In this document: in pieces, positions 1-64,000 of the stretch
Layout of the letters: each line of letters starts with the position of its first letter
Position numbering within the stretch: the first letter of the stretch is position 1
Assembly (NCBI GenBank): GCA_026391835.1
Contig: JAPLDF010000075.1
Span: forward strand, 248,001-312,000
Origin: Bacteroidota bacterium
GTDB lineage: Bacteria; Bacteroidota; Bacteroidia; Bacteroidales; FEN-979
Direction: 5' to 3'
DNA: 64,000 nucleotides
Notes under the pieces: model-generated
Databases searched by the model: none
The model's input: the letters and a program-made list of their open reading frames with translations, nothing else
Told to the model about the DNA's origin: nothing
Translations under genes and position numbers: made by a program

Positions 1-1
1 A

Positions 2-925
2 ATCCCTGCCATGACTGAAATCATCGGGTGGTCGCGCAACATCGCCGATGCTTCGGTTGTTTTGAAGAATTATGAACAGGCCTACCGTTACCTTGATTCC
101 AGCCGCTATTACAGCGACTCGGTCTATAGCCTTGAAAAGACGAAAATAATCAACAGCCTTAAAAACAGGCTTGAAATGGACCAGAAGGATGCTGAGATCA
201 GGATCGCAAAAGTGAAATTTGAAAAGGCGAATATCCAGCGTTTCGCTCTGGCAGTTGGGTTTGTATTGCTGATCATCATTGTCTTTCTTGTTTACCGCGA
301 CCGGCGAAAGTCGGAGCGCGTGCTGCTGAATATCCTGCCGGGCAAGATCGCCCGGCGGCTGAAAAACAGGGAACGCCCCATCGCCGAACGGTTTGATGAC
401 GCAGCAGTGGTTTTTATCGATATTGCTGAGTTTACATCATTTTCCATGCACAGGGAGCCCGATTACGTGGTAGGGTTGCTGACCGACTTTTTCACAAAAA
501 TGGATCACCTGGCGGAGAAACACGGCATGGAGAAGATCAAAACCATAGGCGATTGTTACATGGCGGTTAGCGGTTTGCCCGAACCGGTGCCCGACAGCCT
601 CGAACGTGCGGCCCGGTTTGCCATAGAGGCAAGGGACCTGATGCGGACTTATACGACCTACGACGGGCATGAGATCCGCGTAAGGATAGGGATTGACGCA
701 GGAAAGGTGGTGGCCGGCGTAATCGGCGAGAAAAAATTCAGTTACGACCTCTGGGGCGATGTGGTAAATACTGCCTCGAGAATGGAATCACACGGAATTG
801 TCGGCGAGATCCAGGTCACCGAAAATGTGTTCCACCGGCTTAAAGGACAATTCATCATGAAAGAACGCGGGGAATGCGACATCAAGGGAAAAGGCAGGAT
901 GAAGACCTGGATCCTGGAGAACTGA
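2..925 (+). CDS. Class III adenylate cyclase with TPR/TM N-terminus (5' truncated by window)
   Basis: Makes cAMP from ATP at the inner membrane. The frame is open to the window edge, so the ATG at 11 is probably internal and the N-terminus (usually TPR repeats in this Bacteroidota family) is missing. Counting from that ATG, residues 15-75 are helical with TPR-like and coiled-coil character, 78-95 form one membrane segment (FALAVGFVLLIIIVFLVY), and about 130-300 is the cyclase domain. Metal-binding Asp137 (FIDIAEF) and Asp181 (TIGDCYM) are present. Lys177 and Asp246 (YDLWGD) match the adenine-specifying pair, and Asn253/Arg257 (VNTASRM) match the transition-state residues, so activity on ATP is expected. 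The signal sensed is unknown. The gene stands alone; the next gene starts 169 nt downstream. Confidence 0.9.
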   Translation: MPAMTEIIGWSRNIADASVVLKNYEQAYRYLDSSRYYSDSVYSLEKTKIINSLKNRLEMDQKDAEIRIAKVKFEKANIQRFALAVGFVLLIIIVFLVYRDRRKSERVLLNILPGKIARRLKNRERPIAERFDDAAVVFIDIAEFTSFSMHREPDYVVGLLTDFFTKMDHLAEKHGMEKIKTIGDCYMAVSGLPEPVPDSLERAARFAIEARDLMRTYTTYDGHEIRVRIGIDAGKVVAGVIGEKKFSYDLWGDVVNTASRMESHGIVGEIQVTENVFHRLKGQFIMKERGECDIKGKGRMKTWILEN

Positions 926-1094
926 TTTGATTACCTGGTGTTTTTGGGGAGGGATTTCATTTTTTTCTAATGGATAGCTGTTTTATTACCAGTCATATAC
1001 AATAAATCACTACCTTTACTGCGTTGATGGCTGCTGATGTCTGAACCGGACTAACCTGTGCAATTCATCTTCCCTGGTACCTAAAACACCCTTT

Positions 1095-4000
1095 ATGAAA
1101 TTTTTCACCTCTGCTCTTGCTGCTGTTCTCTTTGCAACGGCAAACATCCTCTTTGCACAATCCCATGATGACAACCCCAACCTGGACCAGGTACCGCAAT
1201 ATCTTCGCGAACAGGCAACAGCCAACAACGATGCACCGCTTGCCTCCATCGTTACCATCGGCAACTGGGATAACTTCAGCCTTGGCGTCGATTTCGGCGA
1301 GAACAACATGGCCATGAACCCCAAACAGCCAAAATGGTTTTTTACCGCATACAACACCAACGGAACCTACCATACTGAAAACGGGATTGACTGGGCGACG
1401 AATAACCCCAGTTTCGGCGCAACCATGGCCGGTGATCCGGTAGCTGCCTACGACAGCCTGGGAACCTTCTTTTATGAGAATATGTATGGCTCCATTACCG
1501 GGTGCAAAGTGATCACTTCAACAACAAATGGTGCTACATGGGGTGCGCCGGTAACCGCTATTGCCGGAAACGACAAAAATTGGATCGTTTGCGATCAGAC
1601 AGCGGGGCCTTATGCCAACTATGTGTATACCACCATGACCAACAACAGCGCAGGCAATTTTGCGCGGAGCATCAACCATGGGGTATCCTTTATATCCACA
1701 TTTGCTCCCACCACCCAAACGTTGCCTGGGATGATGCCATGCGTCGGGCCGCTGGGGAATATCCAGGGTGGTGCCGTGTATGTGGTGACCAACAGCGGGA
1801 GTTCGTTCGCAGCTACTTACACATTTTACAGGTCGACCGACGGGGGAGCGACCTTTGTGCAGCGGTCGTCCGTTCAGTGGCCAAATTATGTCGGAACGAA
1901 TGTAGGCGGCCGGAATTCGGTCCAGAACATGCGTACCCGTCCCTATCCAATGATAGCAGCAGATAACAGTTACGGGCCTTCGCGGGGTAAACTTTATTGT
2001 GTTTATGCGTCCAACACACCCTCAGGCAGCGGGAACAAACCCGATGTTTTTTGCAGGTCCTCGGCCGACGGAGGTGCAACCTGGAGCAGCGCAGTGCAGG
2101 TGAATGATGATCCGAATACCCAGGGCAACCACCAGTGGCACCCTGCCATCTGGTGCGATAAGGAGACAGGGAAATTGTATGTCATGTGGATGGATACCCG
2201 CGATACGCCAACAAGCGACAGCGCCTGCATCTATGCCAGCTACTCGGTGAACGGGGGCGTAAGTTTTGCAGCCAACCAGAAGATATCCAATGCTAAAATG
2301 AAGATTGACTGTGCCACCTGCGGCGGCGGCGGCACGCCAAAATATGAGGGTGACTACAATGGTGTGGTTTCCAATAAAAAAGTTTCGATGATCGGCTGGA
2401 CCGATTTCAGGCAGGGCACCTTCCAGAGCATGACCGCCTATTTCCCGGATTTTGCAATGGCAATAGACCATTCAGCCCATACCCTTTATACGCATACCGA
2501 CAGCGCTACCTTCCAGGTTTCCGTTCCCTCCGTGAAACTCTACACCGATACGGTGCTGCTTTCCACAACGATCACACCTGTACCCGCCACAGGAACCATC
2601 TCCGTGAAATACCCTTCCGGAAACAGGATGACAGCATATCCCGGCACACTGCCGGTCCGGCTGGTTTTATGGGGAAATGTACCCGCTGGGACCTATACAG
2701 CCACCTTTACGGCAGCTGGTCCCAATGGCACCCCGGTGCACAAACGTACAGCAACCATTACGGTGGTCACAGGGACCAATGCGCAGGCAGTTGTTTCCCT
2801 GCTGCCTAACCGCCAGGGATGTGTGGGCGATACGATACATGTACCGGTCCATGTTACCGGCTCGAATATCCAGAACATGGCTTTCTACATAAGCTACGAC
2901 CATGCCTTGCTTGCGCAGGGCGGAACGTTCTATTCGTCTGTCTATCCCTCGCTGGTTGTGACGTATTATCCGACATTCAGTCCCACCACCCTTGGTGTTT
3001 TACTTACTGTTCCCGGAACTGCGCTTACCCTCACCAATGCCAAGGTCATCGATCTGATCTTTACCATCACAGGCACAGGGGCGGCCCTTTTACACCTGAG
3101 AACCGCTGCCGACGGTGCGCCGGTGAGCGGATTCTGGAACACGGCAGGCACACCGTTCACCCTGGTGAACTACACCGACAATACCATCTCACCTTCTCCC
3201 GGCATCCCGGTTAGTGTGACCATTGTGTCAAACCAGGCAATGCCCGTTTGTGATGGCTCGGTGGCAGCCTTTACAGCGACTCAGGTCAATGGGGGATCAT
3301 CCCCTGTATTCCAGTGGCAGGTGAATGGAACGTATACCGGCGGCAACAGCCCCGCTTTCTCCTATATCCCGGCAGATGGCGACGAGGTGACCTGCAGGCT
3401 GACATCAAATATTTCCTGCGCAGGCGGGAATCCAGCCATGTCAAATGTAATAACCATGGCGGTTAACCCGGTTTCCACGTCCGGCATATCTATTTCTGCT
3501 TCGGCAAACCCGGTGTACACCGGGTCATTGGCTACCTTCACAGCCGTACCGGTAAATGGAGGCGCCACCCCCGTTTACCAGTGGCAGGTCAACGGGGTGA
3601 ATGCCGGGAACGGCAGTTCCGTTTTTGCTTATGTCCCTGAAAACGGCGATGCGGTGATGTGCAGCATGATCTCAGGTTCGCTTTGTTCAACGGGCAACCC
3701 GGCTGCTTCAAACACGATCAGCATGAATGTCATCCTGGTAGCGCTGAATACTGAACTCCAAAATGTTGTAATCAGTGATACCCGTTGTTATGATGCCATC
3801 CAGACAGTCACCTTGTCGGGCAACGGAAGCAATACCACGCTGCTTCCCGGGAGCAATGTCACGCTGATCGCAGGCCAGAATATTCTCCTGTTACCATCCA
3901 CGACGGTTAATTCGGGCGGGTACCTGCTTGGATATATTACGACCGATGGAATATATTGCGCGATCCAGGCGCCATCAATCGTCACTGTTGTTACCTCCGT

Positions 4001-4280
4001 TACCGGACCAGATTTGCCAGGCGCTGATGAACGCTTCAGAATTTACCCCAATCCCTCCACAGGGAACTTCATGCTCGAAGTTACAGGCGCAAACGAAGAA
4101 GGAGCGGCAAATGCTGAAATCTACGGTTCAAGGGGTGACAAGGTGTTGACCCTGGCCCTGAAAAACGTTGGGAAACATGAATTTTCATTGTCCGGCCGGG
4201 CTGCGGGGATCTATTATGTCCGCGTTTCAACCGGCACAACCGTCAGGGTTATGAAGATTATTTTAAGCAACCCGGAATAG
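1095..4280 (+). CDS. T9SS-secreted beta-propeller (BNR/Asp-box) protein with cohesin-like and Ig-like modules
   Basis: Secreted or cell-surface protein of 1061 aa. It has a signal peptide (residues 1-22, ending LFAQ). The N-terminal half (about 50-450) carries Asp-box motifs (STDGGATF near 247, SADGGATW near 323, SVNGGVSF further on) typical of sialidase-fold beta-propellers. A cohesin-like module follows at about 570-705 (starts CVGDTIHVPV), then two Ig-like repeats (each with FQWQVNG or YQWQVNG), a linker, and a T9SS type A sorting domain from about 980 (FRIYPNPSTGNF). The sialidase catalytic Arg/Asp/Tyr set is not evident, so the fold rather than an enzyme activity is claimed. Its cohesin-like module links it to the cohesin/dockerin-bearing proteins at 10.9-38.9 kb. 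A weak TACCTTTA box lies at 1011-1018. Confidence 0.85.
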   Translation: MKFFTSALAAVLFATANILFAQSHDDNPNLDQVPQYLREQATANNDAPLASIVTIGNWDNFSLGVDFGENNMAMNPKQPKWFFTAYNTNGTYHTENGIDWATNNPSFGATMAGDPVAAYDSLGTFFYENMYGSITGCKVITSTTNGATWGAPVTAIAGNDKNWIVCDQTAGPYANYVYTTMTNNSAGNFARSINHGVSFISTFAPTTQTLPGMMPCVGPLGNIQGGAVYVVTNSGSSFAATYTFYRSTDGGATFVQRSSVQWPNYVGTNVGGRNSVQNMRTRPYPMIAADNSYGPSRGKLYCVYASNTPSGSGNKPDVFCRSSADGGATWSSAVQVNDDPNTQGNHQWHPAIWCDKETGKLYVMWMDTRDTPTSDSACIYASYSVNGGVSFAANQKISNAKMKIDCATCGGGGTPKYEGDYNGVVSNKKVSMIGWTDFRQGTFQSMTAYFPDFAMAIDHSAHTLYTHTDSATFQVSVPSVKLYTDTVLLSTTITPVPATGTISVKYPSGNRMTAYPGTLPVRLVLWGNVPAGTYTATFTAAGPNGTPVHKRTATITVVTGTNAQAVVSLLPNRQGCVGDTIHVPVHVTGSNIQNMAFYISYDHALLAQGGTFYSSVYPSLVVTYYPTFSPTTLGVLLTVPGTALTLTNAKVIDLIFTITGTGAALLHLRTAADGAPVSGFWNTAGTPFTLVNYTDNTISPSPGIPVSVTIVSNQAMPVCDGSVAAFTATQVNGGSSPVFQWQVNGTYTGGNSPAFSYIPADGDEVTCRLTSNISCAGGNPAMSNVITMAVNPVSTSGISISASANPVYTGSLATFTAVPVNGGATPVYQWQVNGVNAGNGSSVFAYVPENGDAVMCSMISGSLCSTGNPAASNTISMNVILVALNTELQNVVISDTRCYDAIQTVTLSGNGSNTTLLPGSNVTLIAGQNILLLPSTTVNSGGYLLGYITTDGIYCAIQAPSIVTVVTSVTGPDLPGADERFRIYPNPSTGNFMLEVTGANEEGAANAEIYGSRGDKVLTLALKNVGKHEFSLSGRAAGIYYVRVSTGTTVRVMKIILSNPE

Positions 4281-4338
4281 GCGCAACTGGCGAAATTTGA
4301 TTCAGCTGCCGAAGCGGTCCGGTTTGCAGGTGATCCTG

Positions 4339-6933
4339 CTATTTCATCAGGGATAGCAACTCATCCCCGATACCGATGCGGTAGCCTTCCGAAAGATAAT
4401 TGATCACCCCGGCGGAATTGAGATACATCACTACAGGCATGTTCTTTGGAGTCCCGCGCGACAGTTTGATGTCAGGCAACTTCACCGTGAATGCGGACTG
4501 AAATGTATAGCTGATCGTTTTCGGTAGTGCTGCTGCTTCAGCTTTCACAAACGATTTCATCTGTGCCTCCGACGGGAAAATCATCACAAACGTCCCTTTC
4601 CACTGCCCGAATTCACCCTGCTTTTGCCTGAGGTCGGCAACGAAATGTTTGCTGGGTTCCTTATCCGGGTCAATCCAGGCGAGGACCATCCCGGGAGCAA
4701 GTTTGTGACTGAACAGGGCAGGGCTGATGCGGCCATATTCAAGCAGCGGGAGCTGGTTTTTGCGCAGGTCGATTGTTTGCGTCACAGGAACACCGCTTTT
4801 TACTTCAAATACCCGGAGCTTTGTTAACACGGTTCCATTGGTAAGCCGGTTCCCGGTAACCATCAGGCAGGGGCCGACAGGAATGTCAAGGTTACAAGGG
4901 TAAGTTTGAACCAAAGGACTGCCTTCATAATCAAGGGTTTTAAAGTATCCATTCTGGAATGTTTCGAGGGTATAGTGAATGGTATATTCAGGTTTCTTTT
5001 CATTTGCCGGCGGGTTCACAAGCACAACCGGGGCTTTGGTTCCGGCATGTTGCTTCTTCTCAAAGAGGTAAACGTCGTGCCATTGTCCCTGTAACAGGTA
5101 TTGCGGAACTTTGGTGGCCGGTTCGAGCCGGGCAGGAATTCCAAAACTGCGGCAGATTGCCACGAAGCATATGTCGATGGAATGTCCGTCACCCGTTTTG
5201 AGCTCATATACCCCGACAGGTGTAATGGGGGCACGGCTGTAGTTGGCTGTGTTGTTGATTGAGATGTTGGTGCGCACCCAGTCTGCCAGTTGCATTGGAT
5301 TGTTTCTTGATCCTGTGATAAAACCAGCCTCAAACTTCGACTGAAAAAACTGCTTGTACGGTTTCAGGAACTCATTGTCCACCCTGGGTGAAAGGACATA
5401 CCTGTTGAAGTCACCCCGGTCGGCAACCAGCGAAGGATACCTGGTGGAATTGCTGATGTTGTCGAGCAAAACGGTCGTATCGATATCCCGCAGGTCCTTT
5501 TCGGATATGTTGTCGAACAGGGGGAAGATGAGCGGCCTTTTTTCAGGCGGGGCCAGGGTGATGAAGGCGGTCAGCTCACGCCAGTTTCCCCTGCTCTTGT
5601 GAAAAAAGCGCCAGAGGGTATCCTGGTCGAGGTTGACCAGCCTTGCGAACCTGGAGCTTTTTACTGAATCGATGAAGGTTGCTTCATAGCTGCCCCTGAA
5701 CCCGTCCTCAAAGGCAAGGCGGTCGCTGTTTTTCTTCCTGGCCAAATCGCTTACGACAACGGTGAGTTCCAGTTCGGCAGGCGGAACCATGTCAAATTCC
5801 AGATCGTATGTTTGCCCTGCTTCACGGTCCAGCCTGATATTCACGGTATCGGTGGTGCGCACATCGAGTTTCTGAAAACCGTATTTCCCGTTCTTAGCGG
5901 CCCAGACAAGCAGGTCGCCATACCCGGTTTTAAAGGAACAAAGACCATCCTTGCTGGTGAACGTTTTGAAGAGCGGGTAAAACTCGGCATAGTTGTATAG
6001 CTGAAACTCAACGTCGGCGCTGTCGAGGTTCCGGTTGGCGGCATCGGTTACACGTGCAAACACCTTTTTTACCGGGGCATAATTTTCAAGCACGTTGATC
6101 TTGGTGAACAGCGGATCTTTCTGAAGCACGTCTTCCGGGCCTTCATAATCGCCGAAAACCGTTGTGTTGACAAGCATTGCCCGTTTGGCTGGCTTGGTAA
6201 ACCAGGCAAGGTCAAGGTCGGCGTCAGGTTCGCAGGCGCCGATGAAGTGCCATTTCCCGTCTACCCACACTTCAACCCAGGCGTGGTTGTCGTCGCTGTG
6301 AGCCCACCGCGGCGTATAACACTGGCGGGCGGGGATGCCCACCGATCGCAGGGCTGCAACGGTGAAAGTTGACTCCTCGCCGCACCGTCCAAGGGCAGTC
6401 TTTACCGATGCGAGGGGGGCGGAGGTCCGGCCGTCAGAACCGCGGTAGGTTACCTTCTCATGGCACCAGTGGTTTACTTCCAGCACGGCGTCCTTCATGG
6501 GGAGTTTCCGGATGCGGTCTTTCAACTCAGCGAAAAACACCCACCGCGACGAATCGAGGTTTTCATTGTTCACCCTAACCGGGAGCACAAAGTGGCGGAA
6601 CAGGTTTTCGGGAACTGTTTTTCCCCAGCTGAAGGTATCACGGGCGGCAAACGATGACCTGACATTCTGCAGGAAGAATTCACCGGTATAGTCTGCCAGG
6701 TCGTTCAGCGAACTGTAGGCATACAGGAATTTCAACGCCTCTGTTTCCCGGGTTGTCAGCGCCTGGCCGAATACACCAAAGAGTTGCTGCGAGCGGTTTT
6801 TGGCAAGTTCCTTCTGCTTTTCAAATTGCACCTCCACCTTGTTCCGGTAATTCCGGTCGGTGATAAAATGGTCGTTGGTACAACCGGAAATCAGAAGTGA
6901 TGCCAGGAGGCAAAGGAAGAATACTTTTCTCAT
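4339..6933 (-). CDS. Lipoprotein with tandem transglutaminase-like domains
   Basis: Outer-membrane or periplasmic lipoprotein, 864 aa. The lipobox LISGC places the acylated Cys at residue 18. A transglutaminase/protease-fold core lies at about 145-240 with the full triad: Cys184 (GRCGEES), His217 (DDNHAWVEVW) and an acidic residue at 235-237 (ACEPD). A carboxypeptidase-regulatory-like beta domain follows (about 270-390). A second transglutaminase-like core (about 590-650) has the same FGIPAR hallmark, but the position of the nucleophile Cys is Gly (GDGHSIDI), so it should be inactive. Substrate unknown; the family is common in Bacteroidota and may act on cell-surface peptides. A TAGGTTTG -7-like box sits at 6991-6998, 58 nt upstream. 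Convergent with the gene to its left. Confidence 0.85.
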   Translation of the reverse strand: MRKVFFLCLLASLLISGCTNDHFITDRNYRNKVEVQFEKQKELAKNRSQQLFGVFGQALTTRETEALKFLYAYSSLNDLADYTGEFFLQNVRSSFAARDTFSWGKTVPENLFRHFVLPVRVNNENLDSSRWVFFAELKDRIRKLPMKDAVLEVNHWCHEKVTYRGSDGRTSAPLASVKTALGRCGEESTFTVAALRSVGIPARQCYTPRWAHSDDNHAWVEVWVDGKWHFIGACEPDADLDLAWFTKPAKRAMLVNTTVFGDYEGPEDVLQKDPLFTKINVLENYAPVKKVFARVTDAANRNLDSADVEFQLYNYAEFYPLFKTFTSKDGLCSFKTGYGDLLVWAAKNGKYGFQKLDVRTTDTVNIRLDREAGQTYDLEFDMVPPAELELTVVVSDLARKKNSDRLAFEDGFRGSYEATFIDSVKSSRFARLVNLDQDTLWRFFHKSRGNWRELTAFITLAPPEKRPLIFPLFDNISEKDLRDIDTTVLLDNISNSTRYPSLVADRGDFNRYVLSPRVDNEFLKPYKQFFQSKFEAGFITGSRNNPMQLADWVRTNISINNTANYSRAPITPVGVYELKTGDGHSIDICFVAICRSFGIPARLEPATKVPQYLLQGQWHDVYLFEKKQHAGTKAPVVLVNPPANEKKPEYTIHYTLETFQNGYFKTLDYEGSPLVQTYPCNLDIPVGPCLMVTGNRLTNGTVLTKLRVFEVKSGVPVTQTIDLRKNQLPLLEYGRISPALFSHKLAPGMVLAWIDPDKEPSKHFVADLRQKQGEFGQWKGTFVMIFPSEAQMKSFVKAEAAALPKTISYTFQSAFTVKLPDIKLSRGTPKNMPVVMYLNSAGVINYLSEGYRIGIGDELLSLMK

Positions 6934-7010
6934 ATGATTTGATTAATGCTCATGTTGATCATCCAGTGGGTTCACAAGGAAACTTATGAACAAACCTATT
7001 ACTTTTTATT

Positions 7011-7526
7011 GAAATGGCGATTAAGCGGGAGAAAGTTTCTTTTTGGGTTACACGAAGGGACACGAAGGATACACGAAGATACACGAAGAAAAGTTAAGTG
7101 TTATGGAATTTGATACAGTATCGAAAGAAATCATTGGCTGTGCCATTGAGGTTCATAGAATGCTTGGGCCTGGGCTATTGGAATCTGCTTATGAGGAATG
7201 CCTGGTTTTTGAACTTTTAAAAAAAGGGATGATTGTTGAAAGACAAAAACCGGTGCCGGTAACTTATAAAGATATCAGGCTGGATTGTGGTTACAGGCTC
7301 GATCTCCTTGTTGAGCATTGCGTTGTAGTCGAGTTGAAATCAGTTGAGGCATTTTCTCCCGTTCATGAAGCACAGATTCTTACATACATGCGGTTTGCGA
7401 AAATTAAAACAGGATTGCTGATCAATTTTAATGTTACAGTCCTGAAAAACGGTTTAAGAAGGTTCGTCCTGTAACTTTGTTTTCCTTCGTGTCCCTTCGT
7501 GCCTCCTTCGTGTCCCTTCGTGTAAC
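7011..7526 (+). repeat. Repeat cassette copy 1: inverted CACGAAGG arrays around a GxxExxY gene
   Basis: A unit starting GAAATGGCGATTAAGC, then a left arm of short repeats (ACACGAAGGGACACGAAGG, 7047-7088), the GxxExxY gene, and a right arm that is the reverse complement (CCTTCGTGTCCCTTCGTG, 7483-7525). A second copy of the same layout lies at 7568-7852. Seen directly; its mobility is inference. Confidence 0.75.
7103..7474 (+). CDS. GxxExxY-family protein (PD-(D/E)XK-like)
   Basis: Small protein of 123 aa when started at ATG 7103 (MEFDTVSKEI). The longer reading from 7043 would translate the CACGAAGG repeat arm, so it is less likely. The family signature GPGLLESAY is present (residues 22-30), and later D-x(n)-E-L-K (YRLDLL ... 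VVELKS) fits the predicted PD-(D/E)XK_3 nuclease-like fold. Function of the family is not established; DNA or RNA binding or cleavage is predicted from the fold only. The gene is enclosed by inverted repeats and followed by a decayed copy, which suggests the whole unit is a cassette. Confidence 0.85.
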   Translation: MEFDTVSKEIIGCAIEVHRMLGPGLLESAYEECLVFELLKKGMIVERQKPVPVTYKDIRLDCGYRLDLLVEHCVVVELKSVEAFSPVHEAQILTYMRFAKIKTGLLINFNVTVLKNGLRRFVL

Positions 7527-7567
7527 TAAAAGAACAGTAGCTATGAACAATTGAAATACATTTTCTT

Positions 7568-7852
7568 GAAATGGCGATTAAGCAGGAGAAAGTTTCTTTT
7601 TGGGGTTACACGAAGGGACACGAAGGAGGCACGAAGAAAATTAAGTGTTATGGAATTTGATAAGGTATCGAAATAAATCATTGGCAGTGCCAAAGAGGTC
7701 CATAGAATGCCTGGCCCTGGGCTATTGGAATCAGCTTATGAGGAATGCCTGGATTATGAACTTTTAAAAAAAAGGTTGATAGTTGAAAGCCAAAAACCTG
7801 TATTTGTTACTTCGTGTCCCTTCGTGCCTCCTTCGTGTCTCTTCGTGTAACC
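7568..7852 (+). repeat. Repeat cassette copy 2 (decayed)
   Basis: Second copy of the unit at 7011-7526, similar over its first 240 nt by eye (roughly 85-90%). It has a shorter left arm (7603-7640) and a right arm at 7810-7852 (CTTCGTGTCCCTTCGTG). It encloses a broken GxxExxY gene. Together with copy 1 it fills the space between the intact gene and the GH31 gene. Confidence 0.7.
7650..7808 (+). pseudogene. GxxExxY-family pseudogene
   Basis: ATG at 7650 starts MEFDKVSK, then a nonsense codon (GAA to TAA) stops it after eight residues. Beyond the stop the same frame continues to match the intact neighbour (GPGLLESAY, then EECLDYELLKK) until about VFVT, where the right repeat arm replaces the last two fifths, including the predicted catalytic E-L-K. 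So there is one point nonsense plus a 3' truncation. Confidence 0.8.
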
Positions 7853-7858
7853 AACAGA

Positions 7859-10261
7859 TCAGTAGCTGTATACAGCCTCCTCCTTGTTCCCGGCAGGAAT
7901 TTCAACCGTTCTTTCATTTAACGATTTGATCTTGACAGAGTAATCTTTACCACCACACCGCAAAGTCATCATTTCACCAAAGGAATGAAGCACTATGCGG
8001 ATCGACGTAAACTTTGAAACAAAATTCCCCTCTGCTTTTGAAAATATGATCTGCTTCTTCACCGGATCAAACGTGATCGTCCGCTGAAAATATTGCCCGG
8101 TTTCAAACTGGTATGTCAGCCCGTCATCTTCGTAGTAGATAAATGAATTGGGTTTATCTCCGTTATATACATGCACATCCAGTGTCGGGTCAGGTTTTTG
8201 CGCAGTAAACTGGATATCCGACTGCATCGGGATGATCCCCGAAGCCTTCACAAATACCGGCAGGTCGTTGAGCGGTGCATCCACCGTAACTTCCGAGCTG
8301 CCCTTGTAAAACTCCCCGCTGCTGAGCCGGTACCATCCGCCTGCGGGCAGGTATACCTTCGCCGCATCCTGGTTGCACGACACCGGCACTACGAGGACGT
8401 TGTCGCCGAACATGAACTCATTCTGGTACTTCCACCAGTAAACCTTCTCATCAAACGTATAGTTGATCGCCAGGGAGCGGGCCACCGGCAACCCCGAAAC
8501 CGTTGATTCATGAAATGCCGAATAGAGATAGGGTAGGAGCCTGTACCGCTGTTCGATCATCGCCTTCACCGTGCGCTCCACGTTGGTCCCGAATGCCCAT
8601 GGCTCCTTGCTTTTGGTCTCCCACGCCGAATGGTTCCTGAAAAATGGCGTATAAACGCCGAGCGACATCCAGCGGGTAAACAGCTGCTCGGTCGGGTTGC
8701 CCATAAAGCCGCCCACATCGGGACCGGTAAAAGAAACCCCGGAAAGGCCAAGCCCGGTAACCATCCGTGCCGAAAGCAGCATGTGTTCATCGGTGGCATC
8801 GTTGTCGCCCGTCCACACGGCTGAATAGCGCTGGATCCCGGCATAACCGGCACGGGTAAGCACGAAGGGACGTTTGCCCTGCAGCAGCGTCTTGGTCCCT
8901 TCAAACGTGGCACGCGACATCTCCAGCCCATACAGGTTGTGTACCCTGGTAATGGCTGCCTTTCGTCCTTCGAAACCGAATTGAACGATGTTCGGGATGC
9001 TTTGCCCCCAGGCGCTCGGCTCGTTCATGTCGTTCCAGAACCCTTCGACGCCCTGCCCGGAGAGCCTGCTGAAGGAGGCGCCCCACCACTTGCGCACCGG
9101 CTCCATGGTGAAATCGGGAAAATGGCAGCGACCTGGCCACACACTGCCGATATAGTAACTCCCGTCGGGGTACTTTGCAAAGTAGTCGTTTGCAACCCCT
9201 TCATCGTAGGCGAAATAGCCCTTCTCCACCTTTATCCCCGGATCGACAATCGTTGCCAGGTGAAAACCCATGCCGTTGAGCTTGTCTGTCATGGCTTTGG
9301 GCTGCTGGAACCGCTCTTTGTTCCAGGTAAAGATCTTGTAGGAATCCATGTAGTCAATATCGAGGTAAAGCACGTCACAGGGGATCTGCTTGTCGCGAAA
9401 CTGCTGCGCGATGCTCATCAGCTGTGATTCGGGAAAGTAGCTCCAGCGGCATTGCTGGTATCCCAGGCTCCAGTATGGCGGCATCTGCATGCGGCCGGTG
9501 AGCCAGGTATAGTCGCGGATGATCCCCGCAACGGTTGAAGCCCCGAAGAAATAGTAGTCCATTTCGCCATCCGCCGCCGAGAAACTGCTGAACCGTTCAT
9601 CGGTCGAAGCCCCGAAATTGAACCGGGTGCGGTAAGAGTTGTCGAGGAAGATGCCATAGGTTGATGTTCCATGGATCCCGATAAAAAACGGGATGGACTG
9701 GTAGAGCGGATCGTGGTTTGTGGCATACGCGGGCACATCGGAGTTCCAGTTCTCAAAAGAGTTGCCTCGCTTGTCGAGGTTCCCGGTCTTCTCTCCCAGC
9801 CCGAGGAACTTCTCATCGGGGAAGAGTTTTCTATAGGAGGTGACTTCGGTTCCTTGCCATGAAACCGGGAGACCGGCGTCATCCTCAGATATCACTTCAC
9901 CTTTCAACGACCGGATGGCAAACCGGAGCGGGTTCTTATAGATGACTACCTGCAGCGAATCTGTCATAACGGTTGTTGAATCCCTGGCCTCCATGATATC
10001 ATGGAAAAAGGATGAAGGCTGGCGGATGACGGCGTATGAAAAATCGTCAGCCGGTTCCTGCCGGGTGACCCTGATGCGGATAACGGCGGGGGTGTATGAA
10101 TAAATTTGCGCATAGGCGTTTTCGGCCTTTATCACCACTCCATATTTGGTGGGCTGGATGGAGTTTACTTTTCCGGCAAATACCGGGAGACCGGTTTGTG
10201 CATTGGTGACAACCGATGAAAGTGTCATCAGCACCAGAAGGATTCGGGGGAGGAGGTTCAT
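7859..10261 (-). CDS. Glycoside hydrolase family 31 alpha-glucosidase
   Basis: Exported alpha-glycosidase, 800 aa, signal peptide at 1-22 (ending VTNAQ). Order: N-terminal beta-sandwich (about 23-250, with FLGLGEKTG), (beta/alpha)8 barrel (about 255-600), and C-terminal beta domains. Catalytic residues of GH31 are visible: nucleophile Asp411 in FWNDMNEPSAW and acid/base Asp486 in WTGDN; YLDIDYMD at about 299-306 is the substrate-site Asp motif. Retaining hydrolysis of alpha-glucosides or alpha-xylosides is expected; exact specificity cannot be read. No SusC/SusD pair is adjacent, so it is not in a typical polysaccharide locus. A TATATTTG -7-like box (10279-10286) lies 18 nt before the ATG, and a heptamer array starts just upstream. 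Confidence 0.92.
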   Translation of the reverse strand: MNLLPRILLVLMTLSSVVTNAQTGLPVFAGKVNSIQPTKYGVVIKAENAYAQIYSYTPAVIRIRVTRQEPADDFSYAVIRQPSSFFHDIMEARDSTTVMTDSLQVVIYKNPLRFAIRSLKGEVISEDDAGLPVSWQGTEVTSYRKLFPDEKFLGLGEKTGNLDKRGNSFENWNSDVPAYATNHDPLYQSIPFFIGIHGTSTYGIFLDNSYRTRFNFGASTDERFSSFSAADGEMDYYFFGASTVAGIIRDYTWLTGRMQMPPYWSLGYQQCRWSYFPESQLMSIAQQFRDKQIPCDVLYLDIDYMDSYKIFTWNKERFQQPKAMTDKLNGMGFHLATIVDPGIKVEKGYFAYDEGVANDYFAKYPDGSYYIGSVWPGRCHFPDFTMEPVRKWWGASFSRLSGQGVEGFWNDMNEPSAWGQSIPNIVQFGFEGRKAAITRVHNLYGLEMSRATFEGTKTLLQGKRPFVLTRAGYAGIQRYSAVWTGDNDATDEHMLLSARMVTGLGLSGVSFTGPDVGGFMGNPTEQLFTRWMSLGVYTPFFRNHSAWETKSKEPWAFGTNVERTVKAMIEQRYRLLPYLYSAFHESTVSGLPVARSLAINYTFDEKVYWWKYQNEFMFGDNVLVVPVSCNQDAAKVYLPAGGWYRLSSGEFYKGSSEVTVDAPLNDLPVFVKASGIIPMQSDIQFTAQKPDPTLDVHVYNGDKPNSFIYYEDDGLTYQFETGQYFQRTITFDPVKKQIIFSKAEGNFVSKFTSIRIVLHSFGEMMTLRCGGKDYSVKIKSLNERTVEIPAGNKEEAVYSY

Positions 10262-10305
10262 GGCTTGGGAATTTTAGCCAAATATAAGGAAAGGAGGGAA
10301 TATGT

Positions 10306-10488
10306 GAATTACGAATTACGAATGACAAGTGACAAGTGACTATTGACAAGTGACAAGTGACTATTGACAAGTGACCAATGATGATTGACGAATAATGAAT
10401 AATGAATAATGAATAATGAATAATGAATAACGAATAATGAATAATGAATAATGAATAACGAATAATGAATAATGAATAATGAATAATG
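10306..10488. repeat. Heptanucleotide array, about 26 units
   Basis: The stretch keeps a 7-bp phase throughout: GAATTAC x2, GAATGAC, then AAGTGAC/TATTGAC units, then 14 units of AATAATG (two read AATAACG) from 10391. It fills most of the 346-nt gap between the GH31 gene and the small gene at 10608 and lies 45 nt upstream of the GH31 start. The ORF running through it encodes only the repeat. Confidence 0.85.
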
Positions 10489-10607
10489 GGGTTGGAGGGG
10501 GGTAAGAAACTTATTTATGGGCGTGGGGAGAGATGCCTTATGGCTGAAAAAGGCGGTTTTAGGGCATTTTCCGGGCTGGCAGGCATGCGGGAGCAGGATT
10601 TTTATTG

Positions 10608-10895
10608 CTACTTGTTGTTGTCTTCTGCTGCAAAGGCTTTTGTCCTCTTCTGCGATTTTATAAAGCCGTAAGCGCCGTAACAGAAAGCCAGTCCAAGTGT
10701 CAGCCACACGCCGTCTTCGAGTGGTGCGCCGGCAGGACCGCTGCCACCTACTTTGTTATTGGTATTTGAAGGACAGGGAGGGGGGGCAGGTGGTTCCGGC
10801 TGCTGTGCAATGGAGAAAAATGGGGCGATACAGAAAAACAGGATGATCAGCAACCTCGTTATTTTATTCATATTGCATGGAATTATATTTTTCAT
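10608..10895 (-). CDS. Small secreted/membrane protein with Gly-Pro-rich stretch and C-terminal TM tail
   Basis: 95 aa from ATG 10895; ATG 10871 (MNKITRLLIILFF) is an equally good start. A signal peptide ends near FFSIAQ, followed by a Pro-rich segment (PEPPAPPPCP), then VGGSGPAGAPLEDGVW, a hydrophobic segment (LTLGLAFCYGAYGF) and a basic end (KSQKRTK). This layout, short acidic/Gly motif then TM then basic tail, resembles CTERM-type sorting signals known in Bacteroidota (the PID-CTERM kind), but the match is by eye. It follows the T9SS-cargo block on the same strand, 38 nt from the next gene. No enzymatic function can be assigned. Confidence 0.65.
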   Translation of the reverse strand: MKNIIPCNMNKITRLLIILFFCIAPFFSIAQQPEPPAPPPCPSNTNNKVGGSGPAGAPLEDGVWLTLGLAFCYGAYGFIKSQKRTKAFAAEDNNK

Positions 10896-10933
10896 GGGGG
10901 CTAAATAGTTGGCAGTCCGGGTAATGATCGTTG

Positions 10934-13132
10934 TTAATTCAGGTAAACCTTTGCGTTGTATGTGTTGTCGTTCGTAATCACCCGCACGACATAATAGCCC
11001 TCGGGCAAATCGAAGGTGAACTTATTGAGTTGGATGTTTGCGACCGGCTTGCGCGCAATCTCCTGTCCCATCATGTTGTACAGGTACAGCTGGCCAGCCC
11101 TGGGGTTTCCCGAACGGTCTTTCACATACACATCATGTTTGTACGAATAAACCAGCATGTTATTCTTGCCGGCATCATCGATCCCAAAGTATGGATTCAT
11201 AAAATGCAATAAAAACCGGGCTGGGGCATCACCGTCCGTATAGGTGAAATTATATACCGGGTTTGAAGTCAGCTCCTGTGTTTTTGCCTCTTTTTTGTCT
11301 TCCAGCGTGATGATGGTTCCCGATCTGAAACTCTGCAGGTTGCTGGCAGTTACGGCATAGCTGCCTGTACCGTTCTCAAAAATCTGAAGGTTCAATGGAA
11401 TCGTGGCACTCTTATCTGTATACGGAAGGGAGTTGATGGTGAGATTGACGTTATCCTCACTCAGCGTATATAATTGCGGTGTTTGTGCATCTCCGTATAT
11501 TTTTTGTGCATCATAGGCATCATCATATTTTCGGGTGGCATAATCCCGGAAAACGACGGATGCCAGGTCATAAGACTCCCTCCCATTTCCCTGTGCTTTC
11601 AGGTAGAGGACATCCACGTCATTCGGGGCCTGCGCCTCTTTATAAAAAGGAACCGAGTTATTATGGACACGGGCACTGTTAGGAAAAGTCACCGAAGCGG
11701 AAGCTGCATTGGCATAAACAAAGAACGCCTGCATGGGAGGAATGAATTGCGAACCCGTAGCGCCCGCACCTCCTTTAGGGTAGGCAAGGTAAGTTCCAGA
11801 GGATTTTTCCAGGTACCACACCTTTGAGGCTACATTGGTCCACGCAATCCCGGCTGCTTCTATATCGATAGCGCTGGGATAAGGGTTTCCAACCAGGTTA
11901 TAGCCACCTCCCGTGGTCCCTGTAAGGGCCAGGGGATATGTAGACGCTTCGGTGTTTAACACACCTGTGAAATAATGGTTTGTATGGAAATTGGGACCAA
12001 CAGAACCCTGTTCGCTGATAGCGAACCCTTTCATAACTGTGAGCGGGTAATTCGTCTGGGTGTATTCACTGCTCCAGGCTCCAATGCTGGTGTTATACCA
12101 CCTGAGGTAATCCCCCAGAAACACATTGCTTACCGCACTTGTGAGGGGTGAAGCCACATAATGCCAGCAACTGCTGCCCGTGCTGCCAACGCAGGTGGTC
12201 AGATACCGTTCAACCGTTGCCGAACCGGAATTGGGATAACTGATCGTTCCATTGTCGATAAATGATCCCGCTCCCCCGGCATCCGAAGATATCTTCAATC
12301 CTTCCGCTCCATTGATCTCCGTGTTGCCGGTACAGGTCAAATCCGCCCCGACGTTGATCTTTAACTGTGCCCCGGGATGAATACGGAGGGCAAGTGCCTT
12401 GGAGCCGGTGTTGGTAATTTCAGCTGGGGCTGTACCATAATCCCAAACTGAGGTGTTTACAGCGGTGTTCCAATTTACAGTGCCATCCCATTGAGTCCAT
12501 GGGCCATAACTATGTAAATTAAAAGCAGCTGCACAATAGATTCTACCATAATATATACCGGATAAATTGTTTTCATATGAATTGGGAATATTATATACTG
12601 TATTATAGGGGGGGGTGCTTGATGCTTTAAACTGCTGTCCATCCATACCTGACGAATAGAAACTCATTAATGATTGAGACACATTCGCCGAAGACTGCAA
12701 TGGAATACGAATAGTTCCAAGTACCTGATAAGATGTCGTAATAGCACAATAAGCGTCAGGAAAAGATGGGTCAATTGAATTTGTATGATTAACCGTAATG
12801 TAAAGTCGATTATCTGCCCAATTTCTAGACGAAATTGTGTATTTTGGTGTTAGTCCAAGGTCAGGATCGTCATATTGAGAATTAAAAGGGGCATTCAGAG
12901 TTATTAAAGGAAGAATTGAAGTATTGACATCAGATATATTTATGTCGCAATTTATTTGGGTTCCATATAAGTACGAACCTGATACATCTGCTTTCACTAA
13001 AATATCAAAATAAAAATAGTTATTAGGTGAAATATACCTAAGGTAGGGGTTCGCAAATTTAAAGGTCAATGTCTGTGCTATATTTGAGCCTGTTAGCATA
13101 GCGAAACATAATAAGACAATAAATTTTTTCAT
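10934..13132 (-). CDS. T9SS-secreted surface protein with C-terminal sorting domain
   Basis: 732 aa; signal peptide 1-19 (ending GSNIAQ). Residues about 20-190 form a beta-rich domain (FYFDILVKADVSGSYLYGTQ) that resembles the cohesin-like modules of the neighbours but is more divergent. The centre (about 200-480) has features frequent in Bacteroidota surface proteins: GNPYPSAID motifs, and low-complexity Gly/Ser/Thr. The C-terminus from about 655 is a T9SS type A-like tail (GQLYLYNMMGQEIAR, ending NAKVYLN). AT-richness rises in the first 600 nt (12.5-13.1 kb), unlike the rest of the gene. Probably an adhesin or structural component; no catalytic motif seen. Confidence 0.8.
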   Translation of the reverse strand: MKKFIVLLCFAMLTGSNIAQTLTFKFANPYLRYISPNNYFYFDILVKADVSGSYLYGTQINCDINISDVNTSILPLITLNAPFNSQYDDPDLGLTPKYTISSRNWADNRLYITVNHTNSIDPSFPDAYCAITTSYQVLGTIRIPLQSSANVSQSLMSFYSSGMDGQQFKASSTPPYNTVYNIPNSYENNLSGIYYGRIYCAAAFNLHSYGPWTQWDGTVNWNTAVNTSVWDYGTAPAEITNTGSKALALRIHPGAQLKINVGADLTCTGNTEINGAEGLKISSDAGGAGSFIDNGTISYPNSGSATVERYLTTCVGSTGSSCWHYVASPLTSAVSNVFLGDYLRWYNTSIGAWSSEYTQTNYPLTVMKGFAISEQGSVGPNFHTNHYFTGVLNTEASTYPLALTGTTGGGYNLVGNPYPSAIDIEAAGIAWTNVASKVWYLEKSSGTYLAYPKGGAGATGSQFIPPMQAFFVYANAASASVTFPNSARVHNNSVPFYKEAQAPNDVDVLYLKAQGNGRESYDLASVVFRDYATRKYDDAYDAQKIYGDAQTPQLYTLSEDNVNLTINSLPYTDKSATIPLNLQIFENGTGSYAVTASNLQSFRSGTIITLEDKKEAKTQELTSNPVYNFTYTDGDAPARFLLHFMNPYFGIDDAGKNNMLVYSYKHDVYVKDRSGNPRAGQLYLYNMMGQEIARKPVANIQLNKFTFDLPEGYYVVRVITNDNTYNAKVYLN

Positions 13133-13185
13133 AATATCAGTTTTTATACATTTCCATTAGCAATTTTATCTACTGCAATCCTCTA

Positions 13186-15009
13186 TCAGGGTAGCAAATT
13201 GGTTTTCCCGGAGTTTGGAACCCAATAAGTGTTGACATCATTCAGGTATACACTATTATCCATATTAAAATCACCACGGCTGTATATATGGGTCGATCCG
13301 GAATTTACCACCCAATAAGAGTTAACATCATCAAGGTAGATCCGGTTATCTGCACTCCCGTCACCTGCCCTCAGTCCCCAACGTTCCGGGGATGATTCCA
13401 ATTGAATTGCTCCATTTGATCCGCCATACATCTGGCCACTACCAGATGTAAAGTCATATACATAAATGCCTTCATTATTCTTAGATGCACCCGTTGCTGC
13501 AGCCATAACAGCCATATGATTCCTGTGCCTGATTACGGGGTAAAGGTTCTGAGTTACAGATGCATTATAAAACTTTAAAGGAGTACCGTCCAGATCAACG
13601 ATTGAACCGTCATTTTTTAAGAAAGCAGCCCGTTTGCCGATAATGGTTGCAGCAGTTGCACTGCTTGCTGTTGCAGATTGCCGCAGTTCGATCAATACCC
13701 AGTCAACAACATTTGAAGGCAGGGTTTCCACACTTTCAGTTCCTGCATAATTCCACGGAGATACATTATACGGTTGGTTTTTGGGGAATTTTGTCTGATC
13801 TGACCGATCTCCAAGAGTTAAAGTAGAGGCTAAGGTCGTATTCATATTGTGATTCACTGCCGAATATGGTCCTTGTAAAAAAACATTAAAGGAAGCCTGC
13901 AGCCCCGCCTTTCCCCCCGTAAACGTACTCCAGCTGTTCAGGGTTCCCGAAAGGGTATTTGTTCCTGCGTTGACCGGGTTATAAGAGATCAGTGGGGAGA
14001 CTTTCAATAAAAACAGGTCGGTTTCGGCACCGCCATTGGTTACTACTACGTCGTCATCCACATACTTGAAGGAGGCGGTGCAACTGAAACCTGTAATGGG
14101 GTAAGAGAGATTGTTGTCAACCGTCCAGTAACGTGAGATGTGGGTGCCGGAGGTGATGCCGGGATCAGGCACATTGTCATCAATAACCTTGATGCCGACA
14201 TAATTGCCACCAGGGAAGGTGCCGCTTGCAAAGTCGAGGGTCACAGGGGTAAATTCGGGGGTGCCCGTATTGTCCCCAACCGGGTAGGTGAAACTGTATG
14301 GGGCGGAAGGAAACTCCTTTCGCAGTTCGCCCACCCCGTCTGTAACTACCATGGAGGTGGCGGATCCCCCTGTAACAGTGGCCGCCGGGCCCAGCAACAT
14401 CTGGTTGCCGTCAAGGTATACCAGCCCGTTGTTCAGCTCCAGGCCACCGGTTATTGTTTGGTTCCCTTCAACAAGGTACACCCCCTTTCCTGTATTTTCA
14501 ATTCTTAGGATGCCGAACCTGTTCGTGCCGTGAATCTCCTGGAATGCGGTGGTTGATGTTCCTGAAAACAGCACAATACCGGTTCCCCGGTCAACTTCGG
14601 TGAGATTCTTGTTAATGAAGTTTCCTTTGACGACCAGCGTGCCGAGGACATCGAGGTCACCACCAACAATAATGGCATCACCATTGACATACATGGACTG
14701 GTTGTTTACCACAATTCCTGCCTTTACTACAATACTGTCATAAACAGTGGCTTCGCCATAATTTATCAACGTCCCGTTGGCATCAACGATTGCCCTCGCT
14801 GCAATAAGAATTCCGCGGTTTTCCAGTACCCCGCCAACCAGGTTAGTCGCACCACTATCGATCAATTGCACTGATGGTTTGACGATAAGCGTCGTACCGC
14901 TGTGGATTTCAATCTCGCACCTGGCGGACTGAATTCCCAGAAACAACAGCATGGTTACTAAGCAGGTGGTTGTAAGCCACATTGTTCTTCTGATCGTTGG
15001 AGCTTTCAT
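13186..15009 (-). CDS. Secreted protein with C-terminal dockerin-like domain
   Basis: 607 aa from ATG 15009 (MKAPTIRRTMWL); the longer ATG 15081 lies inside the promoter box and is rejected. Signal peptide ends near IQSARC. The middle carries repeated beta-helix-like patches (VNGDAIIVGGDLDVLGTLVV) and LRKEFPSAPYSFTYPVGDN, frequent in Bacteroidota cell-surface proteins. The last 60 residues hold two calcium-loop-like repeats, DGSADNRIYLDDVNSYW and GDFNMDNSVYLNDVNTYW, spaced like the duplicated EF-hand loops of type I dockerins. No T9SS sorting tail follows (ends GKTNLLP). With cohesin-like modules in the adjacent genes, it is a candidate docking partner. Confidence 0.75.
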   Translation of the reverse strand: MKAPTIRRTMWLTTTCLVTMLLFLGIQSARCEIEIHSGTTLIVKPSVQLIDSGATNLVGGVLENRGILIAARAIVDANGTLINYGEATVYDSIVVKAGIVVNNQSMYVNGDAIIVGGDLDVLGTLVVKGNFINKNLTEVDRGTGIVLFSGTSTTAFQEIHGTNRFGILRIENTGKGVYLVEGNQTITGGLELNNGLVYLDGNQMLLGPAATVTGGSATSMVVTDGVGELRKEFPSAPYSFTYPVGDNTGTPEFTPVTLDFASGTFPGGNYVGIKVIDDNVPDPGITSGTHISRYWTVDNNLSYPITGFSCTASFKYVDDDVVVTNGGAETDLFLLKVSPLISYNPVNAGTNTLSGTLNSWSTFTGGKAGLQASFNVFLQGPYSAVNHNMNTTLASTLTLGDRSDQTKFPKNQPYNVSPWNYAGTESVETLPSNVVDWVLIELRQSATASSATAATIIGKRAAFLKNDGSIVDLDGTPLKFYNASVTQNLYPVIRHRNHMAVMAAATGASKNNEGIYVYDFTSGSGQMYGGSNGAIQLESSPERWGLRAGDGSADNRIYLDDVNSYWVVNSGSTHIYSRGDFNMDNSVYLNDVNTYWVPNSGKTNLLP

Positions 15010-15050
15010 ACGTTGATATGTTTTTTTTGAATTTATAATTTTCAAAAACG

Positions 15051-15081
15051 CAAATATAATAATACAACAAAATGTTTCCAA
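15051..15081 (-). promoter_or_regulatory. Bacteroidota-type promoter for the dockerin-like gene
   Basis: On the minus strand, TTG (15081-15079), 20 nt, then TATATTTG (15058-15051). This matches the Bacteroidota -33/-7 consensus (TTTG / TAnnTTTG) in sequence and spacing. Start of transcription would be near 15044, giving a leader of about 35 nt to ATG 15009, and it excludes the upstream ATG 15081. Confidence 0.6.
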
Positions 15082-15108
15082 GAAAAAAATAAAAAATCAC
15101 CAGATTCG

Positions 15109-17211
15109 TTAATTTATAATCAATTTAGATATAAAGATACCACTTTCTTCCTGAATTTCAGCAAAATAAATTCCGGGTAACCATTCACTTGCATCAATTT
15201 GCCGCTCATCGCCGGGGAGTTTTTGGTCCCACAAAAACTCCTTGACCACCCTACCCATAGGATTAATAATGCGGATCCTGGTGTCAAGGCAGCCCTCTTC
15301 AGGGCATCTGTAGTATACATTCTCCCTGGCAGGGTTAGGGTAAAGCCTCGCAGGGTTCCTGGCTAATTCACCGGTACCTGTTATGATAATGTCAATAAGG
15401 TTTGATGTATCGGAAGTGCATCCGTTCATGACTATCCTGTCAAAGTAGGAGCCGCTGTGAACCGGCACAAACGATTGAGCGGTTGCTCCCTGGACGGGAA
15501 CCCCATCCAGGTACCACTGGTTGCCGCAACACTGGTTGGAAGAAAGGACATTCCCATTTTGCGATATGACCGGGGTGGCGGGGATTGGCGATACGACAAC
15601 CACGGCTGTCCCTGAGGTCGTTCCGGAACAATTGGCATCGGATGTTGCCAGCAGGGTATAGGTCCCCGGCATAGAGGTGGTCAGCAGGAACGGCGTGGCC
15701 ACCTGGTTTGATACGGTAACAGAGGTCGTGCCATCGGAATAGGTAAATGACCAGGGAGGTGTGCCGGTCAGGGCGATGGCCAGGGTTGTTTCCGAGCCAT
15801 CATCGCAAAGTGAATCGCCTCCCGAAATTGTGGCGGTCGGCAGAGGATAAACTGTAACGTTTGTGGCGTTTGAAACGGCGTTAAACCCGTCGTTCACCAT
15901 CAACAGGTATTGTGTCGAAACGGCAGGTGATACCTGCGGGTTTTGAAGGTTTGAACTCCAGGGAGGAGTCCCGGAAGGGTTGCTGCTCCATTGATAGGAA
16001 TAATTTCCAGATCCCCCGCCGGCATTGGCATAAAGTTGAACTACCTGCCCTGCGCATGCCCCGTTGGGTATTGCGGCAGGGTTCGTACTGAGGGGGCCGC
16101 CGGTGATGGTGACGATCACCTTGCTGCTGTCGTGGCAAAAAGTGGCCTGGTTGGTGACAACGAGGTTGAAAAGCGTGGTGGCGGCCAGTTGTACTGTCTG
16201 CGGGTGCTGAATGTTTGGATTTACCAGCAGTTGTTCCGGCGACCAGTGGTAGGTGTACAAACCTGCCCCGCCCGGGGCGGCATGCAGTGTCGTCCATGTT
16301 CCATATGGGATGGTAGTGTCATTGCCTGCATGCGCTACGGGAAGCGGATGCACGGTTACAGGCAGGAGTGACGCCGGCCCGCTGCCACAGAGGTTAATCC
16401 CATTTACGGAGACATTTCCCGAAACAGCGTTCCCGGTAAAGTCAACTGTGACCGAATTGGTAGTAGAGCCTGTCGTAATGGTCGCCCCTGCGGGTACGGA
16501 CCAGTTATACCCGATGGCATGCAGCAGCGGGGCAACACTGTAAACAACGCCGGATTGTCCCTGGCACACGGCCGCATCTCCCGAAACGGGACCCGGCGCA
16601 TCCAATCCACCACAAATCGCGCCGTTGATATAATAGGAAGCGAGCGGGCTGTCGTTCAGGATGACGGAGGCTCCGGAGGCAAACTGGCAGGAGCCCCCGT
16701 TGTCATACCACTCAAGGCTTGTAACGCCCGAGAGAAAGGTGAACGTGATTGTGAATATGGTGCTGCCGTTGGCAACTGTCACCCCGTTTCCATACCAGCT
16801 GAGGATGATCATGTGTTTGCCGTTTCCAAGGTCGGTGTCGGTGGTACTGAGCGATCCCACCAGCAATGGATTTTTTGTCACCGAAGCATAATGCGCAACC
16901 GCGTAATCATACGCAAGGCTTAATGAAATCGCCCCGATATTGGTAAATCCCGATACCGTTACCGGGACAGCCACCGGGCCCGGCAATGCATTTGCGACCA
17001 TTGCCGCGGTGGTGATGGGGGCATTTTGGGAGATGCTGATAAACGGTGATATAAGGAGGATGAGTATAAACAATGAACAAGACCCCACCCCGGCCCTCCA
17101 ACAGATTCCTAAGCAACATGACCCCACCCCGGCCCTCCCCTTGGAGGGGAGGGAGGCGTTTCGCGTTGATATTTGGGGTGCTTTTTGCATGGGTTGGTCT
17201 GCGGAAAACAT
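15109..17211 (-). CDS. T9SS-secreted protein with one cohesin-like module and Ig-like repeats
   Basis: Up to 700 aa. After a signal-like core (SLFILILLISPFISISQ) comes a cohesin-like module (NAPITTAAMV to ASYYINGAICGG) closely similar to the four modules of the upstream gene, including DNGGSCQ and VILNDSP. PKD/Ig-like repeats follow, then a T9SS tail (LYPNPARENVYY, ending SKLIIN). The start is uncertain: codons upstream of the hydrophobic core are translated CCCTCC/GGAGGG repeat, with ATGs at 17211 and 17190 upstream of it; GTG 17088 would give a normal-length signal peptide (MGSCSLFILILL). I favour the GTG or an altered start caused by repeat insertion. Function: likely surface scaffold or anchoring protein. 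Confidence 0.8.
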   Translation of the reverse strand: MFSADQPMQKAPQISTRNASLPSKGRAGVGSCCLGICWRAGVGSCSLFILILLISPFISISQNAPITTAAMVANALPGPVAVPVTVSGFTNIGAISLSLAYDYAVAHYASVTKNPLLVGSLSTTDTDLGNGKHMIILSWYGNGVTVANGSTIFTITFTFLSGVTSLEWYDNGGSCQFASGASVILNDSPLASYYINGAICGGLDAPGPVSGDAAVCQGQSGVVYSVAPLLHAIGYNWSVPAGATITTGSTTNSVTVDFTGNAVSGNVSVNGINLCGSGPASLLPVTVHPLPVAHAGNDTTIPYGTWTTLHAAPGGAGLYTYHWSPEQLLVNPNIQHPQTVQLAATTLFNLVVTNQATFCHDSSKVIVTITGGPLSTNPAAIPNGACAGQVVQLYANAGGGSGNYSYQWSSNPSGTPPWSSNLQNPQVSPAVSTQYLLMVNDGFNAVSNATNVTVYPLPTATISGGDSLCDDGSETTLAIALTGTPPWSFTYSDGTTSVTVSNQVATPFLLTTSMPGTYTLLATSDANCSGTTSGTAVVVVSPIPATPVISQNGNVLSSNQCCGNQWYLDGVPVQGATAQSFVPVHSGSYFDRIVMNGCTSDTSNLIDIIITGTGELARNPARLYPNPARENVYYRCPEEGCLDTRIRIINPMGRVVKEFLWDQKLPGDERQIDASEWLPGIYFAEIQEESGIFISKLIIN

Positions 17212-17330
17212 CTTTAATTTAAGATCATCATTTCAATTCTGGTAACCCTTCTCCCTCCCCTCCAAGGCGAGGGCCGGGGAGAGGTCCTTTCTAAAGGGAA
17301 TGGCCCTTTCAAAAGGGGAGAGGTCCTTTA
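17080..17330. repeat. CCCTCC/GGAGGG palindromic repeat cluster
   Basis: Two copies of GACCCCACCCCGGCCCTCC (about 17081 and 17121), a CCCTCCCCTTGGAGGGG palindrome, and an inverted relative at 17246-17330 (CTCCCCTCCAAGGCGAGGGC, then AGAGGTCCTTT twice). This GC-rich unit lies between the two cohesin-protein genes and overlaps the annotated 5' end of the downstream one. It resembles dispersed intergenic repeats of Bacteroidota genomes. Confidence 0.7.
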
Positions 17331-17339
17331 AATAGCAGA

Positions 17340-20153
17340 CTATTTCTTTAGAATTATGACGTCTTTGTCAATGTTTATGGTTGAGTTGGTTTTTGTTCCG
17401 ATGATTTTATAGAAGGTCTCTTTTTGGGGCGGCGGGATGAACCGGTAGTTCGTTGTCGGCCAGTTTCCCGGGCTGACGAGTTTTGCATTGCACATGTTCG
17501 ATCCGCTCATGAACCCGCCTGAAGCATCGTCCATGCCGGCCGAAGCGCCTTCATTGGGGCTGTGTGTCCCGCTTACGACGCTGCCGTAGCAGAATTCGAT
17601 CTTATAGTTGAATTCATACAATTTCACCTGGAAATTCAAACGCGCATCAGATACTGTTGTATAGGATAGTATGTTCTTCCATTCAACTGTAAATACACGG
17701 TTAGGGGTTGCACCCTCGGTTTTGTACGAAATAACCGTTGAACCGTCAGCTTTCAGGTCATCCCACCAGGGCGCGAGCGTCATGTTGGGCGCTGTTGCAT
17801 TGTACAAGGCAGTATTGTTGGCAGATGTGGCATCGTCGCCCGATTTGTCAAGCGACACCCATCCGTTGGTGTTTATCCTTAAGTCACTGTAGCTTGTGCC
17901 GAGGTATTTGAATGGAAACCCGATGGTAACATCCAGGTGTGCATTGTCCCCGGTCGGGCCGGCAGTTCCACCCGAAAGATAAGTCATCCCGGAGGTGAAG
18001 GTGGTTGGCTGGAAGTTCCTGATGTTGTTGATCGATGTGGCGCCGGCCAGTATTGTAGAAGGATCCGCGCCGGTAAATTCCACCGAACCGGTTCCCGCGT
18101 TGAATACCCCGCTGTTTGACCAGTCTTTGCCAATTTTCAGGTTTGCTGATCCCGTTACGTTCAGTTGAAGACCAGCATTTATTGTCATGGTCCCGGTGAC
18201 TGTCAATTCCGAAATCCCCTCGAGGATGAGGTTTTTGCAATTTCCGCCAAGTGTAAGGTCGCCTGTGCGGGTGGGCCAGCGTGAACCGGTGGGCGCCGCA
18301 GGAATAATGGCCGTGATGGTACCCGTGGGGATGACATTGCTCTGCCAGTTTGCCGGGGCGTCCCAGTCGGTGGATGCACTGCCGGTCCATATGCCCGATC
18401 CGGCCTGGCCGTTGATATAATAGGTTGACTGCGGCTGGTCATACAATACATGGGATGATCCGTCGCTGTATTGACAGGAGCCCCCATTGTCGTACCAGTT
18501 CAGTGGCGAGTATCCGCCATGATAGGTGAAATGCAGTTCGCAAAGTGTGGAATTATCGGGGAGGGTAACGCCACCGCCATACCAGCTCAGGGTGATCCTG
18601 CCGGCAGAAGCTACCGTCGCAACAAAATTGGAACTGACAGCGCAGTTGGGTGATGTTGACACATAGGTGATCACCCCCGGATCATAGTCGAGGGTAAGGG
18701 AAACGGAACCAATGTTGGTGAAGCCGGTAACTTTGGCCGGGAGTATTATTTCGGTGCCGTTAAATCCGGTGGTTGATTCAGCAGTGATCACCGGTGCGGC
18801 CCTCGACGCCACCACGCCGTCAAAATAGTAATCGGAGGTGGGGGTGTTGTAGAGGGAGTATCCGCTGATATCCCCGTAATCACAGGCAGTGCTGTTTTCA
18901 TCACGCCATGTCAGGGCTGTTGTCCCTGAAATATAATGAAATTTTATCGTTGCGATGGGTAATCCATTCCCTATTGTTGTCGCGCCGCCAAAATAGCCCA
19001 TACGGATTTTCTTTTTACCTGAAGTACTGGCCATGTCAGTAACACCGAGGTTTCCACCAAAAACAGCATTCTGAGTAAAACTCGTATATGACAGAACTGC
19101 CGGGTCATATTCAAATTCCAGAGCAAGGGATGTGATACTGGAATAATTTTGAACGGTTACAGGTATCTCGACATCACCGCCTGCAGTTGCGTTTGTTGTT
19201 GAGGGCAGGTAGGTTTTTGGTGATAACTGCCGGGTGACAAGCCCGTTCTGGTAATAATCGGCCGTTGGAGAGTCATAAAGAATAACGGAACTCCCGTTTG
19301 TATACTGGCAACTACCCCCGTCGTCTATCCATTTAAGCAAGCTGTAGTTTCCTCCCGTCAAGGATGCTGTATACATATAATTGATCGTGAACAAAATGCT
19401 GCCATTGGTTAATGTTGCAGGAGTACCTCCTCCTCCAAGTGGGGGTATACAGCTGATGGTCAGTCTCATTCTTCCGTTTACCAGTGTTGTACTGGTATTC
19501 AATACCCATGAGGACAATAAGGGATTAGCGGTAACTGTCTGAAATGAAAGAACAGAAGGTTTATATTCCAAAGTCAGTGATATGGAACCGATGTTTGTAA
19601 AGTCGTTTACGGTTATATTGACAGGCACTGATGAACCAGAAACAGCATTTGTCACGGTAGGGGCGATTGTAACCGGGGCTGCCTGGTTCGTAATAATTCC
19701 GTTGATGTAGTAGGTCGAAGCGGGTGAATCATTCAGAATGACTGAGGAGCCGTTTGTATACTGGCAAGATCCTCCGTTATCATACCAGGTAAGCAAAGAA
19801 CTCCCTGAAACATAGGTAAAATTGATGTCAAACAAGTGTGTCTGATCTGGCATCGTTATTCCTGGGCCATACCAGCTGATCACAAGATTTCCGGGGGTTG
19901 CCGTAACACTGATGGTGGATGCAAGAACCGGATCCGGTGTGATGCTTAAGTAAGTCAGTGCAGATGAATTGAATTGCAGTGTCAGGGATATCGAACCAAT
20001 ATTGATAAAATTGGTCACAGTCACCGGAACGGCTACTGTCCCTGCCACAGCATGGGTAATGGAACCCACTTTTGTTACCGGGGCATTTTGTGCCCGGAGT
20101 AAAAACGGAAACAGCAATAGCAGAAGATATATCCAAAAGTAAGATCTTTTCAT
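17340..20153 (-). CDS. Scaffoldin-like protein with four tandem cohesin-like modules
   Basis: 937 aa, signal peptide 1-21 (FLLRAQ). Four homologous modules at about 24-153, 159-305, 311-447 and 453-582; each opens with a stretch like VPVTVTNFINIGSISLTL and closes with W-x-DNGGSCQY-(T/S)-(N/D)GSS, then DSP-x-(S/A)-(T/D)YYxNG (module 3 is the most diverged). They have the alternating beta pattern of cohesins. A linker domain (GIWTGSASTDWDAPANW, 587-700) and a nidogen-like beta domain (about 735-905, GFPFKYLGTSYSDLRINTNG) follow. There is no recognisable T9SS tail (ends DKDVIILKK). A multi-cohesin chain suggests an organiser of surface complexes. The terminator at 20204-20233 separates it from the giant gene upstream. 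Confidence 0.8.
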   Translation of the reverse strand: MKRSYFWIYLLLLLFPFLLRAQNAPVTKVGSITHAVAGTVAVPVTVTNFINIGSISLTLQFNSSALTYLSITPDPVLASTISVTATPGNLVISWYGPGITMPDQTHLFDINFTYVSGSSLLTWYDNGGSCQYTNGSSVILNDSPASTYYINGIITNQAAPVTIAPTVTNAVSGSSVPVNITVNDFTNIGSISLTLEYKPSVLSFQTVTANPLLSSWVLNTSTTLVNGRMRLTISCIPPLGGGGTPATLTNGSILFTINYMYTASLTGGNYSLLKWIDDGGSCQYTNGSSVILYDSPTADYYQNGLVTRQLSPKTYLPSTTNATAGGDVEIPVTVQNYSSITSLALEFEYDPAVLSYTSFTQNAVFGGNLGVTDMASTSGKKKIRMGYFGGATTIGNGLPIATIKFHYISGTTALTWRDENSTACDYGDISGYSLYNTPTSDYYFDGVVASRAAPVITAESTTGFNGTEIILPAKVTGFTNIGSVSLTLDYDPGVITYVSTSPNCAVSSNFVATVASAGRITLSWYGGGVTLPDNSTLCELHFTYHGGYSPLNWYDNGGSCQYSDGSSHVLYDQPQSTYYINGQAGSGIWTGSASTDWDAPANWQSNVIPTGTITAIIPAAPTGSRWPTRTGDLTLGGNCKNLILEGISELTVTGTMTINAGLQLNVTGSANLKIGKDWSNSGVFNAGTGSVEFTGADPSTILAGATSINNIRNFQPTTFTSGMTYLSGGTAGPTGDNAHLDVTIGFPFKYLGTSYSDLRINTNGWVSLDKSGDDATSANNTALYNATAPNMTLAPWWDDLKADGSTVISYKTEGATPNRVFTVEWKNILSYTTVSDARLNFQVKLYEFNYKIEFCYGSVVSGTHSPNEGASAGMDDASGGFMSGSNMCNAKLVSPGNWPTTNYRFIPPPQKETFYKIIGTKTNSTINIDKDVIILKK

Positions 20154-20203
20154 GTTTCAGTAAGTTTGCATTGTTTGTTCTTTGGCATTCGAAAAGAGAA
20201 AAT

Positions 20204-20233
20204 GGCAGGGAACACTGAAAAGTGCTCCCTGCC
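20204..20233 (-). terminator. Terminator of the giant adhesin gene
   Basis: Inverted repeat GGCAGGGA...TCCCTGCC extended by ACACT/AGTG, 8 nt after the stop codon at 20242; on the minus strand it is followed by ATTTTCTCTTTT. A long GC-rich stem with a T-rich tail fits an intrinsic terminator. Confidence 0.7.
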
Positions 20234-20241
20234 GGTATTAT

Positions 20242-22539
20242 TTACCTGGTGTGAACCATTTTAATTGTTTTGATAATTACTTTTCCACCGATTTCATAAC
20301 GCAAGGTGGCTGTATAGAGCCCAGGCATAAGATCGTTTGCATCTAATTTCAGTGAGTGATTGCCAGCCTGTTCAAAGGCATCCACCATGGTCAGGATTTT
20401 TTCACCCAACAACGTATGGATATCGATTTTCACCTTGCCGGAGAAAGGTAGCGTATAGGTGAGAGATGTATTGATCACAAATGGATTCGGATGATTTTCG
20501 AACAGCAGTGATTGTGCTGTAATATCATTGATACCAGTGGCTGAAGCTTCAACCACTTTGGTAACAAGTACCGGATCGTGTATGGTTGCAAAGAATCCGT
20601 CTCCGAGTTCATTGAGCAGATCGGGTTTCATTGTGATGCGGATGGATTGCCCTTCCTTGAATGAAGCTGATGTTTTGAGCCTGAGGGTTACCAGTTTGTC
20701 ACCTGATGGCACCTCAACCGGAAGGTTTGAGTACCATCCTATACGCAGTTCATCGCCGTTCATGTTGAACCCGAGCGTTTCGCTGTTGCCTGTATTGCTC
20801 CCATCCTGCAGGAAAACATTCTCCACGGAAACAAGGCTGGAAGGCAGATTGAGCATGATGGCAATCGCACCGACCTGCATCGAAGCATCAACCCTGATTG
20901 GCATATCGAATGTGGTGTTGGCTGCAACCTGGATGGTGCCATCATAGGTCAACTCCATCGGTGATACTGCATTTGAGGATTTTAACCCTGTTGGAGGTAC
21001 ATAATTTCCGCTAAAGTCACCGACGCAAAGGCCCCAGATATTCTGTGTAATATCTCCTCCGCTTACAACGACATTATAGGAAAGTGTTGGCGGGGTGATT
21101 TGATTTGTCAGGTCCGATTGTTTCCAGAAGGTCCATAAACCCCTTGGGAATGGATACAAGCTGGCTCCGTACAAGTAGTTGTTCCTGATCAATCCTGCGT
21201 CACTTCCGTTCATAAAGTTGTCAACGTTATTGACATCCCCTGCATTGAACAGGACATGTTCAATGAGCCCAAGCGATCCCCAGGATGAGTTAACCAACCC
21301 TGCATCCACAGTATTCACACCATCCCAATGCTTCGTTGTGGTAATGTCCAGCGTATAGGTGTTGTTCATGACTCCCGTGAACTGGTAATATCCGGACCCG
21401 TTGGTTGTAGTGGTAGCAATAGTAGTTGAACCCTGTTTCAGTGTAAGCGTTACCAAATCAAGTGGCGTACCTGCACCAGTCCAGTTTGGCTCACTGTAGT
21501 TATAATAACTAACAGTCCCGCTAATTTTGGACCCGCCCACGCCGATGGTGACGTTGTATGGGGTTGAGTTGCCGATGCATCCGGTAGTAAGATCCATTTC
21601 AGATACAGAAACTGTTCCTGCACCGGGTGTGCTACCCCAGGTAACAACAACTACGTTGGTAGTGCTCCCATCTGTGACTCCGCCTGTGACACTCCATGAA
21701 TATACATGTGAATCATGATAGGCTGTGGTATATGTTTTCACAGCACCAGCAACAACAGTGGCTTCACCACCCACAACGGGTGCAGGCAATGGCAGCAGCG
21801 TGACCAGGAAACCTGATGCCGATTTCGAACACCCGGTTGCTATGATATACTGGGTAACATTAACAATGCCCGTAGCGCCCAGGCCCCACGTTACCGTGAT
21901 CTGGGAAGTTCCCTGACCTGTGAAACTGGCAGCTCCTGTAACTGACCATAAATATGAGTTGCCAGGTACAAACGCTGTAGAATAAATATTACCTGATGAA
22001 CCAGCACAGGTAGGTGATGGACCAGAGATTGAGGGGGTGGGGAGAGGATTAACGGTAATCGTAAAACTACAGTTAGCCGTATGACTGCATCCGTCCGTTA
22101 TAGTCCAGGTTACATTGGTAACTCCTGCGTTAAAGACAACATTATTAAGTGTGTTACTTCCTGAACCTGTTGTCGCCCCTGTAAGAACATAATTGACACT
22201 TGTAATGGAACAGTTGTCGGAGGCTGATGTTGGATTAAACTCGGTACCTACTGCAGTATAGGTTGTTGGAGAAGTAGTAGCACACCGAACTTTGTTGCCG
22301 ACACAGGAGATAAGAGGAGCGGTTTGATCATTGCCTGAGTGTGAGTAGGTCTGATTTGCCAAAGGATTGTTGCAAGCATCCTTTACAGTGTAGGTATAAG
22401 TTACGGCCCAGTTACAATCTGTTCCGGTTGTTGCTGTACCTGTTAAGGTTGCAGTTACAGCAACACCACAATTGTCAGAATAACCCAAGATAGCATTGGC
22501 TGGACTGAATGGAGGTACTGTTGCTGCCGCATTTGCCAT
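20242..22539 (-). CDS. C-terminal part of giant adhesin: HYR/PKD-like, dockerin-like, T9SS tail
   Basis: 765 aa from ATG 22539, but the frame is open and homologous up to about 22764, where it joins the upstream ORF by a frameshift. It is best read as the C-terminus of the protein starting at 38902. Order: end of an HYR module, PKD-like Ig modules (PTPSISGPSPTCAG and following), a CNA-B/SD-like module (KISGTVSYYNY), a dockerin-like calcium loop (GDVNNVDNFMNGSDAGLIRN), a cohesin-like beta domain (IQVAANTTFDMPIRVDA), and a T9SS type A tail from about 680 (FENHPNPFVINTSLTY, ending KMVHTR). The part carries the only export/anchoring signal of the giant protein. A strong terminator follows. Confidence 0.8.
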   Translation of the reverse strand: MANAAATVPPFSPANAILGYSDNCGVAVTATLTGTATTGTDCNWAVTYTYTVKDACNNPLANQTYSHSGNDQTAPLISCVGNKVRCATTSPTTYTAVGTEFNPTSASDNCSITSVNYVLTGATTGSGSNTLNNVVFNAGVTNVTWTITDGCSHTANCSFTITVNPLPTPSISGPSPTCAGSSGNIYSTAFVPGNSYLWSVTGAASFTGQGTSQITVTWGLGATGIVNVTQYIIATGCSKSASGFLVTLLPLPAPVVGGEATVVAGAVKTYTTAYHDSHVYSWSVTGGVTDGSTTNVVVVTWGSTPGAGTVSVSEMDLTTGCIGNSTPYNVTIGVGGSKISGTVSYYNYSEPNWTGAGTPLDLVTLTLKQGSTTIATTTTNGSGYYQFTGVMNNTYTLDITTTKHWDGVNTVDAGLVNSSWGSLGLIEHVLFNAGDVNNVDNFMNGSDAGLIRNNYLYGASLYPFPRGLWTFWKQSDLTNQITPPTLSYNVVVSGGDITQNIWGLCVGDFSGNYVPPTGLKSSNAVSPMELTYDGTIQVAANTTFDMPIRVDASMQVGAIAIMLNLPSSLVSVENVFLQDGSNTGNSETLGFNMNGDELRIGWYSNLPVEVPSGDKLVTLRLKTSASFKEGQSIRITMKPDLLNELGDGFFATIHDPVLVTKVVEASATGINDITAQSLLFENHPNPFVINTSLTYTLPFSGKVKIDIHTLLGEKILTMVDAFEQAGNHSLKLDANDLMPGLYTATLRYEIGGKVIIKTIKMVHTR

Positions 22540-22600
22540 ACAGGAATTGATACCTGTAGTTCCAGCATATTTAAGGAGTGGGCTTGATAGTGTAGGAGCA

Positions 22601-23159
22601 GTGAGGTCATGAATGGTAATTGCCTGTTCGCAGGTTTTAGTGTTTCCACAGGCGTCCTTAAGCTTCCAAGTCCTGGTAACAATGATCGGACATGTTCCAC
22701 CGGCAACATCCGTATAAGCATAATAGGTTATGCCGCAAGCATCTGTTGCAGTACCACCGGTAACTGCAGGGCAGTTACTTCAGTCTCGGAGGTCTGATAC
22801 ACAAGTCCGGTAATAGCTGCTGTTGAACATCCTTCGATGTCATAAGCTGCAGGACACTGAGTGAAGGCAGGAGCGGTGAGGTCATGGATGGTAATGGCCT
22901 GTTCGCAGGTTTTAGTGTTTCCACAGGCGTCCTTAAGCTTCCAAGTCCTGGTAACAATGATCGGACATGTTCCACCGGCAACATCCGTATAAGCATAATA
23001 GGTTATGCCGCAAGCATCTGTTGCAGTACCACCGGTACATTTGTAAACTGCAGGGCAGTTACTTCAGTCTCGGAGATCTGATACATAAGTCCGGTAATAG
23101 CTGCTGTTGAACATCCTTCGATGTCATAAGCTGCAGGACACTGTGTGAAGGCAGGAGCG
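22601..23159 (-). repeat. Two near-identical HYR modules of 275 and 284 bp that break the reading frame
   Basis: Copy A 22601-22875 (275 bp) and copy B 22876-23159 (284 bp) are almost identical except for 9 nt present only in B. The intact neighbouring HYR module is 94 codons (282 bp). Each copy carries two extra bases (AATG-TA-CCGGTGG against the expected AATGCCGGTGG), so each shifts the frame by the same amount. The upstream ORF therefore stops at 23003 (a TAA created out of frame) and the frame continuing to the T9SS tail is two shifts away. Confidence 0.85.
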
Positions 23160-26100
23160 GTGAGGTCATGGATGGTAATAACTTGATCACAGGTTGCAGT
23201 TTTACCAGCAGCATCTTTTACAGTCCAGGTGCGTGTCACTGTAATTGGACATGTTCCAGATGAAACATCTTTGTAGGCATAGTATGTCACAGCACAATTA
23301 TCGGAAGCAACACCACCGGCATCGGTAAAAAATTGTGCTGATACTTCAACCGTGGTTGCTGAGAATATGAGTTCAGTAATGGCATCCGTTGAGCAACCTT
23401 CTATGCCATAGGCTGCTGGACATGTTGTAATTTTGGGTGCTTCGTTATCATTGACATTGACATTAAAAGTACATACATCGGATCTGCCACAAATATTTGC
23501 CGTGGAAGTTACCGTCGTTGTTCCCTTCGCAAATGCCATACCGCTTGCGGGTACGGAGGTCACAATTGGTTTGCGGGTCAGGCTTGTGTTGTCTATGGCA
23601 AGGTTGTTTACTGCAAGGAATGTAAACCACATATAACGATTGCCTCCAACCACATTTGAGATCAGGTCAGATGCAGTATGGCGTATTTCAGTCCATAACT
23701 TATTCCCGCCTGCATCAAGGAGGCTGCAATCAACGGAAAGCGCTCCATCTGGTGCACCATAGTAATTCCATTCGAGGGTGTACCATCCGGATGTTGTAAC
23801 CTCATAGTGGTTTACTGTTGCAAGGTCATTTCTACGGGCATTGCTTGCATTATTTGAAGCAGCAACTAGTATCTTACCCGTGCTATATCCGGCCGTATGG
23901 AATACAAAATCACGGAGAAATCCGGCATTTGGAGTGGCCTGGTTGCTAACCGCTGACGAAACTTCCCATGCATAGGTATTTGCACTGATACCAGGATCAC
24001 TAAGATCGAAATAAACATCCAGGCGCGTGACAAATCCGGAATCAAATTTATTATAATACCCTCCAAGTCTGCTGTAAGCCCCAAGTTGCCCGGTAGGTAA
24101 TCCCGTACTACTAAGAAGCCCAAAGGCTGTACTCGGTGGATTAGGTATTATTGGACCAAGAGATGTCACACGGGTTATGGTGCTATTGGCATCATTCCAG
24201 TCTGTTGATTGCTGTTTGTCACTGCCTCCGCTTATCCATAATGGATTTTCAAATCCCTGGAAGAAGCCAAAGTCGGTTGCAGTCGGGTTGAACGTTGTAA
24301 CAGCCGTGCAGAGCCCTGGATCAGTATTCTTGGTGATATTATCAGGACATGTAACAACTGGGTTTTGATTATCCGTAATCACGATGTTCTGCACACAAGT
24401 ATTCATGTTACCGAAATAATCCGTTACCGTCCAGGTACGAATAATGGTGCCAGTGGCATTACAACCGGTAAGACCTGCACGATTGTCGCTATAGGTCAGG
24501 GTATTCGGTCCATAACATGTGGTTACGGTTGGTGTTCCAGTCGCATAGGGATCCCTGTCGTCATGCTGATTCAGGTTAATAGGTGAAGTGCATGAAGAAA
24601 GTGCTGGTAATGGAAGTGTGTAAAGGGTGGCCATGGTACCATCGGAATACCAGGGGTTGAAGGTAATGTTGCCAAAAACAGCATTGCCCACTCCGCATGT
24701 ATTGTGCGGATCGTTGTAAGGCCCTGTGGCATCGCCCCACCAGTTCGGACTGGCATCGACGGCTGCGGTTTTGTCGTTCTGCAGGCCGCGACCATGCGTT
24801 GCATCAAAGCTATTCCCGTTACCGCTAATGGTGTTGTTTTCAATAGCACCGATTATACCGGCAGTTGACTCGATGAGTATACCGGCCTGGGTGTTGCTGG
24901 TGATGGTATTGCCGGTGCAGGAAACAAGACAAGCACCATTCTTAATATCGATACCCACCAGGTTTCCTGATATCGTGGTTGCGTTGTTGGTAACAGTAAC
25001 CGAAGAGGTCGGGCCATCTGCCAGAACTCCTTTGGCACCGCCGCTGATCGAGCAGTTGTTCGTAACAGCAGCAGAGGCAATAAAGGTATGGATAACATCA
25101 GAATAGGCTATAACGCCAACTCCTCCCGGAGCCATGGTGATGGCAACATTGTTAACATTTACCCTGGCATCGCCGCCGATCTGGCCGCCCCAAACAGGGT
25201 CCCAGTTTGCAACGCGCACACCATAATCTTTAATATTCCCCAGGGAGCCTCCCTGGATCGTTACATTATGACTTGCAACGCCGCTGGCATAGAAACCCCA
25301 GTTACAGTTTCCTCCGCCAATGATCGTGTTGTTGGTATAATTGGCTACGCGTTCATTGTCCATTGACAGGGCATAAAAACCTATCGAGGTGCTTCCAGAA
25401 GGTGTTTCTTCCGGGAACCGGATGGTGTTATTATGCACTGACAGGGGAGATGCATTTTCCCGCTGGTAATTGTTCCAGATACCAACCGCACGGGAGGTTG
25501 CAGTATAAGCCCATGAAATGGATATGTCATTGCGGGCAATGTCAGGAGTGAAACCAGATGCAGCAGGTGTATTTACACTGTGGGTGCTGATACCGCGGTT
25601 AACCCCGGTCATTTTGTTGTCATTAATTAACGCATGGAATGCATATACCTGGATGCCTTCCTTCATGTTGTCAAAATTGTTGTTATTCAGGTAATTCCAG
25701 GAGTAACTGGTTCCGAATTGGTCGAAAATGTAAATGCCCTGTAAAGTGAAATTCCTGAATTTGTTATAAGTGATAGTAAGATGATCAATCCAGTGCTGGC
25801 CAAAAGCAGCCATAGTACCGCCAATTGAGCCGTTTTGGATACCCACGGAGGTGTTGACATCAATACCATTTACGTCGGTTCCAACATCTGTTCCGGGTTT
25901 ATTACCGTCGAAGACCAATCCCTTAATGATCGTTCCACTCTGTGCAAGTTCCATCAACACTCCAGCTGATGCATTGTTGTTAGCTGGCTTCAATACTGCT
26001 TCACCATAACTCCATGCAACATTCGGGTCTGCATCAAAATTGGATCCGCGGATCTCAACCTTTTTATTGACGATGACATTCTCGACATAATTGCCATAAT

Positions 26101-29100
26101 CCACATAGATGATATCATTATCTGCGGCGAGAGAAAGTGCTTTGGTGATGGTGGCAAGCGGTGCAGCTTTCACGCCAGGGTTTGCATCATTTCCAGCAGC
26201 AGTACACCATCTTTCAGAGCCAAGGCCAATACCTGAATATGTATCATTCACATAGAATTCATTCGGTCCGGTACAGGCACCTGACACCGGCTGGAATCCA
26301 TCTGCAGAAATTCCTCCCACATCGGTTCCATCAACCAGGTAATGCACATAATTAACCGGCGGTGTTGAAGCCGGGTTCATTACGGCATAAACGGCATCGG
26401 GATTTGCAGATCCCCACCAGTTGCAGGTTGCAGTAAGCGTACCGCCGGCATTGCTGGCCAGATAGCCGTTATTATTGCGATTAAGCGAGTTGTTGGTAGC
26501 AATGATCGTACCTCCATATGATTCAAACTGGAAGCTGAACAGCGCAGAAACCGGTGTTGTTGATGTAGATGGATTGGTTATAAAGCAATTGGCAACGTTG
26601 ACTGTTGCACCTTTGAAGGATACAATGCCGTAACCATTATTCCCGCCTGTGCCATAAGCATCTTTACCGTTTCCGGTCAAAGTACTGGCGTTGACATTCA
26701 CCACAGCATTTTTGCCACGTACATTGATCCCCCTGTTCCTGTTGTTTTCAAGCAAACATTGAGTAACTGTGATGTCCTGCCTTGTGCCGATGTTGGTAGA
26801 GAAATCAGCGAAATTGAAACCGGCACAATCGGCCGAGGAATTTCCAGTACCGTCAACTGTTACATTGTTGATGTTTGCTGTGATTATATCAGTATTGCTG
26901 CTGCCATTACCTGTAAATATATAAACACCGGTATGTGCATAGGATCCGGTAAATCCTGAAATGACCTGGCCATCCAGCACAAAGTTGGAAGGTGCAAAAG
27001 CTCCGGTACCAAGTGGATTGGCATTGACAGCTGAAACTCCCTGTACGACATTGGTGATATTGCCACCCGTGATGGTTGTTGCGGGTACGGTGTTCAGGTT
27101 ATAGATCAGGTAGCCCAAATATGCGACGCTGATGTCATTGGTGCCGATCAAAGCTGGCTGTGTACCTGAAATATTGCCAAGGGCGATACCAACTGTTGGT
27201 GTCGATCCAGCAAGTTTTGCTGCAATGGCTATTGTATTATTCTGGATGGTAAGTCCGTTAGGCGCTGTGGTTGAAACTCCGTCCACATTGATGCCGACTG
27301 CGGCTGCAGCAATATTGTTGTTGTGGATATTGGCCCCGGCATCAGAGCCGGTGATTGAGATGCCAGTTGCTGTAAGATTGTTAATAGTCAGGTTTTTAAC
27401 CTCTGCAGTAACTGTTGCGCCGTTTGTGTTCAAACTATTATCACGTACCCATACTCCTGTTCCACAGTTATTCAGCGTAACACCAGTTATTGTATACGTG
27501 CTGGTGGCAGCATCGGAATCATATCCGTCATAATTGTTGGGAAACACGCCGGTAGTGCAATTCGTGAGTGTGCCTCCGGTAACAGTTACCGTGTTGGTTG
27601 TGGGGCAGTTCCATAGATCAATTCCTTCAAGTGCACCAGTTACATTGTTGCCGCTGACGTTTGCACCAACTGCAGTCTGGATCGAACTTATTTCGATACC
27701 AATATTGTTGGTCGATCCAGAGTAGGTAGTGATATCATTGTTGGAAATATCAAAGGTGGTAGCACCGCTATAGGCGAGGTTGTGAAAAATTCCCAGGCGT
27801 TTTGATTCAATTGCATTTTCGGTAATTGAATGGCTGGTACCACCAGGATCTGCCTGAGAGAAGTTACCTGTTTGAATCCCTATACGTACACGTGTCATTA
27901 CATTATCCGTGATGTTTGTATAGCAGTTGTTATAAATAACAATACCCATACCCCATGCATTAGGGAGAATATTATCAAATTTATTATTGCTGATAACATT
28001 GCCTGTTGTGGCAGCACCACTGTTGTAATAATTATACAAATCAATCCCTGAATAGTTGATATTTTTCAGGATATTATTTCCTATTTTAACATTTGACAGT
28101 CCTTCATATGCAGCAATTGCCTCACAGGCATCCACATTGGCTCCATTCATGTTAACTAAGCTGGTGAGCAAGGGATTGTCACCGTCAAATGTAAATCCCT
28201 TGACAGATGATCCGCTGGCATCATTGTTCATATACAGCATAGTTGTTGAAGTGGTACTAGTTGGATCAGGATCAGAAGTTGCCGGATCCAGAATTGCCTC
28301 GGCAAAACGCGGTGGCGAACTGTTATTCGGATCAACGGTATAATTTGATCCGCGAAGATTAAGAGTTTTATAAAGGAAAAGGTCTTCGGCATATGTTCCT
28401 GCATCAACCCAAATAATATCATTTGTGCTTGCCACATCGATTGCCTGTTGGATTGTCCTGAACGGAAGAAGCGCAGTGCCGGGGTTCGCATCATTACCAA
28501 CAGCCGAAGTATAGTGATCGCCTGTACGATCATTGTCGTTTACATATAATTCCGTTGCGACACCACAAGAAGGAGTAACCTGCTGGAAGCCGGGAACCAA
28601 AGGTTCATCATCTAATCCGATCAGCAGATAAGGTGAATAGGTGACAGGTCCTGATATAAGGGCCTCAATGCCTCCTGATCCCACTGTGCCCCACCAGTTA
28701 CAGGTGGCATCCAGGGTTCCAGATCCTTCATTTTTAGCTCCGAACAGCGAATTTGTCTGGATATTATTGTTGTTTGCCAGAATTCCAGTTGCTGAGGTTG
28801 AAGGAAGTACATGAATCCCGATTTGTGTGCTGTTGATAATATCATTGTTAGCAACGGATATGCCTGAATGTGTTGCAGGCCCTGTTCCTCCATTAATATA
28901 ATCCTGAATGTCAACAGCATCAAGGTTTCCATCCAAATAGTTGTTGGTGATGGCCAGGGTGCTGATTGTTGAAGGACTGCCCGAGCGGCTTTCAGAAACA
29001 GCTAACACCGCTGACCGAACATTGGTCGCTCCTGTAATACTGTTGGCATTCACAGTAACACCTGAAAGCGCAGCATCGCTGGTTGACAAATATGAACGGG

Positions 29101-32100
29101 ACAGCAAGTTAATCGCAGCCCTTGAACCGGTTGGGAAAGTACCTGTAATGGTATTGCCGCTGACTTCCACATTTGTGCCCGCAGTAACGGGTTTTGTGCG
29201 TGAACGTGCGGCGATTTCGATGCCGACTCCAGCGTCACCGGGATCGTCGAAAAGATTTGCCGGTGCATCTATAGCGTTGTCTTTTACCTGTGAGTTGATT
29301 ACATTGGTCAGCTCTATGCCGGCATATTTGAATTTTTCCAGCTTGTTTTTCTGGATCAGCCAGTCTGACTGTACCACCATATTTGAAGAGGTGTTGTTCT
29401 CACTGCCGACAAGGATGCCATTATACGCCACATCATGTATATAGTTATTCTGAACAATGACATTCGATGCACCTGTTGTATTGCTATTCATACAATAGGA
29501 AGAAATTGCATTGCCGTCTCCATTGGAACCCGATCCGGAATAATTTCTGATCTCAAATCCATCAATAGTGACATTGGAGACTCCGTTTGCTATCATGATG
29601 GCATCATATGGAGCACCTGGCAAGCCAGTGCCATCAAGGATGGTTTCACCGGTAAATGTACGTGTACGTGCATCCACTCCCGTTTTTGCACCATTCAATG
29701 TAAGACTCTTTGTGACATTAACTTTTTCATGGAAAGTTCCCGCTTCAACATTAACGATATTGGTGGCTGATGCAGCATTAACTGCACGCTGGATCGTTTC
29801 GTCGCTTGGCCCTGTTGATGGGGCAGACACATACAAATTTGTGTTATTGTAACGAACAAGTCCGGAGGCTGCATTGTCAAGGGCGTCATAGATATGATCG
29901 GCGATGCGGAAATTGTTAGCCAAATCAAACTGATCTGCGCTGATATTGAGTGGATTAGGTCCCTGGTTATCTACATACCAAGTATCACCTGCAAACTGGT
30001 TTCCGCCACTGCTTGTCACAGTTCCTGTAAGGATCTGTAAGTCGGTAGTATTATCGTTTGCATCATCGAAGTCATTGTTGGACAGTATTGCTTTTCCGTT
30101 AGATTGAATTAGTATACCCGTTCTGTTACCATTTATTATATTTCCGGTCATATGTACAGGAGAGGCAGTGCTGAAGTCTCCACCTGAATACCATTGGAAC
30201 CCAATGTTTGCACCTTTTGTCGTATTGCCCGAATATGTTACAGTACTCGTCGAACCTGAATGAGATGTGATACGATAAGCCCGCTGGATGTTCAAAGCGG
30301 GATTGTTTCCTCCTGCCAGGTTCAGAAATTGATTTCCACTGATGGTAATATTACTGCTATGAGCCCATCCGTTCTCCCATATCCCGAGAATAAGTTCCGG
30401 ATTTGTTGATTGTGCATTAAGAATGTTTATGGTATTGCCTGTAATCTGTAATCCGTCATACAAATCTCCGCCACTGGTATTCGACTGCATCCCGACAGAA
30501 ACCGAATAGTTTGTGCCATTACTTTCGCCATTGCCAGGGATATCAATAGTGTTGTTTGATATTGTCTGGTTCTTGCCAAATGCAAAATGGATTCCTATAT
30601 TCTGACCGGCATCGTCAGGAGCTGCGATGGCATTCAGGTCAGTAGCTATCCGGATATGGTTGTTTGTAATTGTATTGTTTTGGAATGCATCGGAGCCTCC
30701 ACTCCCGTAAAATTCGGCGATCGCCAGGTCAAAATCAAAGATTTCTAGGTTGGAGATTGTCCAGTTTTGATTGTCTCCTCCATAAAACACCAATACGCCT
30801 TCCATGTCAATTACAGATAAGTCACCCGGGCCCTGAATGGTTGCATTGCCAAGGCCTTCGGGTGCAGTAAATGTCACACCGTTGAGGTTGGCCGGAACCA
30901 GGAGCCAATAGTCATCAAGATTCCCTGGTATGTCATCATTACCAAGTGCCCATGATGTTGCTGCATTGGTCTCACTCCAGTTGAAAGTGCCATGAAGGTT
31001 AATATTCCAGTTGTTTGATACAATTCCAATGGCATTTCTGAGGCGTGTGTAATCATTATTGGTTGCAGTGGGTGTGGTGATATCGGTGACAAATGCATTG
31101 TTGGCCTTGATCATGACAAATCCCAAAGAATTGTCATCAATCCTGTGCGTGATCTTATTCTCAGCGGCAAAATTCTGAGCAAATGTCATACCTGCGCCTG
31201 TTTTTGTATCAAAGAAGGAACCGGTTGCATCGAGGATCTGCCCTGTAAGTGCATTCCCGGAAAGTGTAATGTAATCTCCGGTCTGACCTGAGAATGAAAG
31301 GTTGTTGATGTTATTGCCGCTGAATGCTGCATGATTCCCATTGACAAGCAATCCTGTTGTTCCATTGCTTAAGGTGGTGGCTGTTGCTATGTTCAGGGTT
31401 TGTATTGTAGATGATGTATGGCTAGCATCCAATTTTATGCCTGCACCGCTTGCGGCAGATGTTATTGAAATACCGCTGATATTAACTGTTGACGCTGCAT
31501 GCTGTGCATTCAGGTCTGATGTGCCAACCGGGTTAAAAGTCAGGTTATCGGTCAGGAGTACACCTGCAATCTTTGTTCCCGTAATGGTGTTTGTAGATCC
31601 GAGGGTTATTGTTCCTGAAGTAGGGACATTTGCCATACCGATGCCATAATCGGTTCCTGTTATCGTATTGTTGGTAAATGTTGGCGTAACCGCATCCTGC
31701 AAGGTAACAACCAGTATCCCAAAGTTGTTGGCAACTGCTCCTGTTTCTGCATAAAACTGGTTGTTGTTGACTGTCAATGGAGTTGCCTGGTTAAAGTTCA
31801 ACCAGTATGCCAATCCGGTGGCATAACTGTGAACTTCATTACCCGTGAAATTGAAGTTAGCAGGTCCGCCCAACCCATTATGGTTATTGATGTGGGCACC
31901 GGTCCATACTTTTGTCATCTTATTGTTGGTAATGTCTGCGTAATAATTGTCACGGATGCTGACAGCATACCCCCAGTCATAATTCCCGATTTCGTCAAAC
32001 CAGTTCTGATTTACAACGTTCCCGGCAGATGCATGGCCTGATCCCCGTATGCCCATAAATGCGCGTTGCATAATGTTGTTCGAAACATTGAGGTTGTTGC

Positions 32101-35100
32101 CGGTGGCCATTTGCTGAACAAGGTATGACACGTTTGCATCTGCACCGCTTGCAACCGGAGCACTGGTTACAACAGGATCATCACCGTTTAAAGTAAACCC
32201 GTCAATTGTTACATTGCTACCGGTCACATTGAAAAGTGAAGTTTTTGCGCCGTTTGTTTGAACTGTGGATTCAGCGTTGGGCCTGGTACTTCTTGCATCT
32301 TGACCAAAGTTTGAACCTTTAATTGTTATACTTTTATCAATCAATGGATTTTCGACATAGGTGCCTGCATCCACCCAGATAACATCACCAGGGCTTGCAA
32401 CGCTTACTGCATGTGCAATTGTAGCAAATGGCGACGTTTGCGTGCCAAGATTTGCATCATTTCCGATTGCTGTTGTGTAATGATCGCCAGCCGGGTATCC
32501 GTCATTTACATAAAGTTCAGTGATTGTTGCACATGGGTCAGCGGGTTGAAATCCGTTAGCCGGGTTATTTCCCAAATCATTTCCTCCCGTCAGATATGGG
32601 GTGTATGTCGCGTTGCCGGAGACTTTACCAGCTACCAGCGTTGATGCTATTACGCCATACCAGTTGCAAGTCGCTGCGATGGTTTGAATCGAATTATTAT
32701 TGATAGCCTTTACCGCATTACCAGATAAATCATTGTTATTAATGCCACCAATAGTACCGGCATCCAATGCAATTTGGATTCCGTCTCCTGTATTGTTTGT
32801 GATAAAGTTTTCGGTGCAGGATACCAGGTTGCCTCCTGTTGAAACTTTAACCCCGGTGCCATTTGCAGTGATATTGTTCTGGTAAACGGTAGCGCTGGAA
32901 TTGTTGGTAATATCTATCCCAACCGCATTCCCGGTGATGGTGGATGTGTTTTGATTGATATCAGCCGAAGCATTATTCCCGCTAAGTAAAATACCGGAAG
33001 GGGTGATACTGTTGCCGTTAATTGTTGAGTTGGTTATATCAAGATGTGCTGTCAACGGTCCGCCGGCATCGACATCCTCGACGTATACTCCTCCAATTGT
33101 TGAGGACAGGATATTCATCCCGCTGATTGTTGCTGCAACTTTGGCATCTCCCCAGGTAGCATCATGGGTGCTTGCAAGCACTCCATATTTGCCTCCGGTT
33201 ATTGTGCCTCCATTGACGGTAAGAACATCCGGGTAGCAATCAAATATCTTGATGCCATAATAACCCGCTGTAACATCATTGCCTGAAATAATAGAACCTG
33301 CAGCTGTGTGCAGTCCTACAAAGTACATCCCGATATTGTTCGGCAGGAATCCAGGGTCACTTGTTGCCGCGATAAAATCATTGTCGCTTATTGTAAATAC
33401 GCTGGAACCTGAGCGCATATCATTGTACTGCAAGCCCAACTTGTCATAATGAACCTCATTGTGGCTGATCAATGATGGCGTTCCTGATTCATAGAATGCC
33501 TGCGTCTGGATGCAGGAGAGACATTGCGACAACTTGTTGTTAGTGATGTCAGCATAGTAGTTATAGGAGATGGAAATTCCCCAATCGGAATTGTCGGTCA
33601 CATTGTAGGAAATTGGTCCGCCAAGGACGGTTGGAGTACCCTGGCAGAAGATAGCCGTACCCCTGACATTTTTGACAATATTGAATTTAGCAGTCAGGCC
33701 GGCATTTCCAATGCCGTAACCATACCAGTCACCGTTGTTGATACCCATCCAGGCATTGACATCGGCTCCGTTCTGGGCATAGCCACCTCCGATGATGGTA
33801 TTGTCACCATCTATCGTGAAGCCGTTGATGGTAACATTTGCTGCACCCACATTCACCACATTTCCATAGAGTGAACTATTCGTAGCGGGAACAATGATTG
33901 CCTCGCCACCACTTCTGCCTGATCTCGGATCAACATTAGCTTGGGGGCCAAGAAGGGTGAGGGTTTTATTGATGTCAACATTTTCAGTGTAATCTCCGGC
34001 TCTAACCTCAACCGTATTGGCGGCACCGGCTGCAATGAAGTTCACTCCCTGTGTAATTGTCGGGAATGCATCATAACCAACGTAAATGCCGGACGGCGGG
34101 GTAATTTCATCTCCAGGTACTTTTCCGATAGCAAAATCGTCATCTACCAATGCATACGTTGGGATACCAATTGTGAAATCAGAAGAAGCACTTTCAAAAC
34201 CTCCCGGAGGCGGGGCCGGATTGTAAACCGTGACCGGGATGGTCGCAACAGATGCGACAAGCGATGCGTCAATTAAAGCTGTAAGATGTTGACTATCCAC
34301 AAATGTTGTCGTCAGGTCACTGCCATTCCATCTGATTACACTGGTTGAAACGAATTTTGTACCAGTAACAGTCAAGGTAAAGGTCGGATAGCCTTTTGCA
34401 ATCTTGAATGGTTTCAACGAAGAAATTGTTGGCTCTTCATTGTTTACGATAAATGAACTGCTTATTGCATCGGTAAGGCTGTTGAAGCCAGAATGGCCTT
34501 TTAAGGTGTAAACGCCTCCCGGAGTTATTGACAAATCACTAAAGGTGACAACGCCATTGGCAGCATTTTGCACCTGTGTTCCAGATAGAGTACCTGACCC
34601 GCTGTTGATGGAAGCTGTAATCTGGCAATCGGTATTTGATGATCCATAATTGAAGTTATACCCAAGATTTTCATTAGCATCGCGGGCTTCAAGAACCGGT
34701 TGTGCATTCAGTGATGCACCTGCATTCTGGCCGGTTTGACCGGGTTGGGTGGTATAGACTAGTTTGGTAGGTATCGCATACTTGGGACTCGCACCCATTG
34801 TAACGGCAGAATACCAGGGACTGAAGTCAACATTATTGCTCACGGCATTTCCTCTTTCTGAAGGAACACCTGCGCCATACCCTGCATTGGTTGCATGTTC
34901 AGGGCCACGGATATTTCCCCACCAGTTGGATTCGGCGTTCATCATGGTTGCCGTAAGGTTATTAACTCCATAATTCGTATTGCCGTATATTTTATTATTG
35001 GTGAGGGTGATGGTTCCTCCGTCAGCAACCTTGACACCGGTTCCATTCGAATAAAGTTCATTTCCAGTCAATGTTGTAATGACTGTTGCATTGCCTTTGA

Positions 35101-38100
35101 CCACGGAGACTCCGGTTTCATATCCGTTAATGTTATTATTTGTCAGTTGGGCTTGCACAGTTCCGTTATCACTATCAAACGGAGCTGAACTCGACATATG
35201 GATACCGCGGGATCCTGTATAGGTTGACGGAACTGTAATCTGGTTGTTCTGCACCAGGTGGGTCTGAATGGGGGCAATGTCTAAATTATACAAATAAATG
35301 CCATCCATTACCCCTGAAATCTGGTTTCCGTCAAGCGTAACAAGTCCTGTTGCATATTGCAGGATAATTCCTTCGGTGCCTCCGGTAATTATATTTCCAG
35401 TGGCATCACTGCCGCCTTTCAAACCACACATGTACAGTGCAGTCCCATCCACATCCACATTATTTCCGGAAATAGACACAACCCCGGCAGTCGATTGTCC
35501 AATAGCATAATTCGTCATGATCCCGGTTCCACAACCGGAAATCTGGTTGTTTGTAACGGTTGCATCACAATCAAATAATCCCACGGCAGGCCCGCTGATC
35601 AAAGGATCCGAACCCACACCTGTAAACTGGCAGTTATCAACAAGGTTACCTGTAGAAGTAGCAGTTTTGGGACGTAGGTCAATTCCACGCCTGTATATAT
35701 TCTCGATATCGACATTTTGGATGGTCGTATTATTGTAGTTGCCCAGGTTCACATCTGAAATTACTGCATTTCTGAAGTTCTGAACCCCGGCAAGTCCGTT
35801 ATCCTCATTACCGTCTAGGGTCATGGTGGTGATTATTACATTTGAGGAGCGGATAATAAATCCGTTGGATGCGCTGGTAAACCGATCATCGATATGTCCA
35901 TCAACCATGCCTGGACCGAGTATCATCCCTGTTCTGCTTTGTCCCTGGAATGTCAGGTTTTTGGTCACAGGAATATTGGATTCGTTATAAATACCATTGA
36001 CCGCAGTGATCATACCTCCTGCAGTTGTTCCTGCTTCAGCATCAGTAAAGTTGATATAATATTCAACCGGGCTGTCATTATTTGTTATTGGTGCAAAGAG
36101 TGAACCTCCAGGATAGATACCATCAAGCCAACGGATAAATGAGACAGTTCCAACAACAGCGTTGCCTTGTGCAGCCATGTTGAAAACATTTTTGGAATTT
36201 GCCGGTCCGTTGATTGTGCCCCACCAATTTGAAGTGGCAGCAACGCTTGCTGTAGTAAGATTGACAACACCACCATAAGCACTGCCATCGCTACCCGTGT
36301 AGGTTTTATTATTGCTATAGATGTTGCAATTCTCAATGACTACATTCGTTGGTGTCGTATTATTTTTACCTGGTTCACCAAGGCGAATTCCGCGTTCGTT
36401 GCCATTGATTGTACATCCTGTAATAATAACATTGTCCAACGTTGCAGGAAACGAAGCATATCCGGTATCGCCTCCTGTTCCACGGGCTTTAACTGCAATT
36501 GCAACTCCTTCTTTCGAATGGCCTGTTCCTAGACCGTTTCCAGTGAATGAACAACCAGTAAACGCAATATTTTGATACGTACCGGCTTTCAGGTTAAAAT
36601 CGATACCAGTCATCCATGTTGCACAATCAGGATGAGAATATTGGCCATTGTTATCTATTGTACAGGTAGTAAAATCAGCATCCTCCATTTTTTCGGCATA
36701 AATTCCTTTATATCCATTATTGTCAAAATGGGAGGATGTTACTGATACAAATTGCACTGTGCTCGTTTCATTGCTTACCTCTTTATCAAAGTACCAGCCA
36801 TATGACAGGTAATCGAAGTGACAGTTGACTACTGTCAGATGTGCCAGGCTGCTTGTGTGATCAACGTAAAGTCCCCGTTCATTCTCAGTACATGGTGATG
36901 CACCGGAACCAATAATGCATACATTGTCCAACTTTAGATAGCTTACATTTCTGTTGGCAGCACCCATAAATATTCCGATGGATATCCCTGCAGTTTGGTT
37001 TACTGATATGCGAAGATCTTTGATGAGTAAAGGATCTACATCCGATATACCTGATCCCCTAAGCTGAATGGCTCCATTTGTCGGGTTGGTAGAGGCGGTG
37101 ATGATAGTGCCACTGGTACCGCTTCCCGCACCTATCAATGAAACTTTTTTAGTAATGGTCAGGAGTTCATTATATGTCCCGGCAGCGATATTTACCGTTC
37201 CGCCGCTACCCAACTCAATTCTGTCAATCCCGTCCTGTATCTTATCGAAAGCATAGCATCCCCATCCGGGCGTTCCTGAGTTATAGGTTGCATCGACATA
37301 AACTGTCGTCTCAAGGGTGCTGATGGTCACTGTAGCGCAATTGTCACTCCAGGCAGCCGCGCAATCCGGGCTGCCGGTCGGATCAATCTTGCAACGGTAC
37401 ATCGTTGTTTCCAGAACGTTTGTTGGCGTATATGAATTTGACTGGGCTCCGGTGATTATGGTCCAGTCCCCATCTGTACTGCTGCAGGTTCCGATATCCG
37501 AAGTCTTTTTATACCATTGGTAACTGAATGTACCAGTTGCTCCTGCAGGAGATACGCTCAATGTAGCTGCATTGAAATTATAGCAGATGGATTGTGTGGC
37601 ATTCGAAATGTTCCCGGGAATGAATGTCGGCAGTTCTGTAACTAAAACTGCATCAGATGTAAGTGGAGTGCACCCGGCACCTGATGCGGAATTTATCACG
37701 CAATGATAATATGTCGCACTATTCGGAGATGATACAGTTGTAAATGAAGGGGAATTTGAACCTGTATTGGTCCACGGACCTGAATTGCCTGGTCCGGATT
37801 GCCATTGATAGTTGTATGGTGCAACACCTCCATTCACAGTGACATTCATGTTGTGCGTAGTGCCTGCACAAATGGTGGCACCTGAAGGTTGGGTTCCTAT
37901 TTCGAAATCATTGACAACCTGCCAGGAGACCAGGGTTTGGGGAGAAGTGCTGGAGCATCCTGAGCCACTTGTGCATCCATCGGTCCATGCCTGGATTTCA
38001 ACATCGGTGATTCCTGAGGTAGCAATTGAATTACCGGGTGTATATGCCTGCCAAGAGCCCCAGAGCCCGCCCGTTTTCGTGCGATACTCATAATGATCGG

Positions 38101-38902
38101 TGCAGCCGACGCCGCCTGTACTGGCAAGAAAAGTTGCGGATACACTGGTAGGAGTGCAAACTTTGTCAAGATTCGGTGTCTTTTGATTCAAAGTGGGGCC
38201 TGAAGGTTGGGCCACAATAGCCCAGGAGTGTACATTTTGTGCATCATCACATCCGTAGGCGGTACATCCGCCTCTTTTTGCACGAATTTCAACACCTGTT
38301 TTCCCACCAGTTGATATCGTATTTGTCGGTGTATATAACGTCCAACCTCCCCAGGTGTCCCCTGTTTTGGTTCGGTATTCATAGCTGTCTGCACAAGAAA
38401 CTCCGCCGCTGCCTGCTGTGGTTATTGATGCTGACACTGCTGTGCCATCGCATACAGTTGCCAATGCAGGCGATTTAGTCATCACAGGAGCAGTGGGATC
38501 ACTTACCACAATCACCTCAAATGTCATGTCCGGGTCATCATCTGTAACATCGCGAACAGCATATGTTATCCCGGTAGTCTCGGATGAATAAGTCATCGGA
38601 TCGAATGCGATATTTCCGTCTGAAGAAGGAGTTATTTCCTGAATAGTCGTGGCGGGCAAAGGTGATGTTTTCCTTAACCTGTATTTATGACTGCCTGTGG
38701 CATTGTCAATATGGACAGTCACACTTCCTCCGACACACAGGTGAACCTTTTGACTGCCATCCCATGCCGGCGAGGTATAAACCGTCTCCGTTTGCCCAAA
38801 AGTTACCTTGGCAATCATGGTTAAGACAAGAACAAATGCCATCAAAACCGGCACTTTTAAATTATTCAAGAGAGATCCTGAAACAGTGTAATTTTTTTTC
38901 AT
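23003..38902 (-). CDS. Giant multi-beta-helix adhesin (N-terminal 5299 aa of a ~6200-codon gene)
   Basis: Signal peptide 1-36 (KVTFGQ). Ig/PKD-like repeats with paired Cys fill about 40-530 (EYRTKTG..W motifs). Then come about seven right-handed parallel beta-helix modules, starting near 534, 948, 1584, 2130, 3020, 3450 and 4215; several open with YVND...GNDANPGT..PFATI followed by IIWVDAGTYVEN and most end with an N-W-(W/Y)-G motif (TSNWWG, ESNWWG, TCNWYG, TCNWWG, SPNWWG). HYR modules close this part. The ORF ends by frameshift at 23003 inside tandem HYR copies; the C-terminal T9SS tail is in the ORF at 20242-22539. Likely a fibrous surface adhesin or glycan-binding protein. No pectate-lyase catalytic residues could be assigned. 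Whether the gene is intact in the cell depends on those repeats. Confidence 0.85.
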   Translation of the reverse strand: MKKNYTVSGSLLNNLKVPVLMAFVLVLTMIAKVTFGQTETVYTSPAWDGSQKVHLCVGGSVTVHIDNATGSHKYRLRKTSPLPATTIQEITPSSDGNIAFDPMTYSSETTGITYAVRDVTDDDPDMTFEVIVVSDPTAPVMTKSPALATVCDGTAVSASITTAGSGGVSCADSYEYRTKTGDTWGGWTLYTPTNTISTGGKTGVEIRAKRGGCTAYGCDDAQNVHSWAIVAQPSGPTLNQKTPNLDKVCTPTSVSATFLASTGGVGCTDHYEYRTKTGGLWGSWQAYTPGNSIATSGITDVEIQAWTDGCTSGSGCSSTSPQTLVSWQVVNDFEIGTQPSGATICAGTTHNMNVTVNGGVAPYNYQWQSGPGNSGPWTNTGSNSPSFTTVSSPNSATYYHCVINSASGAGCTPLTSDAVLVTELPTFIPGNISNATQSICYNFNAATLSVSPAGATGTFSYQWYKKTSDIGTCSSTDGDWTIITGAQSNSYTPTNVLETTMYRCKIDPTGSPDCAAAWSDNCATVTISTLETTVYVDATYNSGTPGWGCYAFDKIQDGIDRIELGSGGTVNIAAGTYNELLTITKKVSLIGAGSGTSGTIITASTNPTNGAIQLRGSGISDVDPLLIKDLRISVNQTAGISIGIFMGAANRNVSYLKLDNVCIIGSGASPCTENERGLYVDHTSSLAHLTVVNCHFDYLSYGWYFDKEVSNETSTVQFVSVTSSHFDNNGYKGIYAEKMEDADFTTCTIDNNGQYSHPDCATWMTGIDFNLKAGTYQNIAFTGCSFTGNGLGTGHSKEGVAIAVKARGTGGDTGYASFPATLDNVIITGCTINGNERGIRLGEPGKNNTTPTNVVIENCNIYSNNKTYTGSDGSAYGGVVNLTTASVAATSNWWGTINGPANSKNVFNMAAQGNAVVGTVSFIRWLDGIYPGGSLFAPITNNDSPVEYYINFTDAEAGTTAGGMITAVNGIYNESNIPVTKNLTFQGQSRTGMILGPGMVDGHIDDRFTSASNGFIIRSSNVIITTMTLDGNEDNGLAGVQNFRNAVISDVNLGNYNNTTIQNVDIENIYRRGIDLRPKTATSTGNLVDNCQFTGVGSDPLISGPAVGLFDCDATVTNNQISGCGTGIMTNYAIGQSTAGVVSISGNNVDVDGTALYMCGLKGGSDATGNIITGGTEGIILQYATGLVTLDGNQISGVMDGIYLYNLDIAPIQTHLVQNNQITVPSTYTGSRGIHMSSSAPFDSDNGTVQAQLTNNNINGYETGVSVVKGNATVITTLTGNELYSNGTGVKVADGGTITLTNNKIYGNTNYGVNNLTATMMNAESNWWGNIRGPEHATNAGYGAGVPSERGNAVSNNVDFSPWYSAVTMGASPKYAIPTKLVYTTQPGQTGQNAGASLNAQPVLEARDANENLGYNFNYGSSNTDCQITASINSGSGTLSGTQVQNAANGVVTFSDLSITPGGVYTLKGHSGFNSLTDAISSSFIVNNEEPTISSLKPFKIAKGYPTFTLTVTGTKFVSTSVIRWNGSDLTTTFVDSQHLTALIDASLVASVATIPVTVYNPAPPPGGFESASSDFTIGIPTYALVDDDFAIGKVPGDEITPPSGIYVGYDAFPTITQGVNFIAAGAANTVEVRAGDYTENVDINKTLTLLGPQANVDPRSGRSGGEAIIVPATNSSLYGNVVNVGAANVTINGFTIDGDNTIIGGGYAQNGADVNAWMGINNGDWYGYGIGNAGLTAKFNIVKNVRGTAIFCQGTPTVLGGPISYNVTDNSDWGISISYNYYADITNNKLSQCLSCIQTQAFYESGTPSLISHNEVHYDKLGLQYNDMRSGSSVFTISDNDFIAATSDPGFLPNNIGMYFVGLHTAAGSIISGNDVTAGYYGIKIFDCYPDVLTVNGGTITGGKYGVLASTHDATWGDAKVAATISGMNILSSTIGGVYVEDVDAGGPLTAHLDITNSTINGNSITPSGILLSGNNASADINQNTSTITGNAVGIDITNNSSATVYQNNITANGTGVKVSTGGNLVSCTENFITNNTGDGIQIALDAGTIGGINNNDLSGNAVKAINNNSIQTIAATCNWYGVIASTLVAGKVSGNATYTPYLTGGNDLGNNPANGFQPADPCATITELYVNDGYPAGDHYTTAIGNDANLGTQTSPFATIAHAVSVASPGDVIWVDAGTYVENPLIDKSITIKGSNFGQDARSTRPNAESTVQTNGAKTSLFNVTGSNVTIDGFTLNGDDPVVTSAPVASGADANVSYLVQQMATGNNLNVSNNIMQRAFMGIRGSGHASAGNVVNQNWFDEIGNYDWGYAVSIRDNYYADITNNKMTKVWTGAHINNHNGLGGPANFNFTGNEVHSYATGLAYWLNFNQATPLTVNNNQFYAETGAVANNFGILVVTLQDAVTPTFTNNTITGTDYGIGMANVPTSGTITLGSTNTITGTKIAGVLLTDNLTFNPVGTSDLNAQHAASTVNISGISITSAASGAGIKLDASHTSSTIQTLNIATATTLSNGTTGLLVNGNHAAFSGNNINNLSFSGQTGDYITLSGNALTGQILDATGSFFDTKTGAGMTFAQNFAAENKITHRIDDNSLGFVMIKANNAFVTDITTPTATNNDYTRLRNAIGIVSNNWNINLHGTFNWSETNAATSWALGNDDIPGNLDDYWLLVPANLNGVTFTAPEGLGNATIQGPGDLSVIDMEGVLVFYGGDNQNWTISNLEIFDFDLAIAEFYGSGGSDAFQNNTITNNHIRIATDLNAIAAPDDAGQNIGIHFAFGKNQTISNNTIDIPGNGESNGTNYSVSVGMQSNTSGGDLYDGLQITGNTINILNAQSTNPELILGIWENGWAHSSNITISGNQFLNLAGGNNPALNIQRAYRITSHSGSTSTVTYSGNTTKGANIGFQWYSGGDFSTASPVHMTGNIINGNRTGILIQSNGKAILSNNDFDDANDNTTDLQILTGTVTSSGGNQFAGDTWYVDNQGPNPLNISADQFDLANNFRIADHIYDALDNAASGLVRYNNTNLYVSAPSTGPSDETIQRAVNAASATNIVNVEAGTFHEKVNVTKSLTLNGAKTGVDARTRTFTGETILDGTGLPGAPYDAIMIANGVSNVTIDGFEIRNYSGSGSNGDGNAISSYCMNSNTTGASNVIVQNNYIHDVAYNGILVGSENNTSSNMVVQSDWLIQKNKLEKFKYAGIELTNVINSQVKDNAIDAPANLFDDPGDAGVGIEIAARSRTKPVTAGTNVEVSGNTITGTFPTGSRAAINLLSRSYLSTSDAALSGVTVNANSITGATNVRSAVLAVSESRSGSPSTISTLAITNNYLDGNLDAVDIQDYINGGTGPATHSGISVANNDIINSTQIGIHVLPSTSATGILANNNNIQTNSLFGAKNEGSGTLDATCNWWGTVGSGGIEALISGPVTYSPYLLIGLDDEPLVPGFQQVTPSCGVATELYVNDNDRTGDHYTSAVGNDANPGTALLPFRTIQQAIDVASTNDIIWVDAGTYAEDLFLYKTLNLRGSNYTVDPNNSSPPRFAEAILDPATSDPDPTSTTSTTMLYMNNDASGSSVKGFTFDGDNPLLTSLVNMNGANVDACEAIAAYEGLSNVKIGNNILKNINYSGIDLYNYYNSGAATTGNVISNNKFDNILPNAWGMGIVIYNNCYTNITDNVMTRVRIGIQTGNFSQADPGGTSHSITENAIESKRLGIFHNLAYSGATTFDISNNDITTYSGSTNNIGIEISSIQTAVGANVSGNNVTGALEGIDLWNCPTTNTVTVTGGTLTNCTTGVFPNNYDGYDSDAATSTYTITGVTLNNCGTGVWVRDNSLNTNGATVTAEVKNLTINNLTATGISITGSDAGANIHNNNIAAAAVGINVDGVSTTAPNGLTIQNNTIAIAAKLAGSTPTVGIALGNISGTQPALIGTNDISVAYLGYLIYNLNTVPATTITGGNITNVVQGVSAVNANPLGTGAFAPSNFVLDGQVISGFTGSYAHTGVYIFTGNGSSNTDIITANINNVTVDGTGNSSADCAGFNFADFSTNIGTRQDITVTQCLLENNRNRGINVRGKNAVVNVNASTLTGNGKDAYGTGGNNGYGIVSFKGATVNVANCFITNPSTSTTPVSALFSFQFESYGGTIIATNNSLNRNNNGYLASNAGGTLTATCNWWGSANPDAVYAVMNPASTPPVNYVHYLVDGTDVGGISADGFQPVSGACTGPNEFYVNDTYSGIGLGSERWCTAAGNDANPGVKAAPLATITKALSLAADNDIIYVDYGNYVENVIVNKKVEIRGSNFDADPNVAWSYGEAVLKPANNNASAGVLMELAQSGTIIKGLVFDGNKPGTDVGTDVNGIDVNTSVGIQNGSIGGTMAAFGQHWIDHLTITYNKFRNFTLQGIYIFDQFGTSYSWNYLNNNNFDNMKEGIQVYAFHALINDNKMTGVNRGISTHSVNTPAASGFTPDIARNDISISWAYTATSRAVGIWNNYQRENASPLSVHNNTIRFPEETPSGSTSIGFYALSMDNERVANYTNNTIIGGGNCNWGFYASGVASHNVTIQGGSLGNIKDYGVRVANWDPVWGGQIGGDARVNVNNVAITMAPGGVGVIAYSDVIHTFIASAAVTNNCSISGGAKGVLADGPTSSVTVTNNATTISGNLVGIDIKNGACLVSCTGNTITSNTQAGILIESTAGIIGAIENNTISGNGNSFDATHGRGLQNDKTAAVDASPNWWGDATGPYNDPHNTCGVGNAVFGNITFNPWYSDGTMATLYTLPLPALSSCTSPINLNQHDDRDPYATGTPTVTTCYGPNTLTYSDNRAGLTGCNATGTIIRTWTVTDYFGNMNTCVQNIVITDNQNPVVTCPDNITKNTDPGLCTAVTTFNPTATDFGFFQGFENPLWISGGSDKQQSTDWNDANSTITRVTSLGPIIPNPPSTAFGLLSSTGLPTGQLGAYSRLGGYYNKFDSGFVTRLDVYFDLSDPGISANTYAWEVSSAVSNQATPNAGFLRDFVFHTAGYSTGKILVAASNNASNARRNDLATVNHYEVTTSGWYTLEWNYYGAPDGALSVDCSLLDAGGNKLWTEIRHTASDLISNVVGGNRYMWFTFLAVNNLAIDNTSLTRKPIVTSVPASGMAFAKGTTTVTSTANICGRSDVCTFNVNVNDNEAPKITTCPAAYGIEGCSTDAITELIFSATTVEVSAQFFTDAGGVASDNCAVTYYAYKDVSSGTCPITVTRTWTVKDAAGKTATCDQVITIHDLTAPAFTQCPAAYDIEGCSTAAITGLMYQISETEVTALQFTNVPVVLQQMLAA

Positions 38903-38942
38903 GGTTGTTTTTTTTGATAGTGATTATGGTTAAATTCCGGGT

Positions 38943-38965
38943 CCGGCCAGCACCATAGCGGCCGG
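38943..38965 (-). promoter_or_regulatory. Hairpin between pseudo-receiver gene and giant adhesin
   Basis: CCGGCC, 11 nt, GGCCGG; flanked by ATTCCGG (38934) and CCGGAAT, which could pair instead in an alternative longer stem. It lies in the 83-nt gap before the giant gene. No T-run follows, so it is not a plain terminator; mRNA processing or attenuation is possible. Confidence 0.4.
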
Positions 38966-38985
38966 AATATATTGTAGTTGTTGTT

Positions 38986-39363
38986 TTACATTTCCATGTG
39001 ATAATAGCGGTTGATGTTCTCCTTCAGCTCCGACAAGTGCTGCGGCTGTCGGGTGAGCCTGTAACGCCCCTTGCTGAATACAGAGATAATGTCGTCGTAC
39101 TCCCGGCTCGCCAGGATAAGTACCTCCAGGTGCTTGTAATTTTCATTGATATACCTGAGAATGGCCGCATGACGCAGGTTGTTGATCTGCAGCACGACCA
39201 GGTATATGTCGTAATTGTTCAGAATGTGGATGGCCTCTTCCGTGTCTTTCGCAAAAAAGCCCTGTCCCTGGTGCAGGTTCAGATACTCATTGATCTCTTC
39301 CTGCATTTCAACGTTCTGGTGAATGAATAGGATGTTCACAGCAGCATGTTTATTGGTTGACAA
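38986..39363 (-). CDS. Degenerate response-regulator receiver (pseudo-receiver) protein
   Basis: Single REC-like domain, 125 aa if started at TTG 39363; GTG 39339 (MNILFIHQN) is the more natural REC start. There is no ATG upstream because TAG (39375-39373) closes the frame. The alternating alpha/beta pattern of a receiver is clear, but the phosphoacceptor Asp at the end of beta3 is Gln (LVVLQINN, residue 59 from TTG), the acidic pair after beta1 is His-Gln (FIHQN), and the conserved Lys region reads TRQP. It cannot be phosphorylated in the usual way, so it probably acts by protein contact. It precedes the giant adhesin by 83 nt on the same strand and has a sigma-54-type promoter. Confidence 0.75.
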   Translation of the reverse strand: MSTNKHAAVNILFIHQNVEMQEEINEYLNLHQGQGFFAKDTEEAIHILNNYDIYLVVLQINNLRHAAILRYINENYKHLEVLILASREYDDIISVFSKGRYRLTRQPQHLSELKENINRYYHMEM

Positions 39364-39376
39364 TGAGCACCCCTAT

Positions 39377-39392
39377 GGCAAACACCGTGCCG
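39377..39392 (-). promoter_or_regulatory. Sigma-54 (-24/-12) promoter
   Basis: Minus strand CGGCACGGTGTTTGCC: GG, exactly 10 nt, GC, matching TGGCACG-N4-TTGC except for the first base and the base after GC. Predicted transcription start is near 39366, close to the TTG at 39363 and 27 nt before GTG 39339, which favours the GTG start. Palindromic enhancer-like sites lie about 100 and 158 bp upstream of that start. Confidence 0.6.
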
Positions 39393-39458
39393 TATGTTGT
39401 ATCATGCTGATATGCAGCGTTATATAGCGGATAGTTTGAGATTGTTATCAAAATGATA

Positions 39459-39532
39459 TGTCCGGAATCGGGCAGGCTGCATGATAACCATGCGTTATTA
39501 CGGGAACCCGTAATGGTGCCCGAAATCGGGCA
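39459..39532. promoter_or_regulatory. Paired palindromic sites, probable enhancer-binding-protein sites
   Basis: TGTCCGGAATCGGGCA (39459-39474) and TGCCCGAAATCGGGCA (39517-39532, perfect palindrome) are two versions of one 16-bp site with centres 58 bp apart. Between them is a further perfect inverted repeat ATTACGGGAACCCGTAAT (39497-39514). Their distance from the sigma-54 promoter suits an NtrC-family activator. Confidence 0.5.
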
Positions 39533-39610
39533 TGCCCGTTTTTTGAAGGAATTACGAATTACGAATTGCAGGGGGCAATGGTGAAGGAGTGTTTTATTGA
39601 AAGGGCTGTT

Positions 39611-39688
39611 TTCACCGCGAAGACGCAAAGTCGCGAAAAAAATATAATTGGTTTTCAATTCTTTGCGTCTTTGCGTCTTCGCGGTAAA
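39611..39688. repeat. Dispersed palindromic element (GCGTCTT family), full copy
   Basis: TTCACCGCGAAGACGCAAAG and its inverse CTTTGCGTCTTCGCGGTAAA surround an AT-rich loop. The same family occurs at 56415 (half) and 63687-63805. It lies between the divergent pseudo-receiver and nuclease genes. Confidence 0.75.
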
Positions 39689-39845
39689 AGAAGTCATTTG
39701 ACCATTCCAGGCCATTCCTTCCCGATTTATATCTATATTTGACAGATGATCCCTATTTTGATTGAAACAACCACTTCCGGCGCCGGTTGTGAGAATTCGC
39801 TTTGAGGATCATGCACGGAATTTATCCACCCCCATCCATACAATC

Positions 39846-42554
39846 ATGCTGACCATACATTACTCCTGTTATTTCGACAATGGCGTTTTTACGGGAAACA
39901 GTACAGAAAACAATGCCACCTTCAATGTCGCTTACCTTGGCCCGATGGGGCTGCTTGGATACCTTGAGCGGATGCTGGGGTTGACCGGCAATTACCCCGA
40001 CGCAACCGACCGTGCAACCCGCTATGCTGCCGCATTGCGCAAACACCTGCCGGAAGACCCGGGTGCTTTTTATGCGAAAGCGTTTGAAACGGATGAAATG
40101 GGGGTGGCGAAAGACCTTATCAGGTGGCGGGACGACCTTGTCCTGCTTGGCTGGAAAACCCTTGCAGCCGAGGGTCAACCCGCCCGGCTCAAGACACTTG
40201 CCGGGGTTGAAAAACAATTTGCCGACCGCTGGTTTCATTACGGCATTGCCGACCGGTGGCAGGATGTGCTTCATGCATTGCCCACCGGTGAAGGCCTTCC
40301 CGGCTGCAACCTGCTGGTGTATGATGATCCGTCGCTGGTCCATCCCTTTTTCAAAAAGCTGTTCGCCAGGCCCGGGAAATGCATCACCTTCGTGGATCCG
40401 AATGAAAACATTACCATGGATCACAACAACCTCGGGCTGGTAAAAAGCCTGTTGCTCGGGAAAAAGCCGGGTGGCAACAGGTTCAGGTCCATCGGCGACG
40501 ACAACTCCTTTTCAATCCTGCACCTGAAAGACAACCACTTTGCCGCGGATCTGCTGGCGAACCAGGTCAAACAGGGGTTTAATCCGGTTGTCATCAACGG
40601 GGAAAATAAGATACTCGACCACTACCTGGAAGCCAATGGCCTGCCTGCATCCGGCTCGATGCTCACAAATTCAAATCCACTGATCATCCAGCTGTTTAAG
40701 CTGGCTGCCGTCGGATTGATCAGTCCGCTGAACGTATACAACCTCTTATCCCTGCTGCAATCGCCCTATTCGCCCATCCCGAAGAAATTGTCGGCATCGC
40801 TTGCACGGCAGCTTATCGAAAAGCCCGGCATCGGCAACCCCCAATGGCAGGAATCGATTGATCTCTATTTCATGGAGAGATTGACAGGTAATGAACAGGA
40901 GGAGCAGAGGTGGAATAAAAAACGGGAGGAGGTTGAACACCTTCTAACGTTCAACTTCGGGCCCGACGTCGGGATCAGCCGGATTAAAAAGACCTACTCA
41001 TTGCTGAAAGCCTGGGCTGACAAACATGCACTGCCCGGAATCTACGATCACAGCGACGGGGAGCGCGACCAGTTTGCCTGTCTCAGCAGGATGGCCGGTG
41101 CACTGCTGAAAAAAATCCATGACAGCGTGGATGCCATTAGTGTGGCCGAATTTCTCAGGCTCACGGAAAGTATTTATGAGCCTGCAACCTTTCAAAATGA
41201 ATTGATCCAGGCAAATTCGGTTCAACACACCGGTTCACCGGGGGAGTTGCTGGGCAATCCTCCCGTTGTATGGTGGCTCGATTGCTACAACACCGTCATT
41301 AGGGCCGATATTCATGCATTCTTATACGCCGGGGAGGTTGATTTTTTAACCAGGAACGGGATCGAAATATACCTGCCGGCCAGCCAGGTCAAAATGGCCT
41401 ATGAAAAAGCCAAACGGGGCATCCTTGCCGCCCGGAACCAGTGTGTGCTGGTGGTGGTTGAAAAACACAACGGTGAAGAGGTTTCACTCCACCCGGTAAT
41501 GTCTGAAATCAATGCTTTCTTTCAGAATATCACCGGCATCTCCACGACATTCGGGGATGTTGAAAAACTGACGCACATCCCGCCGCAGGAGCTGTTTTCT
41601 CGGGAAATCACCTTGCCTCAGCCAAAAACCCGGTGGGAGATTTCCAACCCGGGAAAACTGTCAAAACGCGAAACGGAGAGTGCCTCCAGCATCGAGAAAC
41701 TGATCCAGCATCCCTTTGAATGGGTGATCAGGTACCAGGCCAGGTTGAATTCCGGCAACTCCTTCACCCTGCCCGAACTCTTCACCCTGAAGGGAAGCAT
41801 CGCCCATGCCACCACCGAGGCGATCCTGACCCTGCTGAAAAATGGCCCGGGTTTTAAACTCAACGACACGCTGATTGCTGACCATCTGAACAGGAAGATC
41901 AGGGAGGAGGGGCTTGTGTTCATGCTTCCCGAAATGCGTTTTGAATACGAAGAGCTGGTGCGGAAATATACCCTTGCAATAAAATCACTGGTTTCGATCA
42001 TCGTAAAAAATGAACTGACGGTGGTTGATTGTGAATATTATGCCAGAAAGAACATCCCGCGGATAGGGGAGGTGGCCGGGAAGATGGACCTGGTGATGGA
42101 GAACAAGTCGGGCAGGCAGGTGATCTTCGACCTGAAGTGGACCAGGAACAACAAGAAATACCAGTCAAGGCTCGCCGAAGGAAAATCGGTTCAGCTGGCC
42201 GTCTATTACAGGCTGCTCGGCACAGGCCCGATGACCGCCTATTTCATGTTCGACAGCGGGAAACTCTATACCGGGCATAACTTGTCGGGCGCGGGGGTGG
42301 TCCCGGTGGATGTTCCGGCGGATCTCACGGAACAGGAGGTTCTGGCCAAAACATGCAACTCCCTTGCATTCCGCTGGGAAGAATTGTCCAGGGGAGACAT
42401 TGAGATCGGGGATAACGCGGGTGTGGCCGATCTGCCCTATTACAACGCTACCGGCGAAAACCTGCTGATCCCGCTGGAGATGGACCAGTCGAAAAAAATA
42501 AAATACGCCGACGCCTACAGCGGGCTGGAACTTTTTAAAGGCAACATTCATTAG
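39846..42554 (+). CDS. AddB-like PD-(D/E)XK nuclease subunit
   Basis: 902 aa from ATG 39846 (MLTIHYSCYFDNG); the longer ORF begins with a TTG at 39762 and is less likely, as a TATATTTG -7-like box at 39734-39741 would put transcription start near 39750. The N-terminal and middle parts look like an inactivated helicase-fold domain of the AddB/exodeoxyribonuclease V gamma kind. The C-terminus has the nuclease site: Asp748 (GKMD), Asp762 and Lys764 (FDLKW), then a Q-x3-Y helix (VQLAVYY). No iron-sulfur Cys set is obvious. It is 17 nt upstream of the AddA-like gene; together they should process double-strand DNA ends for recombination. Confidence 0.8.
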   Translation: MLTIHYSCYFDNGVFTGNSTENNATFNVAYLGPMGLLGYLERMLGLTGNYPDATDRATRYAAALRKHLPEDPGAFYAKAFETDEMGVAKDLIRWRDDLVLLGWKTLAAEGQPARLKTLAGVEKQFADRWFHYGIADRWQDVLHALPTGEGLPGCNLLVYDDPSLVHPFFKKLFARPGKCITFVDPNENITMDHNNLGLVKSLLLGKKPGGNRFRSIGDDNSFSILHLKDNHFAADLLANQVKQGFNPVVINGENKILDHYLEANGLPASGSMLTNSNPLIIQLFKLAAVGLISPLNVYNLLSLLQSPYSPIPKKLSASLARQLIEKPGIGNPQWQESIDLYFMERLTGNEQEEQRWNKKREEVEHLLTFNFGPDVGISRIKKTYSLLKAWADKHALPGIYDHSDGERDQFACLSRMAGALLKKIHDSVDAISVAEFLRLTESIYEPATFQNELIQANSVQHTGSPGELLGNPPVVWWLDCYNTVIRADIHAFLYAGEVDFLTRNGIEIYLPASQVKMAYEKAKRGILAARNQCVLVVVEKHNGEEVSLHPVMSEINAFFQNITGISTTFGDVEKLTHIPPQELFSREITLPQPKTRWEISNPGKLSKRETESASSIEKLIQHPFEWVIRYQARLNSGNSFTLPELFTLKGSIAHATTEAILTLLKNGPGFKLNDTLIADHLNRKIREEGLVFMLPEMRFEYEELVRKYTLAIKSLVSIIVKNELTVVDCEYYARKNIPRIGEVAGKMDLVMENKSGRQVIFDLKWTRNNKKYQSRLAEGKSVQLAVYYRLLGTGPMTAYFMFDSGKLYTGHNLSGAGVVPVDVPADLTEQEVLAKTCNSLAFRWEELSRGDIEIGDNAGVADLPYYNATGENLLIPLEMDQSKKIKYADAYSGLELFKGNIH

Positions 42555-42571
42555 CACCTTCAAACCTCGAC

Positions 42572-45500
42572 ATGAAAAATATCACGTTTATAAATGCCGG
42601 CGCCGGAAGCGGGAAAACTTACAGTCTTACCGATGAACTTTACCGGAGCATCAGCAACAACATCTGCAGGGGCGACGAGGTGTTGCTGACCACCTTTACC
42701 AAAAGGGCTGCCGAAGAGATCAGGCAAAGGGCGCACGCCAAACTGCTGGAGAAGGGCAAAACCGAAGATGCCATCGCGCTGCAGAATGCATATATTGGCA
42801 CCGTCCACTCCGTCGGGTACCGCCTGATTACGAAATTCTGTTACCTGGTCGGTCTTTCCCCAAACATCAAGGAACTCTCCGGCGAGGATACCGACTTCTA
42901 TTTCTCGCAGGCAATATCCGCCATCCCCACCGTTGATGACCTGGATAAGCTGGCACTTCTCTCCGAACGCTTCCAGTTTCAATCCATGGGCGACAACGAC
43001 CACGCCGAATTTGATCCGCAGAAATGGAAAGCGCATGTGCAAACCATCATCAGCGAAGCGAGAAGAAACAGGATAGATGATTTATCGGGAACGGGCGTAA
43101 GCGCCGCCAGGTCGCGGGAATTTATCGGTTCTGTTTTTGGAAATGAACTCACCCCGGCGCTCGATTTTAACCGGGTTGAATCTGACCTGGAGGAGGTGTT
43201 TGCATTTCTCGCGCAACTTCCGGATGCAGCAAACACCGGTCGAAAAAAGAAGGGGCAGGAGTTGAAAACCAGCCTCAACAGCCGGAAAATATCGTATGCC
43301 GCTTTGATCGATATCCATGAGATTGCATCCGACATCCTCAATAAAAAGGATGAGGCAAATGTGCATGCGGCCAGCCTGATCCGGGCAACTGATTCGTTTT
43401 TTCATTCCAAAACCTTCCGCGACGATATGATCGCGTATACGGACCTGGTCTTTAAAATTGCCCGCGAATGCATCACGGCATTTACCGGGTACAAAAGGGA
43501 ACATGGCCTGGTGGATTTTACCGACATGGAGACATTTTTCCTGGAGTTGCTGAACCTTCCCGAAGTGCAGGATGAGTTGAAACACAGCATCAAACTGGTG
43601 ATGGTCGACGAATTCCAGGATTCCAATCCCGTTCAGCTGGCTATTTTTCTGAAGCTGGCTGAATTTGTGGATCAAAGTATCTGGGTGGGCGATCCCAAGC
43701 AGGCCATATACGGGTTCAACGGGTCCGACCCGGTACTTGTAAGCGAACTGTTGAACGTGTTTTATAAACAGAATGAACAACAGCTTAAACTGCGTTTGCT
43801 GAAAAATTCATGGCGATCCAGGGACGACCTGGTAAGCCTCAGCAACAGGATCTTTGAAGAGTGCCTTGCGGACCAGTCATCACCGGTTGTGATTCACAGG
43901 GATGATATCCTCGGTGAGGAGCATTCGTTGCGGCAGTGGATCCAGGAAAAATTTGGCAGCAGCGACCGCATCACCCTGCCGGCAAGGGATACCATCGGGC
44001 TGATATCCACCAGGATTGACAGGGAGCAGGGCTTTACCGGCGAAACCAGCCATCTTGCCCTGAAACACTGGCATTTCCGAAATAATTACAAGGGTTCCGG
44101 GAAGGTGGAACACTTTAACTATTATCTTGCCCGGCGCATCAGGGAGCTGGTTTCCTCAGGCCTCCCTGTCTTTGATAAATCCACGCAGGAAACCCGGGCG
44201 CTCCTGCCTTCGGATATTGCCGTGCTTTGCAGGCTCAACAAGGATGTAAAATCGATCGCGGCGGAACTTATCAGCAATGGACTGGAAGTGGCTGCCGCCA
44301 TTGACGGGTTATCCGCAACGGCCGAATACAGGCTGCTGATCAACATCCTCAACTACATCGCCGATCCTTCAAATTCACTGGCAGTTTCCGAGATCCTCCT
44401 GCTGATCAATGAGAACAATGCGATCACCGCAGAAACATTGATTGAAAAAAGGCTTGATTTTCTATCTGAAGCTCCTGCAAGGAGCAGCGATGCAAAAGAA
44501 TACTATGAGTACATTGCCGGCTGGGGGAAAGATCATGTGTTTATAAGGAAAATGGATGGTTTTGTGGCAAACTCCAGGCATCTTTCGGTGCCCGAACTCA
44601 TAGAGAAAATGGTGGCGGAACTCGAACTCACCAGGCATATCTCTGCCTGGGGACACGCAGAACAGCGGAAGGCGAATATCCAGCAGCTGATATCCTACGC
44701 CCACGCATACGACGACTATTGTGTAAAGCTCAACCTGGCCTCGAGCCTGGCGGGTTTTGTCCAATGGCAGCAATCGGACCGGGAGAAAAACAACCAGGCG
44801 GCCTCAGGCAATCTGAATGCAGTGAATGTGCTCACATATCACAAAGCCAAAGGGCTCGAATGGCCCTGCGTGATCTTATCAGGGTTAGCCTACAATTGCG
44901 AAAGCAAATCAATGCAAAAGGATTTTTTCAACACTTCGGTCAGGAGGTCGGCAGCACTGGACATCGAACTTCCGTTACAAAACCGCTACATCAATTTCAG
45001 CTTCTGGCCGTTCGGGGCGAAGGAATCCATCATGGGCTTTGAAGAAACCATCAGGGCATCCGATGATTACCAGGAGGTCCGCCGGAGAAAAATTGATGAG
45101 ACCAGGCGGTTGCTGTATGTGGGCATGACCCGTGCCCGCGACTACCTGGTCACGACCAGTTTCAAGGAAAAGGAGGCCCGCTGGTTCAACCTGGTCAATG
45201 ACCAGGGGGGCAACTGGAGCATGGAGGGCATGACGAAGGCCATTCCCGGGAACGCGGTCACCGACTTCTTTGGGCACAATATAAAGGTAGATTACCAGGT
45301 TATCGTGGATGAAGGCGTTGAATTTACGGGCGGGTATGAACCTCAGGTGTACAAACCAGGCGGGTACTTTGAAAAGGAGGGGGCGCATTCCCAAGATGAT
45401 CCGAAATTTATCTCCCCCAGCAGGCTGGAGGGCAGTAAGGATGCGAAAGCAGCACTGGTCCATGATTTTAACCACAGGATCAGGACAGGCAATATTGAAA

Positions 45501-45964
45501 ATGAGGCTGTGCTGGGGAATTGCCTGCACGACATCCTTTATCTCTGGCCTGAAAGTCCCGGCGTGTCAAAAATTGAATCAATGATCGCCCGTCACGGGCT
45601 GGCCGGGCAGGCAGATGCTGCAGATGTGTCGAAAGCACTCGGGCAACTGAAAAATTACTTCGGGGCATTGAACCCGGTGAACATCTACAGGGAATTGCCT
45701 TTGCAGATGGGCAGGGATGGACATGTCTACATTGGAACCGCCGACCTGGTGCTGGAGTTCGAGGATACACTCCACCTGTATGACTACAAATCCTATCCCG
45801 GCAACCCGGGAGAGATCACCAACCCGCAAAGCAGCCATTACGCCGGGAGTTATTCCGGGCAACTGGATGCATATGCCGTGATCCTGGAAGCAGCTTTTGG
45901 AAAGAAGGTGAGCAAGAAGTTTATTTGCTACACTGTCCTGGGGAAGATTGTTGAACTTTCTTGA
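42572..45964 (+). CDS. AddA-like UvrD-family helicase-nuclease
   Basis: 1130 aa. All SF1A motifs are visible: Walker A GAGSGKT (10-16), motif Ia TTFTKRAAEEIR, Walker B VDEFQDSN (Asp346/Glu347), motif III WVGDPKQAIYGFNG, motif IV NSWRS, motif V LTYHKAKGLEWPCVIL, and motif VI LYVGMTRARDYL. The C-terminal RecB-type nuclease follows GNCLHDIL, with Asp1058 (GTADLVLE), Asp1071 and Lys1073 (YDYKSY), then the SGQLDAYA helix. 3'-5' ssDNA translocation and end resection as a heterodimer with the preceding gene is expected. Housekeeping recombination repair is the simplest role; RecBCD/AddAB also degrade phage DNA. Confidence 0.88.
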   Translation: MKNITFINAGAGSGKTYSLTDELYRSISNNICRGDEVLLTTFTKRAAEEIRQRAHAKLLEKGKTEDAIALQNAYIGTVHSVGYRLITKFCYLVGLSPNIKELSGEDTDFYFSQAISAIPTVDDLDKLALLSERFQFQSMGDNDHAEFDPQKWKAHVQTIISEARRNRIDDLSGTGVSAARSREFIGSVFGNELTPALDFNRVESDLEEVFAFLAQLPDAANTGRKKKGQELKTSLNSRKISYAALIDIHEIASDILNKKDEANVHAASLIRATDSFFHSKTFRDDMIAYTDLVFKIARECITAFTGYKREHGLVDFTDMETFFLELLNLPEVQDELKHSIKLVMVDEFQDSNPVQLAIFLKLAEFVDQSIWVGDPKQAIYGFNGSDPVLVSELLNVFYKQNEQQLKLRLLKNSWRSRDDLVSLSNRIFEECLADQSSPVVIHRDDILGEEHSLRQWIQEKFGSSDRITLPARDTIGLISTRIDREQGFTGETSHLALKHWHFRNNYKGSGKVEHFNYYLARRIRELVSSGLPVFDKSTQETRALLPSDIAVLCRLNKDVKSIAAELISNGLEVAAAIDGLSATAEYRLLINILNYIADPSNSLAVSEILLLINENNAITAETLIEKRLDFLSEAPARSSDAKEYYEYIAGWGKDHVFIRKMDGFVANSRHLSVPELIEKMVAELELTRHISAWGHAEQRKANIQQLISYAHAYDDYCVKLNLASSLAGFVQWQQSDREKNNQAASGNLNAVNVLTYHKAKGLEWPCVILSGLAYNCESKSMQKDFFNTSVRRSAALDIELPLQNRYINFSFWPFGAKESIMGFEETIRASDDYQEVRRRKIDETRRLLYVGMTRARDYLVTTSFKEKEARWFNLVNDQGGNWSMEGMTKAIPGNAVTDFFGHNIKVDYQVIVDEGVEFTGGYEPQVYKPGGYFEKEGAHSQDDPKFISPSRLEGSKDAKAALVHDFNHRIRTGNIENEAVLGNCLHDILYLWPESPGVSKIESMIARHGLAGQADAADVSKALGQLKNYFGALNPVNIYRELPLQMGRDGHVYIGTADLVLEFEDTLHLYDYKSYPGNPGEITNPQSSHYAGSYSGQLDAYAVILEAAFGKKVSKKFICYTVLGKIVELS

Positions 45965-46101
45965 AGTTATAACAAGATTATTAGGTATATCTATGTTTTA
46001 AAGGAGACGTCCCTTGAAGGCTGCTCTTAATACACATCTTTTCCTGTTTTAATTGTTTGTTATTATTAACAGATTCAATAAAAGTATGTTTAATAAATAG
46101 T

Positions 46102-46283
46102 TACACAGAGGACCACAGAGAAATCACCGGGAAACACAGAGAAAAAAACAGGGAATGTTACCAGGATTGTTGAGGAATCTACCAAATTTTCGATGACGGT
46201 TAAATATTATTACCGGTTCACGAAAAACGATTACAGAAAAAACTCAATGGTCCTCCGTGACTTCTCTGTGGATCTCCGTGTAA
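46102..46283. repeat. Inverted-repeat element (ACACAGAG family), 182 bp
   Basis: Left end TTACACAGAGGACCACAGAG and right end CTCTGTGGATCTCCGTGTAA are imperfect inverses around about 140 bp of AT-rich sequence with no open frame. It fills much of the 423-nt gap before the hypothetical gene; the rest of that gap shows nothing recognisable. Same architecture as the CACGAAGG cassettes but without a gene. Confidence 0.65.
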
Positions 46284-46387
46284 TAAAAAGATGCCTATAA
46301 AGCGCAGCTTTGAAGGGAAGGATTGGGGGGAGGTCATTAAAAAACAGAAATTTGATAAAAAATTAAACAATCATTAAAAAATTCTGA

Positions 46388-46885
46388 ATGATGGCAGCGA
46401 ATGAAGAAATATACAATCGGTTTATTGAAAAATATCCCGTTGCAGAACTTCACCGCCAGGAATACCTGGAGGAGGCCATCCGTGAATTTCTGCTTACCCG
46501 TTACAAAATCAGGATTGCAAGAGCCAGGTATGAAGGGCGGTTGTTTCCCGAGTTGCTGATCGTTGAAACGACATGCAACATATTCGGCTATTTATATGTT
46601 CAACACCACTCCGACAACGAATTCAGCCTGGTCCAAAAAACGGAATTTGACCGTATCGCAAGGGAACGCATCAAGGTTTGCTATGCAGAACTTGGCAGGC
46701 CGGTGTTTTTTCTTCACCTGTTTTCCGGGAACGACCGTCCAGGTATTTACTTCATGACCTCGGAACAAATCCAGGACATACTTCTGCGAAAACTGGAAGT
46801 GGGCGACACGACGCCTTTTTATCCTGAAAAAGGAATGATGGGAGAATTTGACGAATTCATCAGGATCGTAAAAGGCCGCAATTAA
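46388..46885 (+). CDS. Hypothetical protein, 165 aa
   Basis: Two adjacent ATGs at 46388 and 46391. A soluble mixed alpha/beta protein, acidic and basic residues balanced, no signal peptide or TM. A beta-strand pattern (PELLIVETTCNIFGYLYV, then PVFFLHLFSG) is preceded by a helical N-terminus; a C-terminal helix follows (GEFDEFIRIVKG). I do not recognise a family. The base composition matches the surrounding chromosome. It converges on the methyltransferase gene with 20 nt between the stops. A nuclease-like fold cannot be ruled out but no catalytic motif is clear. Confidence 0.7.
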   Translation: MMAANEEIYNRFIEKYPVAELHRQEYLEEAIREFLLTRYKIRIARARYEGRLFPELLIVETTCNIFGYLYVQHHSDNEFSLVQKTEFDRIARERIKVCYAELGRPVFFLHLFSGNDRPGIYFMTSEQIQDILLRKLEVGDTTPFYPEKGMMGEFDEFIRIVKGRN

Positions 46886-46905
46886 TTCACGTTAAATCGT
46901 TCTTC

Positions 46906-47688
46906 TCAGGCAGGGTTTCCAATGTTTCTGATCCTGGTTTCTGCAGTTTTAAGGTAGCCGGCGTTCGTGTCATAACCGATGTAATGCCGGCGCAGTTTTT
47001 TTGCGGCAACCGCGGTTGTGCCACTCCCGATAAACGGGTCCAGCACGACATCACCCGGGTTCGTCCCGGTTTTTAAAATCCGTTCGACCAGCTCCTCGGG
47101 GTATTGCGCAGGATGGCCGGTCCGTTCAGGGGAATTCCCGCTGACAATTGACATTTTCCAGACATCAGAGGGGTTTTTCAGCTGGCTTTTATACCGTTCG
47201 GGGCGGTAATTGAGGGCCGGGATCTTGACATCTTCCAGGTTGAAGGTATAGTTCTTTTTGTGCTTCGTAAAAAAGAACACATGCTCATATCTTGAGCAGA
47301 ACCTGATATTTGTGGTTCCACCCCAATCAAAATTCCAGATGATGATGTTCTTCAGGAACATATCCCCGAAATAATCCATGATCCAGAAAGGAGGCACGAC
47401 CTGGTCGTTGAGGTACCTGTTTTTGATATTGACCCACATCTGCCCTTCGTCTTTCAATACCCGCTTCGACTCGCTGAATACATTTCCCAGCATGGCCCTG
47501 TAGGCCTCCTCCGTCATTGCATCATCATATTTTATATCCTTGGAACCGACAATTTTCCGGTCCTCCCACTTGTTGCCATAGATGGTGCCAATGTTGTACG
47601 GGGGTGAAGTAACCACCAGGTCAATTGACCTGTCCGGTATATCGGACATTGATTCGCTGCTCTTGTTATAGATGATGTCTAACTTCAT
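46906..47688 (-). CDS. DNA methyltransferase (N4-cytosine/N6-adenine, beta type)
   Basis: 260 aa. Motif IV TSPPYN (27-32) precedes motif I DPFIGSGTT (217-225), the order of the beta class; GYDTNAGYL after motif I binds S-adenosylmethionine. The centre carries WDFG-like NFDWGGTTNIRF and the target-recognition region. TSPPY is commoner in N4-cytosine enzymes but also occurs in N6-adenine ones, so the base is open. GC-richer than the DUF262 genes upstream on the same strand. It has its own -7-like box (TACATTTG, 47717-47710), so it may be an orphan or chromosomal enzyme rather than a fixed partner of the DUF262 pair. Confidence 0.88.
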   Translation of the reverse strand: MKLDIIYNKSSESMSDIPDRSIDLVVTSPPYNIGTIYGNKWEDRKIVGSKDIKYDDAMTEEAYRAMLGNVFSESKRVLKDEGQMWVNIKNRYLNDQVVPPFWIMDYFGDMFLKNIIIWNFDWGGTTNIRFCSRYEHVFFFTKHKKNYTFNLEDVKIPALNYRPERYKSQLKNPSDVWKMSIVSGNSPERTGHPAQYPEELVERILKTGTNPGDVVLDPFIGSGTTAVAAKKLRRHYIGYDTNAGYLKTAETRIRNIGNPA

Positions 47689-47709
47689 TTATTCCTAGTT
47701 GGTGGTATA

Positions 47710-47717
47710 CAAATGTA
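47710..47717 (-). promoter_or_regulatory. -7-like box of the methyltransferase gene
   Basis: TACATTTG on the minus strand, 21 nt upstream of ATG 47688, matches TAnnTTTG. A TTG occurs 25 nt farther upstream, longer than usual, so only the -7 part is supported. Confidence 0.4.
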
Positions 47718-47777
47718 GGCCAGATGAAGTTGATTTTGATTGCAAGAGATACTCCATTTTGTAACATGACGGTTTGG

Positions 47778-50054
47778 TTAGATCAAACTGGCACAAATCT
47801 TTTTGATAATATTTACCGTATTGAAAGGATCTGAATCACATTGTTTGAAAAAGGAGCCGTCTTTAATATCAAAACTTTGAATCAGGATGTTATGAATTGC
47901 AACTGGCAAATCCTTTTGGCTTTTGAAAACAAGCTGATATGTGTTTTCTTCATAATAAATATCTATTTTACATTCGTTATTACCTGCAATCTTCCATTTA
48001 TCAATGACAGCGCATGATAATTCATCATTTCCAGTACCATCATAATGCCAATTCGTCATAAATGGTAAGAATTCGTTTTCCCTCTTTTCTAAAAACTGCA
48101 AATAAAAGATGAATGTAAACAGTTCCTTGTAATATCCTCTTTTACTGATTTTACTTAAAAGTAAAATGTCCGTTTCTGATTCCCACCTGATCTGACCTTT
48201 TTCGCAATATTGAAACGGATGCGGGTATTTGATAATACCTTCACGCCAGTCGTCGACCGAACTTTCTTCAATGATTTTTACCAGTCCTGTTTTTTCATTC
48301 CCTGCTTGTAAGCGCGCGAATATGTTTTTTATTAATTCAGACTTCCCTGTATCTTTAAATACTTTTGTCCTCCATTCATCCCGGAATTTACAAAAGCTGT
48401 AATTGCTGTTGACAGGAATCAAATAGTCACCTTCTGATAGCAATGCTCTGTGGAAAATGAAATCGTGATCCATTATGAGGCCTTTCTCTTCATCGAAAAT
48501 TGTCATCGCTTTTTGTGAATATTCATCAAAAAGGTTCGAATCATAGGCTGTGCCTGTTTTTGAAAATTCCAAAATGAAACTTATCTGGCCAGCGAAATAC
48601 TTATGGTTTTCAATTTGAACCAATTTATTTTCCCAGGTTTTGTCGGAATTAATTAAACTTGCCTTCAGCTTTTCTTCGTTCACCTGGTAGCCATCAAAGC
48701 CAGTCAATTTTAATTGATCATCCTGTAGAAATGCTAAAACATTCAAAGATTTAATCAATTCATTAACTGAAACTATGACGTTTGTCAAGTTTGATGCATT
48801 AATGTCTGTATTTGCTGTTAAATTCCGCAGTACCCTGAAAAATCTTTTAAATTCAAAATCATTAAAATCAGCTTTATTTTTAATTGTCCAATAGAATAGC
48901 CCATAGAATAGAACCCTGTCAGAAAATGTTGGCTTTTGAATAAATTGAAGAAAGAGATTTTCAGCCCCATCTTTCCAAAACGAGACCTCTTTAAGTAAAC
49001 CAATTATTTTCGCATCGTTTTCTGAGTAATAATCTAAAAATGAAACAATGTCGTCAAATAGTTGAAATGTTTGACTGCTGAACATTATCGCGGAAAACTC
49101 ATCGTTGGAGATGTATTTTGAGTAATCAGTCAAATAAGTAATGGTGTTCTCATAAATCTTTTTTGCTTTCTCCAAGTCCGCCTGTTGATGATTTTCGTCA
49201 AATCCATTCGCAACAAATTGAAATAAGGCCATTCCTTTAAAGAAATTCATCATTTCTTCATCAATCGAAAAATCACCATTATCATTGTTCCAAAATAAGT
49301 CAGTCCAGGTGGTATCCAACTGAGATGACCAATGTCCCTTTTTTATTATACCAAATGAATCATTTTCAAGTTGTTCATCCAGCCAAGCTTTGAAATTTTC
49401 GAAATCGGACAACCCTTTTCCTCTCGCATTCATTTTTACATAAAGTTCATCGGTCAATTGGAAATTGTTTAATGGCAGGAATTCAAAGGTAATGGGCGAT
49501 TCTGTTGTAAGAGAGTACCAATGCCCGGCTTTATTTTTGAACTTCTCATGAATGGCATCAATCATGGTTAACATTGCATTTACTGTCGGATCCTTTTTCC
49601 AACTGGAATAAAACCATGTTTTATCAATAATCTCTTTTGATAAGGTTTCTGTTTCTGGCAGAACCTCGATGCTGTTTGTAATTAAAGCCTTACAGAATCT
49701 CCCTGAACTTAATCTCGTTTCGTAGGTAAATTTTAATAATATTTCTTTGTTATCGTCATTCAGGTTTGTAGAAATTGTAGCCAAGTACCAGTGAAGCAAA
49801 AACAATGTGGTTAGTCTTTGTTGACCGTCCAATGGTATTATAATCTGGCCCTTTATGGAACCATATACGAAATCCAGGTTAACCTTACTGTTTGATCGTT
49901 CCAAGGCCTGGTTAAAGGCCTCAAGAATATTCTTCCTTATTATTTCTGTTTTTTTATCCTTTCGTCCCTGGGCATAATCTCGCTGGATTTTAGGAATAAT
50001 GATTTGATATTTGGTCAGAAATTGCCAAAAAGCATAAGTTTGAGTGTTTGCCAT
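47778..50054 (-). CDS. DUF262-domain protein (GmrS/ParB-like NTPase-type)
   Basis: 758 aa, AT-rich. The N-terminal DUF262 signature is complete: IPKIQRDYAQGR (20-31) and LDGQQRLTTL (75-83), which in characterised GmrSD/BrxU and Ssp-type proteins forms a ParB/Srx-like nucleotide-binding site that drives DNA cleavage. The large remainder is helical with no HNH/DUF1524 motif that I can see, in contrast to the gene upstream. The start ATG 50054 follows the stop of the DUF1524-containing gene by 1 nt (TAA-A-ATG), so the two are translationally linked. A two-component anti-phage or modification-dependent restriction role is inferred. Confidence 0.88.
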   Translation of the reverse strand: MANTQTYAFWQFLTKYQIIIPKIQRDYAQGRKDKKTEIIRKNILEAFNQALERSNSKVNLDFVYGSIKGQIIIPLDGQQRLTTLFLLHWYLATISTNLNDDNKEILLKFTYETRLSSGRFCKALITNSIEVLPETETLSKEIIDKTWFYSSWKKDPTVNAMLTMIDAIHEKFKNKAGHWYSLTTESPITFEFLPLNNFQLTDELYVKMNARGKGLSDFENFKAWLDEQLENDSFGIIKKGHWSSQLDTTWTDLFWNNDNGDFSIDEEMMNFFKGMALFQFVANGFDENHQQADLEKAKKIYENTITYLTDYSKYISNDEFSAIMFSSQTFQLFDDIVSFLDYYSENDAKIIGLLKEVSFWKDGAENLFLQFIQKPTFSDRVLFYGLFYWTIKNKADFNDFEFKRFFRVLRNLTANTDINASNLTNVIVSVNELIKSLNVLAFLQDDQLKLTGFDGYQVNEEKLKASLINSDKTWENKLVQIENHKYFAGQISFILEFSKTGTAYDSNLFDEYSQKAMTIFDEEKGLIMDHDFIFHRALLSEGDYLIPVNSNYSFCKFRDEWRTKVFKDTGKSELIKNIFARLQAGNEKTGLVKIIEESSVDDWREGIIKYPHPFQYCEKGQIRWESETDILLLSKISKRGYYKELFTFIFYLQFLEKRENEFLPFMTNWHYDGTGNDELSCAVIDKWKIAGNNECKIDIYYEENTYQLVFKSQKDLPVAIHNILIQSFDIKDGSFFKQCDSDPFNTVNIIKKICASLI

Positions 50055-50055
50055 T

Positions 50056-51771
50056 TTAGTTAATGTTTGGTTTTGTGATTTCCAGCATGGTTTTCATTTC
50101 TTTGATGTACTCGTTCCGATCTTGCTCGCTCCAAAAAAACAACTGGCTTGGGTTTTCTGAATAGTACTTCAGGAATACGTTTCTTGTACATATCGGAATA
50201 AACTCACCAGTTATCTCTTTTTGGATAATTAATCCTCTTTTTACTATAAAAATATTATTGCTCAGTGCGCTGTTTGTTCCTCCATCCAGCAGCGCAAGGT
50301 TGCTCAAATCATGCATTTCGGAATCATCCTTATTGTCTCCTGAAACTTTTATGATCTCATTGAAAAGCGATTGGAATACTTCATTTTTAAGGCTATCATT
50401 ATTTTCAGCGTTGATCTTTTGAATTACCTCTTTAACACCATATTTATCCTGGATCAATTCCAGGCCTTTTTTTGCTTCATTTAGCCAGGCTTTCCATTGT
50501 TCCTTTGTGTTTAGCCCCTTTGAATTTTGGGCATGAATGTGTTCAATACTCCATTGGGTGGTTTTGAATTTTTGGAATGGGAATCTGACAAAATACCGGT
50601 CATCAGACTGGGTTTGTATCGTGGTCTTGATATTGAACAGGAGTAATACTTTCAAAGCCATGTCAGAACCGTATTTAATCTCCTCGAAAATTTCATTGAA
50701 AATATGTATTTCACTCAGTATGGTTTTTTTAAATAGGCTTGTGCTTGTTGATTTATAATATTTTTTAGTCAATTCTTTAAGTTTGTTTTTTCCGGAAGTT
50801 GCAACAAGATAACCGATTAAATGGTACAATTCCCGGTCATTGAACCAGTCTTGCAGTAAATAATATCTTTCAGTTATTTCCTGCCAATATTGATTAATTG
50901 TTTTTTTACCTTTATTTTCATAATAATGTCTGAATGAAAACAGATGGTCAGCTTTTTTATCTTCCCTGTCTTTTTCAGATAACAAATCAAAAAGCAGGTC
51001 AATTCTGGTCATGGAATATGAATTGCTATCTGACATGAAATACCAAAATTCGTCATTTTGTAAAGCATACTCTATGCTATCCCATTCCAATGCGATTTCA
51101 TTTTTTTTACTATCATTGATATCTTTATTTGATAAAAATAACGCTTTAATGAGTTCAGAATTGGTAAGCGGAATTTTTCCCATGTTTATTCTTGCAAATA
51201 CTTCCTGGGGTTTTATGACCCTGGTTTCGATTATTTCATACCAGATAACCTTTGTGTTTTGAATGAGCTTTTTCCAAAAAGTATCCTTATCAACAGTGTT
51301 CTTCAAAAACCAATCTTTTATAGAATTATATGCAATGAAGAAATGATAATTGTCTATGTTGTTTATGTCTCTATGCAAATCTTTAAATTTCCCCCAATCC
51401 TGATCCTTGATTAAGTTAGTGGCCACATTGTTAGATAAAAAGTCTGCACTTTTTTCTCTTGTTCGATAGTCAATTTCATATTTTTCCTTTTCGAGGTAGG
51501 ATAAAATGATAAAAATCGTAGTCATTCTTTGCTGACCATCAATCAGTTCAATTCTGTTGTTTTCAACCCTTTTTACAACAATAGGTTGCAGACAATAGAA
51601 TTCATCTCCAATTGGTCTAAAATCGTTTATGTCATTTAATAAGTCAACAACCTGGAGCCGGTCCCACTTATATCCTCTTTGATAGGAATCAACAAAAAAC
51701 ATAAAATCATCACGTTTCATTTCCTTGATAATTTCACCAATTGTTTTTAATACCAATATATTTTCTTCCAT
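50056..51771 (-). CDS. DUF262-DUF1524 protein (GmrSD-type restriction endonuclease-like)
   Basis: 571 aa, AT-rich. DUF262: YQRGYKW (30-36) and DGQQRMTTI (78-86). An FARINMGKIPLTNSELIK motif (about 190-210) is the conserved middle helix. C-terminal HNH of the DUF1524 kind: IEHIHAQN near 410 and DLSNLALLDGGTNSALSN near 489. The family cleaves modified phage DNA (GmrSD: glucosylated hydroxymethylcytosine) in an NTP-dependent way. First gene of the pair. The small ORF at 51783 ends 11 nt upstream. Full-length and uninterrupted, so probably active. Base composition differs sharply from sbcC and the AddAB-like genes, which points to horizontal acquisition. Confidence 0.9.
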   Translation of the reverse strand: MEENILVLKTIGEIIKEMKRDDFMFFVDSYQRGYKWDRLQVVDLLNDINDFRPIGDEFYCLQPIVVKRVENNRIELIDGQQRMTTIFIILSYLEKEKYEIDYRTREKSADFLSNNVATNLIKDQDWGKFKDLHRDINNIDNYHFFIAYNSIKDWFLKNTVDKDTFWKKLIQNTKVIWYEIIETRVIKPQEVFARINMGKIPLTNSELIKALFLSNKDINDSKKNEIALEWDSIEYALQNDEFWYFMSDSNSYSMTRIDLLFDLLSEKDREDKKADHLFSFRHYYENKGKKTINQYWQEITERYYLLQDWFNDRELYHLIGYLVATSGKNKLKELTKKYYKSTSTSLFKKTILSEIHIFNEIFEEIKYGSDMALKVLLLFNIKTTIQTQSDDRYFVRFPFQKFKTTQWSIEHIHAQNSKGLNTKEQWKAWLNEAKKGLELIQDKYGVKEVIQKINAENNDSLKNEVFQSLFNEIIKVSGDNKDDSEMHDLSNLALLDGGTNSALSNNIFIVKRGLIIQKEITGEFIPICTRNVFLKYYSENPSQLFFWSEQDRNEYIKEMKTMLEITKPNIN

Positions 51772-51782
51772 TGTGTTAATAA

Positions 51783-51992
51783 TTAAAGTGTTTGTATTAG
51801 TCGACTCATTGCTGTGGTTCCGATGTAAACCCGTGCTGAGCGGTATTCAAAACCGTCATCGGTTGTCATAAACATTTTATGGGGAAAGGTGGTCATTTTC
51901 AATGATTCATCTTGAGGTTCGCAAGCTATTGCGGCAGAGCAAATCGGGTGTATGACAGGGTTGTTGTCATACTCCATTGCGATTGTTTCCAT
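51783..51992 (-). CDS. Doubtful small ORF upstream of the DUF262 pair
   Basis: 69 aa from ATG 51992 (ATG 51977 also possible). No recognised family, no TM, no signal peptide. Its position, 11 nt before the DUF1524 gene and on the same strand, is the only argument for a real gene, for instance a small regulator or a remnant. Composition is intermediate. Confidence 0.3.
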   Translation of the reverse strand: METIAMEYDNNPVIHPICSAAIACEPQDESLKMTTFPHKMFMTTDDGFEYRSARVYIGTTAMSRLIQTL

Positions 51993-52077
51993 GGACCGGA
52001 ATTAGAGGGCAATTTAGGGAAAAAATCAATATTCCTGAGATAAAACATGCTTTGTCCAGAAATTATTACACTGGTAT

Positions 52078-55000
52078 TCACCCCTCCCAACTCCTCGTCA
52101 CCACACTTCCATGCTCCTCGTCATTCGTCACTTTCAGGTAGGTTTCAATTTCGGCCTGCATCTCTTCAACATGGGAGATGACACCGACAATCCGGTTCTC
52201 TTTTCGCAGAGCCTTCAGGGTTTCGAAGGCAACTTCAAGCGCCTCTTTGTCAAGGGTGCCAAAGCCCTCATCGAGGAAAAAGAAGTTTTCGGGGGATGCC
52301 GCCAGTTTGTGGATGCTGTCGGCCAGCGCGAGCGCAAGCGACAGGGAAGCCTGGAATGTCTGTCCGCCCGAGAGTGTCTTGACACTGCGCAGGTGGCCTT
52401 CGTTCATATAATCACGCACCTCGAAGCTGTTGTCCTCTGCAAGCTCGATGCCGAGCTTTTGCCGGGTGAGCCTGTAAAACCGCTCGTTGGCAGCTTTGCA
52501 AAGGTTTTGCAGGTACACGGTGGAGACATAATTGACAAACCCGCTGCCCCTGAACAAGTTCTTTAATTCCGAGATATCCTGCCGCCTCAGCTCCGCTGTC
52601 TCCAGCTCCTGTTGGAGCACAGCGAACTTTTCGGCGTCGCTCTTCATGGTGTTGATCCCTTTTTCGAGGCTGCCGGTCTCGCGGATGTTGGTTTCTATGG
52701 TCTGCTTCAGCAGTTTTATCTCCTCTTTCAGCACCAGGTGAGCTGCTTCATCATAGGTCTGGCCGGCCAGCTCCAGTTCAAGTTCCTCCAGCTTTTTTTT
52801 CACGACTTCGACCGAAGTGTTGTAGGCAGCAATCATGGACCGCTCCGCAGCCACATCCAGCTCCTGCTTCAGTACTTTCACCACATATGCGAGTTCCGGA
52901 TCACCATGGGCCCCGCGTTGTTTGTCAATTTTCTGCCTGAGTTTTTCAAGCTGTCCAAGGAGGTCGGCATGGTTCCTCTCCATCTCGCCGATCTTCCCGG
53001 TAAGCCCGGTGATGGTTTTGCTGAGGTTGGTAACCTGTTTTTCCGACTGGAGGAACTTTTCGGTAAGTGCCGCATGCTGCCTGACCAGTTTCCCTGACTT
53101 TTCAAGGAGCTGTTCCGCAGAGAAATCCTGGTACGATTTCGTGTCAATTGTAGTGATCTGTTGCTTCAGCAACTCCATTCTGCCCGCTGCGGCGCTGATT
53201 TTCAGGTCGATCCTGTTCAGTTCCTCCGATCGCCGGTTATGCAACTGAATGTTCAGGTCAATTTCGGTTCCAAGGTTTTTCAAAGTCTGTTCGCAAACAA
53301 CCACCTGGATTTTGATGGTATCGAAACGGTTCTCTTCCTCTTCAAGCATGTGCTCATTTTCCGGGTCAAAACCCGCCCAGGTAAAATTCAGGGCATGCGC
53401 TTTTTCGGTTGCCAGCAATGTGTCAAGTTCGCCCTGGAATTCCTTTTGCTGCTGTAAGATTGCATCCCGGTTCGCACGACTTGCCGTGAGGGAAGTTGCC
53501 TGCCGGCTGCACCTGTCAAGCCTGGCTTCGATCTCCTTTTTTGCGTCCCTGGCGCTCTCCAGGTTGCCTGCCACATCGGTGGGGTTGAGTATATGTGGAT
53601 GTGCTTCCGAGCCACACAACGGGCATGGTTTCCCATCCTGCAACTCAGCGGCGTATTGTTCGAGTTTGTGCAGGACCTGGAGTTCGGAGATTCGTGTTCC
53701 CGTGATGGTCAACTCCTTCTCAAAGCCCGATTTCAGCTGTTCGATCCTGTCAAGGAACCGGGCCGGGTCGATTTCGCCGGGAATGATATCAAACAGCCCG
53801 GATCTGGTAAGAGATGCAATTGCCTCATCATTAAGTTTCTTAAGGGAAATTAACCGCTCTTCCCTTTTTTTCTGGAGATCCAAAACAGCCTGCCGCAGTC
53901 GTTTCAGCTCGGTGAACCATGCTTTGACACCCGATATGATCCTGATATCGGGGAGGCTTTTCTTCAACGACTCAAGTTCAAGAGATAAATCTTTTTGCCT
54001 GGTTTTTCCGTTGCTTACCAGGGCAGCGGTTTCCTGCACCTGCTTTTTCAGGCTTCCTGCATTTCCGGTATGGGTGGCCAGTTCAAAGCCGGTTTTTTTT
54101 ACATCGGCAAACTTTGCCAGCTCCTCCGACTCCCTGAGCAATCTGTCCCTGCTCTCATATTCCTTTCTGAGGTTTTCATAAACAGGCCGGATCACTTCAG
54201 ACTCCTTTTGAAGTGAAGCAAGTCTGGCCTGGCCGGACTCCAGTTCTTCTCCACCTGTCCTGAAGCTCATTTCAAGTCCCTCCAGTTGTGCCAGGTCCGA
54301 TTTGAAGAACATCGCAAAAAGTTCGTACTCCCTGGTCTTTTTATCAAGGTCCTGCATTGCTGCTGCCGATTGCTGCAGTTTTAGTTGTTTCTTCCGCTGG
54401 TCTTCGTATATGCCGGCAATTTTTTTCAGGTTTTCTGCCCGCTGGTCTTGTTTCTCCTTTGCCTCCAGCTCCTTTTTGAATTTGCCAAGTTCTTTTTGAA
54501 GGTTCACTTTTTGCTTTTCCAGTACGGCGATCTTTCCGGGATCAACTTCCCCGATCTCCTGCAACCTGCCCGACAAATGCTGGATCGTGTCGTTGTTCCT
54601 TGAATCAAGCCGCGCAATTTTATCGGAAAGTTCATACTTCGACAGGTTGAACAACTCTTTCAGCATGGTTGTCCGTTCCCCCGAACTCAATTGGAGGAAC
54701 TCCTGGAATTTTCCCTGGGGAATGATGATCGTCCTTCGGAAGTTCTGGTAGTTCAAACCGGTGATCCGTTCGATGTCGGAAACGGGGATTGGGATCCATT
54801 CGCCATTTTCAAAGCGGGCAGCTTTCCTGTCAAATGCGCCTACATCCTCGAATTTGTTCCGGTTCCTGCTGCCCAGCACCACAAACTGGTACCTGGTATC
54901 GTTGTGTGACCTGAACTCAAAATCGATCAGCAGTTTTTTCGATTTCAGGTTCATCATGTTGTAATTCCGCTTGTCGCGCGAGTTTAACCGCTCCGACTCC

Positions 55001-55161
55001 CCGTAGAGGGCGAATGAAATGGCTTCAAGGATGGAGGATTTGCCGCTCCCGACGCCCCCGAATATTCCAAAGAGCCCGGATTGCGTGAGGTTGGTGAAAT
55101 CGATGGTCTGCCTGGTCCGGTAGGAATATAATCCTTCGATGGTTAGTTTTAAGGGGATCAT
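52078..55161 (-). CDS. sbcC: SbcC, SMC-like ATPase subunit of the SbcCD nuclease
   Basis: 1027 aa. N-terminal Walker A GGVGSGKS (35-42) after LTIEGLYSYR; long coiled coils (about 180-500 and 530-850) around a zinc hook CPLC near 514 (GKPCPLCGSEAHP); C-terminal ABC signature LSGGQTF, Walker B FFFLDEGFGTLD near 964, and switch His in VISHVEEM. It forms the ATP-driven heterotetramer with SbcD that opens DNA hairpins and trims protein-blocked ends, a task relevant in a genome this full of palindromes. Its ATG overlaps the sbcD stop by 4 nt (ATGA), so the two are co-translated. Confidence 0.95.
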   Translation of the reverse strand: MIPLKLTIEGLYSYRTRQTIDFTNLTQSGLFGIFGGVGSGKSSILEAISFALYGESERLNSRDKRNYNMMNLKSKKLLIDFEFRSHNDTRYQFVVLGSRNRNKFEDVGAFDRKAARFENGEWIPIPVSDIERITGLNYQNFRRTIIIPQGKFQEFLQLSSGERTTMLKELFNLSKYELSDKIARLDSRNNDTIQHLSGRLQEIGEVDPGKIAVLEKQKVNLQKELGKFKKELEAKEKQDQRAENLKKIAGIYEDQRKKQLKLQQSAAAMQDLDKKTREYELFAMFFKSDLAQLEGLEMSFRTGGEELESGQARLASLQKESEVIRPVYENLRKEYESRDRLLRESEELAKFADVKKTGFELATHTGNAGSLKKQVQETAALVSNGKTRQKDLSLELESLKKSLPDIRIISGVKAWFTELKRLRQAVLDLQKKREERLISLKKLNDEAIASLTRSGLFDIIPGEIDPARFLDRIEQLKSGFEKELTITGTRISELQVLHKLEQYAAELQDGKPCPLCGSEAHPHILNPTDVAGNLESARDAKKEIEARLDRCSRQATSLTASRANRDAILQQQKEFQGELDTLLATEKAHALNFTWAGFDPENEHMLEEEENRFDTIKIQVVVCEQTLKNLGTEIDLNIQLHNRRSEELNRIDLKISAAAGRMELLKQQITTIDTKSYQDFSAEQLLEKSGKLVRQHAALTEKFLQSEKQVTNLSKTITGLTGKIGEMERNHADLLGQLEKLRQKIDKQRGAHGDPELAYVVKVLKQELDVAAERSMIAAYNTSVEVVKKKLEELELELAGQTYDEAAHLVLKEEIKLLKQTIETNIRETGSLEKGINTMKSDAEKFAVLQQELETAELRRQDISELKNLFRGSGFVNYVSTVYLQNLCKAANERFYRLTRQKLGIELAEDNSFEVRDYMNEGHLRSVKTLSGGQTFQASLSLALALADSIHKLAASPENFFFLDEGFGTLDKEALEVAFETLKALRKENRIVGVISHVEEMQAEIETYLKVTNDEEHGSVVTRSWEG

Positions 55162-56384
55162 GGCGCCTCCTCCGTTGAAATGGCTTCCCTGAAAAGGTCG
55201 AGGATGCGCTCATTTGGTTCCTGTCCTTTCCTATGGATGAAAAAGTCGGTGAACAGATCCTCCATACTTTTTGTAAGGTCTGCTGCCGTGATAGATGTAG
55301 TGTCATCCATGCCCTGCCCCCTGGATTCGGGGATGATTGTGACAATTCCGGGATGGGCCTCCAGCAGCCGTTTCCGGTCGGCGGTGGCAAGATACTGGTC
55401 CGAAACGATGGTCAGTTCCACAAAGGCATTGGGGTTTAGGTTCAGCCAACCCACTGCTTCGTCAATATCCTCGAACCGGTTTCTTAAAAGCTGTTTCCCG
55501 GAATTCAGGATGATGTCGCGGGTGGTAACTGGCAGGCCCGGTTCAGCTTCCACGATCACCACGTATTTTTCCTGGTTTGCTTCGCCGAAACTGTAGGCAA
55601 TCGGGCTGCCAGAATATACCATCGGGCAGGGGAGGGTCCCAATGACTTGTTTCCTGTGGAGATGCCCGAGGGCGACATACTGGACCTCACCTGAGATATT
55701 TTCGGTAAAGATGGGCGGGGCACCCCCGATGTAGTTGATGCGCCGCTCCTCTTCCGGCTCCTCGGGGATGGACTCCGGGCCGGATGCAAATAAAAGATGG
55801 GCTGCAAGGATATTGACGCCACGGTTGTCGCAATATTTTGAGGACAGGCCGCTCCATCTTTGTTCAAACAGCTTCCGCAATTCTGCATCTGAATCCTCAA
55901 CCCCCAGGAAGGTTTTCAGCCGGAGTTCATTGGCATAGGGGGCTAGCAGGATGCGCAGGGGGCAGGAGATCCCCGGCAACATGACCTCGATGAACCCGGT
56001 ATCGCTTTTGGTCACCTCCAGGCCGGTTTCGAGCCTGAATGGCGCAACCGCCGAGTTGGGATTCCCGGCAAATATGATTCCGCACTCCCTTGCGAGCGGA
56101 TCGGGTGCTTCAATCCTTTCGGGTGAATCGTGGTTGCCCGCAATGGCGATGACTGCCCGGCTGCCGTTCCTGGCCAGCTTTTTAAGGCACCTGTAAAACA
56201 GTTCAACGGCTTCGGTGGGAGGATTGTAGGTGTCGAAAAGGTCGCCTGCCACAATAACTGCGTCAACCTGTTCCTTTTCAGCGATCTCACAAATTTCGCC
56301 GAGCACTGCTTCCTGTTCTTCCAGCCGGGAAAAACCTTCAAGCCTTTTTCCCAGGTGCCAGTCGGAGGTGTGGAGTATCTTCAT
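55158..56384 (-). CDS. sbcD: SbcD, Mre11-type nuclease subunit
   Basis: 408 aa, normal length. Metallophosphoesterase motifs: DWHLGKR (Asp8, His10), VAGDLFDTYNPP, AGNHDSPERI, then a later GHLHRKQ and YSGSPIAYSFGE; these bind two Mn ions. Exonuclease/endonuclease partner of SbcC, first gene of the two-gene operon. Preceded by a half copy of the GCGTCTT palindromic element at 56415. Confidence 0.95.
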   Translation of the reverse strand: MKILHTSDWHLGKRLEGFSRLEEQEAVLGEICEIAEKEQVDAVIVAGDLFDTYNPPTEAVELFYRCLKKLARNGSRAVIAIAGNHDSPERIEAPDPLARECGIIFAGNPNSAVAPFRLETGLEVTKSDTGFIEVMLPGISCPLRILLAPYANELRLKTFLGVEDSDAELRKLFEQRWSGLSSKYCDNRGVNILAAHLLFASGPESIPEEPEEERRINYIGGAPPIFTENISGEVQYVALGHLHRKQVIGTLPCPMVYSGSPIAYSFGEANQEKYVVIVEAEPGLPVTTRDIILNSGKQLLRNRFEDIDEAVGWLNLNPNAFVELTIVSDQYLATADRKRLLEAHPGIVTIIPESRGQGMDDTTSITAADLTKSMEDLFTDFFIHRKGQEPNERILDLFREAISTEEAP

Positions 56385-56414
56385 GTATTAAATTTAATAA
56401 TTCCTGTTTTTCAG

Positions 56415-56467
56415 TTCTTTGCGTCTTAGCGTCTTAGCGGTGAAGAGAAGTTTCAGTCATTTAAGAC
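56415..56467. repeat. Half copy of GCGTCTT palindromic element
   Basis: TTCTTTGCGTCTTAGCG repeats then GCGGTGAA and a tail ending TTTAAGAC, matching the right arm of the copy at 63687-63805. The left arm is missing. Located between sbcD and the glycosylase gene. Confidence 0.65.
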
Positions 56468-56493
56468 GGCCTGTTACTTTGAGGTGTCGTTAA

Positions 56494-57201
56494 TCAGGTA
56501 GCCAGGCTGAAAGCGGCGAGATACTTGTCGATATATTGCTGTTTGAATTTTGCTTTGTACTGCATAACAAACCTGGGATGTTCCAGGGCAACAATTCTTT
56601 CAAAGAACCCGCATTTGTCGTTGATCAGCTGCAGAAACTTTTCGTTCTTCCCGGTTCCGAAACAATAGCAGATGTCGGATTTGTTTCCAAATTCAACCTG
56701 GGTGCGGATGCTTTCGACCACAAAGGGGTAAACCGAATCAGTAAGTTCCCTGCTGTCGTAATAGTTGTAGTTCTTTTCATTCCCATTGCGGTCGCTGATG
56801 GTAAACCCGAGGGGGCATACCGAGTTGATGTAGAAATTGTCATAGAATTTGGCAGGACCGCCGTAAGCGGCAATTACCTCATACACGAATACGGATGAAG
56901 GTTCGTGGGTTTCCTTCCCGGAATAGTTGAGTCCACACTCATTTTTCAGTCGTTTGGTGTCCGTGAACGGGATCCCGGTCACCCCGGCACCAAACCTCCC
57001 CGGGTTGATCCCAAGGATCAAATGCCTGGTTTTGTTGTCATTATAATATTTGTGATAAAAGGCTGATGAAACAGCCATGATGTCACCGTTCCCGTTAAAC
57101 GGATTCATCACCCTGATTCCTTCGGGCAACCTGCCATTGAAATCAAGTTCGCGGTTAAATTTTATGATCCTGTCAGCAAATGTTTTCATACTGTTGTCCA
57201 A
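56494..57201 (-). CDS. SMUG2-type uracil-DNA glycosylase family protein
   Basis: 235 aa. Family motifs: LGINPGRFGAG (63-73) as the water-activating loop with NPF(N) upstream, PFTD following, SVCPLGF in the centre and LEHPRFVMQY (206-215) as the DNA-intercalating motif 2. The family removes uracil or damaged bases from DNA. It starts 230 nt after the SLATT-like gene region on the same strand; the gap up to that gene shows no other ORF. Two nearby starts, ATG 57201 and 57189; neither has a strong ribosome site. Confidence 0.85.
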   Translation of the reverse strand: MDNSMKTFADRIIKFNRELDFNGRLPEGIRVMNPFNGNGDIMAVSSAFYHKYYNDNKTRHLILGINPGRFGAGVTGIPFTDTKRLKNECGLNYSGKETHEPSSVFVYEVIAAYGGPAKFYDNFYINSVCPLGFTISDRNGNEKNYNYYDSRELTDSVYPFVVESIRTQVEFGNKSDICYCFGTGKNEKFLQLINDKCGFFERIVALEHPRFVMQYKAKFKQQYIDKYLAAFSLAT

Positions 57202-57432
57202 AGTCTGCTAAAATCAGCCTATGCAATCAAATGGTTGGTTACGCTTTATTCTGCAATCGCAACGGTCCCGGCCTGAAACTGTCCGGTATCTCCTTCCCTA
57301 TGGCAAAGTACACCATCCCGTCCACATGCCCTGTCAAGTTTCAGGGATCGGAAGGTACGACAATCAATTGATCCTGCCTGAGTTTTCTTTTATTTCAATG
57401 ATTGCTGCAGGTTCTTGCATTCTGCCAGCAAA

Positions 57433-57939
57433 TCACTCTTTCAGCAACATTTTACTTTCTGACTGAAAGTAGGCGCTGGCCTGTAACAGTTGAAGACCTT
57501 TTATTTCGATGTTCAGCCATCGGTACAAATTCAGATAATCCGGATCGCCGTGGCATGTGCCAAACCTGATCCTGGCCTCATTCAGCAGGTATTTGCATTC
57601 GATGCGTGCATTTTCACGGATCTCTTCCTTCTTTTTATACCCTCGCTGCGAAATGTAGAGCATGGCCACCGACGACACGGAAGGCAGGATCAGTGTGGCA
57701 AGGTCGAACACATTCAGCATCCATAGGTCCCTGAAATCGAATATTTTTTTTATGCCGAATATGATCGTCACCGAAAATCCCAGGACAACGATGAGCATAT
57801 GTGCCCGGAAGTTCAATCGTTCATAACGTTCCGACTCCCTGAGATAATCTTTGTAATATTTCGCTTCAATGTATTGGATAAACCCGAGCGTTTGCTCCCT
57901 GATGGTTTTTTCATGCCATTCTTTTTCTTCTTCTGCCAT
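57433..57939 (-). CDS. SLATT-like two-TM membrane protein
   Basis: 168 aa. Helical acidic N-terminus (1-42), two membrane segments (about 46-63 and 76-97), then a basic, amphipathic C-terminus (YKKKEEIREN and a helix to the end). This is the layout of the SLATT/DUF4231 group, predicted pore-forming effectors in nucleotide-signalled conflict systems; the match is structural by eye. No nucleotide synthase or sensor lies next to it, so it could equally be a plain membrane protein. Its start is 39 nt after the amidohydrolase gene on the same strand, so they are probably one operon. Confidence 0.7.
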   Translation of the reverse strand: MAEEEKEWHEKTIREQTLGFIQYIEAKYYKDYLRESERYERLNFRAHMLIVVLGFSVTIIFGIKKIFDFRDLWMLNVFDLATLILPSVSSVAMLYISQRGYKKKEEIRENARIECKYLLNEARIRFGTCHGDPDYLNLYRWLNIEIKGLQLLQASAYFQSESKMLLKE

Positions 57940-57978
57940 ACGTGTAGCATTTTTAAATGTTCATAACAGGTTTAATCT

Positions 57979-59316
57979 TCATTTTGGCCAGAACTCATTT
58001 TTTACGGTGCAAAGATCATGGTTTAAAAAGGCTTCGGCGTTGGTAATGGCGATCTGGTTGAACAGTTCGATTCCCAGGAAAGCCCTCGCGTTGATCACAA
58101 ACTGTCTTTCGCTGATGGCTTTGCTTACCATGTAGAAGTCGGTGCCGAACAAAACACGTGTTCTTATCTTGTCGTCTGCCTCCAGGATCATTTTGAGCAA
58201 TGGCAGCAATGCGGCATCCTGCAATGTATAGCTGATATCGGCGTAAACATTGGGGTATTTCCGCATCAGGTCACAGATGATGGTAAACCAGCAGAAGTTG
58301 TAGACCTTGTTGATATCGTCGGTGTACCAGTTGTTAAGGTCAAGTGAAGGATATGTGGCGGTCATGTTCCGGATATGCCTATCGGCCCAGGCGTTTTCGA
58401 GGAAGTTGTGCCACTCTTCGCCCGAACCCCAGTGTCCGAGGCATATCTTTAGCTTGTGGTAGTCGGGAGCGTCGTTGCCCCATGAAATTTTCAACAGGTC
58501 CCTGTTGAGCAGGCATTCAAAATTAAGCGGGTGGGTGAAATATTGCTGAAAATCATTCGGTTTTTCATGAGGCAGTTGCCGTTCAAGGATCGGGTGATAA
58601 CGTTCGCCAGGATCCAGGTCGTATTTAAAATGAACAGCACCTACACTGCAATGGGTGATGAACGGGATGTTGTTTTCCAGTGCAAAATCATACACGGGTT
58701 TCATGCGCAGGTCGAAAGGATAGTAGCCCAATGCCGGGTAGAGTTTGATGCCCTGGAAGGTTCCCTTACTGATAAGTTGCTTCAGCCTTTGCAGAAATCC
58801 ATCTCCGGTAAACGTCTTCCCGATTTCCAGCTCCCTCGCATGGGAGGGGTTTAACCGGCGCGGATCGCAGAAAACAAACGGATAGATTATGTCCTGAAAA
58901 CCGGGTTTGTTTTTTATCTCTTCCAGGTCCGACAGCTGTTTGCTGAACAGTGTTTTGGGCAGCCCGGCCCCCATGTATTCCATATCCATCGTGAGGAATA
59001 CGTAACCTGTATATTGGGGATAATACTCCTGCATGCTTTTGATCACAAACTCCTGGCTTTTCCGGTCGCCATACCGTACAAAATTCAGAAACCTGATCAG
59101 CATGGCTTCGTTAAAACCAAGCAGAATCCGCAGGATGAATTTTACAATGGATCCAAGGAAACCAAACCGGCGGTTGATTGGTGCATTCCTGACAAGTGTT
59201 TGAAGCCATTGTCTCGACAACACCCAGGACACAGCTACATGCTTCGAAAGGAAATACTTTGGCACATGGTCGTACGTGAAACAATGTGCATGAACGTTGT
59301 AAAATCTTTTTGCCAT
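57979..59316 (-). CDS. Amidohydrolase-family metal-dependent hydrolase
   Basis: 445 aa, TIM-barrel amidohydrolase_2-like. Metal ligands in order: NVHAHCF (His9, His11), KLYPALG at the barrel Lys/strand region, FITHCSVGA, CLGHWGSG and LFGTDFYM (Asp). Insertions at 20-110 (basic, hydrophobic) are longer than in the simplest members. Substrate unknown; members hydrolyse or decarboxylate cyclic or aromatic amides and acids. First gene of the pair with the SLATT-like protein. Confidence 0.82.
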   Translation of the reverse strand: MAKRFYNVHAHCFTYDHVPKYFLSKHVAVSWVLSRQWLQTLVRNAPINRRFGFLGSIVKFILRILLGFNEAMLIRFLNFVRYGDRKSQEFVIKSMQEYYPQYTGYVFLTMDMEYMGAGLPKTLFSKQLSDLEEIKNKPGFQDIIYPFVFCDPRRLNPSHARELEIGKTFTGDGFLQRLKQLISKGTFQGIKLYPALGYYPFDLRMKPVYDFALENNIPFITHCSVGAVHFKYDLDPGERYHPILERQLPHEKPNDFQQYFTHPLNFECLLNRDLLKISWGNDAPDYHKLKICLGHWGSGEEWHNFLENAWADRHIRNMTATYPSLDLNNWYTDDINKVYNFCWFTIICDLMRKYPNVYADISYTLQDAALLPLLKMILEADDKIRTRVLFGTDFYMVSKAISERQFVINARAFLGIELFNQIAITNAEAFLNHDLCTVKNEFWPK

Positions 59317-59345
59317 GGTTTTTCGATTAAGGTTTATACCAATGT

Positions 59346-59436
59346 TACCGGTGGCTTCGGCTGCGCTCAGCCACCGGGTGGGGTGCTCAGCCGCCGGGTG
59401 AACGCAGGTGGCTGAGCGCAGCCGAAGTCACCGGTA
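59346..59436. repeat. Long inverted repeat with 30-bp arms
   Basis: Arms 59346-59375 and 59407-59436 (GGCTTCGGCTGCGCTCAG on one side, its reverse complement on the other) match at 29 of 30 positions around a 31-nt loop. Sits just upstream of the amidohydrolase start. A miniature palindromic element of the kind seen in Bacteroidota spacers. Confidence 0.8.
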
Positions 59437-59654
59437 GTAAATGGTACGTGTTCAAAATATAGTTTTGGTATCAGACAGCAGCAAATATAAGTCTGTAAAA
59501 ATATTCAGAATAAATTAATTGACAATATTATTTAAAACAATTTCATAACAAAATTTGCAGAGAGTCCTGCAAGTTTTTACCTGTCCGGGTCTATTCACCT
59601 TTAGACCGGGCACACTTTTCTGAACACTCTCACACTTTTTTGAACAGACTCTGC

Positions 59655-59860
59655 TTATACGCAGTTTCAACGTGGTTTGATGACGTTTCATCGTGGTTTC
59701 TACGTGGTTATACACAGTTTCAACGTGGTTTGATTACGTTTCATCGTGGTTTCTACCTGCTTGTACGCAGTTTCAACGTGGTTTGATGACGATTCGACGT
59801 GGTTTCTACGTGCTCATACGCAGTTTCAACGTGGTTTGATGACGTTTCTCCGTGGTTTCA
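59655..59860. repeat. 53-bp tandem repeat, about 3.9 copies
   Basis: Units start at 59655, 59708, 59761 and 59814, exactly 53 bp apart. Each reads TTATACGCAGTTTCAACGTG then GTTTGATGACGTTTC and CGTGGTTTCTACGTG, with the inner word CGTGGTTT repeated twice per unit; units differ by a few substitutions. No coding gene supports it. The 620-nt gap between the amidohydrolase and hydrogenase genes consists of this array, the inverted repeat and the terminator. Confidence 0.85.
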
Positions 59861-59884
59861 GGTTACCGACGCCACAGAGAACAA

Positions 59885-59918
59885 AAAAAGCCGCCCCGGG
59901 TATCAGGGGCGGCTTTTT
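59885..59918 (-). terminator. Terminator of the hyd operon
   Basis: AAAAAGCCGCCCC / GGGGCGGCTTTTT with an 8-nt loop, 18 nt after the hydA stop codon. On the minus strand the stem is followed by a run of T. It also works in the other direction. Confidence 0.85.
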
Positions 59919-59935
59919 CAGTTTTGGAAGCAGTT

Positions 59936-61729
59936 TTAGTATCTCTTCCGGGGCGTGTAGTGGGTGTGCAGTAATTCGTGTGATTTGTGCCCCAGCGGTT
60001 TTTCGAGGAATTCTTTGTAGATCTCGGCAATTTCGGGGTTTTCGTGTGATTTACGGATCGGCATGCCCAGATCCTCTTCGTAGATGGCCATTTTGCGTTT
60101 GGTGCGGATCTCCTTGTTGGTCGGTATCGGCTGGCCGCCACCGCCCAGGCAACCGCCCGGACAAGCCATCACTTCGATGAAATGATAGGTGGCTTTGCCG
60201 TCCCTCACATTCTGCATCAAAGTTTTAGCATGGGCCAGGCCATTCGCAACGGCGCATTTGAGTTCGACACCTTCGAGGAAACTCCACTCAGGCTTGACCT
60301 TTTCAATTTTAATGGTGGCTTCGCGCACTTCGTCTTCCGTTCCGCGAACAGGTACGATGTTCAGTCCATCGAAAGGCACTTCGCGACCGGTCACGATTTC
60401 ATAGGCGGTACGCAACGCTGCTTCCATGACACCCCCGGTTGAACCGAAAATGACAGCTGCCCCTGTGGATGATCCCATGAAACTGTCAAATTTCTCTTCG
60501 GGCAACTCTTCAAAATCAAGGCCTGCCTGTTTGATCATGATTCCAAGTTCACGGGTGGTCAGTACAAAATCGACATCCTTGTAACCGCTTGATCGCATCT
60601 CGGGACGGTTGGCTTCGAATTTCTTTGCCGTACATGGCATGATGGAAACGGAGACAATGTCTTTCGGGTTGATTTTGCGTTTCTGGGCATAATAGGTCTT
60701 GGCCAGGGCCCCGAACATCTGCTGCGGCGATTTGCAGGTGGAAAGGTTGGGGAGGTATTCCGGGAATGTATGTTCAATGAACTTGATCCAGCCAGGTGAA
60801 CAGGAGGTAGCCATTGGCAGGGAGACCGTCGGGTCTTTGTCAACAAGGGCCCTTTTCAGACGGGTAAGCAGTTCATGACCTTCTTCAATAATGGTGAGGT
60901 CGGCCGTGAAGTCGGTATCCAGCACGGAACTGAACCCCAGCCGCCTGAGCGCTGAAACCATCTTCCCGGTTACGATCTTGCCGGTGGCCATGCCAAGGGC
61001 TTCACCGAGCGCCACGCGCACGGCGGGTGCGGTTTGTACAACCACGTGTTTGGTAGGATCATAAATGGCATCCCAAACCTGGTCGATGTAGTTCCGTTCG
61101 ATCAGGGCGCCGGTCGGACAGCGGTTAACACACTGCCCGCAGTTGGTGCAGACCACCTCGAACAGCGAGTGCTCAAAAAAGGTGGAGATCTTCATCTTGT
61201 TGCCTTTGTATGCAACACCCAAAGCACTTACGCTCTGGAGCTCTTCGCAGGTGCGCACACAGCGCTGGCAACGGATACAGCGGCTGTCATCCTTGATGAT
61301 GGCTGTATTGAACATGTCGATGGTGTACTTTTTATCGGGAACCAGGTCAAGGAACAGGTGGTCGCCGGTAAGCATCTGAGATGCAAGTCCCTGGAGTTCG
61401 CAATTGCCGTTTTTATAACACTTGGTACAGTCGGCATTGTGCTCCGAAAGCAGCAGTTCAACAATATGCTTGCGGGCCATACGTACCTTCATGCTGTTGG
61501 TGTGGATCACCATTCCTTCAGCTGCAGGTGTTGCGCAGGATGCGGGGAGGTTCTTGACTTTTTCCTGTTCTACCACGCACACGCGGCAGTTCCCTGCAAC
61601 ACAGAGGTCTTCGTGGTAGCACAGGGTAGGAATATGGATATTGAGGTTGCGGGCTGCTTCAAGGATGGTGGCACCTTCATCAACCGTAACCTCGATACCG
61701 TCTATCGTGAGATTTATTTTTTTAGCCAT
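59936..61729 (-). CDS. hydA: HydA, catalytic subunit of NAD-linked [FeFe] hydrogenase
   Basis: 597 aa. Evolves or oxidises H2. Clusters in order: N-terminal [2Fe-2S] (Cys37, 48, 51, 65), His-ligated [4Fe-4S] (His97, Cys101, 104, 110), two ferredoxin-type [4Fe-4S] (Cys151, 154, 157, 161 and Cys194, 197, 200, 204), then the H-cluster motifs TSCSPGW (308-314), MPCTAKK (364-370) and EVMACPGGCLGGGGQP (519 on), and a small-subunit-like end (FLEKPLG). Length and order fit HndD/HydA subunits of the trimeric NADH-dependent group. In the first motif, Ser311 stands where TSCCPGW has the second Cys; I recall this variant being common in the NAD-linked group. Last gene of hydCBA, followed by a terminator. 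Confidence 0.93.
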   Translation of the reverse strand: MAKKINLTIDGIEVTVDEGATILEAARNLNIHIPTLCYHEDLCVAGNCRVCVVEQEKVKNLPASCATPAAEGMVIHTNSMKVRMARKHIVELLLSEHNADCTKCYKNGNCELQGLASQMLTGDHLFLDLVPDKKYTIDMFNTAIIKDDSRCIRCQRCVRTCEELQSVSALGVAYKGNKMKISTFFEHSLFEVVCTNCGQCVNRCPTGALIERNYIDQVWDAIYDPTKHVVVQTAPAVRVALGEALGMATGKIVTGKMVSALRRLGFSSVLDTDFTADLTIIEEGHELLTRLKRALVDKDPTVSLPMATSCSPGWIKFIEHTFPEYLPNLSTCKSPQQMFGALAKTYYAQKRKINPKDIVSVSIMPCTAKKFEANRPEMRSSGYKDVDFVLTTRELGIMIKQAGLDFEELPEEKFDSFMGSSTGAAVIFGSTGGVMEAALRTAYEIVTGREVPFDGLNIVPVRGTEDEVREATIKIEKVKPEWSFLEGVELKCAVANGLAHAKTLMQNVRDGKATYHFIEVMACPGGCLGGGGQPIPTNKEIRTKRKMAIYEEDLGMPIRKSHENPEIAEIYKEFLEKPLGHKSHELLHTHYTPRKRY

Positions 61730-61762
61730 ATCTTGTTGTTATATTTTCTTGTGAATACTGAA

Positions 61763-62929
61763 TTAGTAAATCATTTCTTCCTTGAAGTTGTTGACAATGG
61801 AGGAGAATGAATTGGCTACGGATTGACCCAGGCCGCATTTTGCAGTAATTTTCATGCTCTCGCTCAGCTTCATGAGCTGGTCAAGATACACTGCTTTCTT
61901 TTCGCCTTTTTTCACGGCAACGATTCCCTTGAGCAATTGCTGGCATCCGACACGGCATGGTGTGCACTGGCCGCAGGATTCTTCTTCAAAGAATTCGAGG
62001 TAGTTGTGCAGCACGTTGTACATGGACCGCGAACTGTTGAAGATCATCATGGAGCCGCCGGTAGGTACTCCTTCAAAGCCAATGACCGTGTCCTTGAATT
62101 TTTTGCGCGGTACGCAGAAACCTGACGCACCTCCGACCTGTACGGCCTTGGTGTCGCCATCGCCGAATTCATCAACAAAACGATCGAGAGGCATGCCGAG
62201 TTCAAGTTCATAAATCCCTGGGATGGGGGTATCGCCAGACACGGAAAAAACCTTTGAACCGCGTGAGTCGGTGGTGCCGAGCTGCTTATATTGATCGGGA
62301 CCGAGACGCATGATCATGAGCACATTCACGAATGTTTCTACGTTGTTGATGACCGTGGGTTTTTTCATGAAACCGCTGGTGGTAGGGTAGGGGGGCTTGT
62401 TGCGGGGTTCACCGCGTCCGCCTTCCATTGATTCAAACAGGGCACTCTCTTCACCGCAGATATAGGCACCTGAGCCCATCCTGATCTCAATGGGGAAATC
62501 GAGGCCAAGCATTTTAGCATGTTCGTGATAAATTGCCAGCTCCTTCATCAACTCGGGAACCATGAACTTGTACTCTCCGCGGAGGTACATCAAACCTTTT
62601 TTCGCACCGATCACCCGGCCGCAAATCGCCATTCCCGAAAACACCTTGCGCGGGACCCGTAGTAAAATCTCACGGTCTTTAAAGGTTCCCGGTTCGCCTT
62701 CATCGGCATTGCATACTACATATTTTTCATCACCGGGTGTTTCGGCGGTATATTTCCATTTCATGGCTGTCGGAAATCCGGCACCACCGCGGCCGCGAAG
62801 GCCTGACTCCAGAATGTCTTTAAGGATTTCCTCGTTGGTCCGCTCAAGTGTGGTAGCTAAAACCTTGTATTTTTCGTTGGAATATTCCCCGAAGATTAAG
62901 TCAACTCTTTTAAGGGTTTGTTCTGACAT
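61763..62929 (-). CDS. hydB: HydB, NuoF-like NAD(H)-binding flavoprotein subunit
   Basis: 388 aa. FMN site GRGGAGFP (46-53), ADEGEPG (75-81), NADH site GAYICGEESAL (154-164), and C-terminal [4Fe-4S] site Cys319, 322, 325 and 365 (CGQCTPCR). An AGGAG ribosome site precedes ATG 62929. Compared with the larger HydB/HndC subunits of bifurcating enzymes (about 600 aa), it lacks both the N-terminal thioredoxin-like [2Fe-2S] domain and the C-terminal two-[4Fe-4S] domain. This suggests simple NADH:H2 chemistry without ferredoxin, as reported for some syntrophs; inference. Gap of 33 nt to hydA. Confidence 0.93.
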   Translation of the reverse strand: MSEQTLKRVDLIFGEYSNEKYKVLATTLERTNEEILKDILESGLRGRGGAGFPTAMKWKYTAETPGDEKYVVCNADEGEPGTFKDREILLRVPRKVFSGMAICGRVIGAKKGLMYLRGEYKFMVPELMKELAIYHEHAKMLGLDFPIEIRMGSGAYICGEESALFESMEGGRGEPRNKPPYPTTSGFMKKPTVINNVETFVNVLMIMRLGPDQYKQLGTTDSRGSKVFSVSGDTPIPGIYELELGMPLDRFVDEFGDGDTKAVQVGGASGFCVPRKKFKDTVIGFEGVPTGGSMMIFNSSRSMYNVLHNYLEFFEEESCGQCTPCRVGCQQLLKGIVAVKKGEKKAVYLDQLMKLSESMKITAKCGLGQSVANSFSSIVNNFKEEMIY

Positions 62930-62956
62930 GACTGTTTCTCCTATTTTCTATGAATG

Positions 62957-63424
62957 TTATTTTTTATTGACGTATTCGCTGATGATGTCATGCACCTTTT
63001 CGGGCGTAAGGCCGCTGTATGGCGTGTCGTTGATCAGCATGGCCGGTCCTTCGTGGCACCAGCCCAGGCAGTTGGTCTCAAGAAGGGTGAACCTCTTGTT
63101 TGGCGTGGTTTCTCCTACCTTGATTTTCAGCATGTCTTCAAGGGTTTGAATGATGGTTTTTTTACCATGCATGTCACAGGTAATTGTTTTGCATACCCTG
63201 ATGACATATTCCCCCCGGGGTTCGGTATCGAGAAAGGAATAAAAGGTAGCTGTTCCGTATACCTGCGCAGCGGAAAGGTCTAACTCTTTGGCAATGTCAG
63301 TCATGCAGGTGTCGGACAGGTAATTGTTTCTTGCGACAACACCTTGCAGAATTGGAAGCAAACTGGCCCTTTCCCGGCCATATTTGTCTGCTAATTCCTG
63401 GATCAATGATTTGCAATCAGTCAT
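62957..63424 (-). CDS. hydC: HydC, NuoE-like thioredoxin-fold [2Fe-2S] subunit
   Basis: 155 aa, the usual length. The [2Fe-2S] ligands are Cys78, Cys83 (CKTITCDMHG), Cys119 and Cys123 (TNCLGWC); helical N-terminus AAQVYGTATFYSFL is typical of NuoE. Transfers electrons between HydB flavin and HydA. First gene of the operon; 27 nt to hydB. Confidence 0.93.
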   Translation of the reverse strand: MTDCKSLIQELADKYGRERASLLPILQGVVARNNYLSDTCMTDIAKELDLSAAQVYGTATFYSFLDTEPRGEYVIRVCKTITCDMHGKKTIIQTLEDMLKIKVGETTPNKRFTLLETNCLGWCHEGPAMLINDTPYSGLTPEKVHDIISEYVNKK

Positions 63425-63505
63425 AAAATATATTTTAAATTGTTAATATATAGTGTTTTGTGCTTCGTTTTACGGTCATTGTGAAAACATTAACAAATTT
63501 CCCTG

Positions 63506-63513
63506 CAAATGTA
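63506..63513 (-). promoter_or_regulatory. -7-like box of the hyd operon
   Basis: TACATTTG on the minus strand, 82 nt upstream of ATG 63424, matches TAnnTTTG. No good -33 TTG at the usual distance was found, so support is limited. The leader would be about 75 nt and AT-rich. Confidence 0.4.
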
Positions 63514-63686
63514 TTATTTTTCTTTGTTATTTATTTAACAGGCTCAGGCAATTTATTGCATTTTCATTAATTTATACGTAGTCTAAATTGCTGAATATTC
63601 TATTCCCGCCTACATCAAGGACCTTACCTGTACGTTGCCGTGGTCTGTGTTCCCTGGGTTTCACCCGCGGTTATTGGGATGATGTT

Positions 63687-63805
63687 GTCTTAAAAGTCAA
63701 ATTTCACCGCTAAGACGCCAAGACGCGAAAAATAAAATTATTGATAATCAATTCTTTGCGTCTTGGCGGCTTCGCGGTGAACATAAGGTTTCATGCTTTT
63801 AAGAC
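63687..63805. repeat. GCGTCTT palindromic element, full copy with outer arms
   Basis: Outer arms GTCTTAAAAG (63687) and CTTTTAAGAC (63796) are perfect inverses; inner arms TTCACCGCTAAGACGCCAAG and TTTGCGTCTTGGCGGC. Loop is AT-rich. Same family as 39611-39688 and 56415-56467. In the 517-nt gap between hydC and truA; nothing else was recognised in the remainder apart from the promoter boxes. Confidence 0.8.
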
Positions 63806-63941
63806 AGCCTCTATGTCATACATGATCATCATATTTATTATGAAAAGTTGCACGGAGAGGGGAGCATCTGCCGGATACGTTTTGAGAAGGAATCCGGGAT
63901 GGGCAAATTTTCTTACATTTGCGGGGAACAGCATATTCCGG

Positions 63942-64000
63942 ATGAGCTACCACCGATATTTTCTCCGCCTGGCCTATGACGGGACCCGTTTTCATGGCTG
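63942..64000 (+). CDS. truA: TruA, tRNA pseudouridine(38-40) synthase (3' truncated by window)
   Basis: Only 19 codons plus two bases are present: MSYHRYFLRLAYDGTRFHG, with the next codon beginning TG (W in the family). YxLxLAYDGTxFHG is the N-terminal signature of TruA, which makes pseudouridine in the tRNA anticodon stem-loop. A TACATTTG box at 63914-63921 lies 20 nt upstream. Divergent from hydC. Confidence 0.85.
   Translation, partial: MSYHRYFLRLAYDGTRFHG

Follow-up and report, generated by a model that had tools for sequence, protein, structure and literature searches.

Cohesin and split-loop X-dockerin modules of a candidate T9SS-delivered surface scaffold in a Bacteroidota genome

The 64,000-nucleotide window analyzed here (Bacteroidota bacterium; Bacteroidia; Bacteroidales; FEN-979; assembly GCA_026391835.1, contig JAPLDF010000075.1, positions 248,001 to 312,000 of the forward strand) encodes proteins with cohesin and dockerin-like modules, which are the building modules of cellulosomes in other bacteria. 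On balance, its sequence favors reading the core at 15109-38902 as one copy of a reiterated, calcium-dependent cohesin-dockerin surface scaffold that would be delivered by the T9SS and carry adhesin-like cargo (Table 1). The modules, the fold of one cohesin, the gene order and the linkage statistics are direct observations. A first-pass annotation of this DNA had also proposed a surface scaffold. That proposal is still probable, given the cohesin and dockerin modules, a T9SS-bearing genome, a recurring gene order and the linkage of X-dockerin (X-Doc) genes to cohesin genes, but the pairing it envisaged between the 13186 protein and four cohesins was not supported. Proteins are named here by the first coordinate of their genes.

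Table 1. Features of the window discussed in the text
Feature	Position	Strand	Evidence
BNR protein outside the cluster, T9SS-tailed; cohesin-like module possible at 2808-3083	1095..4280	+	Pfam, hhalign
Partner gene; T9SS-tailed product, N-terminal domain diverged and of unknown fold	10934..13132	-	Adjacency; NCBIfam Por_Secre_tail 30.8 bits
Tail-less protein, symmetric two-loop dockerin-like C terminus; first gene of separate conserved pair	13186..15009	-	
Two-loop dockerin-like module	13189..13383	-	D1/D5/D12 of both loops invariant in 9 aligned homologues
T9SS-tailed protein with one cohesin and a PKD-like domain	15109..17211	-	Pfam Cohesin, PKD_6, Por_Secre_tail
Cohesin module of 15109 protein	16609..17025	-	Custom profile
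Tail-less scaffoldin-like protein, 937 aa	17340..20153	-	Pfam Cohesin x4, E 2.5e-28; signal peptide by eye
Cohesin 4 of 17340 protein	18396..18800	-	Custom profile
Cohesin 3 of 17340 protein	18804..19226	-	Custom profile
Cohesin 2 of 17340 protein	19230..19682	-	Custom profile
Cohesin 1 of 17340 protein	19686..20087	-	Custom profile; AlphaFold2 model and Foldseek
HYR, PKD-like, X-module, dockerin, cohesin-like module, T9SS tail	20242..22539	-	Pfam; A1 profile vs PDB; custom profiles
T9SS type A sorting tail, weak	20245..20505	-	Custom profile; Pfam 15.8 bits vs cut-off 27
In-cis cohesin-like module between dockerin and T9SS tail	20524..20958	-	Custom profile; A1 profile
Split-loop dockerin	20989..21327	-	Alignment A3, census of 66 modules, Pfam native vs permuted
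Displaced proximal half of loop 1 (GDFSGNY)	21001-21021	-	Part of split-loop dockerin
Loop 2	21199-21237	-	Part of split-loop dockerin
Distal half of loop 1	21301-21321	-	Part of split-loop dockerin
X-module (SdrD_B / carboxypeptidase-regulatory-like)	21328..21528	-	Sub-cut-off Pfam matches to SdrD_B and CarboxypepD_reg
284-bp tandem repeat (2.4 copies) within HYR-like coding DNA	22594..23258	-	
Secreted giant with right-handed beta-helix, main part including the N terminus (5299-aa ORF)	23003..38902	-	Pfam; signal peptide by eye

Cohesin modules and sorting tails

The four tandem cohesin-like modules noticed earlier in the 17340 protein are borne out by Pfam Cohesin (PF00963), which scores 99.5 bits and matches four stretches above the curated cut-off of 24.1 bits; the same protein has a weak NIDO-like stretch (Pfam NIDO, E 0.012). 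The 15109 protein indeed carries a single, similar module (31.9 bits, E 1.8e-7), which shares 51% identity with the first module of the 17340 protein. An AlphaFold2 model of module 1, made from an alignment of window sequences only, reached a pLDDT of 83.4 and a pTM of 0.80. Its 35 best PDB matches in Foldseek are cohesins or cohesin-containing chains by entry title (best E 3.7e-8), so the predicted structure of this module, the one covered by fold evidence, agrees with a cohesin. The further cohesin-like module that had been placed in the 1095 protein fared less well: Pfam does match cohesin there, but below the cut-off (19.7 bits), and hhalign gives a probability of 56%. The cohesin-like module at 20524 likewise falls short of the PF00963 cut-off.

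The T9SS core is present in the same genome (SprA, TIGR04189, 2597 bits). Sorting tails had been assigned to the 1.1, 10.9, 15.1 and 20.2 kb products only. Those of the 1095 and 15109 products pass both Pfam and NCBIfam (15109, Pfam Por_Secre_tail 37.3 bits), and the 10934 tail passes NCBIfam against its cut-off of 23 bits but reaches only 14.6 of the 27 bits needed in Pfam. No tail is found in the 13186 and 17340 products by Pfam, NCBIfam or a custom tail profile, as had been claimed. The exception is the 20242 product, which is below the Pfam cut-off, has no NCBIfam Por_Secre_tail match and is detected by the custom profile alone.

The giant beta-helix gene and its split-loop dockerin

Pfam finds six Beta_helix stretches (E 1.7e-14) and DUF1565 in the 4966 scanned residues of the giant protein. 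The reading frame shifts at about 23040 and 22740, inside the 284-bp repeat. The repeat has a period not divisible by 3; it breaks the frame and separates ORF 23003-38902 from ORF 20242-22539. The latter ORF probably forms the 3' end of the 15.9-kb beta-helix gene. The first-pass annotation had seen a dockerin loop and a cohesin-like domain at the C terminus of the giant. A six-sequence profile (A1) recovers an X-module, a dockerin and a cohesin, but in the separate ORF: the giant ORF ends before the dockerin, with two frame changes in between.

Searched against the PDB, profile A1 matches a type I dockerin (E 1.9e-7), the X-module region matches SdrD (10ps_A, E 2.5e-6; E 3.5e-10 with profile A3), and the stretch at 20524-20958 matches the cohesin 2xdh_A (E 1.5e-5). 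Profile A3 aligns across the X-module and dockerin of the cellulosomal scaffoldin chains 4wi0_B, 4u3s_B, 2b59_B and 3kcp_A (E 8e-5 to 0.008), spanning both modules of the type II X-dockerin dyads 4wi0_B (E 8e-5) and 4u3s_B (E 1.5e-4). The nearest relative of the cohesin-like module that follows is another in-cis cohesin. Such in-cis cohesins may be spacers only, which counts against a scaffold.

The dockerin itself has an uncommon layout. Loop 2 is contiguous, and the proximal half of loop 1 stood directly upstream in none of the 65 modules that the pattern could read (66 in the census); a half-loop matching the missing part sits at the module end. This arrangement resembles a circular permutation and appears to be new. 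Neither a permuted dockerin nor a Bacteroidota X-Doc-cohesin T9SS cassette turned up in the available portions of the open-licence PMC literature searched, including PMC8542988, PMC10266427, PMC5831590, PMC12484212, PMC3534657 and PMC5141474, and such genes may have been noted before. The X-dockerins depart from type I dockerins (PF00404), in which both 12-residue calcium loops are unbroken; in the 13186 tail neither loop is interrupted. By score, six of nine scanned X-Doc proteins pass the PF00404 cut-off of 22.9 bits. The window's X-dockerin, the most degenerate of five tested, has no Pfam dockerin match in native order, and its second loop exceeds the usual length by one residue. The two halves may be internally symmetric: values were 0.34 within and 0.21 between in a set of 15 non-redundant modules, with the regular expression out of register in several, including the window's. 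Possibly, though doubtfully, the X-dockerin is a natural circularly permuted dockerin whose returning C-terminal end closes the first calcium site, and whose clasp would let tail-less proteins ride through the T9SS on cohesin or dockerin partners that have a tail, or be captured by such partners at the surface.

Gene linkage and a separate gene pair

The same gene order recurs in relatives: an X-Doc-cohesin-tail protein, a tail-less protein with one to four cohesins, and a single-cohesin protein with a tail. The genome itself contains 28 Pfam cohesin matches at E<=0.1 (seven of them below the cut-off, or barely above it with neighbors) and six X-Docs, several in gene clusters; that X-Docs are fewer than cohesins counts against a scaffold. 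Window-type cohesins occur in 28 of the 37 family genomes searched for both modules, comprising all 27 genomes with an X-Doc and 1 of 10 without, a co-occurrence that may come partly from cohesins within the same protein.

Linkage was also tested gene by gene. X-Doc baits were every fourth row of the X-Doc list, hand-counted, of which 33 remained after G035:C91:240, outside its fetched stretch, was left out; controls were 35 high-scoring T9SS tails, hand-picked and non-random, from the upper part of the list in six genomes. A cohesin gene lies within two genes of 18 of 29 baits and 1 of 34 controls, and immediately downstream on the same strand in 16 of 26 and 0 of 34, respectively. This full test is biased toward cohesin-linked loci because some of the loci that went into the profiles had been selected for carrying cohesins. 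We therefore restricted it to loci fetched for the neighbor test, where the difference persists (11/22 versus 1/34, p 4e-5). Excluding neighbors that are themselves X-Doc proteins lowers the linkage to 13/29 (restricted set 6/22, p 0.012).

These counts bear on a reading that we consider unlikely, in which the cohesin- and dockerin-like modules are non-binding beta-sandwich and calcium-binding spacers of T9SS adhesins, brought together through clustering and duplication of adhesin genes. Consistent with spacers, the in-cis cohesin shares a chain with the X-Doc in 47 of 63 complete X-Doc proteins by profile, to which six with a tail and some 235 unassigned residues can be added, and in-cis cohesins form a distinct type (best match to another in-cis module in 49 of 50). 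Further, 11 of 29 baits have no cohesin neighbor, which also weighs against a scaffold. The single control adjoining a cohesin gene, on the other hand, excludes generic clustering of T9SS cargo, and the four cohesin positions are conserved one to one (same position in 47 of 56 best cross-locus matches), which also counts against spacers. Tail-less X-Doc proteins likewise speak against spacers: in seven of eight cases a gene for a tailed cohesin protein lies no more than two genes away, although four of the eight resemble two orthologous pairs (L017/L071 and L021/L069). Of 24 cohesin proteins in which no tail was scored, 20 lie no more than two genes from an X-Doc gene. Tail-bearing ones are near X-Doc genes as often (30/35), which counts against a scaffold, and nearness alone is therefore no proof of an exchange between tail-less and tailed proteins. 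The sole difference is an X-Doc gene immediately upstream, found for 17 of 24 tail-less and 11 of 35 tailed cohesin proteins.

The cassette is also fused to proteases in relatives: four of nine X-Doc proteins scanned, a subset of the 33 baits chosen for moderate length, carry peptidase families M14 (two proteins), C25 or M28. With the precedent in Ca. Stygibacter, this would fit a cellulosome-like multienzyme complex whose scaffoldin collects dockerin-bearing hydrolases. We consider such a complex improbable. Pfam finds no catalytic domain in the 10934-38902 proteins (333 residues of the giant lay outside the scan) or in the X-Doc hosts L022, L028, L037 and L040, and no CBM in the 17340 protein or elsewhere in the row, in contrast to a cellulosome with a CBM scaffoldin and dockerin-bearing carbohydrate-active enzymes. 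The adjoining GH31 enzyme at 7859-10261 shows no dockerin.

The 13186 product matches no Pfam family at E<=1, and its two-loop dockerin-like C terminus, as first described, was upheld: both D-x-x-x-D...D loops are complete, in an alignment of nine homologues from which four of 13 known were left out. The first loop of L115 starts with N. Against PDB profiles the tail gives weak matches, mostly to dockerins (best E 0.005). Pfam dockerin matches two of nine members weakly (best E 0.017) and the 13186 tail not at all, and an AlphaFold2 model of the last 237 residues alone was uninformative (pLDDT 35).

Docking of this tail to the four 17340 cohesins, as originally proposed, now seems very improbable. 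The genes do form a single same-strand row, both loops are there, and no other such tail was found in the genome besides one chance-level match. Tails of this type, present in 14 of 43 family genomes, nevertheless show no association with cohesins, which occur in 10 of 14 genomes with the tail and 18 of 23 without (37 genomes, p = 0.70); in four family genomes the tail is present and cohesins were undetected. The constant neighbor is instead a 10934 homologue, immediately downstream in all 12 fetched loci (12 of 14 places outside the window's own genome; the L118 copy is without the N-terminal part), and a cohesin gene lies in the stretch at two of these 12, some stretches being short. The X-dockerin of 20242-22539 would be the likelier dockerin for the window's cohesins.

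The 10934 N-terminal domain was rejected as a cohesin: it has no PDB match at E<=10 and an hhalign probability of 0.2%, and Pfam Cohesin matches 1 of 12 members (E 0.037). Divergence correlation with the 13186 tail gave no support for this domain as the partner either (0.30 over 10 loci, no excess over 0.36 for the core domain). Within one protein, the two halves of 13186-type tails are alike. Recent duplication or gene conversion was rejected as the main cause, with codons shared at 74 of 142 identical residues against 67 expected; sharing exceeds expectation in L110 (10 versus 6.8) and L111 (12 versus 7.1). Faces that stay alike despite drifted codons point to selection for a two-sided interaction, making the partner worth finding.

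Proposed arrangement and known systems

In the scaffold that we favor, the giant beta-helix/HYR protein would be exported and anchored via its own T9SS tail, with its X-dockerin and in-cis cohesin displayed close to the anchor. The 17340 protein, with its signal peptide, four cohesins and no sorting tail, would be kept at the surface by clasping X-dockerins, and the 15109 protein would add one further cohesin anchored through its own tail. We infer binding, its need for calcium, the surface location and a function as a linked array of large adhesin-like stalks. How the tail-less 17340 protein passes the outer membrane is not accounted for, which counts against this arrangement. The 10934 and 13186 proteins would form a second, independent pair, with the tail-less 13186 protein probably docking via its symmetric dockerin-like end. 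Modular surface complexes made from tailed and tail-less parts may thus be a route available to T9SS bacteria, and arrival of a tail-less protein at the surface through docking to a tailed partner becomes testable. For dockerins, a split loop would amount to a new topology, and protein engineering might gain an orthogonal pair from it.

A close likeness is to clostridial type II cohesin/X-dockerin pairs, where an X-module followed by a dockerin faces cohesins, as the A3 alignment indicates. PMC5141474 likens the X-module to an Ig-like module of carboxypeptidase D, and Pfam suggests the same here. Unlike in the clostridial pairs, the envelope system is the T9SS rather than a Gram-positive envelope, calcium loop 1 is divided between both module ends, the chain usually continues past the dockerin with a cohesin and a sorting tail, and the window's cargo is adhesin-like. 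Among PDB sequences, the cohesin profile scores best against the non-cellulosomal cohesin 2xdh of Archaeoglobus fulgidus (E 6.3e-5), which ranks 20th among fold matches; it is archaeal, and T9SS and gene context do not apply. In cockroach gut single-cell genomes, PF00404 is reported from Alistipes, Bacteroides and Bacteroidales, while the available excerpts name cohesin PF00963 for one Christensenellales genome only and describe no cohesin-dockerin gene clusters (PMC10266427). The planctosome of freshwater Planctomycetes, likened here by its description as cited in the accessible part of PMC8542988, is likewise non-canonical and cellulosome-like, in another phylum. A T9SS-tailed tandem-cohesin scaffoldin has already been published for Ca. 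Stygibacter (Cloacimonadota), which, in the excerpts of PMC8542988 consulted, also has dockerin-bearing enzymes including gingipain-like C25, as do relatives of the present genome. There, however, a single 3755-aa scaffoldin carries CBMs, whereas several small gene clusters with tail-less scaffoldins are found here, and, with the Ca. Stygibacter dockerins outside the comparison, the present system differs in placing tails on dockerin proteins and in its X-Doc-cohesin cassettes.

Cohesin proteins and a giant reading frame

Six large open reading frames (ORFs), taken as the longest open frames and named by their lower coordinate, lie on the minus strand of the reported region. The first-pass annotation had assigned four cohesin-like modules, and no T9SS type A C-terminal sorting domain (T9SS tail), to the 17340 protein, and one cohesin-like module together with such a tail to the 15109 protein. 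Profile searches bear this out: the 17340 protein has four matches to Pfam Cohesin and a weak NIDO-like stretch, and a search for its T9SS tail found none. Structure prediction had been proposed for every module; it was carried out for module 1 of the 17340 protein alone (pLDDT 83.4, pTM 0.80, from an alignment of five window modules), and the 35 top PDB matches of this model, judged by title, are all cohesins or cohesin-containing chains. In the 15109 protein, about 40 residues ahead of the signal peptide resemble, by eye, a translated intergenic repeat (SLPSKGRAGVGS...), and translation probably begins further in.

Features of the window, with their coordinates
Feature	Coordinates	Strand	Remarks
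Two-loop dockerin-like protein	13186-15009		
Single-cohesin protein	15109-17211	minus	One cohesin, PKD-like domain, T9SS tail
Tail-less four-cohesin protein, 937 aa	17340-20153	minus	Pfam E 2.5e-28; signal peptide by eye
X-module, dockerin, cohesin-like module and weak tail at C terminus	20242-22539	minus	Six-sequence profile against PDB
Beta-helix ORF	23003-38902	minus	4966 residues scanned; stops within HYR-like repeat
Possible restriction or defence island	46906-51771		Low GC (34-42%); N6/N4 DNA methylase and two GmrSD-type proteins
[FeFe]-hydrogenase large subunit, NuoG-like N terminus	59936-62929		NuoF-like protein adjoins; likely an NAD-linked hydrogenase

The C terminus of the giant beta-helix protein had been described as holding a dockerin-like loop and a cohesin-like domain. 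These modules are present, but in the separate 20242 ORF, whose six-sequence C-terminal profile matches dockerin 4dh2_B, SdrD 10ps_A, and cohesin 2xdh_A. The two ORFs are separated by a tandem repeat with a 284-bp unit in 2.4 copies; HYR-like coding runs on across it, and the frame switches at two places. Since the unit length is not divisible by three, the duplication itself or its assembly interrupts the gene, and we read the two ORFs as parts of what would be one gene. Genes of giant size do exist, as indicated by a 6196-aa open frame carrying a cohesin and an X-Doc (X-module plus dockerin dyad) in a relative (G016:C167).

Proposed split-loop dockerins and two-loop dockerin-like C termini

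Ten of the X-Doc proteins scanned have a Pfam Dockerin_1 match, and each match starts between profile positions 8 and 11. Three X-Docs from the window's own genome start at 8, 8, and 10, whereas the two own-genome dockerin matches missed by the X-Doc profile (C19 and C86:368246) start at position 2; a further weak match in this genome covers positions 1-19 only. A pattern consisting of the distal half of calcium loop 1 and then loop 2 reads 65 of 66 distinct X-Doc modules, and the proximal half is directly upstream of the distal half in none of the 65 readable modules. Near the module end, GDx[N/S] occurs in 63 of the 66 and the variant GDxxGS in the other three; in the eight X-Doc proteins lacking a T9SS tail, the chain stops 9-13 residues from the start of GDx[N/S]. 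When this end stretch was set before loop 1 in silico, Dockerin_1 scores rose from 32.8 to 46.1, 27.1 to 42.0, 27.6 to 40.8, and 24.0 to 37.4 bits, the window's own X-Doc went from no match to 11.4 bits, and all permuted X-Docs aligned over positions 2 to 54-56. Because the stretch was placed where a gain was expected and scored without a shuffled control, the gain shows a likeness of the end stretch to the missing loop 1 half and is not structural proof. Such a split-loop dockerin, with a contiguous loop 2, was not found mentioned in the available parts of the literature listings on dockerins.

The two-loop dockerin-like C terminus proposed for the 13186 protein holds up, with both loops complete and D1, D5, and D12 invariant in the nine sequences aligned (L115, L117, L118, and L119 omitted); at locus L115, loop 1 starts with N. 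Its profile matches in the PDB are weak, eight of the nine best being dockerin-bearing cellulosomal protein chains by name. Of the other proteins in its own genome, the four that match it best share its middle domain; three end in T9SS-tail-like sequence (by eye) and one leaves the fetched stretch.

An association of this C terminus with cohesins was tested among the family genomes (14/43 encode the C terminus) and none was found; cohesin genes occur in the fetched stretch of two such loci (L115 and L118). A homologue of the 10934 gene lies directly downstream in 12 of 12 fetched loci, matching only past the N-terminal domain in L118, and the 10934 N-terminal domain is a candidate partner by its position only. 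Two tandem 10934 homologues stand behind the dockerin-like gene in L112, L113, and L116.

The two halves of the 13186-type C terminus share a mean identity of 70% within proteins versus 22% between proteins (12 of 13 proteins; L118 omitted), and half 1 finds its best match in its own half 2 in 11 of the 12. With segments set by hand, 0 of 20000 permutations attained the within-protein mean. Identical residues use the same codon at 74 of 142 sites versus 67 expected from codon usage; as this is close to expectation, the likeness of the halves seems to be kept by selection and not by recent copying. Alike halves would fit a two-faced binder.

Gene order, linkage, and T9SS tails

Across 20 stretches fetched for their cohesins, one gene order recurs: an X-Doc protein with an in-cis cohesin (a cohesin-like module after the X-Doc) and a T9SS tail, then a tail-less protein with 1-4 cohesins, then a tailed single-cohesin protein, usually of ~665 aa (for example L031, L037, L038, L039, L040, and across L028/L029). 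Among 196 cohesin modules compared, in-cis cohesins have their best match in an in-cis cohesin of a different locus (49/50), and modules of four-cohesin proteins match best at their own position (47/56), a pattern suggesting that the scaffold is probably old and its individual positions retained.

For linkage, each fourth row of the X-Doc list to row 134 served as bait (33 by hand count, one row outside the fetched stretch being omitted), with 35 T9SS-tail genes from the upper part of the tail list as controls; requiring at least two neighbours in view dropped four baits and one control. A cohesin gene lies within two genes of 18/29 baits versus 1/34 controls (p 2e-7), and directly downstream on the same strand of 16/26 versus 0/34 (p 4e-8). 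Part of the baits sit in loci originally fetched for cohesins; their removal leaves 11/22 with a cohesin neighbour (p 4e-5), or 6/22 when X-Doc proteins are not counted as neighbours (p 0.012).

Among the 63 X-Doc proteins whose C terminus is complete, 53 carry a cohesin-like stretch (deduced from length alone in six) and a tail after the X-Doc, eight terminate at the X-Doc, and two continue with long other sequence. Seven of the eight tail-less ones, four of which resemble two orthologous pairs, have a tailed cohesin gene within two genes. An X-Doc gene is within two genes of 20/24 cohesin proteins scored as tail-less and directly upstream of 17/24, although the profile probably missed the tail of at least one of the 24 (L069, 666 aa); for tailed cohesin proteins the counts are 30/35 and 11/35. 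It is thus the place directly behind an X-Doc gene, not nearness, that sets the two groups apart. The boldest reading is that tail-less parts would cross the outer membrane by riding with a partner; the other is that they get caught outside the cell.

Distribution and relation to known systems

The window's own genome (5.35 Mb, 86 contigs, 96.7% complete), in which the T9SS protein SprA was found, has 28 Pfam cohesin matches (E ≤ 0.1) and six X-Docs, with clusters on contigs C5, C15, C19, C72, C73, and C86. Window-type cohesins (E ≤ 1e-6) occur in 30 of 61 genomes (this one and relatives), all drafts: 18/19 in the genus, 10/18 in other genera of the family, and 2/24 in other families of the order. 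X-Docs are found in 27/43 family genomes. Over the phylum the X-Doc profile matches 108/345 genomes (E ≤ 1e-5), many listed matches being short and to the X-module, and exceeds 100 bits in seven genomes besides this one; the custom profiles were partly trained on loci later annotated with them.

On own-genome contig C15, L018:6802-13407 encodes a 2201-aa protein in which four cohesins occur together with an SLH domain and RHS repeats, adjoining the gene of a tailed X-Doc protein; an RHS protein held by cohesins, if so attached, would be unusual. A Lac Pavin Bacteroidetes MAG (L027:3406-11128) encodes a tandem pair of proteins, 1298 and 1273 aa long, with no cohesins detected; they share the C-terminus type of the 17340 protein (KTN-TVTIQ-NIIVNG), which is probably an independent module. 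Three genomes of the genus hold a distinct 1488-1769 aa family with one cohesin each (L020:6204-11489, L037:3325-8634, and L047:8247-12713), for which neither a T9SS tail nor a directly adjacent cohesin or X-Doc gene was found.

The host proteins scanned in the window and its genome are adhesin-like (beta-helix, HYR, PKD, and kelch), and in four of nine relatives' proteins scanned, picked for moderate length, the cassette stands behind M14, C25, and M28 peptidases. These hosts favour a general surface-assembly system, with what would be interchangeable cargo, over a cellulosome. As far as the portions of the papers available go, dockerin matches alone are reported for cockroach-gut Bacteroidota (PMC10266427), and Ca. 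Stygibacter (Cloacimonadota; PMC8542988) is the nearest published case.
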